A stretch of DNA of 64,000 nt from assembly GCF_900155425.1 (NCBI RefSeq), contig NZ_LT700192.1, forward strand, positions 1 to 64,000, in the 5' to 3' direction. A model generated the notes under the pieces. That model worked only from the letters and a program-made list of their open reading frames with translations. It searched no databases and was not told the origin of the DNA. A program made the translations under genes and the position numbers. Shown one piece after another: positions 1 through 64,000 of the stretch. Within the stretch, counting starts at the first letter, position 1. Each line of letters starts with the position of its first letter. The stretch comes from Parabacteroides massiliensis. Its GTDB lineage: Bacteria > Bacteroidota > Bacteroidia > Bacteroidales > Tannerellaceae.

Positions 1-2216
1 TGCTGGCACGGAATGGCGATAACGGCAACGTGACGACCTTGGACTTGAGCTGGCAGGGACGGTTGAAGAAGCTGGACGTGAGAGGCACGGGGCTTACCCG
101 CGTGAAACTTGCCACCGGTGCGCCTGTTGTGCAGTTATGCTTGCCGGAAACGATAGAGGAACTGTTTCTGGAATATCTTCCCAGGTTGGCAGAGAGCGGA
201 TTGGTACTGGATGGCATCGGTAACGTGCGAGGCTACCGGTTCATGGGTTGTCCGGGCATTGACGGGTTTGCCATGCTGGAACGTCTTCATCAGGCCAAGT
301 TGAACGGTAGCGGTAAACTGGAGCGTTTTGTCCTTGACATCGATATGGAGGATGACGGCAGGCTGCTCGGAAAATACTACGATTATGGTACCTATACCTC
401 CACCGGAGCGATAGACAACCGTCATTCCGGATTGCGTGGCAGGCTCCGCCTGACAAAGTACATGGAGGACGAAGAAGCGGACAGATACAGGGAGCGGTAC
501 CCTGAACTGGAGATTGTGCAACCGGCCTACAGTATCATCGAGTCGGACGAGAGCGTACCGGACGATGCCAATATCTCCAACCCGGACAACGAGACCGGCT
601 ATAAGTATGGAAATGCTTACGTCATGAATGCCCACGTGGCGGCGATCTTCAAGAAGCGCCACCGTGTGCTAGCCAAGGTGACGAAAAAGCCCACAAGCCG
701 TAAAGAGGAGATGGCGGGCCAGACGGTTGACATCAACAATCCGGACGGTGAGATGACCTACTGTCCTTTGGATGATGCCGACAGCAACAAATATTACGAC
801 GGCAGTACGGCGAAACTTGACGGCAGCGAGGGTGATTGGATGATGTACGAGCCGTTCTTTTGGTCGAAGGGTATCAACGACTACCTGAACGGGAAGAACT
901 ACAGTTGTTACAGCTCCAACGGTCCCGATGATATGCCCCCCGTCCCTGACGTGACGGTGCTGACATTGGACGATATCAAGGGCACGCAGGGCGGTTACCT
1001 TGCGGAGCGCAAGCTGTTGAGCGGCAAGTCCACGCTGAAGGATTCCTACAGCACGGACAAGGCGTATTCAGTCTGCAAGGTGGATGTGCAAGGTTACAAG
1101 CGTGTACGTTTCCCGAGCGTACCGGGTACGGGTTTGGTAGGCAGCATATTTGTAGACAGCTCTGGAAATGTAGTCAAAACTATCGTGGTTCCAACAATCG
1201 GTCTGAAGTTCGAGGCCGGCATGTACTTGATATCGGATGTTCCGGAGGATGCCACGGCCTTGCACTTCTCGATCTTGAACACGGCCGAGTTCGACAAGGT
1301 CGTTCTTTCTAACTCCGACAAGATTGAGGATATGGAGCCCGATTGGGTAGCCAACGAGGAACATCTTTGTGCGATAGTAGGCAGCAGTGTGGTAGGTAGC
1401 AAGTTGCGTTCGTGCATAACAGGTAATTCCACGACGGCCAGTATGAACTGGATCGACTTTCATTATTACTCGGTTCAGCGCGGTATGCAACAGATAGACG
1501 CATTGATGCACTCTCGTATTGCGAACCTGTTTTATGCCCGTTATGGTCGTCGCGACAGCCAGGAACAGTGCGGAGGTGGTCAGCATACGAACAATCGTAT
1601 CACGGGCGGTACAGCCGGTTATGGTATGCAGGATACGATCGGTTATGATGAAGCGTATAAAATAAACGACAAGATCACGAATTCCATCGTGGACGGTTCT
1701 ATCCACCAATACGCTTGGTATCGTGGCCAGGACGAGTATGGTTCTCCGACCGTGACTCAGGTAAACAATATCTGCTGTTTGGGCTATGAGGACATTTACG
1801 GCAACAAGTATGACATGATGGACGGCGTGGATCTGCCGAACGATAGCGACAACGTGGGCAAATGGCGAATCTGGATGCCGGATGGCAGTACTCGTTTTGT
1901 CAAAGGTAAGACTACCAGCGACCAATGGATAGTAGGTGTCGCGCATGGCAAGTATATGGATATGGTGCCTGTTGGAAGCGCAAACGGCTCATCCAGTACA
2001 TATTATTGCGATAAATACTGGATAAGTACCTCAACAGTCCGTGTGGTCTATCGCGGGTACCGCTATGCGAGTGCGTCTGGCGGCGTGTCGAATGCGAATG
2101 CGAATTCCGATGCATCGCACTCGAACACGTATGTCGGTTCCCGTCTGGCCTTCCGCGGCAAACTCGTTCGGGCGCAAAGCATCAAAGCGTATAAAGCGAT
2201 TTGCGAAGTGTTGTAA
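1..2216 (+). CDS. DGR-type variable (C-type lectin/FGE-like) protein, 5' truncated by window
   Basis: The frame is open to the left edge; the first in-window start is GTG at 30, so the true start probably lies upstream. At least 728 residues are visible. The N-terminal ~120 residues have a leucine-rich look (TLDLSWQGRLKKLDV). The C-terminal third carries Gly/Asp motifs (GYEDIYGNKYDMMDGV) like those of formylglycine-enzyme/C-type-lectin folds. The last ~60 residues are rich in Asn, Ala, Ser and Tyr and pass through VGSRLAFRG, typical of variable regions of Bacteroidetes DGR target proteins, often phage receptor-binding or tail proteins. Codons near 2040-2165 include AATGCGAATGCGAAT, as expected from an Asn-rich template. 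No reverse transcriptase, Avd or template repeat is visible. The gene is much more GC-rich than the DNA that follows. DGR membership rests on motif recognition and prophage origin is an inference. Confidence 0.6.
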   Translation, partial: LARNGDNGNVTTLDLSWQGRLKKLDVRGTGLTRVKLATGAPVVQLCLPETIEELFLEYLPRLAESGLVLDGIGNVRGYRFMGCPGIDGFAMLERLHQAKLNGSGKLERFVLDIDMEDDGRLLGKYYDYGTYTSTGAIDNRHSGLRGRLRLTKYMEDEEADRYRERYPELEIVQPAYSIIESDESVPDDANISNPDNETGYKYGNAYVMNAHVAAIFKKRHRVLAKVTKKPTSRKEEMAGQTVDINNPDGEMTYCPLDDADSNKYYDGSTAKLDGSEGDWMMYEPFFWSKGINDYLNGKNYSCYSSNGPDDMPPVPDVTVLTLDDIKGTQGGYLAERKLLSGKSTLKDSYSTDKAYSVCKVDVQGYKRVRFPSVPGTGLVGSIFVDSSGNVVKTIVVPTIGLKFEAGMYLISDVPEDATALHFSILNTAEFDKVVLSNSDKIEDMEPDWVANEEHLCAIVGSSVVGSKLRSCITGNSTTASMNWIDFHYYSVQRGMQQIDALMHSRIANLFYARYGRRDSQEQCGGGQHTNNRITGGTAGYGMQDTIGYDEAYKINDKITNSIVDGSIHQYAWYRGQDEYGSPTVTQVNNICCLGYEDIYGNKYDMMDGVDLPNDSDNVGKWRIWMPDGSTRFVKGKTTSDQWIVGVAHGKYMDMVPVGSANGSSSTYYCDKYWISTSTVRVVYRGYRYASASGGVSNANANSDASHSNTYVGSRLAFRGKLVRAQSIKAYKAICEVL

Positions 2217-2256
2217 GCGCAAAGCGCCAAAGCGTGGAGCGAAGCGACTAAAACGA

Positions 2257-2293
2257 ACGAACGGTGTTCGGATGGTTTCCGAACGCCGTTCGT
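2257..2293. terminator. 15-bp stem hairpin downstream of the variable gene
   Basis: The arms at 2257-2271 and 2279-2293 pair over 15 bp with one G-T wobble and a 7-nt loop. It begins 41 bp after the stop of the variable gene and is followed by AT-rich sequence, so it may terminate that transcript. Hairpins downstream of variable regions also assist retrohoming in some phage DGRs, but those described have short 4-nt loops. Confidence 0.55.
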
Positions 2294-2305
2294 GTTATTA
2301 TAAAT

Positions 2306-2321
2306 ACCGGCGTAAGCCGGT
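2306..2321. other. Short GC-rich hairpin with 4-nt loop
   Basis: A perfect 6-bp stem (ACCGGC/GCCGGT) encloses the tetraloop GTAA. Small GC-rich stems with tetraloops are placed downstream of variable regions in several phage DGRs, where they act in target recognition. This one lies about 140 bp past the variable segment, and its loop does not match the GRNA consensus as I recall it. Confidence 0.35.
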
Positions 2322-2510
2322 CGAAAATGGTTTAAGAAAATGAAATTTGATAGTGCTTTAGTATGTGTGAGAGAGTGCACAACACACCAATTTATACTAT
2401 ACAAATGTAGCGATTTTTGGCGAGACTACCAAATTTCTTAGTAATAATTAGAAGTGAGAAATTAAGCGGAAAAGGGCAGGGTAGAGGGTGTTTAGGGGTG
2501 CGAAAAAAAA

Positions 2511-2567
2511 GAACGTTTCGTTTTGGGAAAAAGAACGTTTCGTTCCCAAAAGTCGAAACATTTCGTT
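2511..2567. repeat. Intergenic triple repeat with inverted arms
   Basis: GAACGTTTCGTT occurs at 2511-2522 and 2533-2544, and a variant, GAAACATTTCGTT, at 2555-2567. A 9-bp inverted repeat (TTTTGGGAA at 2521-2529, TTCCCAAAA at 2543-2551) encloses the middle copy. It lies at the change from GC-rich prophage-like DNA to AT-rich DNA. Function is unknown; an operator or recombination site are both possible. Confidence 0.6.
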
Positions 2568-2622
2568 TTGCGGATTATATATAGAGAATGGCATTGAATA
2601 TACCAACAATACCGGGGCTTCA

Positions 2623-3126
2623 ATGACGATATTGAACAAGTCGTTAGCGGTTGGTGAAACAATGACTGTCAATAATATAAAAGAAATTGTTGATGACAGT
2701 TCGGCTCCTGAGGGGAAAAAACATATCATTCATGTTTTTTTATTAGACAAAGTTGAATATATAACGCCCAATAAAGGCCATTTGTTTGTTAAGACAGCAT
2801 TCAATACTGAAAATGTGAAACCCTCTGCTTATTACGAAGAAGTGCAAGAAGGTATGTTTCGAAGTGTCATTATGCCGGTGAAAATAAATGAGATGGTCTT
2901 GGAATTCATCCTTGATGATCAGGGAGCATGTAGGGTAGATCCGGTTAATGGAGCTCCCAAGTTAGGTACGCCCGGCGATTTTTCACAGCCTTGTCAATAT
3001 CTGGTGACAAATACGGCTCTTCGTCCTGATGGAGCTTCGGAATACAAGCGTTTGTATGAAATCCAAGTACATGTGTTACCTGTAACTTCGGAGGAAGCAT
3101 ATAAATGGAGTTCCGGTTCTATTTAA
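2623..3126 (+). CDS. Hypothetical protein, start uncertain
   Basis: The open frame reaches back to 2488, but its first part would translate the repeat tract at 2511-2567, so I place the start at the in-frame ATG at 2623, giving 167 residues (212 if 2488 is used). The product has no signal peptide or membrane segment and is a mixed alpha/beta, moderately acidic protein. I recognise no family. The only distinctive segments are a Val/Ile-rich strand near the N-terminus (KKHIIHVFLLDKVEY) and a Gly/Pro turn (PKLGTPGDF). The gene lies in AT-rich DNA directly after the DGR-type gene. It could be a host gene that lost its N-terminus to an insertion, or a complete accessory gene. Confidence 0.5.
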   Translation: MTILNKSLAVGETMTVNNIKEIVDDSSAPEGKKHIIHVFLLDKVEYITPNKGHLFVKTAFNTENVKPSAYYEEVQEGMFRSVIMPVKINEMVLEFILDDQGACRVDPVNGAPKLGTPGDFSQPCQYLVTNTALRPDGASEYKRLYEIQVHVLPVTSEEAYKWSSGSI

Positions 3127-3136
3127 ATCATTAGAA

Positions 3137-3185
3137 AAAGAAGAAAGGGGAAGAGAGGTAAAGCCAATCGCCTCTTTCTTCTTTC
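3137..3185 (+). terminator. Probable terminator with purine/pyrimidine arms
   Basis: A purine-rich arm (AGAAGAAAGG...AGAGG) is followed after 12 nt by its approximate complement, CCTCTTTCTTCTTTC. The pairing is imperfect on the left side. It begins 10 bp after the stop at 3126. Confidence 0.4.
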
Positions 3186-3217
3186 AACTATTTTATCATC
3201 TTCTTTATCCTAATAAT

Positions 3218-3850
3218 ATGAAATATCTCCTTTTTGTACTCTTTCTTTGTTGTAGTTCATTTGTTTGTTGGACTCAAGAAGATCGTTCCTTCTATCTGTT
3301 CTCTGATTTTGCCGATTCCTACATCCATTATAAAGATGGGAGAGTTTTTCAGGTACGATCCAATTACGATCTCCTGAGAAACAGGTTTAAATTTATTGAT
3401 AAAGATAATGAAATAAAAGAATTTGCAGATCCCGATATGATTGTGTCCATAAAGGTGGGAGAACGGATATTCGTATTGGTGGATCGTGATGAAGCTGCAG
3501 AAGTCATACAAGCGAATCCACGTATTTTAGTTCAATATCTCGGTCAGAAAAGAATAAAAAAAGACTTGACGTTTGGAGGAAAAACAGAAACGGCTTCTGT
3601 TGATAGTTACTCCAATATGGTATATGGCTCAGGAGATAATGAAAAAAATGCCGTTCTTGCCAAAATAGTATGCCGGTTTTATATCGAAAAAAATAAACGG
3701 TTAAAACGATTCTCTACTGAAAAACAATTCCTGAAAATATTTCCTAAACATAAAGAATTGCTCAAACAATATATAGATGATCATAAGGTGACTTTTGAAA
3801 CTGTTAGCGAAGTCAAAAATTTATGCAATTATGCCTTGTCTTTGAATTAA
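3218..3850 (+). CDS. Secreted protein of unknown function
   Basis: The 210-residue product begins with a clear Sec signal peptide (Lys, then a hydrophobic run to about residue 18, cleavage near WTQ-ED). The mature part is basic and has short strand-turn elements (YIHYKDGRVFQVRSNYDLL) like those in uncharacterised Bacteroidales periplasmic proteins that read 'kDGrvf.vksnYdll.n.F.Fid'. The C-terminal third is helical and lysine-rich (FPKHKELLKQYIDDHK). No catalytic motif is visible. It is a lone gene between a putative terminator and the convergent AraC gene, 13 bp away. Periplasmic or outer-envelope location is inferred from the signal peptide only. Confidence 0.75.
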   Translation: MKYLLFVLFLCCSSFVCWTQEDRSFYLFSDFADSYIHYKDGRVFQVRSNYDLLRNRFKFIDKDNEIKEFADPDMIVSIKVGERIFVLVDRDEAAEVIQANPRILVQYLGQKRIKKDLTFGGKTETASVDSYSNMVYGSGDNEKNAVLAKIVCRFYIEKNKRLKRFSTEKQFLKIFPKHKELLKQYIDDHKVTFETVSEVKNLCNYALSLN

Positions 3851-3863
3851 AAAAATTATGGCT

Positions 3864-4685
3864 TTATTTTTTGCAACGATATTGCGAAGGGGAACATCCT
3901 TTATATTTTTTGAATACTCGGTTAAAATATGGGATATCAGTAAAACCGACATGATAACATATTTCAGATATGGATATATATTCTTGTTCTAATAATTGGC
4001 ATGCGAGTTCTATCCTGTACTCATTTAAATAAGTAGTGAAGGTTTTTCCTGTTGATTGTTTGAAAAATGAACAGAAAGCCGACTTGTTCATTCCAACATG
4101 GCGAACAACATCGTCAAGAGAAATATTCCGATATGCATTACAGATTACAAAAATGCGTATCATATCCAGCCGTTTCTGTTTCTTGTCTTTCTTCGTATAT
4201 TTTCCTACAGTACGGGTTTTATCCGCCAACGGCAAAACGGCGAGTAATTTTATCATAGCCGAAAGGCGTTCCACTTCATTTTGTTTATGCATTGATTTTA
4301 AAATAGATGCAATGATTATAGATTGGGAATCATTGTATTTTAGGGCTTCTTGGATATTTTTGAATTTTTCAATATGTCGGTGGAGTTCAGGGAAATTTAA
4401 TGAGCAATGATTGAGAAATTCATGAGTAAATGATAATGTAATGTTTACTATTTTGCCGTCTGTATCGGTCTTGTCACCATTAAAATACCAACAATGGGGA
4501 ATTTCTGGTGGTATTATTACGACTTCACCGCTTTGAAACGGTTCTGTCGTATCTCCGATAAGTTTTATACCGGAACCGATAACAATAAGTGTCAATTCCC
4601 ATGAGGGCTGTCTGTGTAACCCGATTTGCTCTTGGGGGAAAAGTCGAACGTAGTCATACGAAAATGATTGGTTTTCCAATAACAT
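3864..4685 (-). CDS. AraC-family transcriptional regulator
   Basis: The protein has 273 residues. The N-terminal half is a cupin-like sensory domain (PSWELTLIVIGSG, SGEVVIIPPEIPHCWYF, about residues 25-75). The C-terminal ~100 residues contain two helix-turn-helix motifs typical of AraC: ISLDDVVRHVGMNKSAFCSFFKQSTGKTF, then ISISEICYHVGFTDIPYFNRVFKKYKGCSPSQYR, which carries the family signature. It is divergent from the VOC/PHP-hydrolase pair, sharing a 134-bp intergenic region, and so probably regulates that pair; the effector, likely a small sugar-like or aromatic ligand, cannot be read from sequence. It belongs to the AT-rich accessory stretch. Confidence 0.9.
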   Translation of the reverse strand: MLLENQSFSYDYVRLFPQEQIGLHRQPSWELTLIVIGSGIKLIGDTTEPFQSGEVVIIPPEIPHCWYFNGDKTDTDGKIVNITLSFTHEFLNHCSLNFPELHRHIEKFKNIQEALKYNDSQSIIIASILKSMHKQNEVERLSAMIKLLAVLPLADKTRTVGKYTKKDKKQKRLDMIRIFVICNAYRNISLDDVVRHVGMNKSAFCSFFKQSTGKTFTTYLNEYRIELACQLLEQEYISISEICYHVGFTDIPYFNRVFKKYKGCSPSQYRCKK

Positions 4686-4737
4686 TACTCTATGGTTTAT
4701 ATTATTCTAAACAAAAATGAGAACATAACGAATCATA

Positions 4738-4745
4738 CAAATATA
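4738..4745 (-). promoter_or_regulatory. -7 promoter box of the AraC gene
   Basis: The minus strand reads TATATTTG, matching the Bacteroidetes TAnnTTTG box, about 50 bp before the AraC start. No clear TTTG element is seen at -33. Confidence 0.45.
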
Positions 4746-4793
4746 AGACAATCTTTATGGAAAATGAAACAAATACATAGGTTTGCCATGAAT

Positions 4794-4801
4794 TAACTTT
4801 G
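4794..4801 (+). promoter_or_regulatory. -7 promoter box of the VOC gene
   Basis: TAACTTTG fits TAnnTTTG and ends 18 bp before the ATG at 4820, so the leader would be very short. This supports 4820 rather than the TTG at 4799 as the start. Confidence 0.45.
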
Positions 4802-4819
4802 CCAACAAAAAATATAGCG

Positions 4820-5206
4820 ATGATAAAATTGGATCACATGGCGATATATGTGCATGATTTGGAGAATATGAAAAACTTTTTTGTCCATTTCTTTTCTGCA
4901 CAAGCCAATCAAATGTATCATAATCCCAAAACAGGATTAAGAACCTATTTTTTAACTTTTGCAGATGGTTCACGATTAGAAATCATGAATCGTCCTGAAA
5001 TCCTCACTCGGGAGAAAGATCAGTTTCTAAGTGGATATATTCATATTGCTTTTTCTGTGGGTAGCAAAGAAGCCGTAGACAATCTTACCCGTGTGCTGGA
5101 GAATAACGGGTACGCAGTGATAAGCGGGCCAAGGAAAACGGGGGACGGATTTTATGAAAGTTGTATACAGGGTCCTGAAAATAATCTTATTGAAATAACG
5201 GAATAG
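4820..5206 (+). CDS. VOC (glyoxalase/dioxygenase) family protein
   Basis: The product is 128 residues with the start at ATG 4820 (MIKLDHMAIYVHDLE); an upstream TTG overlaps the promoter box. The sequence shows the paired beta-alpha-beta-beta-beta units of the vicinal-oxygen-chelate fold: an N-terminal DHMAIYVHDLENMKNFF, a central IHIAFSVGSKEAVDNL, and a C-terminal GDGFYESCIQGPENNLIEI ending in the metal-ligand Glu typical of the family. The His in the first strand, the His of YIHIAF and the final Glu are plausible metal ligands. It lies 9 bp upstream of the PHP hydrolase and is probably co-transcribed. The reaction is unknown; glyoxalase I, a dioxygenase or a resistance protein are all possible. 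Confidence 0.85.
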   Translation: MIKLDHMAIYVHDLENMKNFFVHFFSAQANQMYHNPKTGLRTYFLTFADGSRLEIMNRPEILTREKDQFLSGYIHIAFSVGSKEAVDNLTRVLENNGYAVISGPRKTGDGFYESCIQGPENNLIEITE

Positions 5207-5215
5207 ATACAAATT

Positions 5216-6043
5216 ATGGACAGGAAAACTTTTCTACAGATATCAGGGTTGCTATGCACAGGTTCTTTTTGGAATACAAATTTGGCGGCAGAAAAGGAGA
5301 TTTCGACAGAGAAAGCAATGGGTGATTTTAAATTTCCCCTGATGGATTTACATGTTCACCGTTCCAAAGAGCTTACGATTGAAGATATTATCGCCAAATC
5401 CCGACAATTAAATATGAAAATTGGTGTCATGGAGAATGTCGCCCCGTGGGGCATTACCAATGATGCTCAATTAGAAGAATATATCAACACAATAAAACCA
5501 TATCCTGTTTATATAGGTTTACAACCTATGAGCCCGGGATGGTCGGAAAAACTGTCACCCGAATTAATTGCACAGGCAGATTATATTGCGATGGATCCGC
5601 AGATTGTGGCAAAAGGAAACGGTTACGGAGAAACAATCTTGTTATGGGAATATAATGCATACATAGATGACCCGGATGAATTTATGAAACGCAACATGCA
5701 ACATTACATGGATATTCTTATCGGAAGTGAGCCGTTGGATATATTTGCCTGTCCTCTTTTTCTTCCTTGTTGTATACAACGAAAATATGATATCCTTTGG
5801 ACAAAGAATAGGTTGCAACAGATTGTTGATGCTGCTCGTTCAAGAAATATCGCAATAGAAATAAACGATACTGTACAAGTGCCACATGAAGATTTTATTT
5901 TAATGGCAAAAAAGGCCGGATTGAAATTCGTATTTGGTTCCGATTCGCGAAACCACACAGTAGGAAGACTCGATTATTGCAAACGGATTGCTCAAAGATG
6001 TAATCTTACGGAAAAAGATTTTTTTATCCCTAAAAGATATTGA
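5216..6043 (+). CDS. Exported PHP-domain metal-dependent hydrolase
   Basis: The product is 275 residues. The N-terminus (MDRKTFLQISGLLCTG) resembles a Tat-type leader, with RK instead of the twin Arg, and predicts export. The body has PHP-domain motifs: DLHVH (first metal ligands, near residue 45), a conserved Glu in GVMENV, EINDT, and a C-terminal GSDSRNH. PHP domains bind two or three metal ions and hydrolyse phosphoesters or similar bonds. It follows the VOC gene by 9 bp, and both probably answer to the divergent AraC regulator, which suggests a small catabolic or modification module. The substrate is not evident. The low GC content of the cluster hints at horizontal acquisition. Confidence 0.8.
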   Translation: MDRKTFLQISGLLCTGSFWNTNLAAEKEISTEKAMGDFKFPLMDLHVHRSKELTIEDIIAKSRQLNMKIGVMENVAPWGITNDAQLEEYINTIKPYPVYIGLQPMSPGWSEKLSPELIAQADYIAMDPQIVAKGNGYGETILLWEYNAYIDDPDEFMKRNMQHYMDILIGSEPLDIFACPLFLPCCIQRKYDILWTKNRLQQIVDAARSRNIAIEINDTVQVPHEDFILMAKKAGLKFVFGSDSRNHTVGRLDYCKRIAQRCNLTEKDFFIPKRY

Positions 6044-6047
6044 AAAT

Positions 6048-6081
6048 AGCATGCATGCTTTTGAAAAAGATTTTCGTCCTG
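6048..6081. repeat. Dispersed intergenic repeat, copy 1
   Basis: A 12-bp palindrome (AGCATGCATGCT, 6048-6059) continues into TTTGAAAAAGATTTTCGTC. The segment from 6050 matches 8756-8784 with one substitution and one 1-bp indel. The two copies flank the multidomain oxidoreductase gene in the same orientation. Confidence 0.65.
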
Positions 6082-6187
6082 ACTTCATCAATGCACCACC
6101 CGTTTTTGGATGATGCAAATATATAAATTGCTATTTATCAAGAATATATAAAATGGAGAAATAATGAGTGACGAAGTCAAGAAAAAC

Positions 6188-6226
6188 AGAGGCTACGCCG
6201 TAAAACTTAATTACGACACAGCCTCT
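6188..6226 (-). terminator. Terminator of the CoA-disulfide-reductase-like gene
   Basis: A perfect 7-bp stem (AGAGGCT/AGCCTCT) with a long loop lies 24 bp beyond the minus-strand stop. On that strand the second arm is followed by GTTTTTC. Confidence 0.6.
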
Positions 6227-6249
6227 TTGAAAGGGAGGGATGAATCAAA

Positions 6250-8694
6250 TCAGATGAACAGATTTACATTCGCCTCTTCTGCCCGTTCGAGATAAGAAGC
6301 CACGCCACCCAGCGTGACATTGTCCATCAGTTCTTCTTTTTGCACGCCCATGACATCCATGCTCATGGTGCAGGCGATCATTTCCACGCCATTGTCTATG
6401 GCTTGTCGGATCAGGCTTTCCAGGCTGTCGATTCGCTTTTGCTTCATGATGAGACGCATCATCCAGCTACCGGCACCTCCCATATTCATTTTAGACAGTT
6501 TGAGTTTGCCGCTGTATGACGGAAGCATCCAGCCGAACATCTTACCGAAAATATCTTTGGAGACTACAGGTTTATGCTGTTTCTTGATCACATTCAACCC
6601 CCAAAACGTAAAGAACATGGTCACTTTCTTGCCGGTCGAAGCCGCTCCATTGGCAATGACAAAGGAGGCTAATGCCTTGTCCAGGTCATCGCTGAAGACG
6701 ATCAGTGTCTTGTTGTCGGCATTATTCCGTGAAATCTCGCAGGAAGCTGTTTTATCCTGTTTACGAATGGTGGCGGCAACCACTCCGTTTTTGTTTTCCA
6801 ATGCAACCAGTTCTGCGCCTGTCATCTTGCACCAGGAAGCGACATCCTTGCCAAAAGCCTGGTCGGTGGCAGTTATCTGAAGTTGTTCACCGGCCTTCAA
6901 CGTCTCGTAGTTCTTTTTCAATTGCATCACAGGTCCGGGACACATCAGTCCGCATGCATCTACTTTCAACGGAGTGGCCTGGGGGGCGGAGTATCCGCAA
7001 CTTGTGCCTCCCTGTGTTTCCGGCTTGTGGGAAACGACCTCTTTTATGGGTGCGGTCGCCACGCTCCACGTTTTGTATCCACCGGACAGGTTGCGCACAT
7101 GCTTGAAGCCATTCTGCACCAAGATGCGATAGGCCAGGTAACCACGCAGTCCGACTGCACAGGTTACGACGATCGGTTTCTCTTTCGGCAGTTCGTCTAA
7201 ATGTTCGCGTAATTCATCTACCGGTATGTTTATAAATCCGGGAATTGTACCTAATTTATATTCGTCGTGTGTACGGACATCGATTCGAATCGTGTCGGCC
7301 GGAAGTTCAGCGAGTTCGCGCCATTGGATGATCCGGGACTTTTCGCTTAAAATATTTTCAGCAACGAATCCGGCCATATTCACAGGATCTTTAGCTGACG
7401 AATAGGGCGGAGCATAGGCATGTTCCAATTCCGCCAGGTCGTAGACTGTCCCGCCTCGCTGTATCACTTGTGCCAGCATCTCGATGCGTTTGTCTACTCC
7501 GTCGAAACCGACAACTTGAGCTCCTAACAGTTTGCCGTTTTTCGGAGCGAACAATATCTTGATAGACAATGAAACGGCATTCGGATAATATCCGGCATGC
7601 GACACTCCGTGCGTATAGGATGATATGTATGCGATATTATTACGTTTCAACAATTTGGCATTGGCACCGGATGTGGCAACCGTCAGGTCGAATACTTTCG
7701 CGATGGAGGTTCCGATTGATCCCGGATATTTTTCTTTGTTGCCAAATACGATATTGTCTGCCACGATGCGTCCCTGTTTGTTTGCCGGTCCTGCCAGCGG
7801 AATAAGGGTCGGTTGTCCGGTTACGAGATGGCGTGTTTCGACAGCGTCGCCGAGAGCATATATATCGGCATCGGAAGTTTGCATGTAATCGTTTACGGCG
7901 ATGCCACCCCGTTCTCCGATGGCGAGTCCTGCATCTTTGGCTAGTTTGGTTTCCGGGCGTACCCCGATGCTCAGCAAAACCATGTCGGTAGCGATCTGTT
8001 TGCCACTGCGGAGGTGTACGGTCACACCACCGTCTTTTTCTTCAAAACGGTTGACACCATCTTCCAAGTGCAGTCCGACTCCTTTCTCGGTCAGTTGCCG
8101 GTGTACGATTGCTGCCATTGAGAAGTCTAACGGAGCCATCACTTGGTCAGCCATTTCCACCACGTCGACCTGGATGCCTAAGTCATGCAGGTTTTCCGCC
8201 ATTTCCAGTCCGATAAAGCCTCCACCTACAACGATAGCGTGTTTCGGGTTTTCGGTATTGACGTAATTCTTGATCGTATCGGTGTCCGGCACGTTGCGGA
8301 GCGTGAATATCTTCTTGCTTCCGATCCCTTCGATACCAGGCCGGAGCGGTTCGGCTCCCGGTGAAAGTACCAGTTTGTCGTATGTTTCGGTGTATGTTTC
8401 ACCGGTGGACAGGTTCTTGACTTCTACTTCTTTTTTATCCGGACGGATGGCGGTTACTTCCTGTTTTGTACGGATATCAATCCGGAAACGGCCTGTGAAG
8501 CCTTTCACTGTCTGTACGAACAGCTTTTCCCGATTGTTGATCGTGCCACCTATATAATAAGGTAAGCCACAGTTGGCATACGATACATATTTTCCTCGTT
8601 CGAACAGGATGATATTGGCTTTTTCATCTATTCTGCGCAGACGTGCTGCGACGGTAGCTCCTCCGGCTACTCCTCCTATAATCAGGTAGTTCAT
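6250..8694 (-). CDS. CoA-disulfide reductase-like flavoprotein fused to rhodanese, TusA and DsrE domains
   Basis: The start chosen is the Met of MNYLIIGG (814 residues); an in-frame ATG at 8718 would add eight. Domains in order: a pyridine-nucleotide-disulfide oxidoreductase (FAD motif GGVAGG at the N-terminus, then SYANCGLPYY with the single redox Cys near residue 42 of CoA-disulfide reductases), its NAD domain and dimerisation domain to ~455; a rhodanese domain (~460-550) with active-site loop TCAVGLRG; a TusA/SirA domain (~580-650) with CPGP, the CPxP motif; and a DsrE/DsrF-like domain to the C-terminus. Such fusions are known in Bacteroidetes and are thought to move sulfane sulfur between persulfide carriers and reduce CoA or protein disulfides. 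It is monocistronic, flanked by a terminator and by the repeat pair. Confidence 0.9.
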   Translation of the reverse strand: MNYLIIGGVAGGATVAARLRRIDEKANIILFERGKYVSYANCGLPYYIGGTINNREKLFVQTVKGFTGRFRIDIRTKQEVTAIRPDKKEVEVKNLSTGETYTETYDKLVLSPGAEPLRPGIEGIGSKKIFTLRNVPDTDTIKNYVNTENPKHAIVVGGGFIGLEMAENLHDLGIQVDVVEMADQVMAPLDFSMAAIVHRQLTEKGVGLHLEDGVNRFEEKDGGVTVHLRSGKQIATDMVLLSIGVRPETKLAKDAGLAIGERGGIAVNDYMQTSDADIYALGDAVETRHLVTGQPTLIPLAGPANKQGRIVADNIVFGNKEKYPGSIGTSIAKVFDLTVATSGANAKLLKRNNIAYISSYTHGVSHAGYYPNAVSLSIKILFAPKNGKLLGAQVVGFDGVDKRIEMLAQVIQRGGTVYDLAELEHAYAPPYSSAKDPVNMAGFVAENILSEKSRIIQWRELAELPADTIRIDVRTHDEYKLGTIPGFINIPVDELREHLDELPKEKPIVVTCAVGLRGYLAYRILVQNGFKHVRNLSGGYKTWSVATAPIKEVVSHKPETQGGTSCGYSAPQATPLKVDACGLMCPGPVMQLKKNYETLKAGEQLQITATDQAFGKDVASWCKMTGAELVALENKNGVVAATIRKQDKTASCEISRNNADNKTLIVFSDDLDKALASFVIANGAASTGKKVTMFFTFWGLNVIKKQHKPVVSKDIFGKMFGWMLPSYSGKLKLSKMNMGGAGSWMMRLIMKQKRIDSLESLIRQAIDNGVEMIACTMSMDVMGVQKEELMDNVTLGGVASYLERAEEANVNLFI

Positions 8695-8727
8695 GTTGTA
8701 AGTGTGTTTGTTTATCATTTTTTAAAG

Positions 8728-8769
8728 CAAAAGGATGCATGCTTTCTGAAAATAACATGCATCCTTTTG
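8728..8769. terminator. 14-bp perfect inverted repeat between two minus-strand genes
   Basis: The arms at 8728-8741 and 8756-8769 are perfect complements (CAAAAGGATGCATG/CATGCATCCTTTTG) around a 14-nt loop. It sits between the DHODH-like gene and the downstream oxidoreductase. It could terminate the former or regulate the latter. No long T-run follows on the minus strand. Confidence 0.55.
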
Positions 8770-8784
8770 TAAAAAGATTTTCGT
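8756..8784. repeat. Dispersed intergenic repeat, copy 2
   Basis: CATGCATCCTTTTG followed by TAAAAAGATTTTCGTC nearly repeats the sequence starting at 6050. The first part doubles as the right arm of the hairpin at 8728-8769. Confidence 0.6.
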
Positions 8785-8807
8785 CGGACGACGGATAGAT
8801 AGTTTGT

Positions 8808-9785
8808 TTAATCTCTATTGGAGAAATATTTCATGAATTGCGAGCGTTCATACATCGCCGGATTGGGAATGTTTGCATAGTTCAGTTTGCCTTTGAACTG
8901 GTCAAGCGACTGGTAATGTGCTTGGTGCATCCATTCTTCGATACAGGTGAGGACTTGTGAGATGATTTCCGCCCCGTGTGTATAAACGGCGCTGCACATC
9001 TGTACGGCATCGGCTCCTGCCAACAGGCATTTGATGACATCTTCCCAATCGTGTACGCCGGTAGAGGAAGCAATACTGATTCCGGGTATCTTGCCCGAAA
9101 CGATTGCCGTCCAACGAAGCGTGTCACTCAAATCGGAATGGTTGCTGAAGACGTTGCCTGAGACGATTTGCATATTGTTGATGTCGATATCCGGTTGGTA
9201 AAAACGGTTGAAGAGGACGATTCCGTCCGCTCCGTTTACGGTCAGCGTATGGGCGACGGCCGGAATGTTACCGACCATTTTGCTCATCTTGATCATGACA
9301 GGGATCGAAACCGTTTCTTTCACTTTGCGGATAATGCTGACATACAAGTCGCGCATGTTTTCGCTGCTGTATGTGAGGTCTGTTTCCAGGAAGAACACGT
9401 TCAGTTCCAAGGCATCGGCTCCAGCCAATTCGATTTGGCGGGCAAATTCGACCCATGCATCCGATTTATAACAGTTGATGCTTGCGATAACCGGGATGGT
9501 GCATGATTCTTTTGTCTTCTGGATCAGTTCCAGATAACCGTTTATCTGATTTGCTTTTACATAGCTGCGTATGTAATCGGCTGCTTCGGGATAGTCCGAA
9601 TCCTGCATCAATGCATTGCTTTGCATTTCAATCTGCTCTTCGAAGAGAGATTTCAGCACGATCGCTCCGGCACCGGCTTTTTCAAATTCCTTATTTCGTT
9701 CCGCATTGTTTGTCAGACCGGAACTTCCGACGATAAGCGGGTTACGGAGTGTTAGGCCCGCATATTGTGTTTTAATGTCAATCAT
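8808..9785 (-). CDS. Dihydroorotate dehydrogenase-like flavoprotein
   Basis: The start at MIDIKTQYAGL gives 325 residues; an ATG seven codons upstream is less likely by alignment with the family. The N-terminus reads LRNPLIVGSSGLT, typical of class-1 DHODH TIM barrels. Further FMN- and substrate-contact segments include IPVIASINCY, IPVMIKMSKM and SIASSTGVHDWEDVIKCLLAGADAVQMCSAVY. The usual catalytic Cys loop is not clear to me, and Bacteroidales carry a separate genuine pyrD, so this paralogue may act on another substrate. It is transcribed alone, with a promoter box at 9813 and a hairpin downstream. Confidence 0.85.
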   Translation of the reverse strand: MIDIKTQYAGLTLRNPLIVGSSGLTNNAERNKEFEKAGAGAIVLKSLFEEQIEMQSNALMQDSDYPEAADYIRSYVKANQINGYLELIQKTKESCTIPVIASINCYKSDAWVEFARQIELAGADALELNVFFLETDLTYSSENMRDLYVSIIRKVKETVSIPVMIKMSKMVGNIPAVAHTLTVNGADGIVLFNRFYQPDIDINNMQIVSGNVFSNHSDLSDTLRWTAIVSGKIPGISIASSTGVHDWEDVIKCLLAGADAVQMCSAVYTHGAEIISQVLTCIEEWMHQAHYQSLDQFKGKLNYANIPNPAMYERSQFMKYFSNRD

Positions 9786-9812
9786 GTCAGATTCAATTAT
9801 GTTCAACGATTA

Positions 9813-9820
9813 CAAAAATA
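9813..9820 (-). promoter_or_regulatory. -7 promoter box of the DHODH-like gene
   Basis: The minus strand reads TATTTTTG, matching TAnnTTTG, 27 bp before the chosen start. Confidence 0.4.
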
Positions 9821-9870
9821 GAGAATTATTTTCTACCTTATCTATTCTTGCCCTTTAAAATGGTTAAAAC

Positions 9871-10539
9871 TCAATATTCCCGTTCTCCGAAAATACTGGT
9901 TCCTATACGTACCATTGTACTGCCTTCGCGGATGGCTACCGGGTAGTCATGGCTCATTCCCATCGATAATTCGCGGAAGTATTCGTCACCTTTGAATACC
10001 GAGTTTTTCAGTTCAGAGAAAAGTTCATGGAGTTTATGAAACTCATTCTGGATCTGAACTGTGTCGTCGGTGTTTGTAGCCATCCCCATCAGTCCGCATA
10101 TCCGGATGTGGGGAAGGGTTTCGGGTGATAGACCGTGCAGCAGTTCGCGACATTCATCGGGACTGAAACCGTGTTTGGCTTCTTCCTGCGCGACATGTAT
10201 CTCCAGCAGTACACGGATGATGCGGTTATGTTTGGCCGCCTGTTTGTCGACCTCCTGCAAAAGTTTCAGTGAGTCGATGCTGTGTATCATGTGGATGAAC
10301 GGGGCGATGTCTTTCACCTTGTTACTTTGCAACGGGCCGATAAAATGCCACTCGATGTCACCGGGCAAAACTTTTTGCTTGGCCGTCAGTTCCTGGGCCC
10401 TGCTTTCACCAAATACACGTTGTCCGGCGTTGTAGGCTTCTTGCAAAGCCTCGGCCGGATGGAACTTGGAGACCGCTACCAGCGTGACACCTGCCGGCAG
10501 CGATGCTTTCAGTCTTGTTATATTCTCGGTGATGCTCAT
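9871..10539 (-). CDS. yggS: YggS/PLPBP-family pyridoxal phosphate homeostasis protein
   Basis: The protein has 222 residues, the normal family length. The PLP-binding Lys lies in VTLVAVSKFHP near residue 24. Other family blocks are FGESRAQELTAK, WHFIGPLQSNKVK, GLMGMAT, and the C-terminal MGMSHDYPVAIREGSTMVRIGTSIFG, which binds the phosphate. These single-domain fold-III proteins have no known catalytic activity and buffer cytosolic PLP and amino-acid pools. The start codon overlaps the stop of the upstream DUF4494 gene by 4 bp (10536-10539), so the two are translationally coupled, a pairing that suggests a two-gene operon. Confidence 0.95.
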   Translation of the reverse strand: MSITENITRLKASLPAGVTLVAVSKFHPAEALQEAYNAGQRVFGESRAQELTAKQKVLPGDIEWHFIGPLQSNKVKDIAPFIHMIHSIDSLKLLQEVDKQAAKHNRIIRVLLEIHVAQEEAKHGFSPDECRELLHGLSPETLPHIRICGLMGMATNTDDTVQIQNEFHKLHELFSELKNSVFKGDEYFRELSMGMSHDYPVAIREGSTMVRIGTSIFGEREY

Positions 10540-11042
10540 GCTTCTCTTGTTTCAGCCTGTTTTTTCTGTTCGGCAATCAGTTCTTCCTCGGATTTCTTTT
10601 CTGCAGGGATACTGTTGGCGTCAAAGGGGAAGACATCCATCAGCGGGGTTTCCGTGACGGATGCGATCGTATAGTCGGCAAGCGTACCCTTCATGCCGTC
10701 TTCCAGTACGGCGATGGCATCTTTCAGGTTCGACGCTTGTGCCAGCATCTGTGCTGCGGTTTTCTTTTCGGCTCCGCTCTTTTCGTCGAGGGTGATGAAG
10801 TAAACTTTGATCTTATAGAAGCGGTCGCCGTTTTCGTTGAAAAACAACTCTGACAAGCGGGCGCGTTTGATGTCTGTCACTGTAAATTCACCGGATACGA
10901 AGGGACGGATTTCTTCGATGATACGGGCTTCCGCTTCCGTGAATGACAGGGCGTCGACCAGATAAGGTTCCGTCACTTTCTTTTGTATTCCATTCTCCAT
11001 GATTTTCTCGAAGGAGACTTTACATTCAAACCAGTTATGCAT
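10536..11042 (-). CDS. DUF4494 domain protein
   Basis: The 168-residue cytoplasmic protein matches the Bacteroidetes DUF4494 pattern: NWFECKVSFEKIMENG at the N-terminus, then YLVDALSFTEAEARIIEE, SGEFTVTDIKRARLSELFF, and FYKIKVYFITLDEKSGAEKKT. Domain function is unknown. The C-terminal ~25 residues are a Lys/Glu-rich helix. It is the first gene of an operon with yggS. A promoter box lies 46 bp upstream. Confidence 0.85.
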   Translation of the reverse strand: MHNWFECKVSFEKIMENGIQKKVTEPYLVDALSFTEAEARIIEEIRPFVSGEFTVTDIKRARLSELFFNENGDRFYKIKVYFITLDEKSGAEKKTAAQMLAQASNLKDAIAVLEDGMKGTLADYTIASVTETPLMDVFPFDANSIPAEKKSEEELIAEQKKQAETREA

Positions 11043-11087
11043 ATATTTATACGTTTTATAATGTCTGTATTTCTATTTCAAACGAGG

Positions 11088-11095
11088 CACAAATA
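11088..11095 (-). promoter_or_regulatory. -7 promoter box of the DUF4494-yggS operon
   Basis: The minus strand reads TATATTTG. Between here and the ndk terminator (11096-11285) I see no gene. Confidence 0.45.
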
Positions 11096-11285
11096 TAACG
11101 GCAATTCGGGAATTAAACAACCGGAATGGATTTCTTTGTCAATTATTGGGATCACAGTGAACCTTTTACCGCGTACTCCGGTTATATAAGCGTAGTGTGT
11201 TTTTTCATGGTATTAGATTTTTAGATTAGTAATTAGGTTGTTTTGTCCGGTTCGAGAGGGATAGGGCAGAGGTTCTAAAATATCA

Positions 11286-11324
11286 GAGCCGGAAGTGTAG
11301 GAATTTCCCCTTGCTTTCCGGCTC
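11286..11324 (-). terminator. Terminator of ndk
   Basis: A 9-bp perfect stem (GAGCCGGAA at 11286-11294, TTCCGGCTC at 11316-11324) lies 10 bp beyond the minus-strand stop of ndk. Confidence 0.7.
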
Positions 11325-11333
11325 TTTTATGTT

Positions 11334-11795
11334 TCAAAACTCGTCGTTGGCATAGATTGCTAACAGATTATTCGTTTTGTAGTCGAACAATTCATCGTCA
11401 TTGAAAAAGCGTTTCAATTCGATGGCTGCTGTTTCAGGCGAATCGGAAGCATGTACGATGTTTTCTTGTACGCTCATACTGAAGTCGCCGCGGATCGTTC
11501 CCGGCTGTGCGTTTCTTCCGTTGGTGGCGCCTGTCAACTGGCGGACGACCTGTATGGCGTCCACCCCTTCCCAGCAACATACGATGACGGGACATACCGA
11601 CATGGCGTCTTTGATGCGTTGGAAGAAAGGCTTTTCTTTCAGGTGTGCATAATGTTCACTGAGGATATTATCTGTCAGCCAGATCATTTTCATGCCTGCC
11701 AGTTGTAGGCCCTTTCTCTCGAAGCGGGAGATTATTTCCCCGATCAGTCCTCGCTGAATAGTACAGGGTTTCAGGATAACAAGTGTCTTTTCCAT
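11334..11795 (-). CDS. ndk: Nucleoside diphosphate kinase
   Basis: The 153-residue enzyme transfers the gamma phosphate from ATP to NDPs through a phosphohistidine. The N-terminus (EKTLVILKPCTIQRGLIGEI) carries the family Lys-Pro pair. The active-site His lies in NIVHASDSPETAAIELKRFF, near residue 116. GATNGRNAQPGTIRGDF provides the nucleotide-binding residues. Family length is ~150, so the gene is complete. It is a single-gene unit with its own promoter box (11831) and terminator (11286). Confidence 0.96.
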   Translation of the reverse strand: MEKTLVILKPCTIQRGLIGEIISRFERKGLQLAGMKMIWLTDNILSEHYAHLKEKPFFQRIKDAMSVCPVIVCCWEGVDAIQVVRQLTGATNGRNAQPGTIRGDFSMSVQENIVHASDSPETAAIELKRFFNDDELFDYKTNNLLAIYANDEF

Positions 11796-11830
11796 ACTGT
11801 TTTTGTTTATAGGAGATTTGATGTATCTGT

Positions 11831-11838
11831 CAAAGATA
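11831..11838 (-). promoter_or_regulatory. -7 promoter box of ndk
   Basis: The minus strand reads TATCTTTG, an exact TAnnTTTG, 35 bp upstream of the ndk start. The remaining intergenic DNA, to 12153, holds the hairpin at 11968-12037 and no gene that I can see. Confidence 0.5.
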
Positions 11839-11967
11839 AAGCAATTATTTCTAAAAAGTTGATTTATCGTATAATATTCAATAAAGATTTTGAAAAGTAG
11901 AAAAAACGGAAGGAGAATATGCAGGGTATGACTGTGTGAAAAGAGGTATTCCTATTCTGTCGGAGAA

Positions 11968-12037
11968 ATACTAAATAATCCAAAACCAACCACATGCCGT
12001 TAGTACAGCGAGCGGCAGGTTTTGGATTATTTAGTAT
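11968..12037. repeat. 20-bp perfect inverted repeat downstream of the invertase gene
   Basis: The arms at 11968-11987 and 12018-12037 are perfect complements (ATACTAAATAATCCAAAACC and its reverse complement). The 30-bp centre contains a further 5-bp stem (TGCCG/CGGCA). It lies 117 bp beyond the stop of the Mpi-type recombinase. It could be a strong terminator, or a pair of recombinase half-sites too close together for normal inversion. Confidence 0.6.
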
Positions 12038-12153
12038 GTGGATCACTTTGCCTCATCGGACATGCCGTATTGACTGATAATAAATTACCTCAAAAACATT
12101 TTATCAAGGTTACATAGATTAACATTCAGACAATTAAAGCCATGCAGGCCCGA

Positions 12154-12777
12154 TTACTTAATATATCTATATTTTCTCCAGTCCGGAAAAGTATCCCGGA
12201 GGAAATCGCGGAGAGTTTGACGGTTTACTCCGAATTTTTCGGCGATTTCGTTCATCGAGCATTTTTCATTGATCATTTTCTTGATGACATTTTCTTTTCC
12301 TGACAACCTGACCTGCATGGTCTTTTTACCTTTCGGACGACCGAGTATCGTGCCTTCTGCTTTTTTACGCGCAAGTGCCTCACGGGTACGTTGTGAGATC
12401 AGATTACGTTCGATTTCCGCGCTCAGGCTAAAGGCGAAGGCCAGGATTTTACTATTGATATTATTCCCTAATTCATAGCGCTCTTTGACTGTAAGGACGA
12501 TGATATCCCGTTCCATGCACTGGTGAAGGAAGCTCATGACCTGCATCAAATTACGGCCAAGCCTTGATAATTCTGTTGTTACAAGTGTGTCACCTTTACG
12601 AATTTGCTTTAGTAATCTGCCGAGTTGGCGATCCGATACATTTGTTGTTCCGCTAATTGTTTCGTCTACCCAACGTTCGATACGGAAACCTTTCGCTTTT
12701 GAATAGTTTTCAATCTCGAAACGTTGATTCTCAGTACTCTGTTTATCCGTACTGACTCTTACATAACCGTATATCAT
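12154..12777 (-). CDS. mpi: Mpi-type serine DNA invertase
   Basis: The protein has 207 residues. The resolvase/invertase catalytic domain starts at once: MIYGYVRVSTDKQSTENQ contains the nucleophilic Ser near residue 9. The Arg-rich active-site segment is in ELSRLGRNLMQVMSFL. The long E helix runs through AFAFSLSAEIERNLISQRTREAL. A C-terminal helix-turn-helix (SMNEIAEKFGVNRQTLRDFL, ~170-190) binds DNA. The sequence follows Mpi of Bacteroides fragilis, the master invertase that flips capsule promoters. It is encoded just upstream of fkp and the polysaccharide operon, but no obvious invertible promoter lies between flanking repeats here, so its targets are probably elsewhere. The exact orthology is inferred from memory of the family. 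Confidence 0.85.
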   Translation of the reverse strand: MIYGYVRVSTDKQSTENQRFEIENYSKAKGFRIERWVDETISGTTNVSDRQLGRLLKQIRKGDTLVTTELSRLGRNLMQVMSFLHQCMERDIIVLTVKERYELGNNINSKILAFAFSLSAEIERNLISQRTREALARKKAEGTILGRPKGKKTMQVRLSGKENVIKKMINEKCSMNEIAEKFGVNRQTLRDFLRDTFPDWRKYRYIK

Positions 12778-12978
12778 ACCATCTGAATATTAAATGAATA
12801 ACTAAAGATACTTCAGAAATAGAAAAGAAAGGGTGGGATTAGTATTTACCAACTTTTTTTATTGTCATATGATTATAAGAGTGCATTCCCTCTACAAAGG
12901 TGGATATAATAATTTAAACGAAACAGCCTCTGAAAATAAAAATTAAATTAAATTTTACGCAGTGAAAGGGGAAAGGAG

Positions 12979-12986
12979 TATTTTTG
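12979..12986 (+). promoter_or_regulatory. -7 promoter box of fkp
   Basis: TATTTTTG matches TAnnTTTG and lies 20 bp upstream of the fkp ATG. The upstream DNA is very AT-rich, without a clear -33 TTTG. Confidence 0.5.
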
Positions 12987-13005
12987 CCGGAAAGAATAGT
13001 GGGAT

Positions 13006-15852
13006 ATGAAGAAATTATTGTCACTGCCGCCTAACCTGGTTGGCTGTTTTCATGAGATAGCGAATGCCGATCCGGCGGATTGGTTTTGTACGTCCGATCC
13101 GGTAGGTGCCCGTCTGGGATCAGGTGGAGGAACGACTTGGTTGCTTGAAGCTTGCCGTCGGGACGATGAAACTGCCGGAGCGTTGACTGCCGGAGAATGG
13201 CTGGCGCGTGAAAAGCGAATTTTACTGCATGCGGGAGGGCAGAGCCGACGTTTGCCCGGATATGCTCCTTCGGGCAAGATATTGACACCCATTCCGGTGT
13301 TCAGGTGGGCGAGGGGACAGAAATTGTCTCAAAACCTCCTTTCACTCCAACTACCGCTGTATGAGGAGATCATGCGCAAAGCACCGGATTCGTTGCATAC
13401 GTTGATTGCCAGTGGCGATGTCTACCTGCGTAACAGCGAGCCGTTGCAGGAGATCCCTGAGGCCGATGTTGTTTGTTACGGCTTGTGGGTGGATCCTGTA
13501 CTTGCCACTCGCCACGGAGTCTTTGTGTCGGACCGCAAATCTCCCGACCAGCTCGATTTCATGCTTCAGAAACCTACTCTCGACGAGTTGGGACGCTTGG
13601 CGGGCACGCATCTTTTCCTGATGGATATAGGAGTCTGGTTGCTCAGTGACCGGGCGGTGGAACTGTTGATGAAACATTCTTACTATCCGGACGGAAAACA
13701 GATGAAGGAATACGACCTGTATTCTGAGTTCGGTCTTGCTCTCGGAGTTCATCCGCGCATAACCGACGAAGAATTGAATGCGCTGACCGTTGCTATCTTG
13801 CCGTTGCCGGGAGGAGAGTTTTACCATTATGGTACGAGCCGCGAACTGATTTCCTCGACGCTGTCGGTGCAGAACCTTGTACGTGACCAACGGGCAATCA
13901 TGCAACGTAAGGTAAAACCGCATCCGGCCATGTTTGTTCAGAATGCTGAAGTTTGTTGTTCACTGACCTCCGGCAATTCCGAACTGTGGATCGAAAACAG
14001 TTTTGTCGGGAAACGGTGGAGTCTTGCCGATCGGCATGTGATTACGGGTGTTCCGGTGAACGATTGGGAGTTGCACATTCCTTCCGGTGTGTGCATTGAT
14101 GTCGTGCCTTTCGGAGACGAAGGTTGGGTGGCGCGTCCGTATGGTTTCAATGATACTTTCAAAGGAAATACGGCGGATGAATCAACGCTCTTTATGGGGC
14201 GTCCCATCGTGGAATGGGCTGCGGAGCGGGAGATCAGCCTGCCGGAGTGTACCGACATACAGAATGCAGCTTTGTTCCCTGTCTGTCGGAGTGTGGACGA
14301 ACTGGAAGTCGCATTGCGCTGGATGGTCTCCGAACCCCATCTGGATGAAGGAGGCCGGGTATGGAAAACGGCTGAAAAAATGTCTGCAAACCGACTTTCC
14401 GACTGTGCGAATCTCCGTCGTTTGTTTGCCCAGCGCGAAGCGTTCAGAAAGAAAAACTGGCCGATGCTTGCAGCTAATCATGATAAAAGTATTTTCTATC
14501 AGTTGGATCTGGCTGATGCCGCTTCTGAATTTGTCTCCGGAGGAATTGCGCTACCAGAGGCCTTGCCGGCAGAAGCACCGTTGATGAAGCGTGTGCATGA
14601 CCATATGTTCCGTGCCCGTGTTCTGCAACTTTCTGGTGATGAACGGGGGATGGTGGAACAGCAGCAGGCATTCTCACTGTTGCGTGAAGGCTTGATCGGT
14701 ACGATTGCAGAGGAGAAACAGGCTCCTCGCCTTAATGTCTATCGCGATCAGATTGTCTGGGGGCGCAGTCCTGTGCGTATCGACTTGGCGGGAGGCTGGA
14801 CGGATACGCCTCCTTACTGTATGTATGCCGGCGGCAATGTCGTGAACGTGGCGATCGAGTTGAACGGGCAGCCTCCCTTACAGGTTTATGTGAAGCCGGC
14901 TCGCGAGTATCGTATCATTCTTCGTTCTATCGACATCGGGGCGATGGAGAGTATCTCGACTTGGGACGAACTGCGTAACTTTAACAAGGTCGGTTCTCCT
15001 TTCTCTATCCCGAAAGCGGCGTTGGCTCTGGCCGGGTTTACACCCGAATTCTCTGCAGGTCGTTATGCTTCGCTGGAAGAGCAGTTGAAAGCATTCGGTT
15101 GTGGGTTGGAGGTGACCTTGCTGGCTGCAATCCCGGCCGGTTCCGGTTTGGGAACAAGTTCGATCCTCGCAGCTACGGTATTGGGTGCGTTGTCGGATTT
15201 TTGTGGTTTGGCGTGGGATAAGAACGAGATTGGTAACCGGACGCTGATCCTTGAGCAGTTGCTCACGACCGGAGGGGGCTGGCAAGACCAGTACGGTGGC
15301 GTGTTGCATGGATTGAAACTGTTGCAGACGGGTGAGGGCTTCCACCAGAACCCATCGGTACGTTGGTTGCCGGAATATCTTTTTACCGAACCCGAATATC
15401 GTGCTTGCCACCTGCTTTACTATACAGGGATTACCCGTACGGCGAAAGATATCCTTGCTGAAATTGTACGTGGAATGTTCTTAAACAGTGGTACGCATCT
15501 TCGTCTGCTTTCCGAAATGAAGGTGCATGCATTAGATATGTACGAGGCGATCCTTCGAGGTGATTTCGCTTCTTATGGACGGTTGGTCGGTAAAAGTTGG
15601 GAACAAAACAAGGCACTTGATGCCGGGACAAATCCGCCTGCCGTAGAACGGCTTATCTCTCGTATCAAAGAGTATGCTCTGGGCTATAAACTTCCCGGTG
15701 CCGGCGGAGGTGGTTACCTTTATATCGTAGCCAAAGACCCGGAAGCCTCTTTGCAGATCCGCCGGCTTCTCACGACTGACCCGCAAAATGGCAATGCCCG
15801 TTTTGTCGAAATGAGTTTGTCGGATAAAGGACTGCAGGTGAGCCGGTCATAA
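13006..15852 (+). CDS. fkp: Bifunctional fucokinase / L-fucose-1-phosphate guanylyltransferase
   Basis: The 948-residue protein matches the ~950-residue Fkp of Bacteroides. The N-terminal half is the GDP-fucose pyrophosphorylase (HAGGQSRRLPGYAPSGKILTPIP near residue 75, then a left-handed beta-helix-like region with NSFVGKRW). The C-terminal half is a GHMP kinase: RIDLAGGWTDTPPYC near residue 592, IPAGSGLGTSS (ATP loop) near 708, and LPGAGGGGYLY near 898. Fkp phosphorylates free L-fucose salvaged from host mucin and converts it to GDP-fucose for surface glycans and glycoproteins. Its 3' end overlaps the convergent wzz gene by 6 bp, without a terminator between them. Its position next to the operon suggests supply of GDP-fucose to its glycosyltransferases. 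Confidence 0.97.
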   Translation: MKKLLSLPPNLVGCFHEIANADPADWFCTSDPVGARLGSGGGTTWLLEACRRDDETAGALTAGEWLAREKRILLHAGGQSRRLPGYAPSGKILTPIPVFRWARGQKLSQNLLSLQLPLYEEIMRKAPDSLHTLIASGDVYLRNSEPLQEIPEADVVCYGLWVDPVLATRHGVFVSDRKSPDQLDFMLQKPTLDELGRLAGTHLFLMDIGVWLLSDRAVELLMKHSYYPDGKQMKEYDLYSEFGLALGVHPRITDEELNALTVAILPLPGGEFYHYGTSRELISSTLSVQNLVRDQRAIMQRKVKPHPAMFVQNAEVCCSLTSGNSELWIENSFVGKRWSLADRHVITGVPVNDWELHIPSGVCIDVVPFGDEGWVARPYGFNDTFKGNTADESTLFMGRPIVEWAAEREISLPECTDIQNAALFPVCRSVDELEVALRWMVSEPHLDEGGRVWKTAEKMSANRLSDCANLRRLFAQREAFRKKNWPMLAANHDKSIFYQLDLADAASEFVSGGIALPEALPAEAPLMKRVHDHMFRARVLQLSGDERGMVEQQQAFSLLREGLIGTIAEEKQAPRLNVYRDQIVWGRSPVRIDLAGGWTDTPPYCMYAGGNVVNVAIELNGQPPLQVYVKPAREYRIILRSIDIGAMESISTWDELRNFNKVGSPFSIPKAALALAGFTPEFSAGRYASLEEQLKAFGCGLEVTLLAAIPAGSGLGTSSILAATVLGALSDFCGLAWDKNEIGNRTLILEQLLTTGGGWQDQYGGVLHGLKLLQTGEGFHQNPSVRWLPEYLFTEPEYRACHLLYYTGITRTAKDILAEIVRGMFLNSGTHLRLLSEMKVHALDMYEAILRGDFASYGRLVGKSWEQNKALDAGTNPPAVERLISRIKEYALGYKLPGAGGGGYLYIVAKDPEASLQIRRLLTTDPQNGNARFVEMSLSDKGLQVSRS

Positions 15853-16962
15853 AGCCTTTTGCGGGTCTTGGACTTCGGATTCCGATGGTGAAAAGTTCGC
15901 ATATTCCTTGATGAGCAAGTATCCGCATCCCCCGATGAAGGCAAGGAAGACGAATGCTGCCAGAATCAACAATTTTTGGGGAGAGGATGCTTTGAGAGGA
16001 ACGGTTGCCGGTTCGATAATGGTGTAGACCGGCGTTTGTTCCTGTACCCGGAGTTTGTCCTGTTCGAGTTTTTGTGCCAGCGTGTTATATACATTGAATG
16101 TAAGAGTCATCTCATTGCGTAAACGTTCTTGCTCGGTACGGTAACTGGCGGAGATGATGTTTTTGTTGCTGTCTTCAAAAGCTGCATAGGCTTGCTGTGC
16201 TTTGTAATAGGCACTGCGGGACTCTTTTAGTACTTTTTCCGTAAATTCCATGTCTTTCTTTGCTTTCTGTGTACGGTAATGCGTGATGTAGGTTTGCAGT
16301 TTTATCACGATACTGTGTGCCACGTCGGCCGAGATTAGCGGGTCTTGCATGTCGACACCGAGAGTAACGACCTGTGTCTTCTTATCGACAAAGACCGTGA
16401 TGCGTTGGCGTAGACTTTTCAGTACCTCTTCTTGTTTGTGGGTGAGCCGGAAGGGGTTGAGCCGGCCATCGTTCTCTTCATTGTCGGAGAGAAACGAACG
16501 AAAGGCCGCGATCCCTTTTAAAGGCGCTTTCACAAGAATGGTCCACCAGGCGGAACGCTGATGGTCGGCCATGTAATCGTATAAAGAAATCGTGTATTTC
16601 TTCTCTTTGTCGGTCACCTTTTCGGGGAAAAGCTCCAACAGGAAAGGTGTACTGTGCACAATGTCGGGATAGAGGTTCGGCGACAAAGCATCCTGGCCGG
16701 AGGCCGAGCCAATGTCTATCCCTGCCATTGCCGCCAGCCCGCCGAGGCTGCCCATCTTGCCTGTGGCATTGGTCGTTTCGGGAGCCAGTTTCACCGTTGT
16801 GGAAAATTCTTTGGGTATGCTGAATGCAATGATGAGCCCTACCACTGTTGCAATCCCGCAACATTTGCCGAAGAAACGCCGCTTTTTCCACAGGTAACCG
16901 GCGAGAGCGATCAAGTCGATCTCCGGTAGTGGAGACGACGGGGTATGATTGTTCTTATCCAT
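15847..16962 (-). CDS. wzz: Wzz/chain-length determinant family protein
   Basis: The protein has 371 residues with the classic layout: a cytoplasmic N-terminus, a first membrane helix near residues 33-51 (CCGIATVVGLIIAFSIP), a large periplasmic part rich in coiled coil (~190-300: MEFTEKVLKESRSAYYKAQQAYAAF), a Pro-rich segment (TIIEPATVPLKASSPQK) and a second membrane helix near 330-350. Polysaccharide co-polymerases of this type set chain length with Wzy or work with the outer-membrane exporter. There is no C-terminal tyrosine-kinase domain. It is the last gene of the operon, 4 bp after the Wza-like gene. Confidence 0.92.
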   Translation of the reverse strand: MDKNNHTPSSPLPEIDLIALAGYLWKKRRFFGKCCGIATVVGLIIAFSIPKEFSTTVKLAPETTNATGKMGSLGGLAAMAGIDIGSASGQDALSPNLYPDIVHSTPFLLELFPEKVTDKEKKYTISLYDYMADHQRSAWWTILVKAPLKGIAAFRSFLSDNEENDGRLNPFRLTHKQEEVLKSLRQRITVFVDKKTQVVTLGVDMQDPLISADVAHSIVIKLQTYITHYRTQKAKKDMEFTEKVLKESRSAYYKAQQAYAAFEDSNKNIISASYRTEQERLRNEMTLTFNVYNTLAQKLEQDKLRVQEQTPVYTIIEPATVPLKASSPQKLLILAAFVFLAFIGGCGYLLIKEYANFSPSESEVQDPQKAL

Positions 16963-16966
16963 CTGT

Positions 16967-19411
16967 TTACTTTAGGAGATTAACCATTGACGTTATCATT
17001 GCAGCCATTGAAGTGACGGAACTGCCGACACTCATGATCTCTGCCAGGCTTGTCCGGCGGTCACGTTGCGTCTTGGCAGGCACTACGATTTCGCAGCCCG
17101 GTTCGACCTTGGGGTAGCGTTTGAAAAAAATCATCTTACGCTGTGTAGTCGCCACTTTTCCATTCATATAGATGACGATCGGATACTTGCGGGCAATGTC
17201 GTTGTAGCCTCCGGCTTGCGAGAGGCAGTCGCGGACGTTCATCCCTTTCGTATAGGTCACGCTGTTGGGGTAGGTGACGGAACCGCTCACCTTCACCGTG
17301 CTTTGTTGTTGGGGGATATAGAGCACATCTCCGTCGCGCAACACCAGGTCGTCGGCACTTCCCGGATGGGCGAGTGCCTTTTGCAGATCGATGCCTACGG
17401 GGTATTCTTTCAGGTTGGCAAGTGAAACGGTGATCGAGTCACGACTCTGCTTGCTGTTGTTACTCAATTGCAGGAGAGTCTCGATCTGGCGCAACTCGTC
17501 CGTCGTCAGTTTCCGCTTCAGGCTGGCTCCCCGTACATAGGCATCCGGAGTGATGCCTCCCGACTGTACGATCAGTTCGCTTAAACGCGTGTTTTTTTTC
17601 TTTAAAGCATAGCTGCCTGTAAAAGTGATCTCGCCTCCGACCTTTACGACTTGTTGCTCCTGATAACCGGGAGAAAAACGGACGAACACTTCATCGAAAG
17701 GTTCGAGGGTGAAAAGCGTATCGCCGGAGGTGACTGCCAGCCCTTCATCGAGGGTAAAGCTAAAAGTCTCGGCCGTTTGGTTGCTGCTTCGGGTGGCGGA
17801 CGGGTCTTTGATCCGTCGTGCCACTTCCACATTGATGATCGATGCCGCTTCACGCAGGCCGCCGGCGAGGACGATAACATCCTCAACCGTCAAGTTCTTA
17901 CGGAAAGGTAGTACGGTGTCGGGAGCGTTGACTGCTCCGCTGACTTTGATCGTATAAGGTTCACGAAGGTCAAACAGAGAAGGTATATAGAGCCGGTCTT
18001 CTTTCTGCAATTCGATGTCAGGAGCTTTCCCGTTCAAAATGTCTACAATATTGATGGCGATCACCGAACTGGTGAAATCCGGGTTGAGCCTTGTGATCTG
18101 TGCGCGTCCGGCAAACTCATCTCCTTTAAGGCCCGATGCCTGTCCGATCAATTGCCTGACGGTGTGCACGTCCGGGCTCAGTTCGTATTCACCTGGACGC
18201 CAGACGGCACCGGAAATGATGATCCGGTTATCGTAGAAAGGAATGACTGAATCGACCATCAGCGAATCGCCGTCTTGCAGTACGAATGTCTGGAACTGTT
18301 CTTCATTGACAGAGGCAATCTTGTAGCGGTCTCCGGCTTTGCGTTTCACCCGTATGCTGCCGGTGTAGGCATCGCCCGTAAACCCGCCTGCCATGTCGAG
18401 CAGGTCGGCAAGCGTCTCTCCCCGCCGGAGTTCATAGGTGCGGTCTCTTTTTACTTTTCCGGCAGCGGTGACAAGCTGTTCGTAAGGTCCGATAATAATC
18501 ATGTCGTTGTCTTCCAGGCGTATATTCGTGTCGTATTTGCCGTTCAGCAGATAGTCATACACATCGAGGTTGGCGATCTCTTTGCTGTTCCTGTATATCT
18601 TGATGTTTCGTAGCGAACCTATGTCGTTTACCCCTCCTGCCGCATAAAGGGCGTTGAAAAGCGTGGCGAGCGACGAGAGTGTATAAGTTCCGGGTGCAAC
18701 AGCCTCACCGACAATATTGACTTTGATGCTGCGGATCTGTCCCAGTCCGACAGAAACAAACGTGTTGGGTTGGTTGCCATCGAGCGTTGCCATGATTTTC
18801 CCCAATTCTTGCCGGATACGGTTCTCTGCCGCTTCGATAGTCAGTCCGCTCAGGGATACCGGACCGACATTGGGGATCAGGATTGTCCCGTCGGGAGAAA
18901 TACTGAGTTTCAGATTCAGCTCCGAATCTCCCCAGACATTGATCAGTAACTCGTCTCCTGCCGATAGAACATAATTTTTAGGCGTCGGTATGTTCAACTC
19001 CGGTTCGAATGTCAAATTCTTATCGGAAAAAATCTCGCGTCCGAAAACAATATTTTCCAAAGGTTGTTCCGGCTTATGCTCGTTGCGCTGTTCCGTTAGC
19101 GAAGGAAGCGTCTGTTGGGCAGAAAGGGAACGGTCGGATACGGTGTTTTCCGTAGGCGGATAAATGATTTGGTTGATTCCGTTTTGTTCTTTCCCCTGTT
19201 TGGTTATTTCTTTTTGTATCTGTTCCTCCGTTATCCCGGCGGCACGGGCTTTATCGATCAGTTCCTGTGGTATTTGTGCCTGTATGGTGGTCGATACCAG
19301 CAGAAGCAGGAATCCGAAGAAACATTGTACCGGGCGCCGTTGTCTCGTCCGTTGGCGGCCAGACGGTTTTAGCCGGCATAATACGGCTTGTTCTTTGTCA
19401 AGATTTTTCAT
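16967..19411 (-). CDS. wza: Wza-type polysaccharide export protein with multiple SLBB domains
   Basis: The 814-residue protein starts with a basic stretch and a signal peptide (FFGFLLLLVSTTIQAQ, cleavage near residue 43). A helical linker (QELIDKARAAGITEEQIQKEI) precedes the poly-export domain near residues 145-235 (YVLSAGDELLINVWGDSELNLKL). Repeated SLBB beta-grasp units follow, recognisable by IKVNIVGEAVAPGTYTL, IIISGAVWRPGEYEL, YTIKVSGAVNAPDTV, VKVGGEITFTGSYAL and VKVSGSVTYPNSVTY. It ends in a hydrophobic C-terminal helix. It should form the outer-membrane exit channel, and the length and SLBB number are typical of Bacteroidetes homologues. The start overlaps the end of wecB by 4 bp. Confidence 0.92.
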   Translation of the reverse strand: MKNLDKEQAVLCRLKPSGRQRTRQRRPVQCFFGFLLLLVSTTIQAQIPQELIDKARAAGITEEQIQKEITKQGKEQNGINQIIYPPTENTVSDRSLSAQQTLPSLTEQRNEHKPEQPLENIVFGREIFSDKNLTFEPELNIPTPKNYVLSAGDELLINVWGDSELNLKLSISPDGTILIPNVGPVSLSGLTIEAAENRIRQELGKIMATLDGNQPNTFVSVGLGQIRSIKVNIVGEAVAPGTYTLSSLATLFNALYAAGGVNDIGSLRNIKIYRNSKEIANLDVYDYLLNGKYDTNIRLEDNDMIIIGPYEQLVTAAGKVKRDRTYELRRGETLADLLDMAGGFTGDAYTGSIRVKRKAGDRYKIASVNEEQFQTFVLQDGDSLMVDSVIPFYDNRIIISGAVWRPGEYELSPDVHTVRQLIGQASGLKGDEFAGRAQITRLNPDFTSSVIAINIVDILNGKAPDIELQKEDRLYIPSLFDLREPYTIKVSGAVNAPDTVLPFRKNLTVEDVIVLAGGLREAASIINVEVARRIKDPSATRSSNQTAETFSFTLDEGLAVTSGDTLFTLEPFDEVFVRFSPGYQEQQVVKVGGEITFTGSYALKKKNTRLSELIVQSGGITPDAYVRGASLKRKLTTDELRQIETLLQLSNNSKQSRDSITVSLANLKEYPVGIDLQKALAHPGSADDLVLRDGDVLYIPQQQSTVKVSGSVTYPNSVTYTKGMNVRDCLSQAGGYNDIARKYPIVIYMNGKVATTQRKMIFFKRYPKVEPGCEIVVPAKTQRDRRTSLAEIMSVGSSVTSMAAMITSMVNLLK

Positions 19412-20568
19412 ATTACTTTTTCTATTGTTTGAACGATTCGTTGGCTGGCAGTCCCGTCTCCATAGGGATTTATTGCCTGGCTCATACGGTTATAATAAGT
19501 ATTGTCGTCCAGCAAGCGGGATACCTCATTCACAATCCGGTCGTAATCCGTTCCAACCAACTTCACCGTTCCTGCGTCAAGCGCTTCCGGCCGTTCCGTG
19601 GTGTCACGCATAACAAGTACCGGTTTTCCTAAACCCGGAGCCTCTTCTTGTATACCACCACTGTCGGTCAGGACGAGTGTCGACTTCTCCATTAGATAGA
19701 CGAAAGGCAGATATTCCAACGGCTCTATAAAAAACAGATTGGAAAGATGAGCATTCCTGAATACCTCGTGAATGGGTTTCCTGACATTTGGGTTCAAGTG
19801 CATGGGATAGACAAAGTCCACCTCTGTATACCGTTCAGCCAAAGTCTTGATTGCTTGGCATATCTGGATGAATCCGTCGCCGAAATTTTCCCGGCGGTGG
19901 CCTGTTATTAAAACCATTTTGCGACGGCTTTGTTCCGCAAAATACGCGGTTTTATAACCTGCGGATCTCAATTGGATGTTGAGTTGCTGGCGTAAGGTTG
20001 GATTCTCACGAATTGTTGAGACAACGTGATAAAGAGTATCGATCACAGTGTTTCCGGTAATATGGATATTGTCCGCATCGACACCTTCCTGTAGCAAATT
20101 GTTCCGGCTCAAGGCGGTAGGGGCGAAATGCCAGGTTGCAATCCTCCCCGTGATCTGTCTGTTCATTTCTTCGGGCCAGGGGCTGTAGATGTTATGCGTA
20201 CGCAGTCCCGCTTCTACATGCCCTACCGGTATTTGCCCGTAGAAGGCGGCAAGTGCTGCAGCCGTTGAAGTTGTGGTGTCTCCATGAACCAGGACGATAT
20301 CAGGCTTTGCTTCCTGCAGGACGTCTCGCATCCCTGTCAACACTCGGGCTGTTACGTCGTATAGATCCTGTCCCTGCCTCATGATGTTGAGATCGTAATC
20401 GGGCCGGATGTTGAAAAGTCTCAATACTTGGTCCAGCATCTCCCTGTGCTGTCCGGTAACGCAGACAATGGTCTCGAATTTATTTTTTTTCTGTTGGAAC
20501 GCTTTTATCAATGGCGCCATTTTAATTGCTTCGGGGCGAGTGCCGAAGACAAGCATAATTTTCTTCAT
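19408..20568 (-). CDS. wecB: UDP-N-acetylglucosamine 2-epimerase (non-hydrolysing)
   Basis: Taking the ATG at 20568 gives 386 residues starting MKKIMLVFGTRPEAIKMAPLI, the family N-terminus; the longer open frame has no homologous N-terminal extension. Other signatures are VHGDTTTSTAAALAAFY, VGHVEAGLRT, GHRRENFGDG (UDP binding) and LVLTDSGGIQEEAPGLGKPVLV. The enzyme interconverts UDP-GlcNAc and UDP-ManNAc in the cytosol. With WecC in the same operon it supplies UDP-ManNAcA, and the operon also contains the WecG-family transferase that would use it. Confidence 0.95.
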   Translation of the reverse strand: MKKIMLVFGTRPEAIKMAPLIKAFQQKKNKFETIVCVTGQHREMLDQVLRLFNIRPDYDLNIMRQGQDLYDVTARVLTGMRDVLQEAKPDIVLVHGDTTTSTAAALAAFYGQIPVGHVEAGLRTHNIYSPWPEEMNRQITGRIATWHFAPTALSRNNLLQEGVDADNIHITGNTVIDTLYHVVSTIRENPTLRQQLNIQLRSAGYKTAYFAEQSRRKMVLITGHRRENFGDGFIQICQAIKTLAERYTEVDFVYPMHLNPNVRKPIHEVFRNAHLSNLFFIEPLEYLPFVYLMEKSTLVLTDSGGIQEEAPGLGKPVLVMRDTTERPEALDAGTVKLVGTDYDRIVNEVSRLLDDNTYYNRMSQAINPYGDGTASQRIVQTIEKVI

Positions 20569-20579
20569 GATGTTTCTGT

Positions 20580-21287
20580 TTAGATTTTTCCTGTCTTGAC
20601 CAGTATCAGGAATTTGATTAAATGTATCTGTCGTTTGATGCGTGAGGGCTGCTTCAATAGGCGGTATGCAAATTCGATATTGTGTTTCACCCACCATTCG
20701 GGTGCCCGTTTCACATTTCCGGTATAGACATCGAAACTCCCTCCCAACCCTTGGTAGATCGCAGGATGTGCCTGATGCATTTCTTCCATCAAGAGCTCTT
20801 GTTTGGGTGATCCCATTGCGACGAAGACAACATCCGGCCGTTTTCTCTTGATCTCTTCGATCAGTTCTTTTTGCTCTATCTCTGCCTGTATGTATCCATT
20901 CCGGTAGCCGGCTATCCTGATTCCAGGAAAATCTTCTTTCAATCGGGTGACGGTCTTCTCTATCACGGGTTGTTTACTCCCGATCAGGTAGAACGTCTTT
21001 CCTTTTGGGTACAAGTTTTTTATAATCTTCAGCCACAGTTCACATCCCGCGATCTTGACGGCATCTCCGGCTCCGTGCCGCCGTACCGCCATGACAGCTC
21101 CTATGCCATCGCAATACCCGATATTCCTGTTCACGATATCCCGCATCTGTTCGTTCGCATGCAGTATTTTCTCTGCATTTATCGCCACCAATATTCCTTT
21201 ATGTTCCCCCACATACTCCAGCAAACTGGAATCCGAGGGAAAAGGGTGGACTTTTATTCCGTTTATTTTTATTCTGCTATCGTTCAT
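20580..21287 (-). CDS. wecG: WecG/TagA/CpsF-family glycosyltransferase
   Basis: The ATG at 21287 overlaps the stop of the upstream glycosyltransferase by 11 bp and gives 235 residues; an in-frame ATG at 21326 would add 13. Family motifs are AINAEKILHANEQ, YCDGIGAV, VFVAMGSPKQE and the C-terminal RAPEWWVKHNIEFAYRLLKQPSRIKRQ. GT26 enzymes transfer ManNAcA (WecG) or ManNAc (TagA) onto undecaprenyl-PP-GlcNAc at the membrane. Because WecA, WecB and WecC are all encoded here, ManNAcA transfer as the second committed step is the best inference. Confidence 0.9.
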   Translation of the reverse strand: MNDSRIKINGIKVHPFPSDSSLLEYVGEHKGILVAINAEKILHANEQMRDIVNRNIGYCDGIGAVMAVRRHGAGDAVKIAGCELWLKIIKNLYPKGKTFYLIGSKQPVIEKTVTRLKEDFPGIRIAGYRNGYIQAEIEQKELIEEIKRKRPDVVFVAMGSPKQELLMEEMHQAHPAIYQGLGGSFDVYTGNVKRAPEWWVKHNIEFAYRLLKQPSRIKRQIHLIKFLILVKTGKI

Positions 21288-22284
21288 TCTGATTTGAAAA
21301 AGATTGAATGATTGTTTTATATTCATTTATCATAGTGGAAGCCCTGAAGCGTTTTTCATAAAGAGCTCTCGAATGTTTGGATAAGGATTGATATTTTTCA
21401 GAGTTGGGCAAAGGCAGTGAGTTCAGGCAAATGACGAGTTTTTCCCACGTGTCTGCGACAAAACCATTATAACCGTTTATATTGACATCTTGTACACTTG
21501 CCAGATCATTCGATATTAATGGTTTTCCGAACATACACCCTTCAATCAAGGTCAGTCCTAACCCTTCATTCTTGGAAAACAGACAGACATAATCGTATTC
21601 GGGCATTTCCTTTCCGATATCTATTTGCCCTAATACAAAATACTGGTCTGATTTTCCGATCTCCTGTTTCAGCTCATCCATTTGTGCTCCGGTACCGGCA
21701 AAATAGAACTTGATATGAGACAATAGTTTTCCTTTGGTTTGTTTGACTAATTCTGTTTGTTGTTTTACAGGACAGATACGCCCGGCTAATAAGACTCTTA
21801 TTTCGCTTCTGTCTTGTCTGTTATGAGTATTGCGGAAGATATCTTCTATCCCGTTGAAAATGACGGTTATCCTGTCGCTTTTTATATGAAAATAGTTAAT
21901 GAGATTTTGTTTCACGCCATTGGAGATGGCTACGATTCTTTCCGGTAACCAGGTGAGTGGTTTTAAGTTTGTGAAAGTATTGTGAGCCACATGTATAATT
22001 TTTAATTTCCCGGCGAAGAAAAAGTTTAAAAACATCAAACGTGAAGTTTGAGAACGGTGATGGGATAGAAATACTGTGTCTGGGGCATTATATTTGAAAA
22101 TCGAATAAATACTGAATTTTTCAAAATGTATATTCTCTTTTTTATAGTCCGGATGTATTTTATCCATAGGGGTGTCTGTCAATACGATTGGTATATTTCC
22201 ATTCAGCTTTTTTGCTAATTGAATGGTGATATCCTGAGCTCCCCCCTTGTTCTTAAAATTGGGATAGTTTGAAATAATTTTCAT
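21277..22284 (-). CDS. GT4-type glycosyltransferase
   Basis: Starting at MKIISNYPNF gives 335 residues; the ATG codons upstream read into the preceding gene. The N-terminal domain opens with a glycine-rich acceptor segment (KNKGGAQDITIQLAKKL). The C-terminal domain has the nucleotide-sugar motif EGLGLTLIEGCMFGKPLISND, with the EX7E pair typical of GT4 enzymes. The sugar donor cannot be assigned. The start overlaps the end of the toroid gene by 4 bp, and the gene's end overlaps wecG by 11 bp. It probably adds one sugar to the lipid-linked repeat on the cytoplasmic face of the membrane. Confidence 0.88.
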   Translation of the reverse strand: MKIISNYPNFKNKGGAQDITIQLAKKLNGNIPIVLTDTPMDKIHPDYKKENIHFEKFSIYSIFKYNAPDTVFLSHHRSQTSRLMFLNFFFAGKLKIIHVAHNTFTNLKPLTWLPERIVAISNGVKQNLINYFHIKSDRITVIFNGIEDIFRNTHNRQDRSEIRVLLAGRICPVKQQTELVKQTKGKLLSHIKFYFAGTGAQMDELKQEIGKSDQYFVLGQIDIGKEMPEYDYVCLFSKNEGLGLTLIEGCMFGKPLISNDLASVQDVNINGYNGFVADTWEKLVICLNSLPLPNSEKYQSLSKHSRALYEKRFRASTMINEYKTIIQSFSNQNER

Positions 22285-23447
22285 ATCGATTCTTTTTTGA
22301 TAGAAGATGAAACAATCTTTAAAGCATATAGAAACCAAGCCTGAAATTCGATATAGGGGATTTTGTTCTTACCCCATATTAGAATCTCACTGGCAAAAGC
22401 GCCTGTCTTTTTGTTATGAAATTCTTTATACAGATAGGATAGCAACCCGTTTATCATTGTTTCGTCATAGCTATATTTGGAAAAAAAAATTAAAGCTTCG
22501 GCAATATCTCTTCCATCGACAAGTTGGAATAACCATGTGTTTCGGGGCGGATATCTTTTGTCATACCGAATCGGAATAACCAGATCGCCGTACTTTTTAA
22601 ATAAGTTCTGCCGGTAATAGCGGATTCCTTTTTCTATACTTATGGAAATATCAAATGGCAGATAATCTTTTGCCATACAAAGAGCTTGTAAAATATAGGA
22701 TTGGTGGAAACAATCGATCGATTTTATTTCGGGGGGAGAGGCATAAAACCAACTGCCGTCGTCATTTTGTTTATTCACGATATATTGGATACCTCGCTCA
22801 CCGAGTGTTTTATAGAGTTGAATATCGTATAAATGACCGACACGTAGCAGGAAGGAGCTTATTAAAGAGCTGGCGTTATAGATCTCTTTTTTCAGTGTAG
22901 GTCCGTAATAAAAATAGACTCCTTCCGAATGGTGATCGTTATAGCCCGATTCTTCTATTAAATAATCCGATATGGATAGCAAAAGTTCTTTTTTATCTTG
23001 TTTACTGAATATCCCAGCTTGCTCTTCCAAAAGGAATTGTCCGAACCATACCGTATTTAATGGGGTGGGGTCTTCTTTATCATTTTCATATAAACTGATA
23101 GATATTTTTATACCTTGCTTTAATGCAAAATGTTTTGTCTTTGTTGAACGGAGCTTCCATATTCGTTTAAGAAGCATCTGGATGATCTCTTTGTCTTTTG
23201 ATAAGTTATAGGCTTTCAATAATGCGACATTTGCTTGCGGTGTCAAAGGATAGGCATCTCCTTTTCTGTTTCCTCTGAGATTGATGGGAGAAAGACGGAA
23301 GAATGTTCTTAAAATCACATTTAAACGGTGATTATTCGTCAATAATTTTTCCGGAATGTAATTGCATTCCATATAACAGAAGCGGATGGATTGCAGCCAT
23401 TTGTCCAGCCCGTCTATCATTTGATTGAGATAGGAAGTCTTTACCAT
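22281..23447 (-). CDS. Probable alpha/alpha-toroid protein in the polysaccharide operon
   Basis: The 388-residue protein is helical throughout, with no signal peptide or membrane helix. A segment near residues 235-270 (NKQNDDGSWFYASPP, then a helix) resembles the QxxDGSW repeat of prenyltransferase/squalene-cyclase-type and related alpha/alpha toroids. Further helical pairs include FHQSYILQALCMAKDY, DIAEALIFFSKYSYDE and YIEFQAWFLYALKIV. No conserved Asp-rich cyclase motif (DXDD) is visible, so terpene cyclisation is unlikely. Related toroids act as glycoside hydrolases, polysaccharide lyases or epimerases. Position between glycosyltransferases suggests a role in glycan modification, but the function is unassigned. 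Confidence 0.6.
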   Translation of the reverse strand: MVKTSYLNQMIDGLDKWLQSIRFCYMECNYIPEKLLTNNHRLNVILRTFFRLSPINLRGNRKGDAYPLTPQANVALLKAYNLSKDKEIIQMLLKRIWKLRSTKTKHFALKQGIKISISLYENDKEDPTPLNTVWFGQFLLEEQAGIFSKQDKKELLLSISDYLIEESGYNDHHSEGVYFYYGPTLKKEIYNASSLISSFLLRVGHLYDIQLYKTLGERGIQYIVNKQNDDGSWFYASPPEIKSIDCFHQSYILQALCMAKDYLPFDISISIEKGIRYYRQNLFKKYGDLVIPIRYDKRYPPRNTWLFQLVDGRDIAEALIFFSKYSYDETMINGLLSYLYKEFHNKKTGAFASEILIWGKNKIPYIEFQAWFLYALKIVSSSIKKESI

Positions 23448-23460
23448 ATTGTTCTTAACG

Positions 23461-24522
23461 TTATTCTTTAAAGTCTAAAACAGCTTTGAGTTTGTTTTCC
23501 ATGTCAAGTGCAATCCGGGATGCCAGAAAATGCTTTTGTGCATATTGATAATTGTATAAGGATATTTGTTTTACCAGATTGACATTCGTAAGAAGAGATT
23601 CTATTGCTTCAGTAAAATCGGAAGGTTTTATGCTATCGACCATTTTCCCCATCTTCTCATTCTCGAAAAAATCGACCAAGCCTCCTACCGGGCGTGTTAT
23701 GACTGGAATTCCAAAAGCCATAGCTTCCAAAACAGAGGTTGGCATTCCTTCATGAAATGACGGGAATAAATATAAATCTCCTTTACGGAAGGCTTCTTTC
23801 AATTTCTCGCCTTGCAAAGGGCCAGTGAATATGACTTGTTGTAAATTGTTTTTTGCGCAGAAAACCTGTGCCTCTTTTAAGGCCTCTCCTTCCCCGACGA
23901 TCGTAAGTTTCAGATGTGGGTGAAGTTTCTGTAATTTCCGGTAAGCCTGTATTGCTATAAATATTCCTTTTTCAATGGTGATACGTGATAAAAAAAGAAT
24001 GTTCCGAATGTTCCCGCTACGGGAATGGATGTCAAAATTATCAACGAGCCTGTCATCAACTTTGGTTGTCATTATGTAAATAGGAACTTTTACTCCCCAC
24101 ATTTCTAATGTCTTTTTAAAGCTCCTTGCCAAAACGAATATGCATACATTCCGATTCAATGTTTTTGCTAATCTCTTTTTGTCGATGTTTGTAACTGTAT
24201 TTTCGTTGAAACCGTGGAAAAACAAGGCCGTGTTTCTGCGGAATAACCTACTTAGTGTTAGGAATATGGTATCTCTTTTTAGTGCAGACACTCCCAGAGA
24301 TGGGTTTAATATGACGATATCCGGAGAGAAGAATATTAAATTCAGAGTAAACTTGAGAATATCAAAAGGTAACCAATATATTCCTTTTATGTTATGCCTT
24401 TTTCCTATTATATTGTATTTGACATTTTCCGTCCAATAGCTTTTCAATCCGGAGTAATGATTGGCAACGCCACCGATCAAAGATAGTGAAGGCACTGTGA
24501 ATAATACTTTTAGTTGTCTCAT
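23461..24522 (-). CDS. GT4-type glycosyltransferase
   Basis: The 353-residue protein has a two-domain GT-B layout. The N-terminal part (VLFTVPSLSLIGGVANHYSGL) has the Gly-rich acceptor loop. The C-terminal part begins around residue 185 (NILFLSRITIEKGIFIAIQAY), continues with KLTIVGEGEALKEA and holds the donor motif FPSFHEGMPTSVLEAMAFGIPVI, with its EX7E pair. Donor and linkage are unknown. It lies 13 bp upstream of the toroid gene and 31 bp downstream of another GT4 gene. The small gaps support one operon. Confidence 0.9.
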   Translation of the reverse strand: MRQLKVLFTVPSLSLIGGVANHYSGLKSYWTENVKYNIIGKRHNIKGIYWLPFDILKFTLNLIFFSPDIVILNPSLGVSALKRDTIFLTLSRLFRRNTALFFHGFNENTVTNIDKKRLAKTLNRNVCIFVLARSFKKTLEMWGVKVPIYIMTTKVDDRLVDNFDIHSRSGNIRNILFLSRITIEKGIFIAIQAYRKLQKLHPHLKLTIVGEGEALKEAQVFCAKNNLQQVIFTGPLQGEKLKEAFRKGDLYLFPSFHEGMPTSVLEAMAFGIPVITRPVGGLVDFFENEKMGKMVDSIKPSDFTEAIESLLTNVNLVKQISLYNYQYAQKHFLASRIALDMENKLKAVLDFKE

Positions 24523-24553
24523 CTTTTTATGTTTTGGAATATGGATATTTACT

Positions 24554-25651
24554 TCATGAGCGATAAAGTTGTAGATATTTGTCGGTGCATTGTCCCATCG
24601 AATAATTATTTTTGAAATGCGTTTTCAATACCTTCTTGCTTATATATCCCGGACAATTCATGAATGCTTTTATTGCTGTAAGATATGAATCGACCGACAA
24701 ATCTTTCGAGAGATAACCTTCTACCTTATCTTCGATCACATCGGTTATTCCTCCTACTGCCGTACAGATGGGAACACATCCGCATGACAAGGCTTCCAGC
24801 AAACTGATGGGCAATCCTTCGTAGTGTGATGTCAGGCAGAAAGCATCGGAGCAGAGCAGATAATCACTGACATTTGCTTTGAGCCCTAAAAAATGAATAT
24901 TCCGACATGCTTTTTGTTGCAATTCTAATCCTTTCGGTGTGTCGAAGCCATTCCCGATAATAAGAAGTGTAAACCGGTTCTGTCCGGCAGCCAGTTTATT
25001 AAAAGCATCGACCAGCAGTTCTTGGTTCTTTTGCGGATGGAACCTGGCGACATGGATGAATAGCGGTTCGGCCGCATTTGTTTTATAGCTTGCTACCTCT
25101 TTTAGGGTTTCAGGGAACAGAGAGGTAGGATGTATTTCGGGACAACCATTGTTTATGTTCGGAACTCCCTGTAATTTGTAAAGCTTTTCAAATGAAAACT
25201 GACATTCCCTGGAAATCGTAACAGGCCTGATTAGCCGGTTGGCGTAAAAGAATTTGTTGATGTAAAACTGATACTTGCTTTCATACGTCTTTTCGGCAAG
25301 GTTATGCAGAGTATGGAATATCTTTGTTTTCCGATTGGTCATAGCCAATCGGTAGAAATAGGGGATTACATTCAAGTGGCAATGGATGATGTCCGGTCTT
25401 GTGTCTTTTACGAGATTCTCTATCCGGTTTATCTTTTCCAATGAAAAACCGGGCGAAATCTTCAGATTGACATAGCGGACTTTCTTATTCAGAAATTGCC
25501 GGTTGAATGACATCTTCGGGTCGGTTTCGTCATCCCGGAAAGTTCCTAATGTGACCCTATGTCCTTTTTCGGCCAACTCGTTGGACAGGTTGACGACAAA
25601 GCGTTCGGCTCCGCCTTGTGAGAGACTATATATAACTTGCAATATATTCAT
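24554..25651 (-). CDS. GT4-type glycosyltransferase
   Basis: The 365-residue protein starts MNILQVIYSLSQGGAERFVVNLS, the typical GT4 N-terminus with GGAERF. HCHLNVIPYFYRLAM forms the acceptor side. In the C-terminal domain, FIHVARFHPQKNQELLVDAF and LTSHYEGLPISLLEALSCGCVPIC give the nucleotide-binding site with EX7E. Its start overlaps the end of the Wzy-like gene by 26 bp. It is one of three GT4 enzymes plus one GT2 and one GT26 in the operon, so the repeat unit may have about five or six sugars, counting the WecA-added GlcNAc. Confidence 0.92.
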   Translation of the reverse strand: MNILQVIYSLSQGGAERFVVNLSNELAEKGHRVTLGTFRDDETDPKMSFNRQFLNKKVRYVNLKISPGFSLEKINRIENLVKDTRPDIIHCHLNVIPYFYRLAMTNRKTKIFHTLHNLAEKTYESKYQFYINKFFYANRLIRPVTISRECQFSFEKLYKLQGVPNINNGCPEIHPTSLFPETLKEVASYKTNAAEPLFIHVARFHPQKNQELLVDAFNKLAAGQNRFTLLIIGNGFDTPKGLELQQKACRNIHFLGLKANVSDYLLCSDAFCLTSHYEGLPISLLEALSCGCVPICTAVGGITDVIEDKVEGYLSKDLSVDSYLTAIKAFMNCPGYISKKVLKTHFKNNYSMGQCTDKYLQLYRS

Positions 25652-26903
25652 TTTTATTTTTTATCGGATGAGGTATTGTTTTATGTTCGTATGAATGAAA
25701 GAATGGTAAAGTCGCAATTATGAAAAAGAGAGGGAACTCGATTTCGTATGATAAAGAGATCAAGAGCAAAACGAAAAAAAGCAGGTATTTGCCACCTTTG
25801 ACCTGGTAAAACGACCGGACAAATATTGAGAACCTGTAAAAACCATATATCCATATGATAGCCATCGATATGCCATAATAAACCAGCAGCATGGCGAATC
25901 CGCTTACCAGCATTACTTCTCCGCCATACAGGTCGGATAATGAGGAAACTTTTGTCCCTCCACCCCAAAACGGGTGATGCTGAAAGTCTATGAATGCCAA
26001 ACGGAGCGAGATCAATCTTCCGGGGGTCTGTAGGGAATCGCTCTCTTTGGCCAACTGGAATACTTGTTCGTAGTTGATCATCTGTTCAAAATCATTTGTG
26101 ATTTTCAGAATGAAAAAATCAGAATACAAAAAAGGTAGAAGGATCAGGGTGAGTAGGGGAAGAAACAGAAAGGAGTACTTTTTTGACCGGTTGTATCCCG
26201 CCACCATCAGAATGAATAGATAGATAATGAAACCTGTTGTTGAGAAAGTTGTCAGCAATACGCATGTGAGCAGGAAAAAACGTCTCTCGAATTTCAGATT
26301 GTTTCTCATGATGTTCAGGGCCAATGCCAAGCAGAGAATACAAGCATGTAATCCTGGTTCGAAAAATAATCCGCAGTTCCGGGTAAACGATCCGTCGAGC
26401 GGGGAATTGATCGAGTAGACAAGTATGTTGTAAGCAAACCGATATTCGGATGAGGCAAGGGCATCCGGGTATTGTGTGCCGATCAGTTTGGCGATATAGA
26501 ACAGACTTGCTGGATTGACAAGTTGCCATAAAAAGAAAAACACGCTTATGTAGGCGAACATGGTTATGGCTGTCTCGAGGTAAAACAAAAGTTTGTCCGA
26601 AACAATCCGTATGGTGGCATATGCTGCATACGAATAAGTGAAATAGCAGATGAATTTGTAATACTCTAACTGGTGATGCAGGAAAGAGAGCAGTCCGAAA
26701 TAAACCGATAATAAGCCGATGAAAAGCGCAAATTTACTGCTGATAAGAATTTTCCTTTCCTGGATGAACTGAAATGAAAGAGTACATGCAAATAGAAGGA
26801 TGCACCCCGGGATACCTGATAAATATATATTGGCACTTGTCGAAAACAACAAGATGATACAGATGAATATATAATCTATATTATTCTTCGAAATTGTCAG
26901 CAT
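25626..26903 (-). CDS. wzy: O-antigen polymerase-like membrane protein (Wzy candidate)
   Basis: The 425-residue protein has about ten to twelve hydrophobic segments spread over its length and a large loop near residues 265-330 (NDFEQMINYEQVFQLAKESDSLQTPGRLISLRLAF) that contains HHPFWGGGTKV. A loop with 'GR...a...i..hP..G.G' is the hallmark of Wzy/WaaL-type polymerases and ligases. Primary sequence is poorly conserved in this class, so the call rests on topology, the loop motif and its place next to wzx, wza and wzz. It should polymerise lipid-linked repeats on the periplasmic side. The gene is 1 bp from the GT2 gene. Confidence 0.82.
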   Translation of the reverse strand: MLTISKNNIDYIFICIILLFSTSANIYLSGIPGCILLFACTLSFQFIQERKILISSKFALFIGLLSVYFGLLSFLHHQLEYYKFICYFTYSYAAYATIRIVSDKLLFYLETAITMFAYISVFFFLWQLVNPASLFYIAKLIGTQYPDALASSEYRFAYNILVYSINSPLDGSFTRNCGLFFEPGLHACILCLALALNIMRNNLKFERRFFLLTCVLLTTFSTTGFIIYLFILMVAGYNRSKKYSFLFLPLLTLILLPFLYSDFFILKITNDFEQMINYEQVFQLAKESDSLQTPGRLISLRLAFIDFQHHPFWGGGTKVSSLSDLYGGEVMLVSGFAMLLVYYGISMAIIWIYGFYRFSIFVRSFYQVKGGKYLLFFVLLLISLSYEIEFPLFFIIATLPFFHSYEHKTIPHPIKNKNEYIASYI

Positions 26904-26904
26904 T

Positions 26905-27789
26905 TCAGATTGCGAATGTGTTACCTGTTTTCTTCTTGAGACAGTCTATCGTTCCTTTGCGGACAGCTTTTCTCATTTTCTGCCGGAGCGGTTTTTCCAA
27001 ATGAGAATACCTGTATGTATAAGATTTTAAAAGACCAAGGGCGAACCGGACTTTAGTCCAAAATGTGAATCCCTTGTCCCCGGACAGTCTCCGGCAATAT
27101 TCGTTTCGGAGATGGAAATTCCGGATCACATAGTAAGTGTACATCGGGTTGTTTTTCGTTTCGTAAGAAAGAGCCTGCCGTTTCAGTTTGGCATCCCGCA
27201 CAAGCGTGACATCCGTATGCAGGCTGGCGAGATATCCGTATATCCGGTCATCGCTGGTGATGAAAAATCGTTTGTCCGGAAAACCGATCTTGTCGATGAT
27301 GGAACGATGGATGAGCATTCCTTCGAAACAACCGACGTTGACGGAAAAAATCTCTTTCCCGAAGTTCTCAGGAGAGATTTTTGTCTCTTTATCCTTCCGT
27401 ATGTCATACTGATATCCCCACGGAACATAAACGTCATCGGAATAATACCGTGCCGGATGGAGGCAAAGCGAGCGGTTGCTATATTTCAGTAATGTTTCCA
27501 GACAATCAGGAGCCGGAAAAACATCGTCGTCCATCATCCAAATCCAATCGGCTCCCTCCATATATGCATGTTGGACCCCGGTAGAAAAACCACCGGCTCC
27601 ACCGATATTTTGTTGGTGGATCACCTGTAAATCCGGTTGGGCGGATAACCATTCGGCCGTGCCATCAGTCGAACCGTTGTTCACGATAAACAATTTGTCG
27701 ATAGGGTGAGACTGGTGCTGCAAGCAGGCAATCGTTTTTTTAAGCAGATCGAGCCTGTTGTAAGTCACGATGAATGCATATATGATCAT
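26905..27789 (-). CDS. GT2 glycosyltransferase, candidate galactofuranosyltransferase
   Basis: The start at MIIYAFIVTYNRLDLLKKTI (27789) gives 294 residues; the longer frame would run into glf. GT-A features are VNNGSTDGTAEWL, the loop NIGGAGGFSTGVQHAY, and the DXD motif in WIWMMDDDVFPAP near residue 98. The combination NxGGAGGF...MDDDV is characteristic of rhamnosyl- and galactofuranosyltransferases of the WbbL/GlfT group. Because UDP-galactopyranose mutase is encoded 1 bp upstream, transfer of galactofuranose is the best inference; rhamnose is the alternative. It has a short basic C-terminus and no membrane helix. Confidence 0.88.
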   Translation of the reverse strand: MIIYAFIVTYNRLDLLKKTIACLQHQSHPIDKLFIVNNGSTDGTAEWLSAQPDLQVIHQQNIGGAGGFSTGVQHAYMEGADWIWMMDDDVFPAPDCLETLLKYSNRSLCLHPARYYSDDVYVPWGYQYDIRKDKETKISPENFGKEIFSVNVGCFEGMLIHRSIIDKIGFPDKRFFITSDDRIYGYLASLHTDVTLVRDAKLKRQALSYETKNNPMYTYYVIRNFHLRNEYCRRLSGDKGFTFWTKVRFALGLLKSYTYRYSHLEKPLRQKMRKAVRKGTIDCLKKKTGNTFAI

Positions 27790-27790
27790 A

Positions 27791-28879
27791 TCAAAACTTT
27801 TTGAGAACTTCTTCGACAATCTGGTGCATATCGTAGTACTTGTATTCGGCGAGGCGTCCACCGAATATAATATTCTTCTCTTTGTCGGCCAGCTCCTTGT
27901 ACCGCTTGTAAACATCATTGTTTTTCTGATCGTTTATGGGATAATAAGGTTCATCGTTGTCTTTCCATTCGGTGGAGTATTCGCGCGTGATAACAGTTTT
28001 ATTTTGTGTACCGAATTCAAAATGCTTGTGTTCGATAATGCGGGTGAAAGGTACTTCTGCTTCTGTATAATTGACAACTGCATTCCCTTGGTAGTTAGGA
28101 TAATCCAGTGTCTCTTGCTCGAATCGGAGGCTCCTGTATGCCAACTTCCCGAATCGATAACGATAAAATTCGTCTATTTTGCCGGTATAGACTAACGTTT
28201 CGGCAAGCGATTCGAAGTAGGAGCGGTCTGAGAAAAAATCGGTCCCTGTCCGGACTTCTGTCCCTTCGAGCAAACCATCTATCAGTTTGTTATAGCCGCC
28301 GACAGGTATACCTTGATATCGATCGTTGAAATAATTATTATCAAATGTGAAACGTACAGGTAACCTTTTGATGATAAATGCCGGAACTTCCGTCGCTTTC
28401 CTGCCCCACTGTTTTTCCGTATATCCTTTGATTAATATTTCATAGATATCTTTTCCGACCAGTGAGATCGCTTGCTCTTCCAGGTTCTGAGGATCGGTGA
28501 TGCCGGATGCCTTTCGTTGTTCTTCAATCTTTTTCATTGCCTCTTCCGGAGTTTTTGTACCCCATAAGGTGTAGAATGTATTCATGTTGAAGGGCAGATT
28601 AAATAATTTCCCTTTGTAGTTGGCAATCGGTGAGTTCGTATACCGGTTGAATTCGACAATGGAGTTGACGAAATCCCATACTTCCTTGTTGGAGGTATGG
28701 AAAATATGAGCTCCATATTTATGGACATTGATCCCTTCTATATTTTCGCAATACAAATTCCCACCGAGGTGCGGACGTTTGTCTATGACGATTGTTTTCT
28801 TTCCGGCCTGTCTTGCTTTGTAGGCGAATACGGAGCCGTATAGTCCGCTCCCGACAATCAGATAATCATACTTTTTCAT
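27791..28879 (-). CDS. glf: UDP-galactopyranose mutase
   Basis: Starting at MKKYDYLIVGSGLYGSVFAYKA gives 362 residues, the family length; the start overlaps the stop of wzx by 4 bp. The FAD-binding GSGLYGSV is followed by VIDKRPHLGGNLYC, HKYGAHIFHTSNKEVWDFV, YTEKQWGR and the C-terminal IIFGGRLAEYKYYDMHQIV. The flavoenzyme converts UDP-Galp to UDP-Galf in the cytosol through an FAD-galactose adduct. It implies that the glycan made by this operon contains galactofuranose. Confidence 0.97.
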   Translation of the reverse strand: MKKYDYLIVGSGLYGSVFAYKARQAGKKTIVIDKRPHLGGNLYCENIEGINVHKYGAHIFHTSNKEVWDFVNSIVEFNRYTNSPIANYKGKLFNLPFNMNTFYTLWGTKTPEEAMKKIEEQRKASGITDPQNLEEQAISLVGKDIYEILIKGYTEKQWGRKATEVPAFIIKRLPVRFTFDNNYFNDRYQGIPVGGYNKLIDGLLEGTEVRTGTDFFSDRSYFESLAETLVYTGKIDEFYRYRFGKLAYRSLRFEQETLDYPNYQGNAVVNYTEAEVPFTRIIEHKHFEFGTQNKTVITREYSTEWKDNDEPYYPINDQKNNDVYKRYKELADKEKNIIFGGRLAEYKYYDMHQIVEEVLKKF

Positions 28880-30354
28880 ATATGTGATTTTAATTTTGAT
28901 ACGAGGATATTTTTGATCTGTAAGGCGAATGCATCTTTTCGCCCATAGAGATACAGACAATAAAAGACGACCGACACCGGTATCCCGATAAGCAGCTTCA
29001 GATAGTCGTCAAGTCTTAAATGATTGATAAGAAAGAGAAAAGCCGTTATCAGGAGGGTACCCAGGAAATATTGTAGGTTTTGCCTGCTTATGAACCGGAT
29101 AGGGAGAAATTTCTTCCCGATCAGAATTATTACGACGAGAACGGACAATTCGGCAATCGAAGTGGAGATGGCCGCACCATACTGAAAGTACCGGGGAATC
29201 AGCAGATAATTCAGGGTGAAATTGATGACTGCACCTGTACCTGTTGCTATAATGACCAGCTTTTCCTTCCCTTGTGGATAGAGGATTTGCATACCCAAGA
29301 TGCCCGATAGGCCGATGAAGAAAATGGTTGGGGCGATCAGTTGCAAAGTGAGTATGGAAGGGGTGAAATCTGGTCCGCAAAACAACTTGATGATTGGCTT
29401 CGACATGAAGATAATCCCTGTTGCCATCGGCAGGCATAAACAAAGAATAAGACTTATCGCCTTGTCTGCCAAAGTTCTGAAATCTTTTAGCTGCCTGTTG
29501 CTGATCATGTTGGAGAACCTGGGAAGAAGAACCATCCCTAATGATGAAACTAATCCTATGACCGCTTTCGTTACCCGTGTGGCTGCCGTATAGAACCCGA
29601 CAGCCTGTTCGTTTTTGAGAAAACCCAGCATGATGGAATCGAGATTGACATAAATGCTGATCATCAGGTTCAGGACGAATATCCGTAAAGCCGGCTTCAA
29701 ATGTTTCCACAGGTTTAACTCTTTCCAGGAAATGAACAGAAGGTATTTTCGTAAACGGAAGAAGTTGAATATATTTCCCCCTACATTTGCGATCACCAGA
29801 ATAGCGGCGTAATAGAATAAGTCGTCCTTGTCTTTGACAAAAACGAAGAGAGCGACGAGAGACACGATGCGAACAATCAAACTCCGGATCGTAATATATT
29901 TAAAATCTTCTATTGCCTGATAGAACCAGGCAACTCCGATTGCATTGAAGAACAAAGTCGAACTGAGCAACAGGAATAAAGGCACATCTACCTCGATTTT
30001 CGCAACCGTGAAAGCGAGTAACAAGACGACGGCATAACCCGCTAACGTCAACAGGGCATGAAGCAGCAGGATTTCGGTTGTCGTCTTACTCCGTAGCACC
30101 GCATCATCCCGTACTCTTGCAATTTCCCGGACGGCATACAAAGGAATTCCTAATGCCGTACATAGGGCGATATAATCGATGATCGACAGAAAGAATTGCA
30201 CTCGTCCGATGCCTTCTGCAAATAAGATCCGGGAAGCATAAGGAAACGTGACCAGGGGGAAAAGGAGCGCTGTTATCGTATTTGACAGGTTCAATACAAA
30301 ATTTCTTTTGATTGAACCTGAGGTGATGGATTTGGACTTGTTCGCTATTTTCAT
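28876..30354 (-). CDS. wzx: Oligosaccharide flippase (Wzx/PST family)
   Basis: The 492-residue membrane protein has about 12-14 predicted transmembrane helices. Its N-terminal part (RNFVLNLSNTITALLFPLVTFPYASRILFAEGIGRVQFFLSI) is typical of polysaccharide-transport (PST) flippases of the MATE/MOP superfamily. Charged residues in helices and the TPSILTLQLIAPTIFFIGLSGILGMQIL segment also fit. It should flip the undecaprenyl-PP-linked repeat unit to the periplasmic face. It sits 2 bp after wecC and overlaps glf by 4 bp. Confidence 0.93.
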   Translation of the reverse strand: MKIANKSKSITSGSIKRNFVLNLSNTITALLFPLVTFPYASRILFAEGIGRVQFFLSIIDYIALCTALGIPLYAVREIARVRDDAVLRSKTTTEILLLHALLTLAGYAVVLLLAFTVAKIEVDVPLFLLLSSTLFFNAIGVAWFYQAIEDFKYITIRSLIVRIVSLVALFVFVKDKDDLFYYAAILVIANVGGNIFNFFRLRKYLLFISWKELNLWKHLKPALRIFVLNLMISIYVNLDSIMLGFLKNEQAVGFYTAATRVTKAVIGLVSSLGMVLLPRFSNMISNRQLKDFRTLADKAISLILCLCLPMATGIIFMSKPIIKLFCGPDFTPSILTLQLIAPTIFFIGLSGILGMQILYPQGKEKLVIIATGTGAVINFTLNYLLIPRYFQYGAAISTSIAELSVLVVIILIGKKFLPIRFISRQNLQYFLGTLLITAFLFLINHLRLDDYLKLLIGIPVSVVFYCLYLYGRKDAFALQIKNILVSKLKSHI

Positions 30355-30356
30355 CC

Positions 30357-31562
30357 CTATCTCTTAAACACTCCGCAAAAGTCCAGGATCACTTTTTCTT
30401 CATCGTATGGTAATTTTTTGAATTCTTTGTGGGAAACGAGGAAGGCGACGATATCGGCGCGGTCGTAAGCCTCTTTATAACCGGTCAGCTTGAATACAGT
30501 ATGTTCATGAACATTGGGTTCGACAACCAGGATGTCTGTGTCGGCTGAACGTTGGAGGACTTTCGATGTGATGTACTTGGCTGGCGATTCGCGCAGGTCA
30601 TCGATATTAGGCTTGAAAGCGAGGCCCATCAGAGCGACAACCGGTTTGCGGTGATGTTCGAGGAAGAAATGCAAGATGGCATTTTCGATCTTTTCGGCAC
30701 ACCAGAACGCTTTGTAGTTGTTGATTTCGCGTGCTTTCGAGATAAGTTGCGATTCATAGGGAAATTCGGAGGTCAGGAAATAGGGATCGACAGCGATACA
30801 ATGCCCGCCCACGCCTGAACCCGGTTGCAGGATGTTGACACGCGGATGTTTGTTGGCAAGTTCGATCAGCTCCCATACGTTGATACCAGCCTTGTCGCAG
30901 ATCAGCGACAGTTCGTTGGCGAAAGCAATTTGGACGTCACGTGACGAATTTTCCGTCAGTTTGCACATCTCCGCAGTCCGGGCATTTGTCCTGTGGAGTG
31001 TCCCTTTGACAAAACGGCTGTAGAATTGTATCGCCTTTTCGGTCGATTTGGGGTTGATTCCACCGATCACCCGGTCGTTTTGCATCAGCTCGTAGATGAC
31101 GTTACCCGGCAAAACGCGCTCCGGGCAGTAAGCGATGTATATTTTCCCTTCCAGTTCCGGACGCAATGCGTAAAGCAGGTTTGCCATCTTTTCGGTGGTC
31201 CCGATTGGCGAGGTCGATTCGATAACGAAAAGATCTCCTTTCTTGAGGAAAGGTATGACCATGCGTGTCGCTGTTTCAACATATGAAATATCCGGTTCGT
31301 GATTACCTTTGAACGGAGTCGGAACGACAATCAGGTACACATCGCTCTCTTCCGGTACATTTGAAGCCTTCAGTTTGCCGGATTCCACGGCTTCCGCGCA
31401 CAACTCTTGCAACCCCGGTTCCACAATATGGATAATCCCCCGGTTTGTCATTTCCACTACTTTAGGATCCACATCGACCCCGATAACTTGAATACCGCTT
31501 CCGGCAGCGATAGTTGCGGTAGGCAGGCCGATATAGCCCAGTCCCATAAAACATGCTTTCAT
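30357..31562 (-). CDS. wecC: UDP-N-acetyl-D-mannosaminuronate dehydrogenase
   Basis: The 401-residue enzyme belongs to the UDP-glucose/GDP-mannose dehydrogenase family. The NAD fold opens with ACFMGLGYIGLPTATIAA. IVVPTPFKGNHEPDISYVE and FVIESTSPIGTTEKM are typical of the WecC branch. The catalytic Cys lies in PGSGVGGHCIAVDPYF near residue 260, and MGLAFKPNIDDLRESPA marks the C-terminal UDP-binding domain. It oxidises UDP-ManNAc twice to UDP-ManNAcA. Together with wecB and wecG in the same operon this supports a ManNAcA-containing glycan. A UDP-GlcNAc or UDP-glucose substrate cannot be excluded by sequence alone. Confidence 0.93.
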   Translation of the reverse strand: MKACFMGLGYIGLPTATIAAGSGIQVIGVDVDPKVVEMTNRGIIHIVEPGLQELCAEAVESGKLKASNVPEESDVYLIVVPTPFKGNHEPDISYVETATRMVIPFLKKGDLFVIESTSPIGTTEKMANLLYALRPELEGKIYIAYCPERVLPGNVIYELMQNDRVIGGINPKSTEKAIQFYSRFVKGTLHRTNARTAEMCKLTENSSRDVQIAFANELSLICDKAGINVWELIELANKHPRVNILQPGSGVGGHCIAVDPYFLTSEFPYESQLISKAREINNYKAFWCAEKIENAILHFFLEHHRKPVVALMGLAFKPNIDDLRESPAKYITSKVLQRSADTDILVVEPNVHEHTVFKLTGYKEAYDRADIVAFLVSHKEFKKLPYDEEKVILDFCGVFKR

Positions 31563-31575
31563 TATTTGTCTTTTT

Positions 31576-32712
31576 CTAAATTCGTTTGACCAATTCTTTT
31601 CCTTTTAAAGATTCTTTTTTGTTTCCGCCCCTTTCGAACCAAATGCTTAATGCCACCCAGATCACGATGTCGCCGGCAAATACGATATTGATATTCACGA
31701 ATGATACCAACAAGATATTGAGGCTGCTGAACAAGCAAGCGATTATGACGATACTGATCATCGCTTTATGTGCACTCATGCCCATATCGAGAAATTTGTG
31801 ATGGATGTGGTTACGATCCGGTTTAAACACTGGTTGGTGGTTGCATATCCGTACGATTATCACGCGTACGACATCGAACATCGGTACGATCAGTGTCGAG
31901 AATGCGATCACGATAGCTCCGGCGGAATAGTGTACTACGTCCGGATTGTAGGATGCATAGCGGATGGCGAGGAATACCAGAATATAACCCAGAGTCAAGC
32001 TCCCTGTGTCACCCATGAATATTTTTCTTCCGTGATCTGCCTGTCCGAAGACGTTGTAGTAGAAGAAGGGGACCAGTACTCCCAGCGTAGCAAACGACAG
32101 CAGAGCGTATATCCACATCCCATTAATCAAAAAGAGGCTGCCAAGCACAAGTAATGCCGAACCGCTCAGGCCCGATGCCAACCCGTCTATCCCGTCGATC
32201 AGGTTGATGGCATTGGTAATAAATACGATCACGAGGATGGTGAGCGGAATACCGATCCAGGAAGCCAGTTCATGTATCCCGAACAGCCCGTAGAGATTGT
32301 TGATCCACAACCCCGACAACGGCAGGAGTAAGGCTGCCACAATCTGCACCATGAATTTCTTGGTGTAGCGCATCCCTACCAGGTCGTCTTTCAACCCGAC
32401 GAGGTAGAGCAGGATCACCCCGCAAACCAACAGGTAGAATTCCGAAAGAGTATGTGTGAACAACCAGAACGGTATTTGCAGCCTGTACATGTATCCCGCA
32501 CAATAGAGAGCGAAAACGAACGAGAGGGAAAACAGGATCGACGGAGCGAAAGACAGGCCACCCAGTCTCGGGATAGCCCCTTTATGTATTTTCCGGCTGT
32601 CCGGGATGTCAAAAAGCCGCTTTTTCAACGCAACGACCAAAATCCTCGGAATAATGATCATAGACATCAGGGATGAAATTGCGAAGGCTAATAAAATCAA
32701 TAGGTATATCAT
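31576..32712 (-). CDS. wecA: Undecaprenyl-phosphate GlcNAc-1-phosphate transferase (WecA/MraY family)
   Basis: The 378-residue integral membrane protein has about 10-11 hydrophobic helices. Family motifs are RKIHKGAIPRLGGL near residue 41, NAINLIDGIDGLASG near 165-180, FMGDTGSLTLGYIL near 233, and the C-terminal HIHHKFLDMGMSAHKA. These contain the Asp residues and the His box of polyprenyl-phosphate HexNAc-1-P transferases. It loads the first sugar on undecaprenyl phosphate. It is the first gene of the 14-gene operon. No upxY or upxZ antitermination gene precedes it, unlike phase-variable Bacteroides capsule loci. Confidence 0.93.
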   Translation of the reverse strand: MIYLLILLAFAISSLMSMIIIPRILVVALKKRLFDIPDSRKIHKGAIPRLGGLSFAPSILFSLSFVFALYCAGYMYRLQIPFWLFTHTLSEFYLLVCGVILLYLVGLKDDLVGMRYTKKFMVQIVAALLLPLSGLWINNLYGLFGIHELASWIGIPLTILVIVFITNAINLIDGIDGLASGLSGSALLVLGSLFLINGMWIYALLSFATLGVLVPFFYYNVFGQADHGRKIFMGDTGSLTLGYILVFLAIRYASYNPDVVHYSAGAIVIAFSTLIVPMFDVVRVIIVRICNHQPVFKPDRNHIHHKFLDMGMSAHKAMISIVIIACLFSSLNILLVSFVNINIVFAGDIVIWVALSIWFERGGNKKESLKGKELVKRI

Positions 32713-33081
32713 ATAATAACTCTCGGTTTATATGCGACAAAGTTCGTCAGTCACATAGAGATGTTCTGGCGATTGTCCACTATTCTCATAGTTTGAGAAG
32801 TAACAAGAGGCCGGAATAAAACGTTTTGGCTTTTGATTGTAATTGTGGTATTTTAGAAACCATTTCCTAAAAATCAGGGAGAAAATGTGGAAGATTGAGA
32901 TTGGTATAAATGGTGAAAAATAAGAGGTATGGTTTACGATTCAACCTGTGGCTTGAGGTTGTTAATTAAATGGAACACATTATAGTATGTTAATAAAGGA
33001 AAGAATATTTAGCGAGTGCATGCCTTGTAATTGTAACCGGAGATATCGGTTGGAAACTTTGTGGCGGTGTGTCAAAATATG
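32713..33081. other. Intergenic region upstream of the polysaccharide operon
   Basis: This AT-rich stretch should contain the operon promoter on the minus strand, but I find no TAnnTTTG match there. A weak 6-bp stem (CAACCT/AGGTTG) lies at 32942-32961. No gene and no pair of inverted repeats flanking a promoter, as in invertible capsule promoters, is visible. Confidence 0.5.
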
Positions 33082-33146
33082 GAAGTGTGTCAAAAAGCAT
33101 TTGTCCTCACGCTTGACATGGGGACAAATGCTTTTTGACACACTTC
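33082..33146. repeat. 25-bp perfect inverted repeat
   Basis: The arms at 33082-33106 and 33122-33146 are perfect complements around a 15-nt loop. An extra half copy, GTGTGTCAAAA, lies at 33067-33077, repeating 33085-33095. The element begins 9 bp beyond the minus-strand stop of the acyltransferase gene and probably terminates it, but perfect 25-bp arms are longer than needed for a terminator. Confidence 0.65.
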
Positions 33147-33155
33147 TAAAGGAAT

Positions 33156-34319
33156 TTATTTTTTTCTCAGGAACTTTTGGCCTAACCACTTTCTTACCGG
33201 TTCGTCATAAAGCTTCAGGCAGAGGTAAGCCAAGGCGATGCTGCCGACATAAACTGCTATTGCCATAGGCCAGATTTCAGCGAAAGTATAAAGCTCGTTG
33301 TCGATCAGCCAAGCATAGAACAGATACATGATCGGGTAATGAACGGCATAGAGCGGATAGGATATGTCGCCTAAGAATTTACATATTTGTGTCGAACGTT
33401 TGTCTGTTGTCTTTCCGGAGGCTCCGAGCCAGACAAGGACAGGGAAAATGAGGATGATACAGACAGCTTCGAATAGTCCGTTGAGGCTGATAGAAGCATT
33501 GTCCACCTTTATGTAAGGTACACAGAAGAGGAGCAGCAGAATGATCGAACAAATCCAAAAGGCTCCTTTCATTTGGAACGGTTTGAAGTTGCGGGATAAC
33601 AGCATCCCTAACGAGAAGGGGAAGAGCATACGCAAGGAACCTCCGAGGAAATTCACGCCGTCGAGCGTCCATCCCACACCGATCATGTCGTACCCCGAAA
33701 CATCGAAGATCGTGAACCCGGCAAGCCCTATCCCCAAAAGAGCGACGAGCACGGTCAAGGCTTTGGTGGAAAGACGGTGAATGAATACAGCGTAAAGGAT
33801 GTTTCCGATATATTCGAAAAAGAGCGACCAGCTTGGGCCGTTTAGGGGGAACATTTCGCCATTGCCGCGCACTTCATATCTCGCGCCGGGCAAGGCGGGG
33901 ATGAAAAACATCGCACAGAGCATGGATAGCATCACTGCCGAGGTTGCCACATGTTTACCGTCCCATTGGGCGCTACCTTGTATGAAGAAAGCGATTGCTC
34001 CCAATACCACTCCCATGATGATCATCGGATGGAGGCGAATTAGACGACGTTTGAAAAAGTTACCGATCGTCATAGTCTTTCCCAAACGGTCGTCGTAGGC
34101 ATAACCGATCACGAAACCGGAAAGGATAAAGAAGAAATCGACGGCCAGGTAGCCGTGGTTGATCGTTGTGATGGGCGTCCCTCCGGCTGCAAACGAAAGG
34201 CCTTCGAAGATATGATAAAAAACAACCAGTAAGGCTGCCACCCCTCGCAATCCGTCAAGAAGTTCGTAATGGGGTTTGGTATCCGCAAATGCGGCTGAAG
34301 AGATTGTTGTGTCTGACAT
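33156..34319 (-). CDS. Acyltransferase family 3 membrane protein
   Basis: The 387-residue protein has about ten hydrophobic helices. The N-terminal segment (HYELLDGLRGVAALLVVFYHIFEG) holds the Arg and His characteristic of acyltransferase-3 (OafA/NolL) enzymes, and AVDFFFILSGFVIGYAYDDRLG is the second conserved block. GNFFKRRLIRLHPM is the third. Such enzymes acetylate or succinylate sugars of surface glycans, using acyl-CoA. It is next to the polysaccharide operon but separated by a 443-bp gap and a strong hairpin, so it is transcribed separately. The acceptor is unknown. Confidence 0.9.
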   Translation of the reverse strand: MSDTTISSAAFADTKPHYELLDGLRGVAALLVVFYHIFEGLSFAAGGTPITTINHGYLAVDFFFILSGFVIGYAYDDRLGKTMTIGNFFKRRLIRLHPMIIMGVVLGAIAFFIQGSAQWDGKHVATSAVMLSMLCAMFFIPALPGARYEVRGNGEMFPLNGPSWSLFFEYIGNILYAVFIHRLSTKALTVLVALLGIGLAGFTIFDVSGYDMIGVGWTLDGVNFLGGSLRMLFPFSLGMLLSRNFKPFQMKGAFWICSIILLLLFCVPYIKVDNASISLNGLFEAVCIILIFPVLVWLGASGKTTDKRSTQICKFLGDISYPLYAVHYPIMYLFYAWLIDNELYTFAEIWPMAIAVYVGSIALAYLCLKLYDEPVRKWLGQKFLRKK

Positions 34320-34350
34320 TGAGATTGAATTAGATATTTGTAATATGTGG

Positions 34351-34358
34351 CAAATGTA
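34351..34358 (-). promoter_or_regulatory. -7 promoter box of the acyltransferase gene
   Basis: The minus strand reads TACATTTG, matching TAnnTTTG, 31 bp before the start codon. Confidence 0.45.
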
Positions 34359-34400
34359 TTTGTTTTTGAGGATAAAAAATTTGTCCTATGTCAAATTCTG

Positions 34401-34964
34401 CTATCCGTTTGATCGGAGCCGGCTGAGTGTGGAGAGCCTGATGCCCAGATAAGAGGCGATGTATCCTAAGTTCACTCGGCGGTATGCGTCCGGAAACTGT
34501 TCTTTGAACGCTTCGTATCGTTCCTTTGCCGACAAGGTCAGATGGTCTTTGTGGCTGCGGTGTAAACGTCTGTATTCGTTTTGGTGAATGATTCTTCCCC
34601 AGTTGCACAGCTCGATGTTGGTTTCGAAAAGATGCGTCAATGTGGCCAGCGGTATCCGGTAGGCTTCCACCTCTTCCAGTGTTTCGACGAATTCTTCGCT
34701 TATCTTTCCGTAATACAGTTCATCCATGCTGAACACTATGCTGCCTTCTCCGGCAAACGATGTCGTAATCTCTTCGCCGTCTACCAGCCAAAAGGAACGC
34801 GTTATTCCTTTCTCGATGAAAAAGGCGGATTTGCAATAGGTGTCTGCTTTTATCAACTGATATTTTTTAGGAAAGCGGCAGTAGGTCACGTTCTCTTTCA
34901 ATATTTGAACGGTATCGTCTGAGATAGGGAACAATGAGTTTATTTTATTTAATATATTTGTCAT
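34401..34964 (-). CDS. Crp/Fnr-family transcriptional regulator
   Basis: The start at MTNILNKINSLFPIS (34964) gives 187 residues. Residues ~20-130 form a cNMP-binding-like beta barrel (YQLIKADTYCKSAFFIEKGITRSFWLVDGEE and SIVFSMDELYYGKISEEFVETLEEVEAYRIPL). The C-terminal ~50 residues are a winged-helix segment (VNLGYIASYLGIRLSTLSRLRS). Bacteroidetes have many such regulators, and most lack the residues that bind cAMP. It is probably autonomous, with its own promoter box at 34994. It is divergent from nothing, and target genes are unknown; the downstream acyltransferase, in the same direction, is a candidate. Confidence 0.88.
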   Translation of the reverse strand: MTNILNKINSLFPISDDTVQILKENVTYCRFPKKYQLIKADTYCKSAFFIEKGITRSFWLVDGEEITTSFAGEGSIVFSMDELYYGKISEEFVETLEEVEAYRIPLATLTHLFETNIELCNWGRIIHQNEYRRLHRSHKDHLTLSAKERYEAFKEQFPDAYRRVNLGYIASYLGIRLSTLSRLRSNG

Positions 34965-34993
34965 GATGTTGTTTTGACATTGTCTGTCAATCA

Positions 34994-35001
34994 CAAAGAT
35001 A
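34994..35001 (-). promoter_or_regulatory. -7 promoter box of the Crp-family gene
   Basis: The minus strand reads TATCTTTG, an exact TAnnTTTG, 29 bp upstream of the start. Confidence 0.5.
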
Positions 35002-35088
35002 CGAAAAACCGGTAAAAAACAGTTGGCAACCGGGCAGTATTATTTTACTGCCAGATTGCCAACCGCCAATGGAGTTATAGTCTTGTTC

Positions 35089-36186
35089 CTACAGCCATTC
35101 GCTCATGAACGCATCCATCTCGTCTGCGTGCGCTTCGAGGCTTTGGAGCAGTTTGAATTGAGCCTTTGTGCGGATCAGGTTGTGCTTCGGGCTGTGTATC
35201 TTGTAGTACGTGTCGCCGTTGATGTAGTCGGTCAGGAAACGGACTGTCTGCATGTAGGTCAGCAAACGGCCACCGTATGGGAGAAGCTTGATCTCCAAAG
35301 GAGTCAGGAAAGACTTGGCTTTCTCCATGTAACCTCGTGTATAGGCTTTGAAGATGTCCATGTTGACGTTGACGTTGTCCAGGTTTTCGTCATCTTCAGC
35401 ACCGGTGTTGGCTCCTGTACGGATGAAGTCGCCGATATCAGACAGGACGAAGCCCGGCATGACCGTGTCGAGGTCGATTACGCACAAAACCTTGTTGGTT
35501 TCGGCATCGAACATCATATTGTTGACTTTCGTATCGCAATGGTTCGTACGTTTTTTCAGTTTGCCTTCGCGGTAGAGGCGTTCCTGGATACACATGGCTT
35601 CGGCACGTTTTTCGATTTCATCGATCAAGTCTTTCACTTCATCCAGGCGGCCGGCGGCATTGGCCTTTATTGCATCGTGGAACTGCTCCAGGCGGAATTC
35701 CATGTTATGGAAGTTCGGTATGGTCTCGCCCAGCGTACCTTCCGGTATGTCGGCCAGCATGGACTGGAAGTCGCCGAAAGCCTTGCCGGCTTCGTAAGAC
35801 AGCTCCGGGTTGACCTCTTCGTAGCTCTTGCTGTTCGGTATGAACAGGCAAACACGCCAATAGCTGTCTCCATCGAAATAATACAACTTATTGTCTTTTG
35901 TCGGAAGGAATGTCAATACTTTGCGATCGATGTCGCTTTCGCCTTTTTCTTCCAGTTTCTTACGGATATGCGAAGTAACGATCTGGATATTGTTCTGCAA
36001 CATGTCCACGTTTGTGAAGATCAGATGGTTGATGCGTTGCAGCACGTATTTGATTTCGCCTTTTTCGTTTGTTACTTTCAGCGTATCGTTGATGTGTCCG
36101 TTTCCGAATGGTTCGGCGGAAACTACTTTCTCTGTGAGCTGGAACTGGTCCAGGATGTTTAGTAATTGTTCTTTCGTTTTTGCCAT
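35089..36186 (-). CDS. Aminoglycoside-phosphotransferase-fold sugar kinase, NahK-like
   Basis: The start at MAKTKEQLLNILDQFQL (36186) gives 365 residues; the longer frame translates a repeat tract. The protein-kinase-like fold shows a lysine-like ATP site (IKYVLQRINHLIFTN), the Brenner-type catalytic segment HCDTKVNNMMFD and the metal-binding VIDLDTVMPGFVLSDIGDFIR. The YVLQRIN...F.nv segment is characteristic of N-acetylhexosamine 1-kinases (NahK) and of related Bacteroidetes kinases that phosphorylate HexNAc at C1 for salvage. A homoserine- or choline-kinase role is less likely. The gene is transcribed alone from a box at 36268, and its leader contains a 7-bp repeat array. Confidence 0.85.
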   Translation of the reverse strand: MAKTKEQLLNILDQFQLTEKVVSAEPFGNGHINDTLKVTNEKGEIKYVLQRINHLIFTNVDMLQNNIQIVTSHIRKKLEEKGESDIDRKVLTFLPTKDNKLYYFDGDSYWRVCLFIPNSKSYEEVNPELSYEAGKAFGDFQSMLADIPEGTLGETIPNFHNMEFRLEQFHDAIKANAAGRLDEVKDLIDEIEKRAEAMCIQERLYREGKLKKRTNHCDTKVNNMMFDAETNKVLCVIDLDTVMPGFVLSDIGDFIRTGANTGAEDDENLDNVNVNMDIFKAYTRGYMEKAKSFLTPLEIKLLPYGGRLLTYMQTVRFLTDYINGDTYYKIHSPKHNLIRTKAQFKLLQSLEAHADEMDAFMSEWL

Positions 36187-36192
36187 GGCATT

Positions 36193-36222
36193 ATTTAATT
36201 GATAATTGATAACTGACAATTG
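36193..36222 (-). repeat. 7-bp repeat array before the NahK-like gene
   Basis: On the minus strand TCAATTG, TCAGTTA, TCAATTA and TCAATTA follow one another and end about 7 bp before the ATG at 36186. The array lies between the promoter box and the start codon. Confidence 0.7.
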
Positions 36223-36267
36223 AGAATGAAATAAGGGAATGGATTCATTTCGATCATCAATTACGTA

Positions 36268-36275
36268 CAAAAGTA
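36268..36275 (-). promoter_or_regulatory. -7 promoter box of the NahK-like gene
   Basis: The minus strand reads TACTTTTG, 81 bp upstream of the start. The leader transcript would carry the heptamer array. Confidence 0.45.
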
Positions 36276-36340
36276 AGAATATCTTTGTAAATAAAAAATG
36301 GAAGTCGCTTTCTTTATGGATGTCTCCTGATAAAATAGGA

Positions 36341-36368
36341 AAAGGCCATCCTTTTCAGAACGGCCTTT
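36341..36368. terminator. Terminator of rpmE
   Basis: A 7-bp stem (AAAGGCC/GGCCTTT) around a 14-nt loop lies between rpmE2 and the NahK-like gene. A T-run (36374-36380) follows on the plus strand and a weaker one on the minus strand. A short heptamer-like tract (ATTGTCT ATTGTCG ATTGG) lies at 36391-36409, next to the rpmE stop. Confidence 0.6.
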
Positions 36369-36411
36369 CTCTATTTTTTTATCTAAACCAATTGTCTATT
36401 GTCGATTGGTC

Positions 36412-36666
36412 TTATTTTTTGTTACGGTTACCGTAGCGGCTCATGAACTTATCAACACGTCCGGCAGTATCGACCAATTTAGCCTTACCAGTGTAGAACG
36501 GGTGAGAAGTGCTTGAGATTTCGACCTTTACCAGCGGATAAGTAACACCATCGATTTCGATCGTTTCTTTTGCATTGATAGTAGAACGAGTGATAAATAC
36601 GTCCTCGTTTGACATGTCCTTGAATACTACAGGACGATAGTTGTCAGGATGAATTCCTTTTTTCAT
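36412..36666 (-). CDS. rpmE2: 50S ribosomal protein L31 type B
   Basis: The 84-residue protein starts [20 protein letters not shown] and contains [28 protein letters not shown], the L31 signature. No cysteine is present, so this is the zinc-independent type B form, which is somewhat longer than type A. It sits at the central protuberance and bridges the two ribosomal subunits. It is transcribed alone from the promoter at 36734-36764 and ends in a hairpin. Zinc regulation is known for type B L31 in some bacteria, but no Zur site is recognisable here. Confidence 0.97.
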
Positions 36667-36733
36667 TGCTTTGTTATCTTATTTTTTAATTTATATTCTT
36701 ATACTTTAGTTTGGTAACCGGTATTTTGGGTTG

Positions 36734-36764
36734 CAAAGGTATGGATTTGAGTTGAACAAACAAA
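36734..36764 (-). promoter_or_regulatory. Promoter of rpmE2 with -7 and -33 boxes
   Basis: The minus strand has TTTG (36761-36764), a 19-bp spacer and TACCTTTG (36734-36741). This is a full match to the Bacteroides sigma-ABfr consensus TTTG-N19-TAnnTTTG, 67 bp upstream of the start. Confidence 0.65.
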
Positions 36765-36845
36765 GATTTTTGAATTATTTTTTCTATTCGAGCCACTTTT
36801 GTGTTATTTTATATGCTCAAAAGCATAATGTTCTCGGATAGTTAT

Positions 36846-36853
36846 TATCTTTG
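36846..36853 (+). promoter_or_regulatory. -7 promoter box of fba
   Basis: TATCTTTG lies 40 bp upstream of the ATG at 36894. Its position argues against starts further upstream in the same frame. Confidence 0.5.
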
Positions 36854-36893
36854 TGGGAGATTTTTAATCATTAACGTAATAACATATACAACA

Positions 36894-37892
36894 ATGGTAA
36901 ATTACAAAGATTTAGGTTTGGTGAACACAAGAGAAATGTTCGCAAAAGCCATCAAAGGCGGATACGCCATTCCGGCTTTCAACTTTAACAACATGGAACA
37001 GATGCAGGCTATTATCAAGGCTGCTGTTGAAACAAAGTCTCCGGTAATCCTGCAGGTATCTAAAGGTGCTCGCCAATATGCAAATGCTACTCTGTTGCGT
37101 TACATGGCTCAGGGAGCTGTTGAATATGCTAAGGAATTAGGTTGTCCGAATCCTCAGATCGTTCTGCACCTGGATCACGGCGATACGTTCGAAACTTGCA
37201 AAAGTTGTATCGACTCAGGTTTCTCTTCTGTCATGATCGACGGTTCTCATCTTCCTTATGAAGAAAACGTAGCTCTGACTAAGAAAGTTGTTGATTATGC
37301 TCATCAGTTCGATGTAACTGTAGAAGGTGAATTAGGAGTATTGGCAGGTGTTGAAGACGAAGTTTCTTCTGACCACCACACTTATACAGATCCTGAAGAA
37401 GTGATCGATTTCGCTCACCGTACAGGTTGCGATTCTTTGGCTATCTCTATCGGTACTTCTCACGGTGCATACAAGTTTACACCGGAACAGTGCCATATTG
37501 ATCCGAAAACAGGAAGAATGGTTCCTCCTCCATTGGCATTCAATGTATTGGACGCTGTAATGAAAAAACTTCCGGGATTCCCTATCGTTCTTCACGGATC
37601 ATCTTCTGTTCCTCAAGAAGAAGTTGATACAATCAACAAATACGGTGGTGCTCTGAAGGCTGCTATCGGTATTCCTGAAGAAGAATTGCGTAAGGCTGCC
37701 AAGTCTGCTGTTTGCAAAATCAACATCGACTCAGACTCTCGTCTGGCTATGACGGCTGCTATTCGTAAGGTATTCGCTGAAAAACCGGCTGAATTCGACC
37801 CGCGTAAATATCTGGGTCCGGCTCGTGATAATATGGAAAAGCTGTACAAGCACAAAATTATCAACGTACTTGGTTCTAACGATAAACTCTGA
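36894..37892 (+). CDS. fba: Class II fructose-bisphosphate aldolase
   Basis: The ATG at 36894 (MVNYKDLGLVNTREM) gives 332 residues; the open frame extends upstream through the promoter and is not coding there. Zinc and active-site residues lie in IVLHLDHGDTFE (near residue 85), VEGELGVLAG, AISIGTSHGAYKF and FPIVLHGSSSVP, followed by KINIDSDSRLA. The enzyme cleaves fructose-1,6-bisphosphate to DHAP and glyceraldehyde-3-phosphate. Codon use is strongly biased, as expected for a highly expressed glycolytic gene. It is a single-gene unit with a strong terminator. Confidence 0.97.
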   Translation: MVNYKDLGLVNTREMFAKAIKGGYAIPAFNFNNMEQMQAIIKAAVETKSPVILQVSKGARQYANATLLRYMAQGAVEYAKELGCPNPQIVLHLDHGDTFETCKSCIDSGFSSVMIDGSHLPYEENVALTKKVVDYAHQFDVTVEGELGVLAGVEDEVSSDHHTYTDPEEVIDFAHRTGCDSLAISIGTSHGAYKFTPEQCHIDPKTGRMVPPPLAFNVLDAVMKKLPGFPIVLHGSSSVPQEEVDTINKYGGALKAAIGIPEEELRKAAKSAVCKINIDSDSRLAMTAAIRKVFAEKPAEFDPRKYLGPARDNMEKLYKHKIINVLGSNDKL

Positions 37893-37917
37893 TTTTTGTT
37901 CGTGGAGCGAATATATG

Positions 37918-37947
37918 AAAAGGGACACCGGCCGGTGTCCCTTTTTT
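37918..37947 (+). terminator. Strong intrinsic terminator of fba
   Basis: The perfect palindrome GGGACACCGGCCGGTGTCCC (37922-37941), flanked by A and T tracts, is followed by six T. It lies 25 bp after the fba stop. Confidence 0.9.
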
Positions 37948-37952
37948 ATTTG

Positions 37953-37960
37953 TATATTTG
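37953..37960 (+). promoter_or_regulatory. -7 promoter box of the DUF4923 gene
   Basis: TATATTTG lies directly after the fba terminator and 27 bp upstream of the start at 37987. Confidence 0.5.
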
Positions 37961-37986
37961 CATGCTGTAAACATGAGTAAGAATAG

Positions 37987-38613
37987 ATGAATATGAAAAA
38001 AAATTGGATTTTGGGGGTTGCCGTTTGTGGCATATTGTCCGTGTCGGATGCGGCGTACGGACAGTCGATTAAAGACATTTTGAATTCAGCAGCCGTGAAA
38101 GACGCCGTAACGGCTGTGACCGGAGGGAAAAAACTGACGGTGGAAAATCTGGCAGGTACGTGGACGTATGTGAATCCTGCCATCCAGCTGGAAGGTGACA
38201 ATGCGTTGAAGAATGTGGCGGCAAGCGTGGCCTCTTCGGAGATGGAAAAGAAACTGAAAGACTATTGTGCGAAAGTCGGGATCATTGAAGGTGCATTCAA
38301 TTATACTTTTAACACCGACAGTACATTCACCAGTGCCCTGAAAGGCCGTACATTGAAAGGTACTTATTCGTTTAATGCGGACGACAAGACGATGGAGCTG
38401 CACTATGGCAGGATCGGAAAGTCGAAATTGACGACGATGACGGCTCATGTCGTTGTCACCAATGACCAGCTCTCTTTACTTTTCGATGCAGATAAATTAC
38501 TTGATTTCCTTACAAAACTGTCTGCTGTCTCTAAAAATACGACCTTGCAGGCTCTCAATAAGCTGGCAAGCCAATATGATGGGATGAAGATGGGCTTCGA
38601 GCTGAAAAAATAA
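37987..38613 (+). CDS. DUF4923 secreted protein
   Basis: The 208-residue protein has a signal peptide (KKNWILGVAVCGILSVSDAAYG, cleavage near residue 26). It follows the DUF4923 pattern: a short helix (SIKDILNSAAVKDAVTAVTGG), then LAGTWTYVNPAIQLEGDNALKNVAA, and a lipocalin-like antiparallel sheet (FTFNTDSTFTSAL, LKGTYSFNADDKTMELHYG). Such proteins are periplasmic or envelope-associated, with no assigned function. An internal Met three codons in is an alternative start with the same signal peptide. The 3' end converges with the helicase gene over a 13-bp inverted repeat. Confidence 0.88.
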   Translation: MNMKKNWILGVAVCGILSVSDAAYGQSIKDILNSAAVKDAVTAVTGGKKLTVENLAGTWTYVNPAIQLEGDNALKNVAASVASSEMEKKLKDYCAKVGIIEGAFNYTFNTDSTFTSALKGRTLKGTYSFNADDKTMELHYGRIGKSKLTTMTAHVVVTNDQLSLLFDADKLLDFLTKLSAVSKNTTLQALNKLASQYDGMKMGFELKK

Positions 38614-38617
38614 TGGG

Positions 38618-38656
38618 ATAATGTGCCAATATCCCAATATCCCATTGGCACATTAT
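38618..38656. terminator. Bidirectional terminator between convergent genes
   Basis: The arms ATAATGTGCCAAT (38618-38630) and ATTGGCACATTAT (38644-38656) pair perfectly over 13 bp. The right arm includes the helicase stop codon. The loop holds two ATCCC-type units. Confidence 0.65.
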
Positions 38657-40773
38657 TCACCCTTCCTGTATTCGTCTACTATTTCCAACAACTTTGCGCC
38701 ATAATTTTCGACAATCTTTTTCCCGATACCTGGAATTTTGAGAAGATCGCGTCCGCTGACGGGTAAGGTGTTAACTACACCGATCAAGGCTTTTTGTTGC
38801 AGGATGGTGTAAGGGGGAAGGCCCTTTTCGGTAGCCAGTTCATAACGCCAGTGCTTTAATTTGGTGTATAGTTCCGGATGTTTGATGTCGGCCGATATTT
38901 CGAGTTTGGTTGTTTCCGATGATTTTTCGGAACGTTTGCGTGTAGCCGGGGCAGGTGGCTGTTCGATGCTCGCTTTGGCTTTGGCAGACAGATAGCCGGA
39001 AATTGTGAATCCCTCTTGGCAACCTTGCAGGGTCGATAGTTTGATACGAAGGTCTTCGTTCCATTTGTCCAGTGCACTCTTGACTGTTTGGCGTGTTTCT
39101 TTGTTGTCGATTTCCACGTTCGATACGTTCTGCAGCGGAGTGCAAAGGCGGTCTATCTGCTCCAGAAAATAAGCGACCCCTTTACGGACACGTTCCTGTA
39201 TCATGTTGTCTTTCAGGTAATCGGTATTATCGGCTATCAGCCTTTTCAATTGCAGGATGAATCGTTCGCCGACATCTGTGACCGTGGAACGAAACGCATC
39301 GCGGGTGTTGGAATATTGCACGCTCAGTTCCGGATATAGTTTTTGCAGGTTCCCGTACACAATAAAGGCGGCATATTGTATGCGTTGCTGGAGGTTGTTG
39401 AAGTCGAACAGTTCGCAGATCAGTTTCGTGAAATAAAGTTGTTGTGCAGCCTGTATTTGCTCTTCGTGCGGTTGGCGGCTGTCGACCGTTGAAATGAATT
39501 CCTGTATCCGGGAATCGTTGATCATGGCGTTGCGGGTGATCCGGCTGCTCAGAACGAGTCCTTCCAGTGTCTTGCAACGGCTCAGTGCGACATACACCTG
39601 TCCGTGCGAAAATGCGGCTGAAGCGTCGATGATGGCATGCTCGAAAGTCAGCCCCTGGCTTTTGTGGATAGTGATCGCCCAAGCTGTTTTCAGCGGATAT
39701 TGGCTGAATGTACCCGAAATCGTTTCGGTAATTTCCTGCGTTTCGGGATCGATCGTGTATTTCACGTTGTTCCAGGTTTCCTTTTCTACAACGATTTCGT
39801 TGCCTTCCCGGTCGACTACGGTTATCTTGTTGGTATTGATAAATACGATTTTCCCGATCTTCCCGTTGTAATATCGCTTTTCGGAAGAAGAATCGTTTTT
39901 GACGAACATGACTTGTGCACCGCATTTCAGAGTCAGCTTGTCGTCGGTCGGGTAAGAATATTCCGGAAACTCATGGTTGATCTCGGCCTGAAAAGTATAA
40001 GGCAGTCCGGGCAGTTCCGCCAATTTCCGGTTGTTGATCTGCTGTGCCTGGTAGTTATGTGTCGTGAGCGTGATGTAGCCCGATTCTTCGTCCGGCCGGA
40101 AGTCAGGAATGTACCGCCGGTTCAACTGCTGCAAGGTCTCGTCGTCGAAACGATTCTCGCGGATATTATTCAATAGGTTGATGAAGTTCGTGTCGCTTTG
40201 TCGATAGACATGTGTCAGTTCGATGCAGAAATAATTACTTTCCGACAACGCCTTGCTGTCGAAAAAGAAGGTAGACGGATAGTGTTCTTTCAGCAAATTC
40301 CATTCATCGTCTTTGGCAACAGGCGCTAATTGCTGCAAGTCTCCGATGAGCAACAGTTGGACTCCTCCGAACGGTTTGCTGTGGTCTTTGTAGCGGCGCA
40401 AGACATCGCTGATGGCATCCAGCAGGTCTGCACGTACCATACTGACTTCGTCGATCACCAACAGGTCCATGCTGCGGATGATGTTGATCTTATCCTTGCG
40501 GAACTGGTTCTTGAAATCTTTTTTACCTTCCGAAGATGAAGACGGAAGGTAAGGGCCGAACGGCAGTTGGAAAAAGGAGTGAATGGTGACGCCTCCGGCA
40601 TTAATGGCCGCTACTCCGGTTGGCGCCACGACGATCATCCGCTTGGGTGAAACCTCTTTCAGCCTTTTTAAGAAGGTGGTTTTACCGGTTCCGGCTTTAC
40701 CTGTCAGAAAAAGGTTGGTTCCGGTGTTCTGTAATAAGTTGAAGGCGAGGTCAAACTGTTGGTTTGTCTGCAT
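38653..40773 (-). CDS. Pif1-like superfamily 1 helicase with HRDC domain
   Basis: The 706-residue protein has helicase motif I GKAGTGKTTF near residues 22-31, Ia VAPTGVAAINAGG, II LLVIDEVSM near 104, III LLIGDLQQLAPV, a UvrD-C-like segment (AWAITIHKSQGLTFEHAI, motif V) and VYVALSRC (motif VI). These define Pif1/RecD2-type 5'-3' helicases. A Lys-rich linker then leads to a C-terminal HRDC-like helical domain (LYTKLKHWRYELATEKGLPPYTILQ, and a helix-hairpin-helix-like LLKIPGIGKKIVENYGAKLLEIV). It may act on G-quadruplexes or stalled forks. It is a single gene with a promoter box at 40802. Confidence 0.93.
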   Translation of the reverse strand: MQTNQQFDLAFNLLQNTGTNLFLTGKAGTGKTTFLKRLKEVSPKRMIVVAPTGVAAINAGGVTIHSFFQLPFGPYLPSSSSEGKKDFKNQFRKDKINIIRSMDLLVIDEVSMVRADLLDAISDVLRRYKDHSKPFGGVQLLLIGDLQQLAPVAKDDEWNLLKEHYPSTFFFDSKALSESNYFCIELTHVYRQSDTNFINLLNNIRENRFDDETLQQLNRRYIPDFRPDEESGYITLTTHNYQAQQINNRKLAELPGLPYTFQAEINHEFPEYSYPTDDKLTLKCGAQVMFVKNDSSSEKRYYNGKIGKIVFINTNKITVVDREGNEIVVEKETWNNVKYTIDPETQEITETISGTFSQYPLKTAWAITIHKSQGLTFEHAIIDASAAFSHGQVYVALSRCKTLEGLVLSSRITRNAMINDSRIQEFISTVDSRQPHEEQIQAAQQLYFTKLICELFDFNNLQQRIQYAAFIVYGNLQKLYPELSVQYSNTRDAFRSTVTDVGERFILQLKRLIADNTDYLKDNMIQERVRKGVAYFLEQIDRLCTPLQNVSNVEIDNKETRQTVKSALDKWNEDLRIKLSTLQGCQEGFTISGYLSAKAKASIEQPPAPATRKRSEKSSETTKLEISADIKHPELYTKLKHWRYELATEKGLPPYTILQQKALIGVVNTLPVSGRDLLKIPGIGKKIVENYGAKLLEIVDEYRKGE

Positions 40774-41154
40774 GGTAATTTTGTAAAATTGTTAGTCCTT
40801 ACAAAATTACACAAAATATTAGAATCGTCAAGACATTAACCAGAGGGGGAAACGAAATTAGGGAAAAAACGGATAGATAAATATTTTCAGCGTTTTCGTT
40901 TTGGTGAAAATAAATTTTCATCGGCGGGGAAAAAAAATTTTTTTATATTGAAAAATTTTTTTTTCTTTTTTGAAAAATTTTTTTTTTTTCCGGGTAATTC
41001 GTTTCTTTTGTCAACAATAAGGCGAAAAAATGGGTAAAAAAGATCAGGAAAAACAAAAAAAAAGGATAAAACGGGGCGGAGGGGATGCTGGGGGGGGGGG
41101 GCGGTTTTTTTCCCTATATGGAAAATTTATTTTCATGCCGAGGTAATCCGTCTC
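40774..41154. other. Abnormal intergenic region with homopolymers and a smeared duplication
   Basis: Near 40802-40809 the minus strand carries TAATTTTG, a -7 box for the helicase gene. From about 40925 the sequence becomes homopolymer-rich. Positions 40956-41092 align without gaps to 41105-41241 (offset 149), the 3' end of the AspT-family gene and its flank. About three quarters of bases are identical over 101 columns, and most differences replace a base by the base before it. A run of 12 G (41090-41101) ends the copy. This looks like an assembly or sequencing artefact. Confidence 0.7.
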
Positions 41155-42753
41155 TTATGCCACCAATACGGCAATAAACTGGATAAAGAGGATCAGGAAC
41201 ACCATAGCAATCGGATAGACCGTGGCGTAGGCGATGCTGGGAGCGGAGCTGTCGCTCATCGAATCGGCAGCGGCAAGCCCCGGTGTGCTGGTCATTCCTC
41301 CGGCGATCGTCCCGATCAGGTCCAGAATGTGTATTTTGAAGACAAAATGCCCGAACAGGACGGCTATGATCATCGGTACTATTGTGATCGCCATCCCGAC
41401 TCCGAACAATGTCCAGCCGCTCTCCTGGAAAGTCGACACCAGGTTGACACCGGCCGATGTCCCAACTTCGGAGAGGAACAGAAGCAGACCGATCTGGCGG
41501 AGCAGTTGGTTGGCGGAACCGGACATGGACCAAATGACCGGGCCTGTCTTGCCGATTGCGCTCAGGACAAGCGCGACAATCAGGATGCCGCCTGTCAGAC
41601 CGGGCGAGAAAGAAAAAGAGTCCGAAAATGAAATATTCAGCTTTCCGAACAACACTCCGAGGACAATACCCGCCGCAATCGGGAAAAAGTCCGTATCGGA
41701 AAGTTTTTTCTCGTCATTCCCGAACACTTGCCCCAATTCCTTTATGTCTTCTTTTTCTCCGGCCACCATCAGCTTGTCGCCGAATTTCAGCAACAGGTCC
41801 GGTTCGGGCGAGAGGTCGATCCCGCTTCGGCGTACACGGGTGACGGTACAGTTGAACGTGCGTTGCAGATTCAGGTAGCCCAGGCTCTTGTTGATGACCT
41901 CCTTGTTTGTTACCAACAGCGATTGCAGTTCCTGCGTGCTGCCGAAAGGAAGGTCGTTCTCTACACGTTCGCCGACAAGAAGCGTTAGTTGTTCCAAAGA
42001 ATTGTCGTTGCCGACAGCCTTGATCATGTCTCCTTCGTGCAGGATGGTTTGCGCGACCGGTATGCTTGTCCGGTCTTTATGTTTCACACGGGAAATGACA
42101 GCACCCGTCATGGAACGGAGTTGTAACTGGGCCAGTGTTTTCCCGAATATATTGGCGTGGGTGATGCGGAAAGTCGCCGTGTGCAACGGAGGATATTTCC
42201 CTTTCCGCTGTGTATCGAGCGCTTTGGCTTCGGCGACAAGATCCTTACGCAGCAACTTCGGCAGTAATTTTATGAAAAGTATCACACCGATCACCCCGAA
42301 CGGATAGGCGATACCGTAGGCGATGGAAGCGGAAGAGGAATGCGTGCTGTCGATCGCAACGGCAAGTCCCGGTGTGCTGGTCAGCGCCCCGGCGATCAGG
42401 CCCACAAGGCTCGGCGTGTCGATCCCGACTGCATATTTAAGAGCCAAGCCCGTGAGACTGGCCGAACCGACGATCAGGAGTGTCAGTATGATCAGTGTTT
42501 TTCCTTTCGAACGGAAGGAGTCGAAGAAACCGGGGCCCGCTTGTATGCCGATGGTGAAAATGAACAGTACCAAGCCGAAATTTCCCAGTTCCTTAGGAAT
42601 GATTACCCCGAAATGGCCGAACAGGAGAGCGATAAAGATAACGGCTGATACATCGAGGGAGAGACCTTTGAACTGTATTCTGCCCAACATGAACCCTAAG
42701 GCGATAATCAGGAACAAGGCAAAATAGGACGATTGAAGCAATGTTTCAAACAT
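41155..42753 (-). CDS. AspT/YidE/YbjL-family transporter with two RCK_C domains
   Basis: The ATG at 42753 (MFETLLQSSYFALFLIIALGFMLG) gives 532 residues. Two homologous membrane halves, each with ~5 helices and a conserved GALTSTPGLA / GGMTSTPGLA motif, surround a cytosolic centre (about 195-370) that contains two TrkA-C/RCK_C-like units (FGKTLAQLQLRSMTGAVISRV and VTRVRRSGIDLSPEPDLLLKFGDKLMVAGE). This is the layout of the aspartate:alanine exchanger family (AAE, TC 2.A.81). Substrate is unknown; an amino-acid or anion exchanger is likely. The stop lies in the region duplicated upstream in smeared form. Monocistronic. Confidence 0.92.
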   Translation of the reverse strand: MFETLLQSSYFALFLIIALGFMLGRIQFKGLSLDVSAVIFIALLFGHFGVIIPKELGNFGLVLFIFTIGIQAGPGFFDSFRSKGKTLIILTLLIVGSASLTGLALKYAVGIDTPSLVGLIAGALTSTPGLAVAIDSTHSSSASIAYGIAYPFGVIGVILFIKLLPKLLRKDLVAEAKALDTQRKGKYPPLHTATFRITHANIFGKTLAQLQLRSMTGAVISRVKHKDRTSIPVAQTILHEGDMIKAVGNDNSLEQLTLLVGERVENDLPFGSTQELQSLLVTNKEVINKSLGYLNLQRTFNCTVTRVRRSGIDLSPEPDLLLKFGDKLMVAGEKEDIKELGQVFGNDEKKLSDTDFFPIAAGIVLGVLFGKLNISFSDSFSFSPGLTGGILIVALVLSAIGKTGPVIWSMSGSANQLLRQIGLLLFLSEVGTSAGVNLVSTFQESGWTLFGVGMAITIVPMIIAVLFGHFVFKIHILDLIGTIAGGMTSTPGLAAADSMSDSSAPSIAYATVYPIAMVFLILFIQFIAVLVA

Positions 42754-42785
42754 GTCGAATAGTTTTTTGTAAAGATTTATATTTG

Positions 42786-42793
42786 CAAATTTA
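42786..42793 (-). promoter_or_regulatory. -7 promoter box of the AspT-family gene
   Basis: The minus strand reads TAAATTTG, matching TAnnTTTG, 32 bp upstream of the start. Confidence 0.45.
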
Positions 42794-42836
42794 CACTTTT
42801 CTGTCAGTATAGGCAATCCTCTGGCGAGATTTCTGT

Positions 42837-42844
42837 TACCTTTG
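42837..42844 (+). promoter_or_regulatory. -7 promoter box of the truA-eamA pair
   Basis: TACCTTTG lies 36 bp upstream of the GTG start at 42881, divergent from the AspT-family gene. Confidence 0.5.
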
Positions 42845-42880
42845 TACCCGAATTAAAAAACAGAAGCAGGATATTCCGAC

Positions 42881-43663
42881 GTGAACAGATATTTTATATA
42901 TTTAGGTTATAACGGCAAAAAGTTTTGTGGCTGGCAGATACAACCGAATGGAACCACTGTACAGCAATCCATCGAAGATGCATTGGCGACTTTATTGCGC
43001 CGGCCGGTCCCGATCGTGGGAGCCGGGCGGACGGATGCCGGAGTGCATGCCCGCCTGATGGTGGCTCATTTCGACTGGCAGGAACCGATTGCCGACCTCG
43101 CCTTTCTGGCGGAGAAGCTGAATCGTTTGCTGCCCAAGGATATCGCGATCTATCGTATCGTGCCTGTTCGTCCCGATGCGCATGCCCGGTTCGATGCCAC
43201 TTCGCGTACATATAAGTATTATATCACGACACGGAAAGATCCGTTCAATTACGAACTGGTCTATAAAATTCCGGGAAAACTCGATTTCGAGGCGATGAAC
43301 AAAGCTTGCTCGGTTTTGTTCGATTATATAGATTTCACCAGTTTCAGCAAGTTGCACACGGATGTGAAGACGAACAACTGTCGCATCTATGAGGCCGGTT
43401 GGGAGCAGGAAGGCGATGTTTGGGTTTTCACCATACAGGCAGACCGTTTCCTGCGCAATATGGTGCGTGCCATTGTCGGGACGCTTCTGGAAGTAGGGCG
43501 GGGCAAGCTTTCCATCGACGGTTTCCGCCAGGTGATCGAAGCCAAGGACCGCGGTCGTGCCGGAACCTCCGCTCCCGGACATGCGCTCTATCTGGTCGAT
43601 GTCACCTACCCCGAAAATACGTTTGTAATTCTCAATTCTCAATTCTTATGTGGCTCGGATTAG
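42881..43663 (+). CDS. truA: tRNA pseudouridine(38-40) synthase
   Basis: The 260-residue protein begins at GTG 42881 ([21 protein letters not shown]). The catalytic Asp lies in [12 protein letters not shown] near residue 54. [14 protein letters not shown] and [29 protein letters not shown] are further TruA motifs. It isomerises uridines 38-40 in the anticodon arm of tRNAs. The last ~15 codons read through a 7-bp repeat tract (AATTCTC units), so the C-terminus after TYPENT is probably not conserved. It overlaps the start of the EamA gene by 16 bp. Confidence 0.96.
43627..43647 (+). repeat. 7-bp repeat array before the EamA-family gene
   Basis: AATTCTC units (sense TCAATTC) lie in tandem at the 3' end of truA and end directly at the ATG at 43648. 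Confidence 0.65.
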
Positions 43664-44544
43664 CCTTCATCTCCGCCTTTCTTTTAGGTTGTTATGAAGT
43701 AAATAAAAAGATTTCGCTGGATGGCAATGCTGTTATTCCGGTTTTGTTTTTCAATACATTGATAAGCAGTCTTATCTTCGTCCCTTTCATTTTTCTGTCG
43801 TTCTTTACGGATGTGCTCGACGGGACGATGCTGTATGTGCCGCGTGTCTCCTTTGAGACACATGTAGCTGTGTTTATAAAAGCTGTGATCGTTTTGTCGT
43901 CGTGGATATTCGGCTATTTCGCCCTGAAGCATTTGCCGTTGACCATTACCGGGCCCATCAAGGCTACGCAACCAGTCGTGACGCTGGTTGGAGCCATGCT
44001 TGTCTTCGGTGAGCGACTGAACCTGTACCAATGGATCGGGGTGATTCTTTCCATTGCCTCTTTCTACCTCCTTTCCTCGTCCGGGAAAAAAGAGGGAATC
44101 CGTTTCACGCATAATAAATGGATTTTCTTTACCGTTTTGTCCATCCTTACCGGAGCGGCGAGCGGTTTGTATGACAAACATCTGATGGGAAGCTTGGATG
44201 TGATGACGGTGCAGGTATGGTTCAATGTCTACCAGTGTCTGATGATGCTGCCGATCCTCCTGTTCCTCTGGTATCCGCGACGGAAAAGCACGACGCCTTT
44301 TGTTTGGCACTGGAACATTGTCTTTATCTCCGTCTTCCTCTGCGTGGCGGATTGGATTTATTTTTATGCCCTTACTTTCCCCGGTTCGATGATCTCTATC
44401 GTCTCGATGGTCCGCCGCAGCAATGTCTTGGTGACCTTCCTTGCCGGCGCTTTGTTCTTCCATGAAAAGAACCTGAAAAGCAAGGCGATCGATCTGTTTT
44501 TAGTATTATTAGGAATGATATTCCTGTATCTCGGTACGCGCTAA
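43648..44544 (+). CDS. EamA/DMT-family transporter
   Basis: Starting at ATG 43648 ([21 protein letters not shown]) gives 298 residues; the long open frame upstream is out of frame with truA and non-coding. The product has ten hydrophobic helices in two five-helix halves, as in drug/metabolite transporters. [35 protein letters not shown] and the C-terminal [30 protein letters not shown] are the family's repeated signatures. It is likely an inner-membrane exporter or exchanger of a small metabolite. It overlaps truA by 16 bp and so is co-transcribed. Confidence 0.9.
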
Positions 44545-44719
44545 AAATCTTTTACTATATCTGTAAAGTTTGACCAGTTTTCAACTTTATACCCTCTGAT
44601 GTCACGGACTGATTCTCGGAACCAAGGAATTTTTTTTAGAGCTTCTATAGCTCTAAAAAGGTTTCCTAAATCATCACTTATACTTTTCTGTTTTGAGATT
44701 TGAATAGGTCTTCTTTTCC
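44545..44719 (-). pseudogene. Open frame without start codon, remnant or frameshifted C-terminus
   Basis: On the minus strand a second frame overlaps the end of the 62-residue gene and reads about 57 codons, ending [37 protein letters not shown] and a stop directly next to the stop of the convergent EamA gene. It looks like real protein but has no ATG, GTG or TTG. A frameshift near 44678-44720 that separates the two parts of one gene would explain it; a second gene with an unusual start is the alternative. Confidence 0.35.
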
Positions 44720-44866
44720 GAAGAAGATATTTCCGTCTTCGGTCTCAGCTGAGATGACAACACCCACAAATGGATTGTTTTCAATTTCTATAATTGTACC
44801 TTCTATCCAATTGGGCAAGTGGGTAAGGTCTGGAGAAATTAATATTTTATCTCCTACTGTTTTCAT
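44678..44866 (-). CDS. Small hypothetical protein
   Basis: The 62-residue product starts MKTVGDKILISPDLTHLPNWIEGTI. The pattern of short strands with WIEGTIIEIENNPFVGVVISAE resembles small beta-barrel (KOW/SH3-like) folds. It has no signal peptide. Downstream, a coherent reading frame continues in another phase, so the protein may be the N-terminal part of a frameshifted gene. The gene lies between the EamA gene and the DUF3256 gene, on the opposite strand. No family is recognised with confidence. Confidence 0.5.
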   Translation of the reverse strand: MKTVGDKILISPDLTHLPNWIEGTIIEIENNPFVGVVISAETEDGNIFFGKEDLFKSQNRKV

Positions 44867-44915
44867 ATACGTTACCTTTTATGATTACTTATGGCAAAGG
44901 TAGATATTTTATTTT

Positions 44916-44923
44916 TATCTTTG
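44916..44923 (+). promoter_or_regulatory. -7 promoter box of the DUF3256 gene
   Basis: TATCTTTG matches TAnnTTTG and lies 25 bp upstream of the start at 44949. Confidence 0.5.
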
Positions 44924-44948
44924 TCTCCCTATAAATTCAATTTAAGAT

Positions 44949-45581
44949 ATGAGACGATTATTTTTTTCTATATTGCTTTGTGTGTTTGTGTGGGGAATGA
45001 AGGCACAGGAGATGGATGCAGTCTTTGTTGTTATGCCCGACCAATATGTCCCCCAACTGGAAAATGCCTGGCGTAAGGATTTGATAGATTTGTATAATTC
45101 AGGAAAGGAAGCGAAGCTGAAAAACACCATGAACGGCTTTTCCACCTTGAAAAAGCTGACGGATGATTACCTGTTGTTGCAAGTGACGGACCGCAGCACG
45201 GTGGAGATGAAGCTGTTGCCACTGGTGAACGATACCTATGTTATTTGTATGATCACGACCGTATACGGTCCCGTCCCCGACAGCCAAATCGAGTTTTTTA
45301 CGACAGATTGGAAACCGTTGAACGCGGAAGACCTGTATACTCCCGTTCCGGCAGAGTGGTTTATCAAAGACGATGCCGATAAAAACCGGGCTGCCTTTAT
45401 CGAAGCAACTGCCCGTCTGGACATGGACTTGCGGAAATATTCGCTCAGCCCTGACAACCAGACGTTGACGGTCGAATATACGACTCCCCAATATCTGACA
45501 AAAGCCGAGCGCAAGCAGGTGGAACCTTTCCTGAAAAACACGCCAAAAGTCTATACCTGGGAAAAATTCCACTTCAAATAA
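44949..45581 (+). CDS. DUF3256 secreted protein
   Basis: The 210-residue protein has a signal peptide (RRLFFSILLCVFVWGMKAQ, cleavage near residue 20). It fits the Bacteroidales DUF3256 pattern: FVVMPDQYVPQLENAWRKDLIDLYNSGKEAKLKNTMNG, then DYLLLQVTDRSTVEMKLLPLVNDTYVICMITTVYGPVPDS, and a C-terminal WFIKDD. Function is unknown; predicted periplasmic. It is transcribed alone and ends 17 bp from the stop of the convergent PepSY-like lipoprotein gene. Confidence 0.88.
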   Translation: MRRLFFSILLCVFVWGMKAQEMDAVFVVMPDQYVPQLENAWRKDLIDLYNSGKEAKLKNTMNGFSTLKKLTDDYLLLQVTDRSTVEMKLLPLVNDTYVICMITTVYGPVPDSQIEFFTTDWKPLNAEDLYTPVPAEWFIKDDADKNRAAFIEATARLDMDLRKYSLSPDNQTLTVEYTTPQYLTKAERKQVEPFLKNTPKVYTWEKFHFK

Positions 45582-45598
45582 GAGAGGCGGATATGAAT

Positions 45599-46084
45599 CT
45601 ACCAGTCGTATCCCGGAGCAAGGGTCGAACCTTGGGTTACGATCTGTGCTTCGGAGTCGAGTACGACATGTATCTCGTTGTTGTCTTGTTTCAGTTTGAA
45701 ATCGTAGAACAGGCCGTCCGGTCGTTCGATCACCGTGATATCTTCTACTTTATATTGATTGTAGGCGGAGCTTTGCAACGCATCCATAATGGCGGCAGGC
45801 ACGTTGCGGGCATTGATTTCCCAATGTGTGGAAACCCATTGGTCTTTCGTGTCGAACCATACTTCTTTGTGCAGATTCTTTTCTTGTATATCCACTTCCG
45901 TCCCGTTGTTCTCCTTTTCGGATTTCAGGATTGTTGCGGTCGGATACTTTTGCTTCAGAAAGTCCCGGATAGGGGCTGCGATATTTTCGGCAGGTGCTTT
46001 TTGTTTTTGCCGGTTGTTGCTGCATGCAGCGAGCAATGTGAGGCTGCATAAACACAATAGCAAGACGGATAATTTAGTTCTCAT
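45599..46084 (-). CDS. PepSY-like lipoprotein
   Basis: Start at ATG 46084 (MRTKLSVLLLCLCSLTLLAACS) gives 161 residues; the lipobox LLAAC with Cys near residue 21 predicts a lipoprotein. The mature part holds two beta-alpha repeats (APIRDFLKQKYPTATILKSEKENNGTEVDI and VPAAIMDALQSSAYNQYKVEDITVIERPDGLFYDFKL), as in the PepSY-like (DUF2874) family of Bacteroidetes periplasmic proteins, thought to bind or inhibit proteins. It is divergent from the ECF sigma factor gene with a 172-bp region between them, so it may belong to that regulon. Confidence 0.82.
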   Translation of the reverse strand: MRTKLSVLLLCLCSLTLLAACSNNRQKQKAPAENIAAPIRDFLKQKYPTATILKSEKENNGTEVDIQEKNLHKEVWFDTKDQWVSTHWEINARNVPAAIMDALQSSAYNQYKVEDITVIERPDGLFYDFKLKQDNNEIHVVLDSEAQIVTQGSTLAPGYDW

Positions 46085-46256
46085 GACTTGTTTTTTTATT
46101 GTTACTATTCGTGATGAGTCCCCGATCGAACTCTGTCTCGAAAGAAACAATTCTTGTCTCGTCAAGGTTGTCTGCCTCGATGATAATATGCCTTTTTTTA
46201 TTTTTTCCGGGTTTTCCATGTTATGTTTTCGTTTCTTTGTCGTCATAATAGCAGAA

Positions 46257-46751
46257 ATGGAACTCGAAACGTTTAAAATAACCGTGCTGCCGCTCCGGGA
46301 TAAGTTGATCAATATTTCGTGGCGGATGATGGAGGACAGGTCGGATGCAGAGGACATCGTGCAGGAGACTTTTCTGAAATTGTGGCAGATTCGCGAGAAG
46401 CTGGACGGCTATAACAGTGTCGAGGCACTGGCTGTACAAGTGGCCAAGAACCTGGCACTGGACAAACTGAAACAGCATCGGCCGGAAGGTATGGATATCA
46501 CTTCGCTTTCGCTCGATTCGGGAACAAGAAATCCGGCGGAAGAACTGGAACAGCACGATACGGTAGACCGTATCCGTTGGCTGATAAGCAAGCTGCCTTC
46601 ACTTCAGCAAACCATTATCCGGATGAAAGACGTCGAAGGGTATGAGTTGGCGGAGATAGCGGAGATAACAGGCACTCAGGTCGAAGCGGTTCGGGTGAAT
46701 CTTTCGAGAGCCAGGAAAAAGATACGGGAACAGTTAATGAGAGATTTATAA
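46257..46751 (+). CDS. ECF-family RNA polymerase sigma factor
   Basis: The ATG at 46257 (MELETFKITVLPLRDKLINIS) gives 164 residues, typical for an ECF sigma. Region 2 includes WRMMEDRSDAEDIVQETFLKLWQIREKL (core and -10 binding). Region 4 includes LPSLQQTIIRMKDVEGYELAEIAEITGTQVEAVRVNLSRARKKI, with the -35 helix-turn-helix. It is followed 3 bp later by a gene that looks like its anti-sigma factor, and two envelope genes. A TTTCTTTG near 46231 is only a partial promoter box. It likely controls this locus and envelope functions. Confidence 0.93.
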   Translation: MELETFKITVLPLRDKLINISWRMMEDRSDAEDIVQETFLKLWQIREKLDGYNSVEALAVQVAKNLALDKLKQHRPEGMDITSLSLDSGTRNPAEELEQHDTVDRIRWLISKLPSLQQTIIRMKDVEGYELAEIAEITGTQVEAVRVNLSRARKKIREQLMRDL

Positions 46752-46754
46752 TTT

Positions 46755-47300
46755 ATGGGAAAGAGGAATCTACATATGATAGAGGAGTTGCTGGAGCGGT
46801 ATTTCGAAGGTGAGACTTCTGCCGCGGAAGAAAGGCTGATCCGTGCTTTTTTCGCTTCGGGGAAAGTGCCGGAACATCTGGCTGCTTATATTCCTCTCTT
46901 TGCTTATTTCGACGAAGAAATAGAGCGTGATGCGGAAGCGCAAGTTGGCGAACCGGATTCGGACCCCGAACCTGTATCCGTTCAGCTCCGTCCAAAGAAC
47001 CGGAAGCGTGCAGTCCTTTATATCCTTTCCGGCGTGGCAGCCTGCGTGTTGGCTCTGTTGAGCCTCACCCGTCTGCTGTATCCTGCCGATCCCTGTTTCT
47101 GTTCCGATAACTATGTTGTGATAAACGGTCGTTGCTATACCGACATTCATAAAGTCCGTTCGCTGGCAGTCGAAGCGTTGCAGGAGGTGGCCACTCCTGC
47201 CGATGACTACTTCCCGGAGATGGATAAGGATGAGGCAGATCGTCAAATAATAGATAATCAGTTAAAAGAATTAGGTAGTCTTTTTAGTGAGGACGAATAA
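46755..47300 (+). CDS. Putative anti-sigma factor, single-pass membrane protein
   Basis: The 181-residue protein starts 3 bp after the sigma gene. The N-terminus (IEELLERYFEGETSAAEERLIRAFF) is the helical segment common in Bacteroidetes anti-sigma factors. One transmembrane helix lies near residues 92-112 (AVLYILSGVAACVLALLSL). The periplasmic part has Cys pairs (DPCFCSDNYVVINGRCYTDI) and an acidic C-terminus. The conserved ZAS zinc motif (HxxxCxxC) is absent, so the anti-sigma call rests on position and topology. Confidence 0.65.
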   Translation: MGKRNLHMIEELLERYFEGETSAAEERLIRAFFASGKVPEHLAAYIPLFAYFDEEIERDAEAQVGEPDSDPEPVSVQLRPKNRKRAVLYILSGVAACVLALLSLTRLLYPADPCFCSDNYVVINGRCYTDIHKVRSLAVEALQEVATPADDYFPEMDKDEADRQIIDNQLKELGSLFSEDE

Positions 47301-47312
47301 AAGAATATCAAG

Positions 47313-47780
47313 ATGAAACAGTTGAAATATACATTATTAATAATGTTGGCAACCTTGATGTTGTTGCCGGCCGGTGGTGTGGAAGCTGCCGAAACGCAGA
47401 AAGACCTGAAGATACAGGATGTCTTTACCCGCTACGGAAAAAAGAAGAATGTCACGATGGTGGAGCTTTCCAATGAAATGCTGGAAACATACGGCATGAC
47501 GCGCTACAAGAGCATCACGATCAAGAACGATCCGGAAGCTCTTCGCTTTACCCGGCAATGCCTCGAAGCCGATCAACAGGGAGCACGCAAGATCAAGGAG
47601 GTGACGGATGACGGGGGAGTGGTTTCCGCTTATTACCAACTTCCGGGCAAAGATCCGGACGTGAACCGTTTTGTCCTGTTCAAAGTCAATTCCAAAGGAA
47701 CGATCACGCTGGTCTATATCGAAGGCGAACTGGACAGTGACGACCTGATCACTATTTTATTTACCAAAAAAGATTTATAA
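47313..47780 (+). CDS. Secreted small protein (DUF4252/DUF6108-like)
   Basis: The 155-residue protein has a signal peptide (LKYTLLIMLATLMLLPAGGVEA, cleavage near residue 25). The pattern DVFTRYGKKKNVTMVELSNEMLETYGMTRYKSITI, with a later VLFKVNSKGTITLVYIEGELDSDDLITILF, is like short DUF4252-type Bacteroidales proteins that commonly follow ECF sigma genes. The exact family is not certain. Function is unknown; a periplasmic or outer-membrane-associated role is likely. Spacing of 12 bp to the anti-sigma candidate and 20 bp to the barrel gene points to one operon. Confidence 0.75.
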   Translation: MKQLKYTLLIMLATLMLLPAGGVEAAETQKDLKIQDVFTRYGKKKNVTMVELSNEMLETYGMTRYKSITIKNDPEALRFTRQCLEADQQGARKIKEVTDDGGVVSAYYQLPGKDPDVNRFVLFKVNSKGTITLVYIEGELDSDDLITILFTKKDL

Positions 47781-47800
47781 ACTGATAAACAAGAAAAAAT

Positions 47801-48712
47801 ATGAAAAGATTTCTACTGATCATAGCCGCATGCTTTCCTGCCATCGGATTGCTGGCTGCAGATGTCGAACCGATGCCGGCTGATACGGTCATCCGGTTGG
47901 AAAACAAACGTATCGTCGTGAAAGACAATGGCGAACGGATGAAAGTGAAAGTGTATGAACTGACCGAAGAAGGCGATTCGATAGATAGTGAAATGGTCTT
48001 CGAGGGGCATTACCGTGACGGGCAGAGCTACGAACGGCGCAAGCATATCAAATCCATCAATATCCCGATCCCTTCCTGGGACAAGGATTTCGATCCGCAC
48101 TGGGCCGGCTTCGGCATGGGCTTCGCCAACTTCTCCGGTAGCGACGGGATCAATGATGTGGACGGCGTTTCGCTTCGCAGCGGTAATTCGTTGGAGTATA
48201 ATTTGAATTTTATGGAGTTCAGTTTCCCCTTCTCCCGTTACAGGTGGGCGGTTGTGACAGGAGCCGGTATGCGCTGGAGCCGTTATCGGCTGGATATGAA
48301 CGCTCATTTTCAGGAAGTGGACGGTGTGACACAGTTGGTTCCCGCTCCCGAAGGAGTCGTTTACGATGCCAGCAAACTGAATATCACCAGCCTGACAATT
48401 CCGATCTTGCTTGAATGGCAGTCGCCGAAACATCGTCGCAAGTCTCCGCGTTTCTTTGTCTCCGGCGGTGTCGTTGGTGTGATCAAAACTATTTCTTCTT
48501 CCAAAATCGTCTATCATGATGCAGATGGTGACAAACATAAGAAAAAGATGGACCGGGGCATGAACCTTCGTCCGGTAACAATGGATTTCCTTTTTCAGGC
48601 AGGTGTCGGTTGCATCGGTTTCTATGCCAAATATTCTCCTTTCGGTCTGTTTGAAAAAGACAAAGGTCCGAAAGTCCACCCTGTTTCTTTGGGGGTGCAG
48701 TTGCATATTTAA
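47801..48712 (+). CDS. Outer-membrane beta-barrel-like protein
   Basis: The 303-residue protein has a signal peptide (KRFLLIIAACFPAIGLLAADV). A linker with charged residues (KHIKSINIPIPSWDKDFDPHW) leads to alternating amphipathic strands (WAGFGMGFANFSG, LEYNLNFMEFSFPFSRYRWAVVTGAGMRWSRYRL, LTIPILLEWQ, GFYAKYSPFGLF) typical of small porin-like barrels of the PorT/OMP_b-brl group. It has no C-terminal Phe. It is the last gene of the sigma-factor operon and its likely envelope target. Confidence 0.78.
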   Translation: MKRFLLIIAACFPAIGLLAADVEPMPADTVIRLENKRIVVKDNGERMKVKVYELTEEGDSIDSEMVFEGHYRDGQSYERRKHIKSINIPIPSWDKDFDPHWAGFGMGFANFSGSDGINDVDGVSLRSGNSLEYNLNFMEFSFPFSRYRWAVVTGAGMRWSRYRLDMNAHFQEVDGVTQLVPAPEGVVYDASKLNITSLTIPILLEWQSPKHRRKSPRFFVSGGVVGVIKTISSSKIVYHDADGDKHKKKMDRGMNLRPVTMDFLFQAGVGCIGFYAKYSPFGLFEKDKGPKVHPVSLGVQLHI

Positions 48713-48852
48713 TCTTGTTTGGCCTTCCAAAGTAGACTGGCAAATCATGAGGATGGATGATAGTCGCATGAAAGACCGGGCGTGTTCGGATTCAACAATT
48801 TAGCCTTCCGGCTTGTTTTATCTCCGTATTAACGAATAAAACACAGATAATT

Positions 48853-49041
48853 ATGGCTGGAATAATGAACACTTTGTGGGACGAAAGTTCCGAATTGGAG
48901 AATGAAACACTTACTCCGCGCCCGGTCTTGTCCGATGATTGCACGAGTCATGATGTGACCAAATTGGACGAAACGATAGAAGAGGCAGACGAAAATGAGG
49001 AGATTATTGAAGATTCATTGAAAACGTCTCAGGATAAGTAA
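48853..49041 (+). CDS. Small acidic hypothetical protein
   Basis: The 62-residue product (MAGIMNTLWDESSELENETL) is strongly acidic, with many Glu and Asp and an N-terminal hydrophobic patch. It has no signal peptide. A terminator-like hairpin follows at once (49051-49085), which supports a real short transcript. The upstream 140 bp holds no clear promoter box. No homologue is recognised; it could be a regulator, chaperone-like partner or spurious frame. Confidence 0.4.
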   Translation: MAGIMNTLWDESSELENETLTPRPVLSDDCTSHDVTKLDETIEEADENEEIIEDSLKTSQDK

Positions 49042-49050
49042 TTTGCTCCC

Positions 49051-49085
49051 GGCTGTTTCGCAAGTTTGCGGACGGCCGTTTTTTT
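49051..49085 (+). terminator. Intrinsic terminator after the small acidic gene
   Basis: GGCTGTTTCGC (49051-49061) pairs with GCGGACGGCC (49068-49077), with one bulge and two wobbles, and is followed by a run of seven T (49079-49085). Confidence 0.65.
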
Positions 49086-49163
49086 CGCTTTATGTAGCAC
49101 TCTTTAATAGTTGGTGTTAGGAAATTATTTTCATACCTTATATACATATTGAAAATAAATCTC

Positions 49164-49171
49164 TATTTTTG
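49164..49171 (+). promoter_or_regulatory. -7 promoter box of the purH-mre operon
   Basis: TATTTTTG matches TAnnTTTG, 32 bp upstream of purH. Confidence 0.5.
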
Positions 49172-49203
49172 TGCTCTAAAACATTAAAATAAACCCAACG
49201 AAG

Positions 49204-50727
49204 ATGGCTGCAACAAAACGTATTAAACGTGCATTGGTATCGGTATACCATAAAGATGGATTAGATGAAATTTTAAAAAAGCTCCACCGCGAAGGTGTTA
49301 GTTTCGTTTCAACGGGTGGTACTCAGAAGTTTATAGAAGAACTGGGACTTCCTTGCGATGCGGTAGAGGACCTGACCGGCTATCCCTCTATCTTGGGCGG
49401 ACGTGTGAAGACACTTCACCCGAAAGTGTTTGGCGGCATTTTGAACCGTCGTGACAATGAAGGCGATCAGGCTCAGATCGCGCAATATGAAATTCCTGAA
49501 ATAGACTTGGTGATTGTCGATCTGTATCCGTTCGAGGAAACAGTCGCTTCCGGTGCGGAAGAACAGGCAATTATCGAAAAGATAGATATAGGCGGCATTT
49601 CTCTTATCCGTGCCGCTGCAAAGAACTTCAACGATGTAGTGATCGTCGCATCCAAAGCTCAGTATCAGCCGTTGATGCAGTTGCTGAACGAGAAAGGAGC
49701 AGAGACGTCTATCGAAGACCGTAAATGGTTTGCCAAAGAAGCGTTTGCCGTTTCTTCAGGCTACGATTCCGCAATCTTCAATTATTTCGACGATCGCCAA
49801 GGCTCGCATTTCCGTGCTTCCGTAGACGATCCTATGCATCTGCGCTACGGTGAAAACCCGCATCAGGCTGCCAAGTTCTATGGCAAGTTCAACAATATGT
49901 TCGACCAGTTGCATGGAAAGGAGATTTCTTACAACAACTTGCTCGACATCGACTCTGCTGTAAATCTGATCGATGAATTCGACGAACTGACATTCGCCAT
50001 CCTGAAGCATAACAATGCCTGCGGTATCGCTTCTCGCGGCAACGTGGTGGAAGCATGGAAAGATGCTTTGGCCGGTGATCCGGTGTCTGCTTTCGGAGGA
50101 ATCCTGATCACGAATACGACCGTAAACAAGGAAGTGGCGGAAGAAATCAATAAGATATTCTTCGAAGTGATCATCGCTCCGGCTTATGATGCCGATGCTC
50201 TTGAAGTATTGAAACAAAAGAAAAACCGTATTATATTGATCCGTAAGGAATGCAAGACTTGTTCGATGCAGTTCCGTTCATTGCTGAACGGCGTGTTGAT
50301 GCAGGAAAAAGACCTTAGCATTCAGGGTGAAGCCGATCTGGAACCGATGACGGAAAAGAAACCGACAGCTCCGGAAGTGGAAGACCTGTTGTTCGCCAAC
50401 AAGATTGTGAAGAACAGCAAGTCTAACGCTATCACGCTGGTGAAGAACAAACAGCTTTGTGCAAGCGGTATCGGACAGACTTCACGTGTGGACTCGTTGA
50501 AACAAGCTATCGAGAAGGCTGTTTCATTCAATTTCGACTTGAATGGCGCCGTTATGGCTTCTGATGCGTTTTTCCCGTTTGCCGACTGTGTGGAAATAGC
50601 CGACAAAGCCGGTATCACAGCCGTTATCCAGCCGGGAGGTTCTATTAACGACAAGCTGTCTGTTGATTATTGCAACGAACATGGCTTGGCTATGGTTAAG
50701 ACGGGTATTCGTCACTTTAAACACTAA
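49204..50727 (+). CDS. purH: Bifunctional AICAR formyltransferase/IMP cyclohydrolase
   Basis: The 507-residue protein starts MAATKRIKRALVSVYHKDGLDEIL. The IMP cyclohydrolase domain (1-~200) shows FVSTGGTQKFIEELG, GYPSILGGRVKTLHPKVFGGIL and VIVDLYPFEETV. The AICAR transformylase domain follows, with MHLRYGENPHQAAKFY, AILKHNNACGIA, DPVSAFGGI and the C-terminal VIQPGGSINDKLSVDYCNEHG. It catalyses the last two steps of purine synthesis. It is 5 bp upstream of mreB and is the first gene of the elongasome operon, a conserved Bacteroidetes arrangement. Confidence 0.98.
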   Translation: MAATKRIKRALVSVYHKDGLDEILKKLHREGVSFVSTGGTQKFIEELGLPCDAVEDLTGYPSILGGRVKTLHPKVFGGILNRRDNEGDQAQIAQYEIPEIDLVIVDLYPFEETVASGAEEQAIIEKIDIGGISLIRAAAKNFNDVVIVASKAQYQPLMQLLNEKGAETSIEDRKWFAKEAFAVSSGYDSAIFNYFDDRQGSHFRASVDDPMHLRYGENPHQAAKFYGKFNNMFDQLHGKEISYNNLLDIDSAVNLIDEFDELTFAILKHNNACGIASRGNVVEAWKDALAGDPVSAFGGILITNTTVNKEVAEEINKIFFEVIIAPAYDADALEVLKQKKNRIILIRKECKTCSMQFRSLLNGVLMQEKDLSIQGEADLEPMTEKKPTAPEVEDLLFANKIVKNSKSNAITLVKNKQLCASGIGQTSRVDSLKQAIEKAVSFNFDLNGAVMASDAFFPFADCVEIADKAGITAVIQPGGSINDKLSVDYCNEHGLAMVKTGIRHFKH

Positions 50728-50732
50728 TTAAA

Positions 50733-51752
50733 ATGGGATTATTTTCTTTCACACAAGAATTGGCAATGGACCTGGGGACTGCCAATACCATTATTACCTG
50801 TAATGATAAGATGGTAGTGGATGAGCCTTCCGTGATCGCTCTGGATGCTCGTTCGGAAAAGGTACTGGCGGTAGGACGCCAGGCACGAGAGATGTACGAA
50901 AAGACCAATCCGAATATTCGTACGATCCGTCCGCTCCGCGAAGGTGTCATAGCCGACTTCTACGCTGCCGAGCAGATGATGCGTGGATTGATCAAAATGG
51001 CCAGCGGACGTAAACGCTGGTTCGCTCCTTCGCTCCGTATGGTGATCGGTATCCCGTCGGGTAGTACGGAAGTTGAAATCCGTGCCGTACGCGACTCTGC
51101 CGAACATGCCGGTGGCCGTGAAGTATATATGGTTTTTGAACCGATGGCTGCCGCTATCGGGGTCGGTATGGATGTGCTTGCGCCCGAAGGAAACATGATT
51201 GTCGATATAGGTGGCGGTACGACCGAGATCGCGGTGATTTCGCTGGGGGGCATCGTTTCCAACAAGTCCATCAAAATGGCGGGTGACGACCTGACGAACG
51301 ATATCGTGGAATATATGCGTCGCCAACATAATATACGTGTCAGCGAGCGTATGGCGGAACGTATCAAGATCAATGTCGGCTCCGCTTTGAGTATCCTCGA
51401 AGACGCTCCTGAAGATTTTGAAGTATGCGGTCCGAACCAGATGACAGCTCTGCCGATGAAAGTGCCTGTTTCCTATCAGGAGATTGCACATTGTCTCGAT
51501 AAATCGATCTCAAAGATTGAAGCGGCTGTTCTGAGCGCGTTGGAACAGACACCTCCCGAATTGTATGCCGATATCGTGAAAAACGGCATCTATCTGGCCG
51601 GAGGCGGCGCTTTGCTGCGTGGCATCGACAAACGTTTGCGCGATAAGATGGGGATCGAATTCCATGTGGCAGACGATCCTTTGCATGCTGTTGCCAGAGG
51701 TACGGGGATTGCGTTGAAGAATATCGACAAATTTAATTTCCTTATCCGGTAA
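50733..51752 (+). CDS. mreB: Rod-shape-determining actin homologue MreB
   Basis: The 339-residue protein has the actin-fold ATP site: phosphate-1 MDLGTANTIITCNDKMVVDEPSVIAL, phosphate-2 MIVDIGGGTTEIAVISLGG near residue 155, and adenosine GIYLAGGGALLRGIDKRL. An N-terminal amphipathic segment (MGLFSFTQEL) may contact the membrane. It forms filaments that direct lateral wall synthesis. Its downstream partners mreC, mreD, mrdA and rodA are in the same operon. The gap to mreC (100 bp) contains a heptamer repeat and an inverted copy. Confidence 0.98.
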   Translation: MGLFSFTQELAMDLGTANTIITCNDKMVVDEPSVIALDARSEKVLAVGRQAREMYEKTNPNIRTIRPLREGVIADFYAAEQMMRGLIKMASGRKRWFAPSLRMVIGIPSGSTEVEIRAVRDSAEHAGGREVYMVFEPMAAAIGVGMDVLAPEGNMIVDIGGGTTEIAVISLGGIVSNKSIKMAGDDLTNDIVEYMRRQHNIRVSERMAERIKINVGSALSILEDAPEDFEVCGPNQMTALPMKVPVSYQEIAHCLDKSISKIEAAVLSALEQTPPELYADIVKNGIYLAGGGALLRGIDKRLRDKMGIEFHVADDPLHAVARGTGIALKNIDKFNFLIR

Positions 51753-51759
51753 ATATAAG

Positions 51760-51848
51760 TTGAAAGTTGAGAGTTGAAAGTTGAATGTAAACGGGTGGTA
51801 CACTTGCTGAATATTCAACTTTCAACTTTCAATTTTCAATTTTCAACT
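51760..51848 (+). repeat. 7-bp repeat arrays in inverted orientation between mreB and mreC
   Basis: AGTTGAA-type units (51760-51787) and, after a ~24-bp spacer, TTCAACT TTCAACT TTCAATT TTCAATT TTCAACT (51812-51848) form two opposing heptad arrays. The second ends 4 bp before the ATG of mreC. The pair could fold into a stem of about 28 bp. Confidence 0.75.
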
Positions 51849-51852
51849 GATT

Positions 51853-52695
51853 ATGCGTAAACTCCTGGATTTTTTAGTCAGAAAGAGGCATTGGTTCTTG
51901 TTCATTTTGCTTGAGATCATATCGTTGATGCTGGTTTATCGCAATAATGCGTACCAACGGAACATTATGTTCAGTTCGGCAAATGTGATAACGGGACATA
52001 TTGCTTCTGTCTCCGGCTTTGTGACTTCCTACCTGAACCTGCGCGACATAAACCGGGAGCTTCTGGAGCGTAACGGGCAGCTTGAAATGGAGTTGCTCGA
52101 ATTACAGGATCAGTTGGAGATGATGCGAGCCGACACGGTCCTCTTTACCGGTTTTGCGTCTGACTCGACCGAACAGTTTCCGTATAGTTTTGTGTTGGCT
52201 GATGTCGTGAACAACAGTGTCACGCATTTGTCCAATTATATCACAGTGAACAAAGGCCGTAAGGATGGAGTGGAGCCTGACATGGGGGTTGTCTCCGAAC
52301 GGGGTGTCGTGGGAATCGTGTCGACGGTTTCCGACCATTTTTCCGTTGTGATTCCTCTGTTGAACCCGAAGTTTAAGTTGAGTTGCAAAGTGCTGGGAAG
52401 CAGTTATTTCGGAACATTGAGTTGGAACGGGCGTAATGCGCGTTTTGCCAATCTGGACGAATTGCCGCGCCATGTGGAGTTTGAGCTTGGAGATACGATC
52501 GTGACGAGCGGTTATTCCGCTATTTTCCCATCCGGTATTATTGTGGGTAAAGTTGTGAATTTCGAGAAACAGCATGATGATAATTTCTATTCGCTTGAAG
52601 TGGAACTGGCTACTGATTTTCAGGCTTTGAACAATGTGCGTATCATAAAGAATTACCGTCAGGCGGAGCAAAAAAGAATAGAGCAGGGAGGCTAA
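51853..52695 (+). CDS. mreC: Rod-shape-determining protein MreC
   Basis: The 280-residue protein has one N-terminal membrane helix (WFLFILLEIISLMLVY, residues ~14-30), a coiled coil (~60-95: NRELLERNGQLEMELLELQDQLEMM) and a periplasmic beta-barrel domain with YITVNKGRKDGVEPDMGVVSERGVVGIV and SFGTL-like strands, ending FQALNNVRIIKNY. It is the periplasmic scaffold linking MreB, MreD and PBP2. The ATG at 51853 follows the heptad array, and mreD starts 5 bp after its stop. Confidence 0.96.
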   Translation: MRKLLDFLVRKRHWFLFILLEIISLMLVYRNNAYQRNIMFSSANVITGHIASVSGFVTSYLNLRDINRELLERNGQLEMELLELQDQLEMMRADTVLFTGFASDSTEQFPYSFVLADVVNNSVTHLSNYITVNKGRKDGVEPDMGVVSERGVVGIVSTVSDHFSVVIPLLNPKFKLSCKVLGSSYFGTLSWNGRNARFANLDELPRHVEFELGDTIVTSGYSAIFPSGIIVGKVVNFEKQHDDNFYSLEVELATDFQALNNVRIIKNYRQAEQKRIEQGG

Positions 52696-52700
52696 AAAGA

Positions 52701-53219
52701 ATGATTAACAATATACTGCGAGGCTTCATCTATTTTGTGGTGTTGGTGTTGGTTCAGGTTTTGATCCTGAACAATATCCATTTTCTGCGTGTGGCCACGC
52801 CGTTCTTGTATCTTTATTTCATACTGAAAATGCCGGTGGGGAGTTCACAGACGAATGTAGTGTTTTTCTCTTTTCTGATCGGGTTGGTGATCGATATCTT
52901 TTCAAATACGCCCGGAATGCATGCGTTTGCTTGTACGCTGGCCGGTTTTATTCGTCACCCGTTGATTCAGTTGTTGATGGGAAAAGAACTGCCGGAAGGA
53001 ATTTATCCTTCTTACAAAACATTCGGATATGGCGGGTTCTTCCGCTACACATTGTTTTTTGTCGCGATTCATCATGTTACGCTGTTTTTGATCGAGTCGC
53101 TGACTCTTTTCGACCCGTTGTTCCTGGCGATCCGTATCGTGGCGAGTGTGGTGACTACGACCTTATTAATTTGTACAATAGAAGCATTCAATATAGAGTC
53201 CCAGAAAAGTGGAGATTAA
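52701..53219 (+). CDS. mreD: Rod-shape-determining protein MreD
   Basis: The 172-residue integral membrane protein has about five hydrophobic helices (GFIYFVVLVLVQVLILNNI, TPFLYLYFILKMP, VVFFSFLIGLVIDIFSNTPGMHAFACTLAG). The FLIGLVIDIFSNTPGMHAF segment is the MreD signature. It works with MreC at the inner membrane. Its stop overlaps the start of mrdA by 11 bp, so mrdA translation is probably coupled. Confidence 0.95.
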   Translation: MINNILRGFIYFVVLVLVQVLILNNIHFLRVATPFLYLYFILKMPVGSSQTNVVFFSFLIGLVIDIFSNTPGMHAFACTLAGFIRHPLIQLLMGKELPEGIYPSYKTFGYGGFFRYTLFFVAIHHVTLFLIESLTLFDPLFLAIRIVASVVTTTLLICTIEAFNIESQKSGD

Positions 53220-55086
53220 TACGAAGTATACTCTTGAGAACAGGCGTTTCGTGATTGGCGGCGCTGTTGTTCTGCTGGTTCTCATCTTTATCATTCGTCT
53301 GTTCTTCCTGCAAGTGGTGGACAACGATTATAAAGCGTGGGCTGACAGCAATGCATTTCAGAAAAAGACATTGATCCCCTCCAGGGGCATCATTTATGAC
53401 CGTAATGGGAAATTGCTGGTCTATAACCAACCTTCTTATGAAGTCATGCTGATCATGCGTGAGATTCAACCGTTCGATACGCTCGACTTCTGCAATATCC
53501 TCGGTATTACAAAAGAACTGTTTGTGAAACGTATTGCCGAAATCAAGAACAGGCGGCTGAATCCGGGCTATTCTTCCTATGTCCCGCAGGTGTTTATGAA
53601 TCACCTCTCTGCACAGGAATGCGGTGTCCTGCAGGAAAAGTTGTATAAATTCCCCGGCTTTTATATTCAGAACCGTACGATCCGGGAATACGAATATCCT
53701 TATGGTGCCAATCTGTTGGGCAATATTGGGGAGGTAAACCGGGGAGATATAGAGAAGGACCCTTATTATGTGCAGGGAGACAATGCCGGACGTTCAGGCG
53801 TGGAGTTGTCTTACGAAAAGGTTTTACGCGGAGTGAAAGGCGTGGAGATCCTGCTGCGCGATGCGCATGGGCGTATAAAAGGACGGTATGAAGAAGGCCG
53901 TCATGATATGGCTCCGGTGTCCGGTAAGAATCTGACGCTTTCGATCGATATGGATTTGCAGGCTTTGGGCGAAAAGCTGATGCAGAACAAGAGGGGCAGC
54001 ATTGTCATGATCGAACCGGAAACGGGGGAAGTGCTGTGTCTGGTATCTTCGCCTTCTTATGACCCGAACTTGTTGGTCGGCCGCCAGAGGGGGAAAAATC
54101 ACGTCATGCTGTCGAAAAACTCGGATAAACCTTTGCTGGACCGTTCCATCATGGGGCGTTATCCGCCGGGATCGACATTCAAGCCGACACAGGCGTTGAC
54201 TTTCCTTCAGGAAGGGGTGATTACGACATCAACCATGTACACGTGTGCGCATGGATATACAGGAGCCCGGAACGGTAAACCGGCGTGCCACGGCCATGCT
54301 TCTCCTTTAAATGTGACCTATGCACTGGCTACCTCCTGCAACTCCTTTTTTTGTTGGGGATTGCGTGACATGATCGATAGCCGCCGGCGTTATCCGAGCG
54401 TGGGAGAGGCTTTTGAAGTTTGGAAGAACTATCAGGTTTCTATGGGATACGGCTATAAGTTGGGCATTGACTTGCCTGGGGAGAATAGAGGCTTTTTGCC
54501 GAACAGCGAGTATTATGATAAATATCATGGTAAACGCTGGAGTTCCAGTACCGTCATCTCCATTGCGATCGGGCAGGGTGAAGTGCTGGCTACGCCTTTG
54601 CAGATTTGTAATCTGGCGGCAACTATTGCCAACCGGGGGTATTTTATTACTCCGCATGTCGTGAAAGAGGTGCAGGACACGCCGTTGGATTCTCTTTATA
54701 CGAATAAACGCTACACGATGGTGGAACGCAAAAATTATGAAATTGTAGCCGAAGGCATGAGAAATGCCGTTATAGGCGGGACTTGCCGGGGGGCGGCAAT
54801 AACGGATATCGAAGTCTGCGGCAAGACAGGTACGGCCGAGAATCCGCATGGGAAAGACCATTCGGCTTTTATCGGTTTTGCCCCTTATCAGAATCCGAAG
54901 GTCGCCATCTGCGTGTATGTGGAGAATGGCGGTTTCGGTGCGACTTACGGCGTGCCGATCGGCAAGCTGATGATGGAGAAGTATCTGAAGGGCGAGCTGT
55001 CGGAAGAGAGCAAGTTGCTGGAAGAGACGATGTCGAATGCAGTTGTATCACCAAACGTTTTATCTTTACCGAATCGTGAGTTATAG
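53209..55086 (+). CDS. mrdA: Penicillin-binding protein 2 (elongation transpeptidase)
   Basis: The protein has 625 residues with a GTG start (53209) that overlaps mreD by 11 bp. An N-terminal membrane helix (FVIGGAVVLLVLIFIIRLFFL) is followed by the dimerisation/pedestal domain (IPSRGIIYDRNGKLLVYNQPSYEV). The transpeptidase carries SxxK in PPGSTFKPT near residue 322, SxN in ATSCNSFF near 372, and KTG in VCGKTGTAENPHG near 539. It crosslinks peptidoglycan in the elongasome. The C-terminal ~20 residues are poorly conserved and overlap rodA by 11 bp. Confidence 0.97.
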   Translation: MEINTKYTLENRRFVIGGAVVLLVLIFIIRLFFLQVVDNDYKAWADSNAFQKKTLIPSRGIIYDRNGKLLVYNQPSYEVMLIMREIQPFDTLDFCNILGITKELFVKRIAEIKNRRLNPGYSSYVPQVFMNHLSAQECGVLQEKLYKFPGFYIQNRTIREYEYPYGANLLGNIGEVNRGDIEKDPYYVQGDNAGRSGVELSYEKVLRGVKGVEILLRDAHGRIKGRYEEGRHDMAPVSGKNLTLSIDMDLQALGEKLMQNKRGSIVMIEPETGEVLCLVSSPSYDPNLLVGRQRGKNHVMLSKNSDKPLLDRSIMGRYPPGSTFKPTQALTFLQEGVITTSTMYTCAHGYTGARNGKPACHGHASPLNVTYALATSCNSFFCWGLRDMIDSRRRYPSVGEAFEVWKNYQVSMGYGYKLGIDLPGENRGFLPNSEYYDKYHGKRWSSSTVISIAIGQGEVLATPLQICNLAATIANRGYFITPHVVKEVQDTPLDSLYTNKRYTMVERKNYEIVAEGMRNAVIGGTCRGAAITDIEVCGKTGTAENPHGKDHSAFIGFAPYQNPKVAICVYVENGGFGATYGVPIGKLMMEKYLKGELSEESKLLEETMSNAVVSPNVLSLPNREL

Positions 55087-56521
55087 GAAGACTGAAATAT
55101 GGAAGACGGTTGACTGGTTGACGATCATCCTTTATGTGGTGTTGATCGTTGCCGGTTGGTTCAGCATTTGTGGCGCCAGTTATGAATTCGATAACGTGGG
55201 GCTGTTTGATTTGTCGGGGCGTCCCGGTTCGCAATTGATGTGGATGGGGCTGTCGGTCGGCTTGATTTTTGTGATCCTGATGCTGGAGAGTGAGTTTTTT
55301 GACGTCTTTGCCTATCTGATATATGCCGGTGTCATCGTGTTGCTGATTGCGACGATCTTTCTGGCTCCGAATATAAAAGGTTCCCATTCGTGGCTCGTTT
55401 TGGGGCCTGTCAGGTTGCAGCCGGCGGAGTTTGCCAAGTTCGCGACAGCGCTTGCTGTTGCGAAACTGATGAATACCTATGGTTTCAAGCTGACTACTCC
55501 AAAAAACTTCATGCTCGTTTTGTCGTTGATATTTCTGCCGATGGTTTGTATCCTGTTGCAACAGGAGACCGGCTCGGCATTGGTTTACCTGGCTTTCTTC
55601 CTGATGTTATACCGGGAGGGAATGTCAGGATATATCCTTTTGTCGGGGGTCTGTGCTGTTGTCATTTTTGTCGTCAGCATGAAGTTTTCGGATGTAACGG
55701 CGGGAGCTACAGCGATGGGAGAGTTGCTTGTCTCTTCTTTGATTCTGTTGATCACGGTTTTTCTGATACAAATAGAAAGGAAAGATACCCGTGCGATACT
55801 GGTGATATCGGGTACTGCCGGGGTTGCTTATTTAGGTGGGTATGCCGCTTCTTTCTTTATGCCGGTCGATTATTCCCTGATATCGATCGGGCTGGTCTTG
55901 CTAGTCGTCTGCTATCTGATTTTCCTTTCTGTCCGCTACTGGGTATGGCATTACGTGTTGATAGCTGTCTTTGCTTTGGGATCGCTGGCTTTTATGTATT
56001 CGGTGGATTATGTGTTTACCGATATTCTGGAACCGCACCAACAGAAACGCATCAAGGTTTCATTGGGTTTGGAAAATGATCCGAGCGGTGCCGGCTATAA
56101 TGTGAACCAGTCGAAAATCGCGATCGGTTCGGGTGGGTTCACCGGAAAGGGTTTTCTGAATGGTACGCAGACCAAGCTGAAGTATGTACCTGAACAGGAT
56201 ACCGATTTTATCTTTTGTACGGTGGGTGAAGAGCAAGGGTTTGTCGGCGCCTCGGCTGTTCTATTGTTGTTCGGATTTCTGATCCTGCGCCTGATCGTGC
56301 TGGCAGAGCGGCAAAGTTCCACTTTCAATCGGGTATACGGCTATAGTGTCGCTTCTATCTTTTTCTTCCATTTGGCCATTAATATCGGGATGGTGACGGG
56401 GCTTACACCTGTGATCGGCATTCCGTTGCCTTTTTTTAGCTACGGCGGTTCTTCTCTTTGGGGATTCACGATCCTGCTCTTTATCTTCCTTCGTTTGGAT
56501 GCTTCCAGAAGGGAGCGGTAG
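55076..56521 (+). CDS. rodA: SEDS peptidoglycan polymerase RodA
   Basis: The likely start is GTG 55076 (VSYRKTEIWKTVDWLTI), giving 481 residues and an 11-bp overlap with mrdA; an ATG at 55037 would give 494. About ten transmembrane helices are visible. SEDS motifs include LGPVRLQPAEFAKFATALAVA and VPEQDTDFIFCTVGEEQGFVG, with the catalytic Asp-like residue in the former's neighbourhood, and GIPLPFFSYGGSSLWGF at the C-terminus. RodA is the glycosyltransferase partner of PBP2. It is the last gene of the operon. Confidence 0.95.
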   Translation: MSYRKTEIWKTVDWLTIILYVVLIVAGWFSICGASYEFDNVGLFDLSGRPGSQLMWMGLSVGLIFVILMLESEFFDVFAYLIYAGVIVLLIATIFLAPNIKGSHSWLVLGPVRLQPAEFAKFATALAVAKLMNTYGFKLTTPKNFMLVLSLIFLPMVCILLQQETGSALVYLAFFLMLYREGMSGYILLSGVCAVVIFVVSMKFSDVTAGATAMGELLVSSLILLITVFLIQIERKDTRAILVISGTAGVAYLGGYAASFFMPVDYSLISIGLVLLVVCYLIFLSVRYWVWHYVLIAVFALGSLAFMYSVDYVFTDILEPHQQKRIKVSLGLENDPSGAGYNVNQSKIAIGSGGFTGKGFLNGTQTKLKYVPEQDTDFIFCTVGEEQGFVGASAVLLLFGFLILRLIVLAERQSSTFNRVYGYSVASIFFFHLAINIGMVTGLTPVIGIPLPFFSYGGSSLWGFTILLFIFLRLDASRRER

Positions 56522-56553
56522 CAAGCGGGTGTTTGGGTTGTACGAGTAAGTCG

Positions 56554-57090
56554 TCAACGGGAAGGGCGGACCGAGAAACCGATTTCCTGTATTCCTTTCA
56601 GGGCATCGTCACGCATTCCTTGGCGGAAACTGAATGTATATTGCCCGGCATACGGGAATTTGTATCGCGAATGAATGGGAAAGCTGCTTTGATATAAAGA
56701 AATGCCATGTCCGTGCCATTTGCCGAATTCATCGGCAAGCATACATTCGATAGTGTCCCGACGAAGCGGGCCGATCGGCCGCTCTTCACTACAGAAAAGC
56801 CATAAGTTCTGATAAGGGTACAAATTATTGTTCCTTACTTCCAGTGTCAGGTCGTAAGGAACAGATATATCTTTCACCTCGAAAGTGAAATAGTATTCCT
56901 TGTCCTTTTCCCACGTAATGTCGTTGATCGCCTGATACTGGTCGTATAAGGCCGGGTTTTCGCAGGAAAAGAACAGGAAACAAGTCAGTGCGGTAATGAT
57001 TCCTTTAAGCTTCCGGCTTTGTGTTCGGCTTGCTTTCCGGCTTGGAGTCCGGTTTGGCAGCGGGCTTAGCTTGTTGCTGAGGTTTGTCAT
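56554..57090 (-). CDS. gldH: Gliding-motility lipoprotein GldH
   Basis: The 178-residue protein has a lipobox (TALTCFLFFSC) with Cys near residue 43, then the GldH signature segments YDQYQAINDITWEKDKEYYFTFEVKDISVPYDLTLEVRNNNLYPYQNLWLF and HGHGISLYQSSFPIHSRYKFPYAGQYTFSFRQGMRDDALKGIQEIGF. The basic 30-residue leader before the lipobox is unusually long. It overlaps 86 bp of the upstream ricT-like gene. No shorter ATG/GTG/TTG start exists before the lipobox. In non-gliding Bacteroidales, GldH homologues are general envelope proteins. Confidence 0.9.
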   Translation of the reverse strand: MTNLSNKLSPLPNRTPSRKASRTQSRKLKGIITALTCFLFFSCENPALYDQYQAINDITWEKDKEYYFTFEVKDISVPYDLTLEVRNNNLYPYQNLWLFCSEERPIGPLRRDTIECMLADEFGKWHGHGISLYQSSFPIHSRYKFPYAGQYTFSFRQGMRDDALKGIQEIGFSVRPSR

Positions 57091-58408
57091 TATTCGGTTG
57101 CTTATCGTTATTTACTCGGTTCGGACGCGGTCTGTTACGGTTACGGTTTCCGTTCTTGCTACCGTTTCCTTTTCCGTTTTTATTTTCGTTACCGTTGTTG
57201 ACGTTCGCTTTTTCTCCGTTGGCGGGTTTGTTGTTCCCTTCGTTGCCATTGTTGGTTGCGGCTTCTTTCGGAAGGTTTTCCTTGTTGCCGTTATTTTCCT
57301 TGTTGCCGTTTCCACTGCGTCTCTTTTTCTTCTTTTTCAGGGAAGAATCGAAACGGGTAACACTGTCCTGTCCCAAGATATCCTGCGCATCGCGTTTAGG
57401 CGGTTGCGGTTTGGTATCGGCTTCGAGCGTGACGGGCTTCATGCCTTTCTTGTTCATGTTGATCACGTCGAAGGCACGGCTGGCCGGGATCGTAACCAAA
57501 TTGGCTGCGAAAGATTTATCTGTAGAGTAGGTGATTTCCCGTTTGAAGATATCCGTTTTAAAGTGATAATAGGTATTGTCTTTTGTCTCCAGTACCACTT
57601 CGCGGGACGGTAAACGCTTTTGTGCTTCCACATAGGTGTCTACTTCGTAGTTGATGCAACATTTCAGCTTGGCGCATTGGCCGGCCAACTTTTGGGGATT
57701 CATGGAAATATCCTGATAGCGGGCGGCTCCGGTAGCAACCGACACGAAACTCGTCATCCAACTTGAGCAGCACAATTCGCGTCCGCAAGGACCGATACCG
57801 CCGATACGTCCGGCTTCCTGGCGGGCGCCGATCTGCTTCATTTCGATGCGGACCCGGAAGGCTTCGGCAAGTACTTTGATCAACTGGCGGAAGTCGACAC
57901 GCTCGTCGGCAATATAATAAAAGATTGCCTTGTTGCCGTCACCCTGGTATTCAACGTCCCCGATCTTCATATTCAGTCCTAAGTCGGCCGCGATCTGTCG
58001 TGAACGGATCATCGTGGCATGTTCCTTAGCCTTCGCCTCTTCATATTTCTCGATATCGGTCGGTTTGGCTTTGCGATAAACTTTCTTAGGCTCATAACCT
58101 TCGCCGGTGCGGACATTGTTCTTTTTCATCTGAAGGAGGACGAGTTTGCCGGTCAGTGTCACGGTCCCGATGTCATGTCCGGGGCTGGCTTCCACTGCGA
58201 CTAAATCTCCTTTTTCCAGAGGTATTTTGGAACTGTTGAGGTAATACCCTTTACGGGTGTTCTTAAACTGTACTTCCACGTAATCGGTTGCGTTTGCCGC
58301 ATCGGGCACGTCGCAAAGCCAATCATAGGTATTCAGTTTATTATTTTGTATCTTGCTGCATCCCTTTTTACCCATGCAGCAACTTCCTGTATTTAATTTA
58401 AAATCCAT
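57005..58408 (-). CDS. ricT: PSP1-domain (RicT/YaaT-like) protein with Asn/Lys/Pro-rich tail
   Basis: Start at MDFKLNTGSCCMGKKGC (58408) gives 467 residues. The N-terminal ~300 residues have Cys clusters (GSCCMGKKGC; GPCGRELCCSSWM; GQCAKLKCCINYE) and the PSP1 core (VEVQFKNTRKGYYLNSSKIPLEKGDLVAVEASPGHDIGTVTLTG). In other bacteria the homologue is part of a [4Fe-4S] protein complex that affects RNase Y. The last ~130 residues are low-complexity, rich in Asn, Lys, Glu, Arg and Pro (NGNK and KP repeats), unlike the core, and overlap gldH by 86 bp. Located in the cytosol. Confidence 0.88.
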   Translation of the reverse strand: MDFKLNTGSCCMGKKGCSKIQNNKLNTYDWLCDVPDAANATDYVEVQFKNTRKGYYLNSSKIPLEKGDLVAVEASPGHDIGTVTLTGKLVLLQMKKNNVRTGEGYEPKKVYRKAKPTDIEKYEEAKAKEHATMIRSRQIAADLGLNMKIGDVEYQGDGNKAIFYYIADERVDFRQLIKVLAEAFRVRIEMKQIGARQEAGRIGGIGPCGRELCCSSWMTSFVSVATGAARYQDISMNPQKLAGQCAKLKCCINYEVDTYVEAQKRLPSREVVLETKDNTYYHFKTDIFKREITYSTDKSFAANLVTIPASRAFDVINMNKKGMKPVTLEADTKPQPPKRDAQDILGQDSVTRFDSSLKKKKKRRSGNGNKENNGNKENLPKEAATNNGNEGNNKPANGEKANVNNGNENKNGKGNGSKNGNRNRNRPRPNRVNNDKQPNNDKPQQQAKPAAKPDSKPESKPNTKPEA

Positions 58409-58506
58409 TTGTCCGGTATATATATAATGTATGTATAGTGTGTACAATTACGCAAAAATACGTAAAATATTTGGTTCGTAGCAAATGTAGAATGAATTAT
58501 AAAGAG

Positions 58507-58540
58507 AAAGGGCAAAACAGAAAACTCCGTTTTGCCCTTT
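58507..58540 (-). terminator. Terminator of the serine palmitoyltransferase gene
   Basis: The arms AAAGGGCAAAAC (58507-58518) and GTTTTGCCCTTT (58529-58540) form a perfect 12-bp stem with a 10-nt loop, 24 bp beyond the minus-strand stop of spt. Confidence 0.8.
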
Positions 58541-58563
58541 TCTTTATCATGACCCGTACTGAT

Positions 58564-59751
58564 TTATTTAACCAGCCCGTGGTTTTTGAATACTTTGTGA
58601 ATTGCTTCCAATGCGTAGTTGAGCTGTTCGATCGTGTGAGTCGCCATCAGTGAGAAGCGGATCAGCGTATCTTCAGGCGCAACAGCCGGAGAAACTACCG
58701 GGTTTACGAAAATACCGGCTTCGAATAATTCTTTTACAATCAGGAATGTCAGATCGTTGTCGCGGATAAACAACGGGATGATCGGCGTTGAAGTATGACC
58801 GATTTCACAGCCCATGTTGCGGAATCCATCCAATGCATAGTGAGTCAGTTTCCACAGATGCTCGATGCGTTCAGGTTCGCTCAACATGATATCGAGTGCC
58901 GCACCGGCAGCAGCAGTAGCGGCAGGAGTGTTGCTTGCACTGAATATATAGGAGCGGGAATTGTGACGGAGATAATTGATTGTCTCTTTATCCGAGGCGA
59001 TGAAACCGCCGATAGAAGCAAGTGACTTGCTGAATGTACCCATGATCAGGTCTACATCGTCAGTCACACCGAAGTGATTACAAGTTCCCCGGCCGTGATC
59101 GCCCAAAACACCCAGGCCGTGAGCTTCGTCAACCATTACGCTTGCATTATATTTCTTAGCCAACGCCACGATTTCCGGTAATTTGGCAATGTCGCCTTCC
59201 ATACTGAACACACCGTCGATAACGATCAGCTTCACTTTGTCGGGTTCGCATTTCTGGAGCTGCTTTTCCAGAGACTCAATGTCGTTATGTTTGTATTTCA
59301 GTTTGGTGGAGAAAGAAAGACGGTGTCCTTCAATGATAGATGCATGATCCAACTCGTCCCAGATGATATAGTCTTCACGTCCTGTCAGGCAGGATACTAC
59401 ACCTAAGTTTACCTGAAATCCAGTAGAATAAACAATGGCATCTTCCTTACCGACAAATTCGGCCAGACGTTTTTCCAACTGAATGTGCAAATCCAGCGTT
59501 CCGTTCAGGAAACGCGAACCGGCACAACCCGTACCATATTTCTTAATGGCATCAATAGCTGCCTCTTTTACTTTCGGATGGTTTGTCAGGCCTAAATAGG
59601 CATTAGAACCAAACATCAGGACCTTTTTACCGCTGATCGTTACTTCTGTATCCTGATCACTTTCAATCATTCTGAAGTATGGATAAATTCCTGCGGCCAT
59701 GGCCCGTTGAGGAGCATCGTACTTTGATAGTTTCTCTTGTAAAAGTTTCAT
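58564..59751 (-). CDS. spt: Serine palmitoyltransferase (alpha-oxoamine synthase family)
   Basis: The 395-residue PLP enzyme belongs to the AOS family (KBL, BioF, HemA, SPT). It contains KVLMFGSNAYLGLTNHPKV, GTGCAGSRFLNGTLDLHIQLE, DHASIIEG, DGVFSMEGDIAKLP, VMVDEAHGLGVLG (PLP ring contacts) and the lysine segment MGTFSKSLASIGGF near residue 240. The sequence follows the sphingolipid-forming enzyme of Bacteroides and Parabacteroides more than 2-amino-3-ketobutyrate ligase, in particular the start MKLLQEKLSKYD. It condenses serine with an acyl-CoA to start sphingolipid synthesis. It is divergent from a lipid kinase gene. KBL remains an alternative. Confidence 0.85.
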   Translation of the reverse strand: MKLLQEKLSKYDAPQRAMAAGIYPYFRMIESDQDTEVTISGKKVLMFGSNAYLGLTNHPKVKEAAIDAIKKYGTGCAGSRFLNGTLDLHIQLEKRLAEFVGKEDAIVYSTGFQVNLGVVSCLTGREDYIIWDELDHASIIEGHRLSFSTKLKYKHNDIESLEKQLQKCEPDKVKLIVIDGVFSMEGDIAKLPEIVALAKKYNASVMVDEAHGLGVLGDHGRGTCNHFGVTDDVDLIMGTFSKSLASIGGFIASDKETINYLRHNSRSYIFSASNTPAATAAAGAALDIMLSEPERIEHLWKLTHYALDGFRNMGCEIGHTSTPIIPLFIRDNDLTFLIVKELFEAGIFVNPVVSPAVAPEDTLIRFSLMATHTIEQLNYALEAIHKVFKNHGLVK

Positions 59752-59850
59752 ATTATAATTAACAGAGAATGATTTTCTCGCTACGTTGTTATTCTAAAAG
59801 AATCCGGATTTGCTTACTACATAATATTTATGTTTCGGCAAATCCAGCTG

Positions 59851-59858
59851 CAAAAGTA
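59851..59858 (-). promoter_or_regulatory. -7 promoter box of spt
   Basis: The minus strand reads TACTTTTG, matching TAnnTTTG, about 100 bp upstream of the start, so the leader is long. Confidence 0.4.
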
Positions 59859-59911
59859 GTAAAAAAATAACTTATAGTAGCCGAAATGCTTTAAAAGTTT
59901 TACAAAAGCAT

Positions 59912-59919
59912 TATTTTTG
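59912..59919 (+). promoter_or_regulatory. -7 promoter box of the lipid kinase gene
   Basis: TATTTTTG matches TAnnTTTG, 26 bp upstream of the ATG at 59946. Confidence 0.45.
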
Positions 59920-59945
59920 TCCCTTCAAAGTAAGTAACAGTTAGA

Positions 59946-60917
59946 ATGGAGGGACAAGCAATCAGCATACAGGCCATTATAAATCCGATATCGGGTGTCG
60001 GTTCGAAAAGGAAGATTCCGAAAATGATTGAGACTGCATTTGCGGGCGGAAATAGAAGTGTGGAAATTTCTTTTACGGAATATCCCGGGCATGCCAGCGA
60101 ATTGACGCGGCAAGCACTTGAGAAAGGTGCTAATTGTGTGATTGCCGTCGGGGGAGACGGAACTGTGAACGAGATAGCCCGTGCCATGCTCCATTCGGAT
60201 GCTGTGTTAGGAATTATCCCGAAAGGTTCCGGCAACGGCCTGGCACGTGAATTACATATTCCGATGGATGCACGCCGGGCGATCGACCTGATAGCAAAAG
60301 GGCACATTTCGACAATTGACTGTTGCAAGGCGAACGGACGTATTTTTTTCTGTACCTGCGGAGTCGGTTTTGATGCGGCGGTCAGTCAGAAGTTTGCCGG
60401 AGAGAAACGCCGCGGGTCACTCACTTATATAAAGAACACGGTGGAGGAATATCTGAGTTACCGGCCCGAACCTTATGAACTTTTGATCGATAACCAGACG
60501 GTCAAGGAAAAGGCGTTTCTGGTGGCTTGCGGAAATGCTTCCCAATATGGTAATAATGCGTTTATCGCCCCCCATGCCAATATTCAGGATGGTGAGATGG
60601 ACATAACGATCCTTTCTCCTTTCGGGCCGTTGGACATAGCGCCCTTGGCGATCCAATTGTTTACGAAGCAGATCGACCGGAATAGCAAGATCAAGACATT
60701 CAAAGGAAAAGAGGTTACGATCATCCGCCAGAAGCCGGGAGTCATGCATCTGGACGGCGAACCAGTCATGGCAGACAGCCGGATCGAGATATCCGTTCTT
60801 CCTAAATCATTGAATGTATTGACTCCCGAAACTGTTTCCTTTACGGAAGAGGTGCAGAACCTGTTTGGCGAAGTAACCCGCTTCTTCGATAAGAAACTCC
60901 CTTACATCTTCAGATAA
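59946..60917 (+). CDS. YegS/DgkB-type lipid kinase
   Basis: The 323-residue protein belongs to the diacylglycerol/sphingosine-kinase family. IINPISGVGSKRKIPKM (residue ~6) and VIAVGGDGTVNEIARAML (~63, the GGDGT nucleotide motif) are followed by LGIIPKGSGNGLARELHIP. The C-terminal half is the beta-sandwich lipid-binding domain (DGEMDITILSPFGP, VMHLDGEPVM). It phosphorylates a lipid hydroxyl with ATP at the membrane. Divergence from the serine palmitoyltransferase gene suggests a sphingoid-base or ceramide kinase role, but diacylglycerol is also possible. Its 3' end overlaps the convergent methyltransferase by 16 bp. Confidence 0.9.
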   Translation: MEGQAISIQAIINPISGVGSKRKIPKMIETAFAGGNRSVEISFTEYPGHASELTRQALEKGANCVIAVGGDGTVNEIARAMLHSDAVLGIIPKGSGNGLARELHIPMDARRAIDLIAKGHISTIDCCKANGRIFFCTCGVGFDAAVSQKFAGEKRRGSLTYIKNTVEEYLSYRPEPYELLIDNQTVKEKAFLVACGNASQYGNNAFIAPHANIQDGEMDITILSPFGPLDIAPLAIQLFTKQIDRNSKIKTFKGKEVTIIRQKPGVMHLDGEPVMADSRIEISVLPKSLNVLTPETVSFTEEVQNLFGEVTRFFDKKLPYIFR

Positions 60918-61618
60918 AAATCTTTGGTCAGGCTGATATACTCGTCGGTGTATTGATGCCTTGCAATCTCGATGGTCAGTTGGTCGGAGCATGTGAAAGG
61001 AGTGGTCGATTCTGCCGTCAGTTCGACTAACAACCGTTTCGGCTCGGCACCGGGCACGGGAATGACGGAGGTCTCTTTCGATAGAAACAGATGGTATGTC
61101 CGGATGCAATCCGCAAGACGTTCTTTTTGATCGTAGGGCAAGATGAGAGCGATGCGTCCCTGCGGGGCAAGCAGTTTTCGGCTGTCCTGCAACAAATCTT
61201 CCAATGTCAGCGTGTCGGTATGGCGGGCCGTGTTTCGCTTCCGGTCGGGACATTTCAACGAGTCGACGAAATAAGGGGGATTGGATACAATCAGGTCATA
61301 TAGATTCGTGCCGGCTTGTGCGAAATCGGCCAAGGCGGAATGCCGGACATTTATCCGTCCGGCAAAGGAAGAAGATTCTGTGTTTTCCTGTGCCTGGAGG
61401 CAAGCATCGGCATCTATGTCGATGGCGTCGATAACAGCTTTGCTGCGTTGTGCCAACATCAGGGCGATCAGTCCGGTTCCTGTTCCGATGTCCAGTATGC
61501 GGTTGCATGATTCTATTCCGGCCCATGCTCCGAGCAGAACACCGTCGGTCCCTACTTTCATCGCACATTTATCATGGCGGATGGTAAACTGTTTGAATTG
61601 GAAAAAAGGATTTGACAT
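60902..61618 (-). CDS. trmN6: tRNA1(Val) adenine-37 N6-methyltransferase-like protein
   Basis: The start at ATG 61618 (MSNPFFQFKQFTIRHDKCAMKV) gives 238 residues; an ATG four codons upstream falls in the repeat tract. The SAM fold shows ILDIGTGTGLIALMLAQRS (motif I) and DLIVSNPPYFV (the NPPY motif of N6-adenine methyltransferases), with AMKVGTDGVLLGAWA near residue 19 typical of the TrmN6/YfiC family. It methylates A37 of valine tRNA in E. coli. The 3' end overlaps the lipid kinase gene by 16 bp. A heptad array lies directly upstream. Confidence 0.9.
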   Translation of the reverse strand: MSNPFFQFKQFTIRHDKCAMKVGTDGVLLGAWAGIESCNRILDIGTGTGLIALMLAQRSKAVIDAIDIDADACLQAQENTESSSFAGRINVRHSALADFAQAGTNLYDLIVSNPPYFVDSLKCPDRKRNTARHTDTLTLEDLLQDSRKLLAPQGRIALILPYDQKERLADCIRTYHLFLSKETSVIPVPGAEPKRLLVELTAESTTPFTCSDQLTIEIARHQYTDEYISLTKDFYLKM

Positions 61619-61620
61619 AG

Positions 61621-61702
61621 CAATTGACAATTAGTAATTGACAATTGACAATTGGTGTGGACTGAGTAATTGTTCATAGTCACATGGTCCATTGTCAATT
61701 GT
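61621..61702 (-). repeat. 7-bp repeat array before trmN6
   Basis: On the minus strand TCAATTG, TCAATTA, CTAATTG and TCAATTG end 3 bp before the ATG at 61618. A short inverted copy (CCATTGTCAATTG) lies at 61689-61701 on the plus strand. Together they could form a hairpin across the leader. Confidence 0.7.
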
Positions 61703-61708
61703 TTTGTG

Positions 61709-61716
61709 CAAAAGTA
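61709..61716 (-). promoter_or_regulatory. -7 promoter box of trmN6
   Basis: The minus strand reads TACTTTTG, matching TAnnTTTG. The leader to 61618 would include the heptad array. Confidence 0.45.
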
Positions 61717-61738
61717 GTCGGATTTGAGTTAAAAACAG

Positions 61739-61746
61739 TAACTTTG
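61739..61746 (+). promoter_or_regulatory. -7 promoter box of lon
   Basis: TAACTTTG matches TAnnTTTG, 68 bp upstream of the ATG at 61815. A short ATG frame of five codons (61801-61818) overlaps the lon start. Confidence 0.45.
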
Positions 61747-61814
61747 GCACGTTTATTGTATAAAATAGAATTGCGGGTGATAAATGAATATTCCGCAACT
61801 ATGACAAAGAATAT

Positions 61815-64000
61815 ATGAAGAAAGATAAAGTAACGATGTTTGCCGAGGAGTCGTACAACGACTTGGATGATAATATTGGTATCGTAATGCCTATCCTCAC
61901 GGATTGTGATGTTGATGAAGACTTTACTGAAGGAATGGAAAAGGTGGGAGAGGAACTGCCTATTCTTCCGCTTCGGAATATGGTGTTGTTTCCGGGGGTA
62001 GCTATGCCGGTCATGATAGGGCGTCCTAAATCCATGCGCTTGATTAAGGAGGCAGCCCATAAGAAAAGCCTGATCGGAGTGGTTTGCCAGAAGGATATGG
62101 ATACGGAAGACCCGAAGATAGAAGATCTGTATACGACAGGAGTAGTGGCAGACATTGTCCGTGTGCTCGAAATGCCGGACGGAACGACGACCGTGATCCT
62201 GCAAGGAAAGAAGCGTTTCCAACTGGAAGAACTTTCTACTTACGATCCCTACCTGACCGGAAAGATCAAACTGCTCGAAGACGTCATGCCGGACAAGTCC
62301 GATCGTGAATTCGAAGCACTTGTCTCGACTATCAAGGATTTGACAATCAAGATGCTCGGTGCTACATCCGAGCCGCCTCGCGACTTGATATTTTCAATAC
62401 GGAATAACAAAAATATTCTTTACCTGATTAATTTCTCTTGTTGTAACGTTCCCAACGGATCGTCGGAAAAACAAGATCTGTTGTTGATCGGTAACCTGAA
62501 AGACCGTGCATACCGTCTTTTGTTCATCTTGAACCGGGAGTATCAGTTGGTGGAATTGAAAACATCCATCCAGATGAAGACGCACGAGGATATAAACCAG
62601 CAGCAGAAAGAATATTTCCTCCAACAGCAGATCAAGACAATCCAGGAAGAACTGGGCGGAAACATCAATGAGTTGGAGATAAAGGAACTGCGTGAGAAGG
62701 CAGCCCGGAAAAAATGGCCGCCTGCTGTGGCCGAAACATTTGAGAAAGAGGTTCGCAAGCTGGAACGCCTGCATCCGCAATCTCCTGATTTTTCCATCCA
62801 GACACAATATGTACAGACGATCGTCAATCTGCCATGGAACGAATACAGCAAAGATAATTTCAATCTTGCCCATGCGCAGAAAGTCTTGGATCGCGACCAT
62901 TATGGGCTGGAAAAGGTGAAAGAACGTATCATCGAACATTTGGCCGTACTGAAGCTGAAGGGAGATATGAAGTCGCCCATAATCTGCCTGTTCGGACCTC
63001 CGGGAGTCGGCAAGACTTCGTTGGGAAAATCGATCGCAGAAGCCTTGCACCGTAAGTATGTCCGGGTCTCGTTGGGCGGCCTGCATGACGAAGCGGAGAT
63101 ACGCGGTCATCGTCGTACCTATATCGGCGCGATGTCCGGACGTATCATCCAGAATCTCCAGAAAGCCGGAACTTCAAACCCTGTGTTTATTCTTGACGAG
63201 ATCGACAAGGTGACGAATGATTTCAAAGGCGATCCCGCTTCCGCTTTGCTTGAGGTGTTGGATCCGGAGCAGAACAACGCTTTCCATGACAATTATTTGG
63301 ATATAGATTATGACCTGAGCAAAGTTATGTTTATCGCGACCGCCAATAACCTGAACACGATTTCCCAGCCGTTGCTGGACCGTATGGAGCTGATCGAGGT
63401 GAGTGGCTATATCATGGAGGAGAAAGTAGAAATCGCTGCCCGCCATTTGGTTCCGAAGCAGTTGGAGATCCACGGTCTGTCGAAAGGCAAAGTGAAGTTC
63501 CCGAAAAAGACATTGCAGGCGATCATCGAATCCTATACCCGCGAGAGCGGTGTGCGTGAATTGGACAAAAAGATTGCCAAGATCATGCGTAAGCTGGCCC
63601 GCAAACTGGCGTCAGGAGAAGAACTTCCGGCACAGATACGTCCCGAAGACTTGCATGATTATTTGGGAGCAGTCGAATATTCGCGTGATAAATACCAGGG
63701 AAATGACTATGCCGGTGTCGTAACCGGGCTTGCTTGGACGGCTGTCGGCGGTGAAATCCTGTTTGTGGAATCCAGTTTGAGCAAAGGAAAGGGGTCGAAG
63801 CTCACTTTGACAGGTAACTTAGGTGACGTGATGAAAGAATCTGCCATGTTGGCACTCGAATATATTCATTCGCATGCCGGATTGTTCGGTATCGACGAAG
63901 ATATGTTTGAAAACTGGAATGTACATATCCATGTGCCGGAAGGAGCGATTCCGAAAGACGGTCCGAGTGCCGGTATCACGATGGTAACTTCATTGGTGTC
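61815..64000 (+). CDS. lon: ATP-dependent Lon protease, 3' end cut by window
   Basis: The frame from ATG 61815 (MKKDKVTMFAEESYND) is open through the window end, giving 728 visible residues; roughly 90 more are expected. Domains: the LON substrate-binding domain (~45-250, ELPILPLRNMVLFPG), a helical region with QQQKEYFLQQQIKTIQEELGG, the AAA+ module with Walker A FGPPGVGKTSLGK near residue 393, Walker B FILDEIDKV near 456 and LLDRMELIEVSGY, and the start of the protease domain. The nucleophilic Ser is in PKDGPSAGITM at residue 718, near the window's right edge, and the partner Lys is outside. The N-terminal extension of ~35 acidic residues is typical of Bacteroidetes Lon. Confidence 0.97.
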   Translation, partial: MKKDKVTMFAEESYNDLDDNIGIVMPILTDCDVDEDFTEGMEKVGEELPILPLRNMVLFPGVAMPVMIGRPKSMRLIKEAAHKKSLIGVVCQKDMDTEDPKIEDLYTTGVVADIVRVLEMPDGTTTVILQGKKRFQLEELSTYDPYLTGKIKLLEDVMPDKSDREFEALVSTIKDLTIKMLGATSEPPRDLIFSIRNNKNILYLINFSCCNVPNGSSEKQDLLLIGNLKDRAYRLLFILNREYQLVELKTSIQMKTHEDINQQQKEYFLQQQIKTIQEELGGNINELEIKELREKAARKKWPPAVAETFEKEVRKLERLHPQSPDFSIQTQYVQTIVNLPWNEYSKDNFNLAHAQKVLDRDHYGLEKVKERIIEHLAVLKLKGDMKSPIICLFGPPGVGKTSLGKSIAEALHRKYVRVSLGGLHDEAEIRGHRRTYIGAMSGRIIQNLQKAGTSNPVFILDEIDKVTNDFKGDPASALLEVLDPEQNNAFHDNYLDIDYDLSKVMFIATANNLNTISQPLLDRMELIEVSGYIMEEKVEIAARHLVPKQLEIHGLSKGKVKFPKKTLQAIIESYTRESGVRELDKKIAKIMRKLARKLASGEELPAQIRPEDLHDYLGAVEYSRDKYQGNDYAGVVTGLAWTAVGGEILFVESSLSKGKGSKLTLTGNLGDVMKESAMLALEYIHSHAGLFGIDEDMFENWNVHIHVPEGAIPKDGPSAGITMVTSLV

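Follow-up and report, generated by a model that had tools for sequence, protein, structure and literature searches.

Dispersed heptad repeats with a common strand layout at gene edges in Parabacteroides massiliensis and a probable RNA hairpin between mreB and mreC

Results

The window, i.e. the whole stretch of 64,000 nucleotides that was analysed (positions 1 to 64,000, forward strand, of contig NZ_LT700192.1, assembly GCF_900155425.1, P. massiliensis), carries heptad arrays ahead of four genes: a kinase gene whose product matches APH (PF01636) in Pfam, an EamA gene, mreC and a methyltransferase gene annotated as trmN6 (Table 1). A first-pass annotation had reported these arrays, and all four were confirmed in the sequence and with Tandem Repeats Finder, which assigned period 7 to every site (36196-36227, 43627-43646, 51757-51785 with 51814-51848, and 61621-61654). 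At each of the four genes a TCAAYTN-type sequence lies on the sense strand ahead of the start codon, again as reported. The distance from the start, proposed to be 0-7 bp, was 1 for EamA, 4 for mreC, 2 for trmN6 and 9 for the kinase gene (6 as first annotated). Inverted partners had been described for mreC and trmN6 only; both are real, but the kinase gap has a heptad-like sequence at its far end as well, and a version of it shorter by 7 nt was seen by eye in the relative G024.

Table 1. Coordinates of the heptad arrays and associated features in the window
Feature	Position	Strand	Context
Heptad array, sense Y-type (TCAATTN / TCAGTTA)	36193..36227	-	upstream of APH-family kinase gene, start 36186
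Heptad-like R-type sequence	36388..36409	-	past stop codon of next minus-strand gene; far end of kinase gap
Heptad array AATTCTC, 2.9 copies	43627..43647	+	before EamA, start 43648
Left (R-type) arm of mreB-mreC hairpin	51757..51785	+	4 nt past mreB stop
Right (Y-type) arm of mreB-mreC hairpin	51814..51848	+	4 nt ahead of mreC start 51853
Entire mreB-mreC gap, predicted RNA hairpin	51753..51852	+	MFE -44.6 kcal/mol, z -9.5
Heptad array, sense Y-type	61620..61654	-	upstream of MTS-domain methyltransferase gene (trmN6), about 2 nt from start 61618
Inverted partner of trmN6 array, CCATTGTCAATTGTTT on + strand	61689..61704	-	
GCAAAAGTAG, -7-element-like	61708..61717	-	

The EamA array showed no inverted partner. 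It lies within the final part of the pseudouridine synthase reading frame upstream (42881-43663), so that no free gap exists there. Upstream of trmN6, GCAAAAGTAG resembles what we take to be the -7 element of the Bacteroides type (consensus TAnnTTTG), and an element of this kind is also present in most usable relatives. The trmN6 palindrome would thus lie between a candidate promoter and the start codon. A strong RNA fold was predicted for the mreB-mreC gap (Table 1) and only weak ones for the trmN6 and kinase leaders (z -2.6 and -2.2), and a search of the window with Rfam at gathering scores gave no family.

The four arrays belong to a genome-wide class of intergenic tandem heptads of ARTTGAN and TTTATGA types, which often come in pairs, one array inverted and facing the other. 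The class was counted in 463 gaps (111,446 bases), which came from the window and from 40 stretches of 20 kb spaced evenly over the genome; the genome statistics hence cover a part of the genome, namely an evenly spaced sample of 864 kb together with stretches centred on hits. Genes were called with our own gene caller (699 genes; 528 and 692 in earlier versions), and some starts may be placed wrongly. The sampled gaps contained 38 arrays of period 7 compared to a mean of 0.2 in five shuffles, and 22 of period 14, a multiple of 7, while periods 4-6, 8-13 and 15 gave 0 or 1 array each. Coding sequence held only seven period-7 arrays in 743,613 bases. Altogether, 71 array clusters were located in 48 of the 463 gaps (mean of 5.3 in ten shuffles). 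Genome-wide, three-unit TCAAYTN had 71 matches, a count whose reversed-pattern control is not clean because TCAACT is identical when read backwards, and the TTTATGA family had 196 with up to one mismatch. Placement relative to genes is non-random, as had been anticipated, with a median of 10 nt to the gene end against 18.8 nt at random (59 arrays). There was no support for confinement to co-directional gaps, which made up 39 of the 48 gaps with arrays and 340 of all 463 (Fisher p 0.23), and only 3 of 55 sampled convergent gaps carried arrays. None of the listed units has a run of three G, and they hence lack quadruplex-type G-tracts. A text search of papers for the repeat strings gave no match, a weak test since such strings are seldom printed.

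Polarity was studied in 117 gaps, 69 of which were chosen for carrying arrays, and its counts are therefore no frequencies. Within 15 nt of a start codon, 59 arrays were Y-type and four were purine-type (R) on the sense strand (26 and 1 in the unbiased part of the sample), which bears out the strand bias proposed for start codons. Past stop codons, R-type arrays prevailed by 59 to 18 Y-type ones. Convergent gaps, which have no start codon, obeyed the same rule (8:1), and all three pairs in them were arranged R..Y. Paired arrays in general were R..Y in 58 of 59 cases and Y..R in one. Where a co-directional gap had a single array, it was Y-type on the sense strand in 43 cases and R-type in 15. 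The start-codon bias is thus shown to be one face of an R..Y layout.

According to the first-pass annotation, the arrays would tune translation: Y-type heptads would form or space the ribosome-binding region and slippage by 7 nt would alter the output. The bias at starts and the excess of Y among single arrays agree with such a function. It is, however, not supported as the reason for the bias, which is not specific to ribosome binding because stops, convergent genes and R..Y pairs share the rule.

Selection on codons could act on arrays that arise in both orientations, if start-like codons were avoided before genes and backup stops favoured after them. R-type units carry TGA, Y-type units are free of ATG, and the ratios at starts and stops have the expected direction. 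On the other hand, Y-type units with G at the variable position contain TTG, and GGGAATC of Xanthomonas, a unit with neither TGA nor ATG, follows the same strand rule (Rehm et al. 2015, PMC4692102). We regard this explanation as unlikely.

Orthologous gaps were compared between species; searches of 38 same-genus genomes supplied the best 30 of 38 loci each. Among gaps that did not exceed 300 nt in three or more species, all 15 with arrays of family A or C, mreB-mreC included, differed in presence between species by a strict test, which misses decayed arrays (G026 at 9767/11719, P. massiliensis at 14404/15436). A 65-bp palindrome in mraY-murD was restricted to P. massiliensis, G024, G026 and G032 among these best 30 loci; a fifth hairpin there belongs to a long gap of 341 nt in L254 that is unrelated. 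Of the 16 usable trmN6 loci, only those of P. massiliensis and G024 carried the heptad palindrome (14 of the best 30 had no usable flank pair), and a third hairpin (L294) was weak and not a heptad. The purH-mreB gap has 5 nt in P. massiliensis and 107-121 nt in G024, G026 and G032. One site carried family A in P. massiliensis, G024 and G032 and family C in G026, as judged by eye, and another carried C in P. massiliensis and G026 and A in G013.

The length change by 7 bp that had been suggested occurs between species: of five species compared at the gap 46751/46755, one has 3 nt, one 10 nt and three 17 nt. At mreB-mreC, the gap of P. massiliensis and its closest relatives is constant, with exactly 100 nt in each of the three closest species. 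Lengths of 7, 14 and 21 nt occurred 19 times in heptad gaps, compared to 14 for the six neighbouring lengths. This spectrum was given no weight, and single cases were used instead, since gaps without detected heptads had the same lean (11 and 6) and species pairs are non-independent.

Gain, loss, resizing by 7 nt and family swaps agree better with dispersed repeats that are prone to slippage than with conserved tuners of translation. In favour of the latter, lengths do change in 7-nt steps, and a Y array is left where the palindrome is missing at 10765/11911 and 14404/15436 of P. massiliensis. Against them, orthologues of array-bearing genes have no array or one of another family, and the mreC gap kept its length. 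As a general function, translational tuning is therefore considered improbable, while slippage tuning at individual genes is possible.

A third explanation is that the palindromes are mobile elements (MITE- or REP-like) which a transposase inserts with fixed polarity. Palindromes of several families are scattered across the genome, they are gained and lost between close species, and their R..Y polarity is fixed. REP/BIME palindromes with their RAYT transposases are likewise dispersed between genes; here, however, the arms are tandem heptads. By eye, spacers varied among copies and no target duplication was seen, and at some sites lengths shifted in heptad steps. The genome has four Y1_Tnp matches, and no arrays were found in their 3.3-kb loci, i.e. 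within about 1.5 kb of them. A REP/RAYT system was rejected for want of an association with these matches, and mobile elements at large are unlikely. No spreading mechanism was found for the arrays.

The mreB-mreC gap was finally compared across species. In 29 of 31 gaps, or 28 of 30 without Prevotella, its inverted repeat exceeded that of all 40 shuffles. Left out were five named loci (duplicate genomes), L035 because of its N run and L156 for lack of an mreC match. The sequences of the palindrome arms are unrelated between same-genus gaps. Among twelve named Parabacteroides, a check that reuses the shuffle-set records and is not independent of them, the palindrome was absent in one (L043), L035 being represented by the part past its N run, which includes the mreB end. 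It was also absent in two other Parabacteroides, L157 and L159.

Mismatches in these stems were G-U in 80 cases and A-C in 27. When one gap was taken per sequence group, with Prevotella L055 additionally left out, the counts were 30 and 9, and 11 of the 12 groups favoured G-U with one tie; the groups were formed by sequence similarity and not from a tree, and the species are non-independent. The heptad hairpins of P. massiliensis differed with 74 G-U and 65 A-C (52 co-directional hairpins, with 46 co-directional gaps free of a hairpin; 5 of the 117 gaps, too long or with N, were omitted), which gives no support to a general selection of heptad hairpins as RNA. The power of the test on such generic hairpins is limited. 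Another set of repeat hairpins gave 31 and 23 (16:15 in P. massiliensis, 15:8 in relatives), and non-repeat hairpins from P. massiliensis and relatives gave 79 and 45 in a set that holds orthologues and perhaps decayed heptads. Given the G-U excess at mreB-mreC, which the heptad hairpins of the same genome lack, selection for an RNA hairpin is indicated there. The comparison points to a gap whose hairpin would be rebuilt from circulating repeats.

Transcription terminators or 3'-end hairpins are the least probable alternative: R arrays do come after stop codons and a few palindromes have, by eye, a stop on one side and a promoter-like motif on the other, but no terminator-like site was found at 51650-51950, a T-run followed the stem in only 3 of 30 same-genus mreB-mreC gaps (median stem G+C 0.34), the arms extend to the next start codon and convergent gaps seldom carry arrays.

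Discussion

We consider it probable that the arrays are slippage-prone heptad repeats dispersed in gene gaps, often as palindromes with R past one gene edge and Y before the next, and that the mreB-mreC hairpin is kept by selection. Such heptads are resized by 7 nt and gained, lost or swapped for another family between close species. Against this reading, slippage by itself leaves the polarity unaccounted for, and 18 arrays near stops are Y-type. Arrays would presumably survive where no reading frame and no promoter is broken, i.e. tight against gene edges, and a hairpin that is useful between two genes could then be maintained by selection. At mreB-mreC, the comparison shows that almost every Parabacteroides tested has retained a hairpin in the sense mRNA, the letters of which were rebuilt from heptads, from octads or from sequence without repeats. 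The hairpin would probably serve to make mreB and mreC independent of each other, in that it protects the 3' end of mreB, damps mreC initiation, or both.

Heptads in bacterial gene gaps have been described repeatedly, without an agreed function or origin, and the short tandemly repeated repetitive (STRR) heptads of cyanobacteria are families of this kind. GGGAATC of Xanthomonas and GGGGA(C/T)T of Nostoc are mostly intergenic heptameric repeats, the majority of them <50 bp from genes, on the non-coding strand before starts and on the coding strand after stops; convergent pairs are common in Xanthomonas (70 cases in Xcc, 75 in Xac) and few in Nostoc, no gene class is preferred, and length and sequence vary between relatives (Rehm et al. 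2015, PMC4692102). The arrays of P. massiliensis are alike in their 7-nt unit, concentration in gaps, strand rule and convergent inverted pairs. They differ in that their units are rich in A+T and free of G-tracts, that one genome has more than one family, that families replace each other at one site and that the mreB-mreC hairpin is conserved. A strand rule known from two distant groups is thus found in units without G-tracts, and quadruplexes therefore cannot be its general reason.

The mreB-mreC gap suggests that an RNA structure can be kept under sequence turnover, here within an operon for cell shape. Such a structure would escape alignment-based and Rfam-type searches. More tentatively, and with rather less confidence than in the dispersed-repeat explanation, heptad palindromes may be a stock of ready-made RNA hairpins: pairing of the sense strand at mreB-mreC would be selected across Parabacteroides while the sequence there is repeatedly swapped wholesale for whichever family circulates, and the R..Y polarity common to Xanthomonas and Nostoc heptads would reflect a shared, undescribed mechanism in distant phyla. 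If true, structure would be conserved at mreB-mreC without sequence homology.

Direct repeats of the heptad TAACTGA are described for marine Beggiatoaceae, cyanobacteria and five Bacteroidetes. A translational role is proposed, the distribution is sporadic, indels in 7-nt steps separate two close Cyanothece strains, and the main genome is reported to have a single indirect repeat (MacGregor 2015, PMC4679880). The two systems are alike in having heptads directly ahead of start codons, but TAACTGA is the strand sense before starts there and the complement type is found here. One TAACTGA unit occurs in the kinase array, in reverse to the gene.

Abundance of heptad repeats

Heptad arrays in the 5.02-Mb genome of P. 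massiliensis were counted in the window and in 40 stretches of 20 kb taken at even spacing, 864 kb in all. Scripted gene calling gave 699 genes there, and 463 gaps were searched. These gaps contained 38 period-7 arrays, compared with 0.2 in shuffled sequences. The other periods between 4 and 15 yielded 0 or 1 array each, except for period 14, a multiple of 7, with 22. Coding sequence held 7 period-7 arrays in 744 kb. The heptad arrays are not a product of chance and occur genome-wide. The most frequent units in the sampled gaps were TTTATGA-type, AATTGAC and AAGTTGA, the latter two matching ARTTGAN, the complement of NTCAAYT. In the whole genome, a run of three TCAAYTN units had 71 exact matches and the TTTATGA family 196 with up to one mismatch. 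Across the 12 genomes reached by the fetched loci, counts of the TCAAYTN pattern ranged from 0 to 151, with at least one match in seven and none in five; the 151 matches were observed in Prevotella sp. RUG765 (locus L055; genome G011, 3.4 Mb).

The four arrays reported by the first-pass annotation were all present at their positions. According to our own gene calling, the EamA array overlaps the pseudouridine synthase frame upstream of it, at the 3' end of that frame. The best named match of MreC was Parabacteroides acidifaciens with 92% identity.

Heptad arrays upstream of four genes and their distance to the start codon
Gene downstream of array	Array end to start codon (nt)
APH-family kinase	9
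EamA transporter	1
mreC	4
Small methyltransferase (trmN6)	2

Strand layout at gene edges

The layout was studied in 117 array-bearing gaps, 48 from the unbiased sample and 69 fetched for carrying arrays. Purine-type arrays (ARTTGAN/TTTATRA) are termed R and their complement Y. The bias at start codons that had been proposed from the window is real, with 59 Y and 4 R on the sense strand within 15 nt of a start, but it is not confined to starts: it is mirrored within 15 nt of stops (59 R, 18 Y) and in convergent gaps, which contain no start codon (8 R, 1 Y). For 13 of the 18 Y-type arrays at stops, the gap is short enough to bring the array close to both ends. Adjacent opposite arrays were arranged as R..Y, facing each other, in 58 cases and as Y..R in one. 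In the unbiased sample alone, the ratios were 26:1 (Y:R) at starts and 22:10 (R:Y) at stops. The median distance from array to gene end was 10 nt, compared with 18.8 nt for random placement in the same gaps, and 36 of 59 arrays lay within 15 nt of a gene end (mean 25, maximum 37 in 2000 random placements). The start-codon bias is one face of a wider rule centred on gene edges.

Heptads of Xanthomonas (GGGAATC) and Nostoc (GGGGA(C/T)T) were described by Rehm et al. 2015 (PMC4692102). Most of them are no more than 50 bp from a gene and occupy its non-coding strand if upstream and its coding strand if downstream. Convergent pairs are frequent in Xanthomonas, Nostoc has few, and the study found no role for the repeats. 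Their strand rule is identical to the one observed here, while the letters differ. In Beggiatoaceae, cyanobacteria and five Bacteroidetes, TAACTGA heptads precede start codons, with a suggested role in translational regulation (MacGregor 2015, PMC4679880); before starts, they are on the opposite strand to the arrays studied here. Among the literature matches listed, which were open-licence papers, no account of the Parabacteroides heptad families was found.

Turnover in orthologous gaps

Orthologous gaps were compared between P. massiliensis and the genomes G024, G026, G032, G013, G016 and G021, of which G024 and G026 are 93% and 92% identical to it over the mreB-mreC probe. In a strict test of 15 orthologous gaps with arrays of family A or C, presence of the array varied among species in all 15. 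The gap before position 46755 has 3 nt in P. massiliensis, 10 in G024 and 17 in G026, G013 and G032, as though whole heptads had been gained or lost against the start codon. In G024, G026 and G032, purH and mreB are separated by 107–121 nt that include a TTTATGA palindrome, and in G013 by an octad palindrome of 90 nt, against 5 nt in P. massiliensis. P. massiliensis shares the trmN6 palindrome with G024, and in G026 it has collapsed. A divergent gap that holds array family A in P. massiliensis, G024 and G032 holds family C in G026 (by eye). In another, P. massiliensis and G026 have family C, G013 has family A and G024 has none. A 65-bp mraY-murD palindrome occurred in four of 30 same-genus loci (from 38 genomes searched), and 23 others had less than 20 nt between the genes. 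Judged by these comparisons, the heptad repeats behave as fast-changing gap clutter. Slippage would alter copy number in 7-nt steps, and frames and promoters would exclude arrays from other places, which may be why arrays persist at gene edges.

The palindrome between mreB and mreC

The mreB-mreC palindrome is an exception to this clutter behaviour. In 29 of the 31 gaps tested, its inverted repeat scored better than every one of 40 shuffles; leaving out Prevotella, a weak case, this was so in 28 of 30, loci L157 and L159 being the two failures. In named records, which share part of their genomes with the 31-gap set, the palindrome was present in 11 of 12 Parabacteroides (all except L043), in none of three other Tannerellaceae and in four of 16 testable others; 28 more had an mreB-mreC gap below 25 nt. 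The arms consist of AAGTTGA heptads in P. massiliensis and elsewhere of AATTGAC, AGTTGAC, TTTATGA, GAATGAA, a AATATGCC octad or no clear repeat. Median distances of the outer stem pair are 5 nt from the mreB stop before it and 12.5 nt from the mreC start after it. The median G+C of the stem is 0.34, and a T-run follows it in 3 of 30 gaps. The predicted fold of the P. massiliensis gap has −44.6 kcal/mol and a z-score of −9.5, compared with −2.6 for the trmN6 leader and −2.2 for the kinase leader.

Under DNA symmetry alone, G-T and A-C mismatches between the sense-strand arms should be equally frequent, while a need for sense-RNA pairing would tolerate G-U and not A-C; both were penalised equally in scoring. 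At mreB-mreC, the G-U:A-C ratio was 80:27 over all gaps and 30:9 with one gap per similar-sequence group, 11 of 12 groups being in favour with one tie. In P. massiliensis, the heptad hairpins of co-directional gaps gave 74:65, and a smaller overlapping set including relatives 31:23, no clear sign of RNA-pairing selection in heptad hairpins in general, within the limited power of the test. Non-repeat hairpins gave 79:45. Selection for sense-RNA pairing thus appears to act at mreB-mreC and is not clear for heptad hairpins in general. The data document dispersed heptad palindromes with radial polarity and fast turnover, and an mreB-mreC palindrome that is retained and has a sense-RNA bias. A hairpin between mreB and mreC may be useful and be rebuilt from whichever repeats are available, its likely use being to make expression of the two genes separate. 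Such separation is plausible in view of the monocistronic mreB transcript of 1.3 kb reported in Anabaena (PMC7593598).

Other repeats

Octads were also present in the mreB-mreC gap of G013 and G021. Octad-like repeats (AATATCCC) occupy a convergent gap at 38614–38652 of the window, and the matching site in G024 and G026 holds longer octad palindromes (AATATGCC-like). Adjoining tandem repeats with periods of 22 and 149 bp lie at 40938–41241; the gap 40773/41155 (flanking gene edges) measures 381 nt in P. massiliensis, 237 nt in G024 and 98 nt in G026. A run of CCCGTCCTCTCGGCAGAGGATT units of approx. 22 bp was found only in G032 (locus L236), in the gap orthologous to L128:16636-16722. A stretch of approx. 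190–210 bp at L121:11503-11714 (C3:691503-691714 in P. massiliensis) has more than 10 dispersed matching places in G024, and is absent from the orthologous site in G024 and G026. Its G+C-rich palindromic sequence (GGGCAGAGCAGAGCCCTGCCCCTAC) recurs, by eye, in L101 near 11709 and in L119 near 16760.
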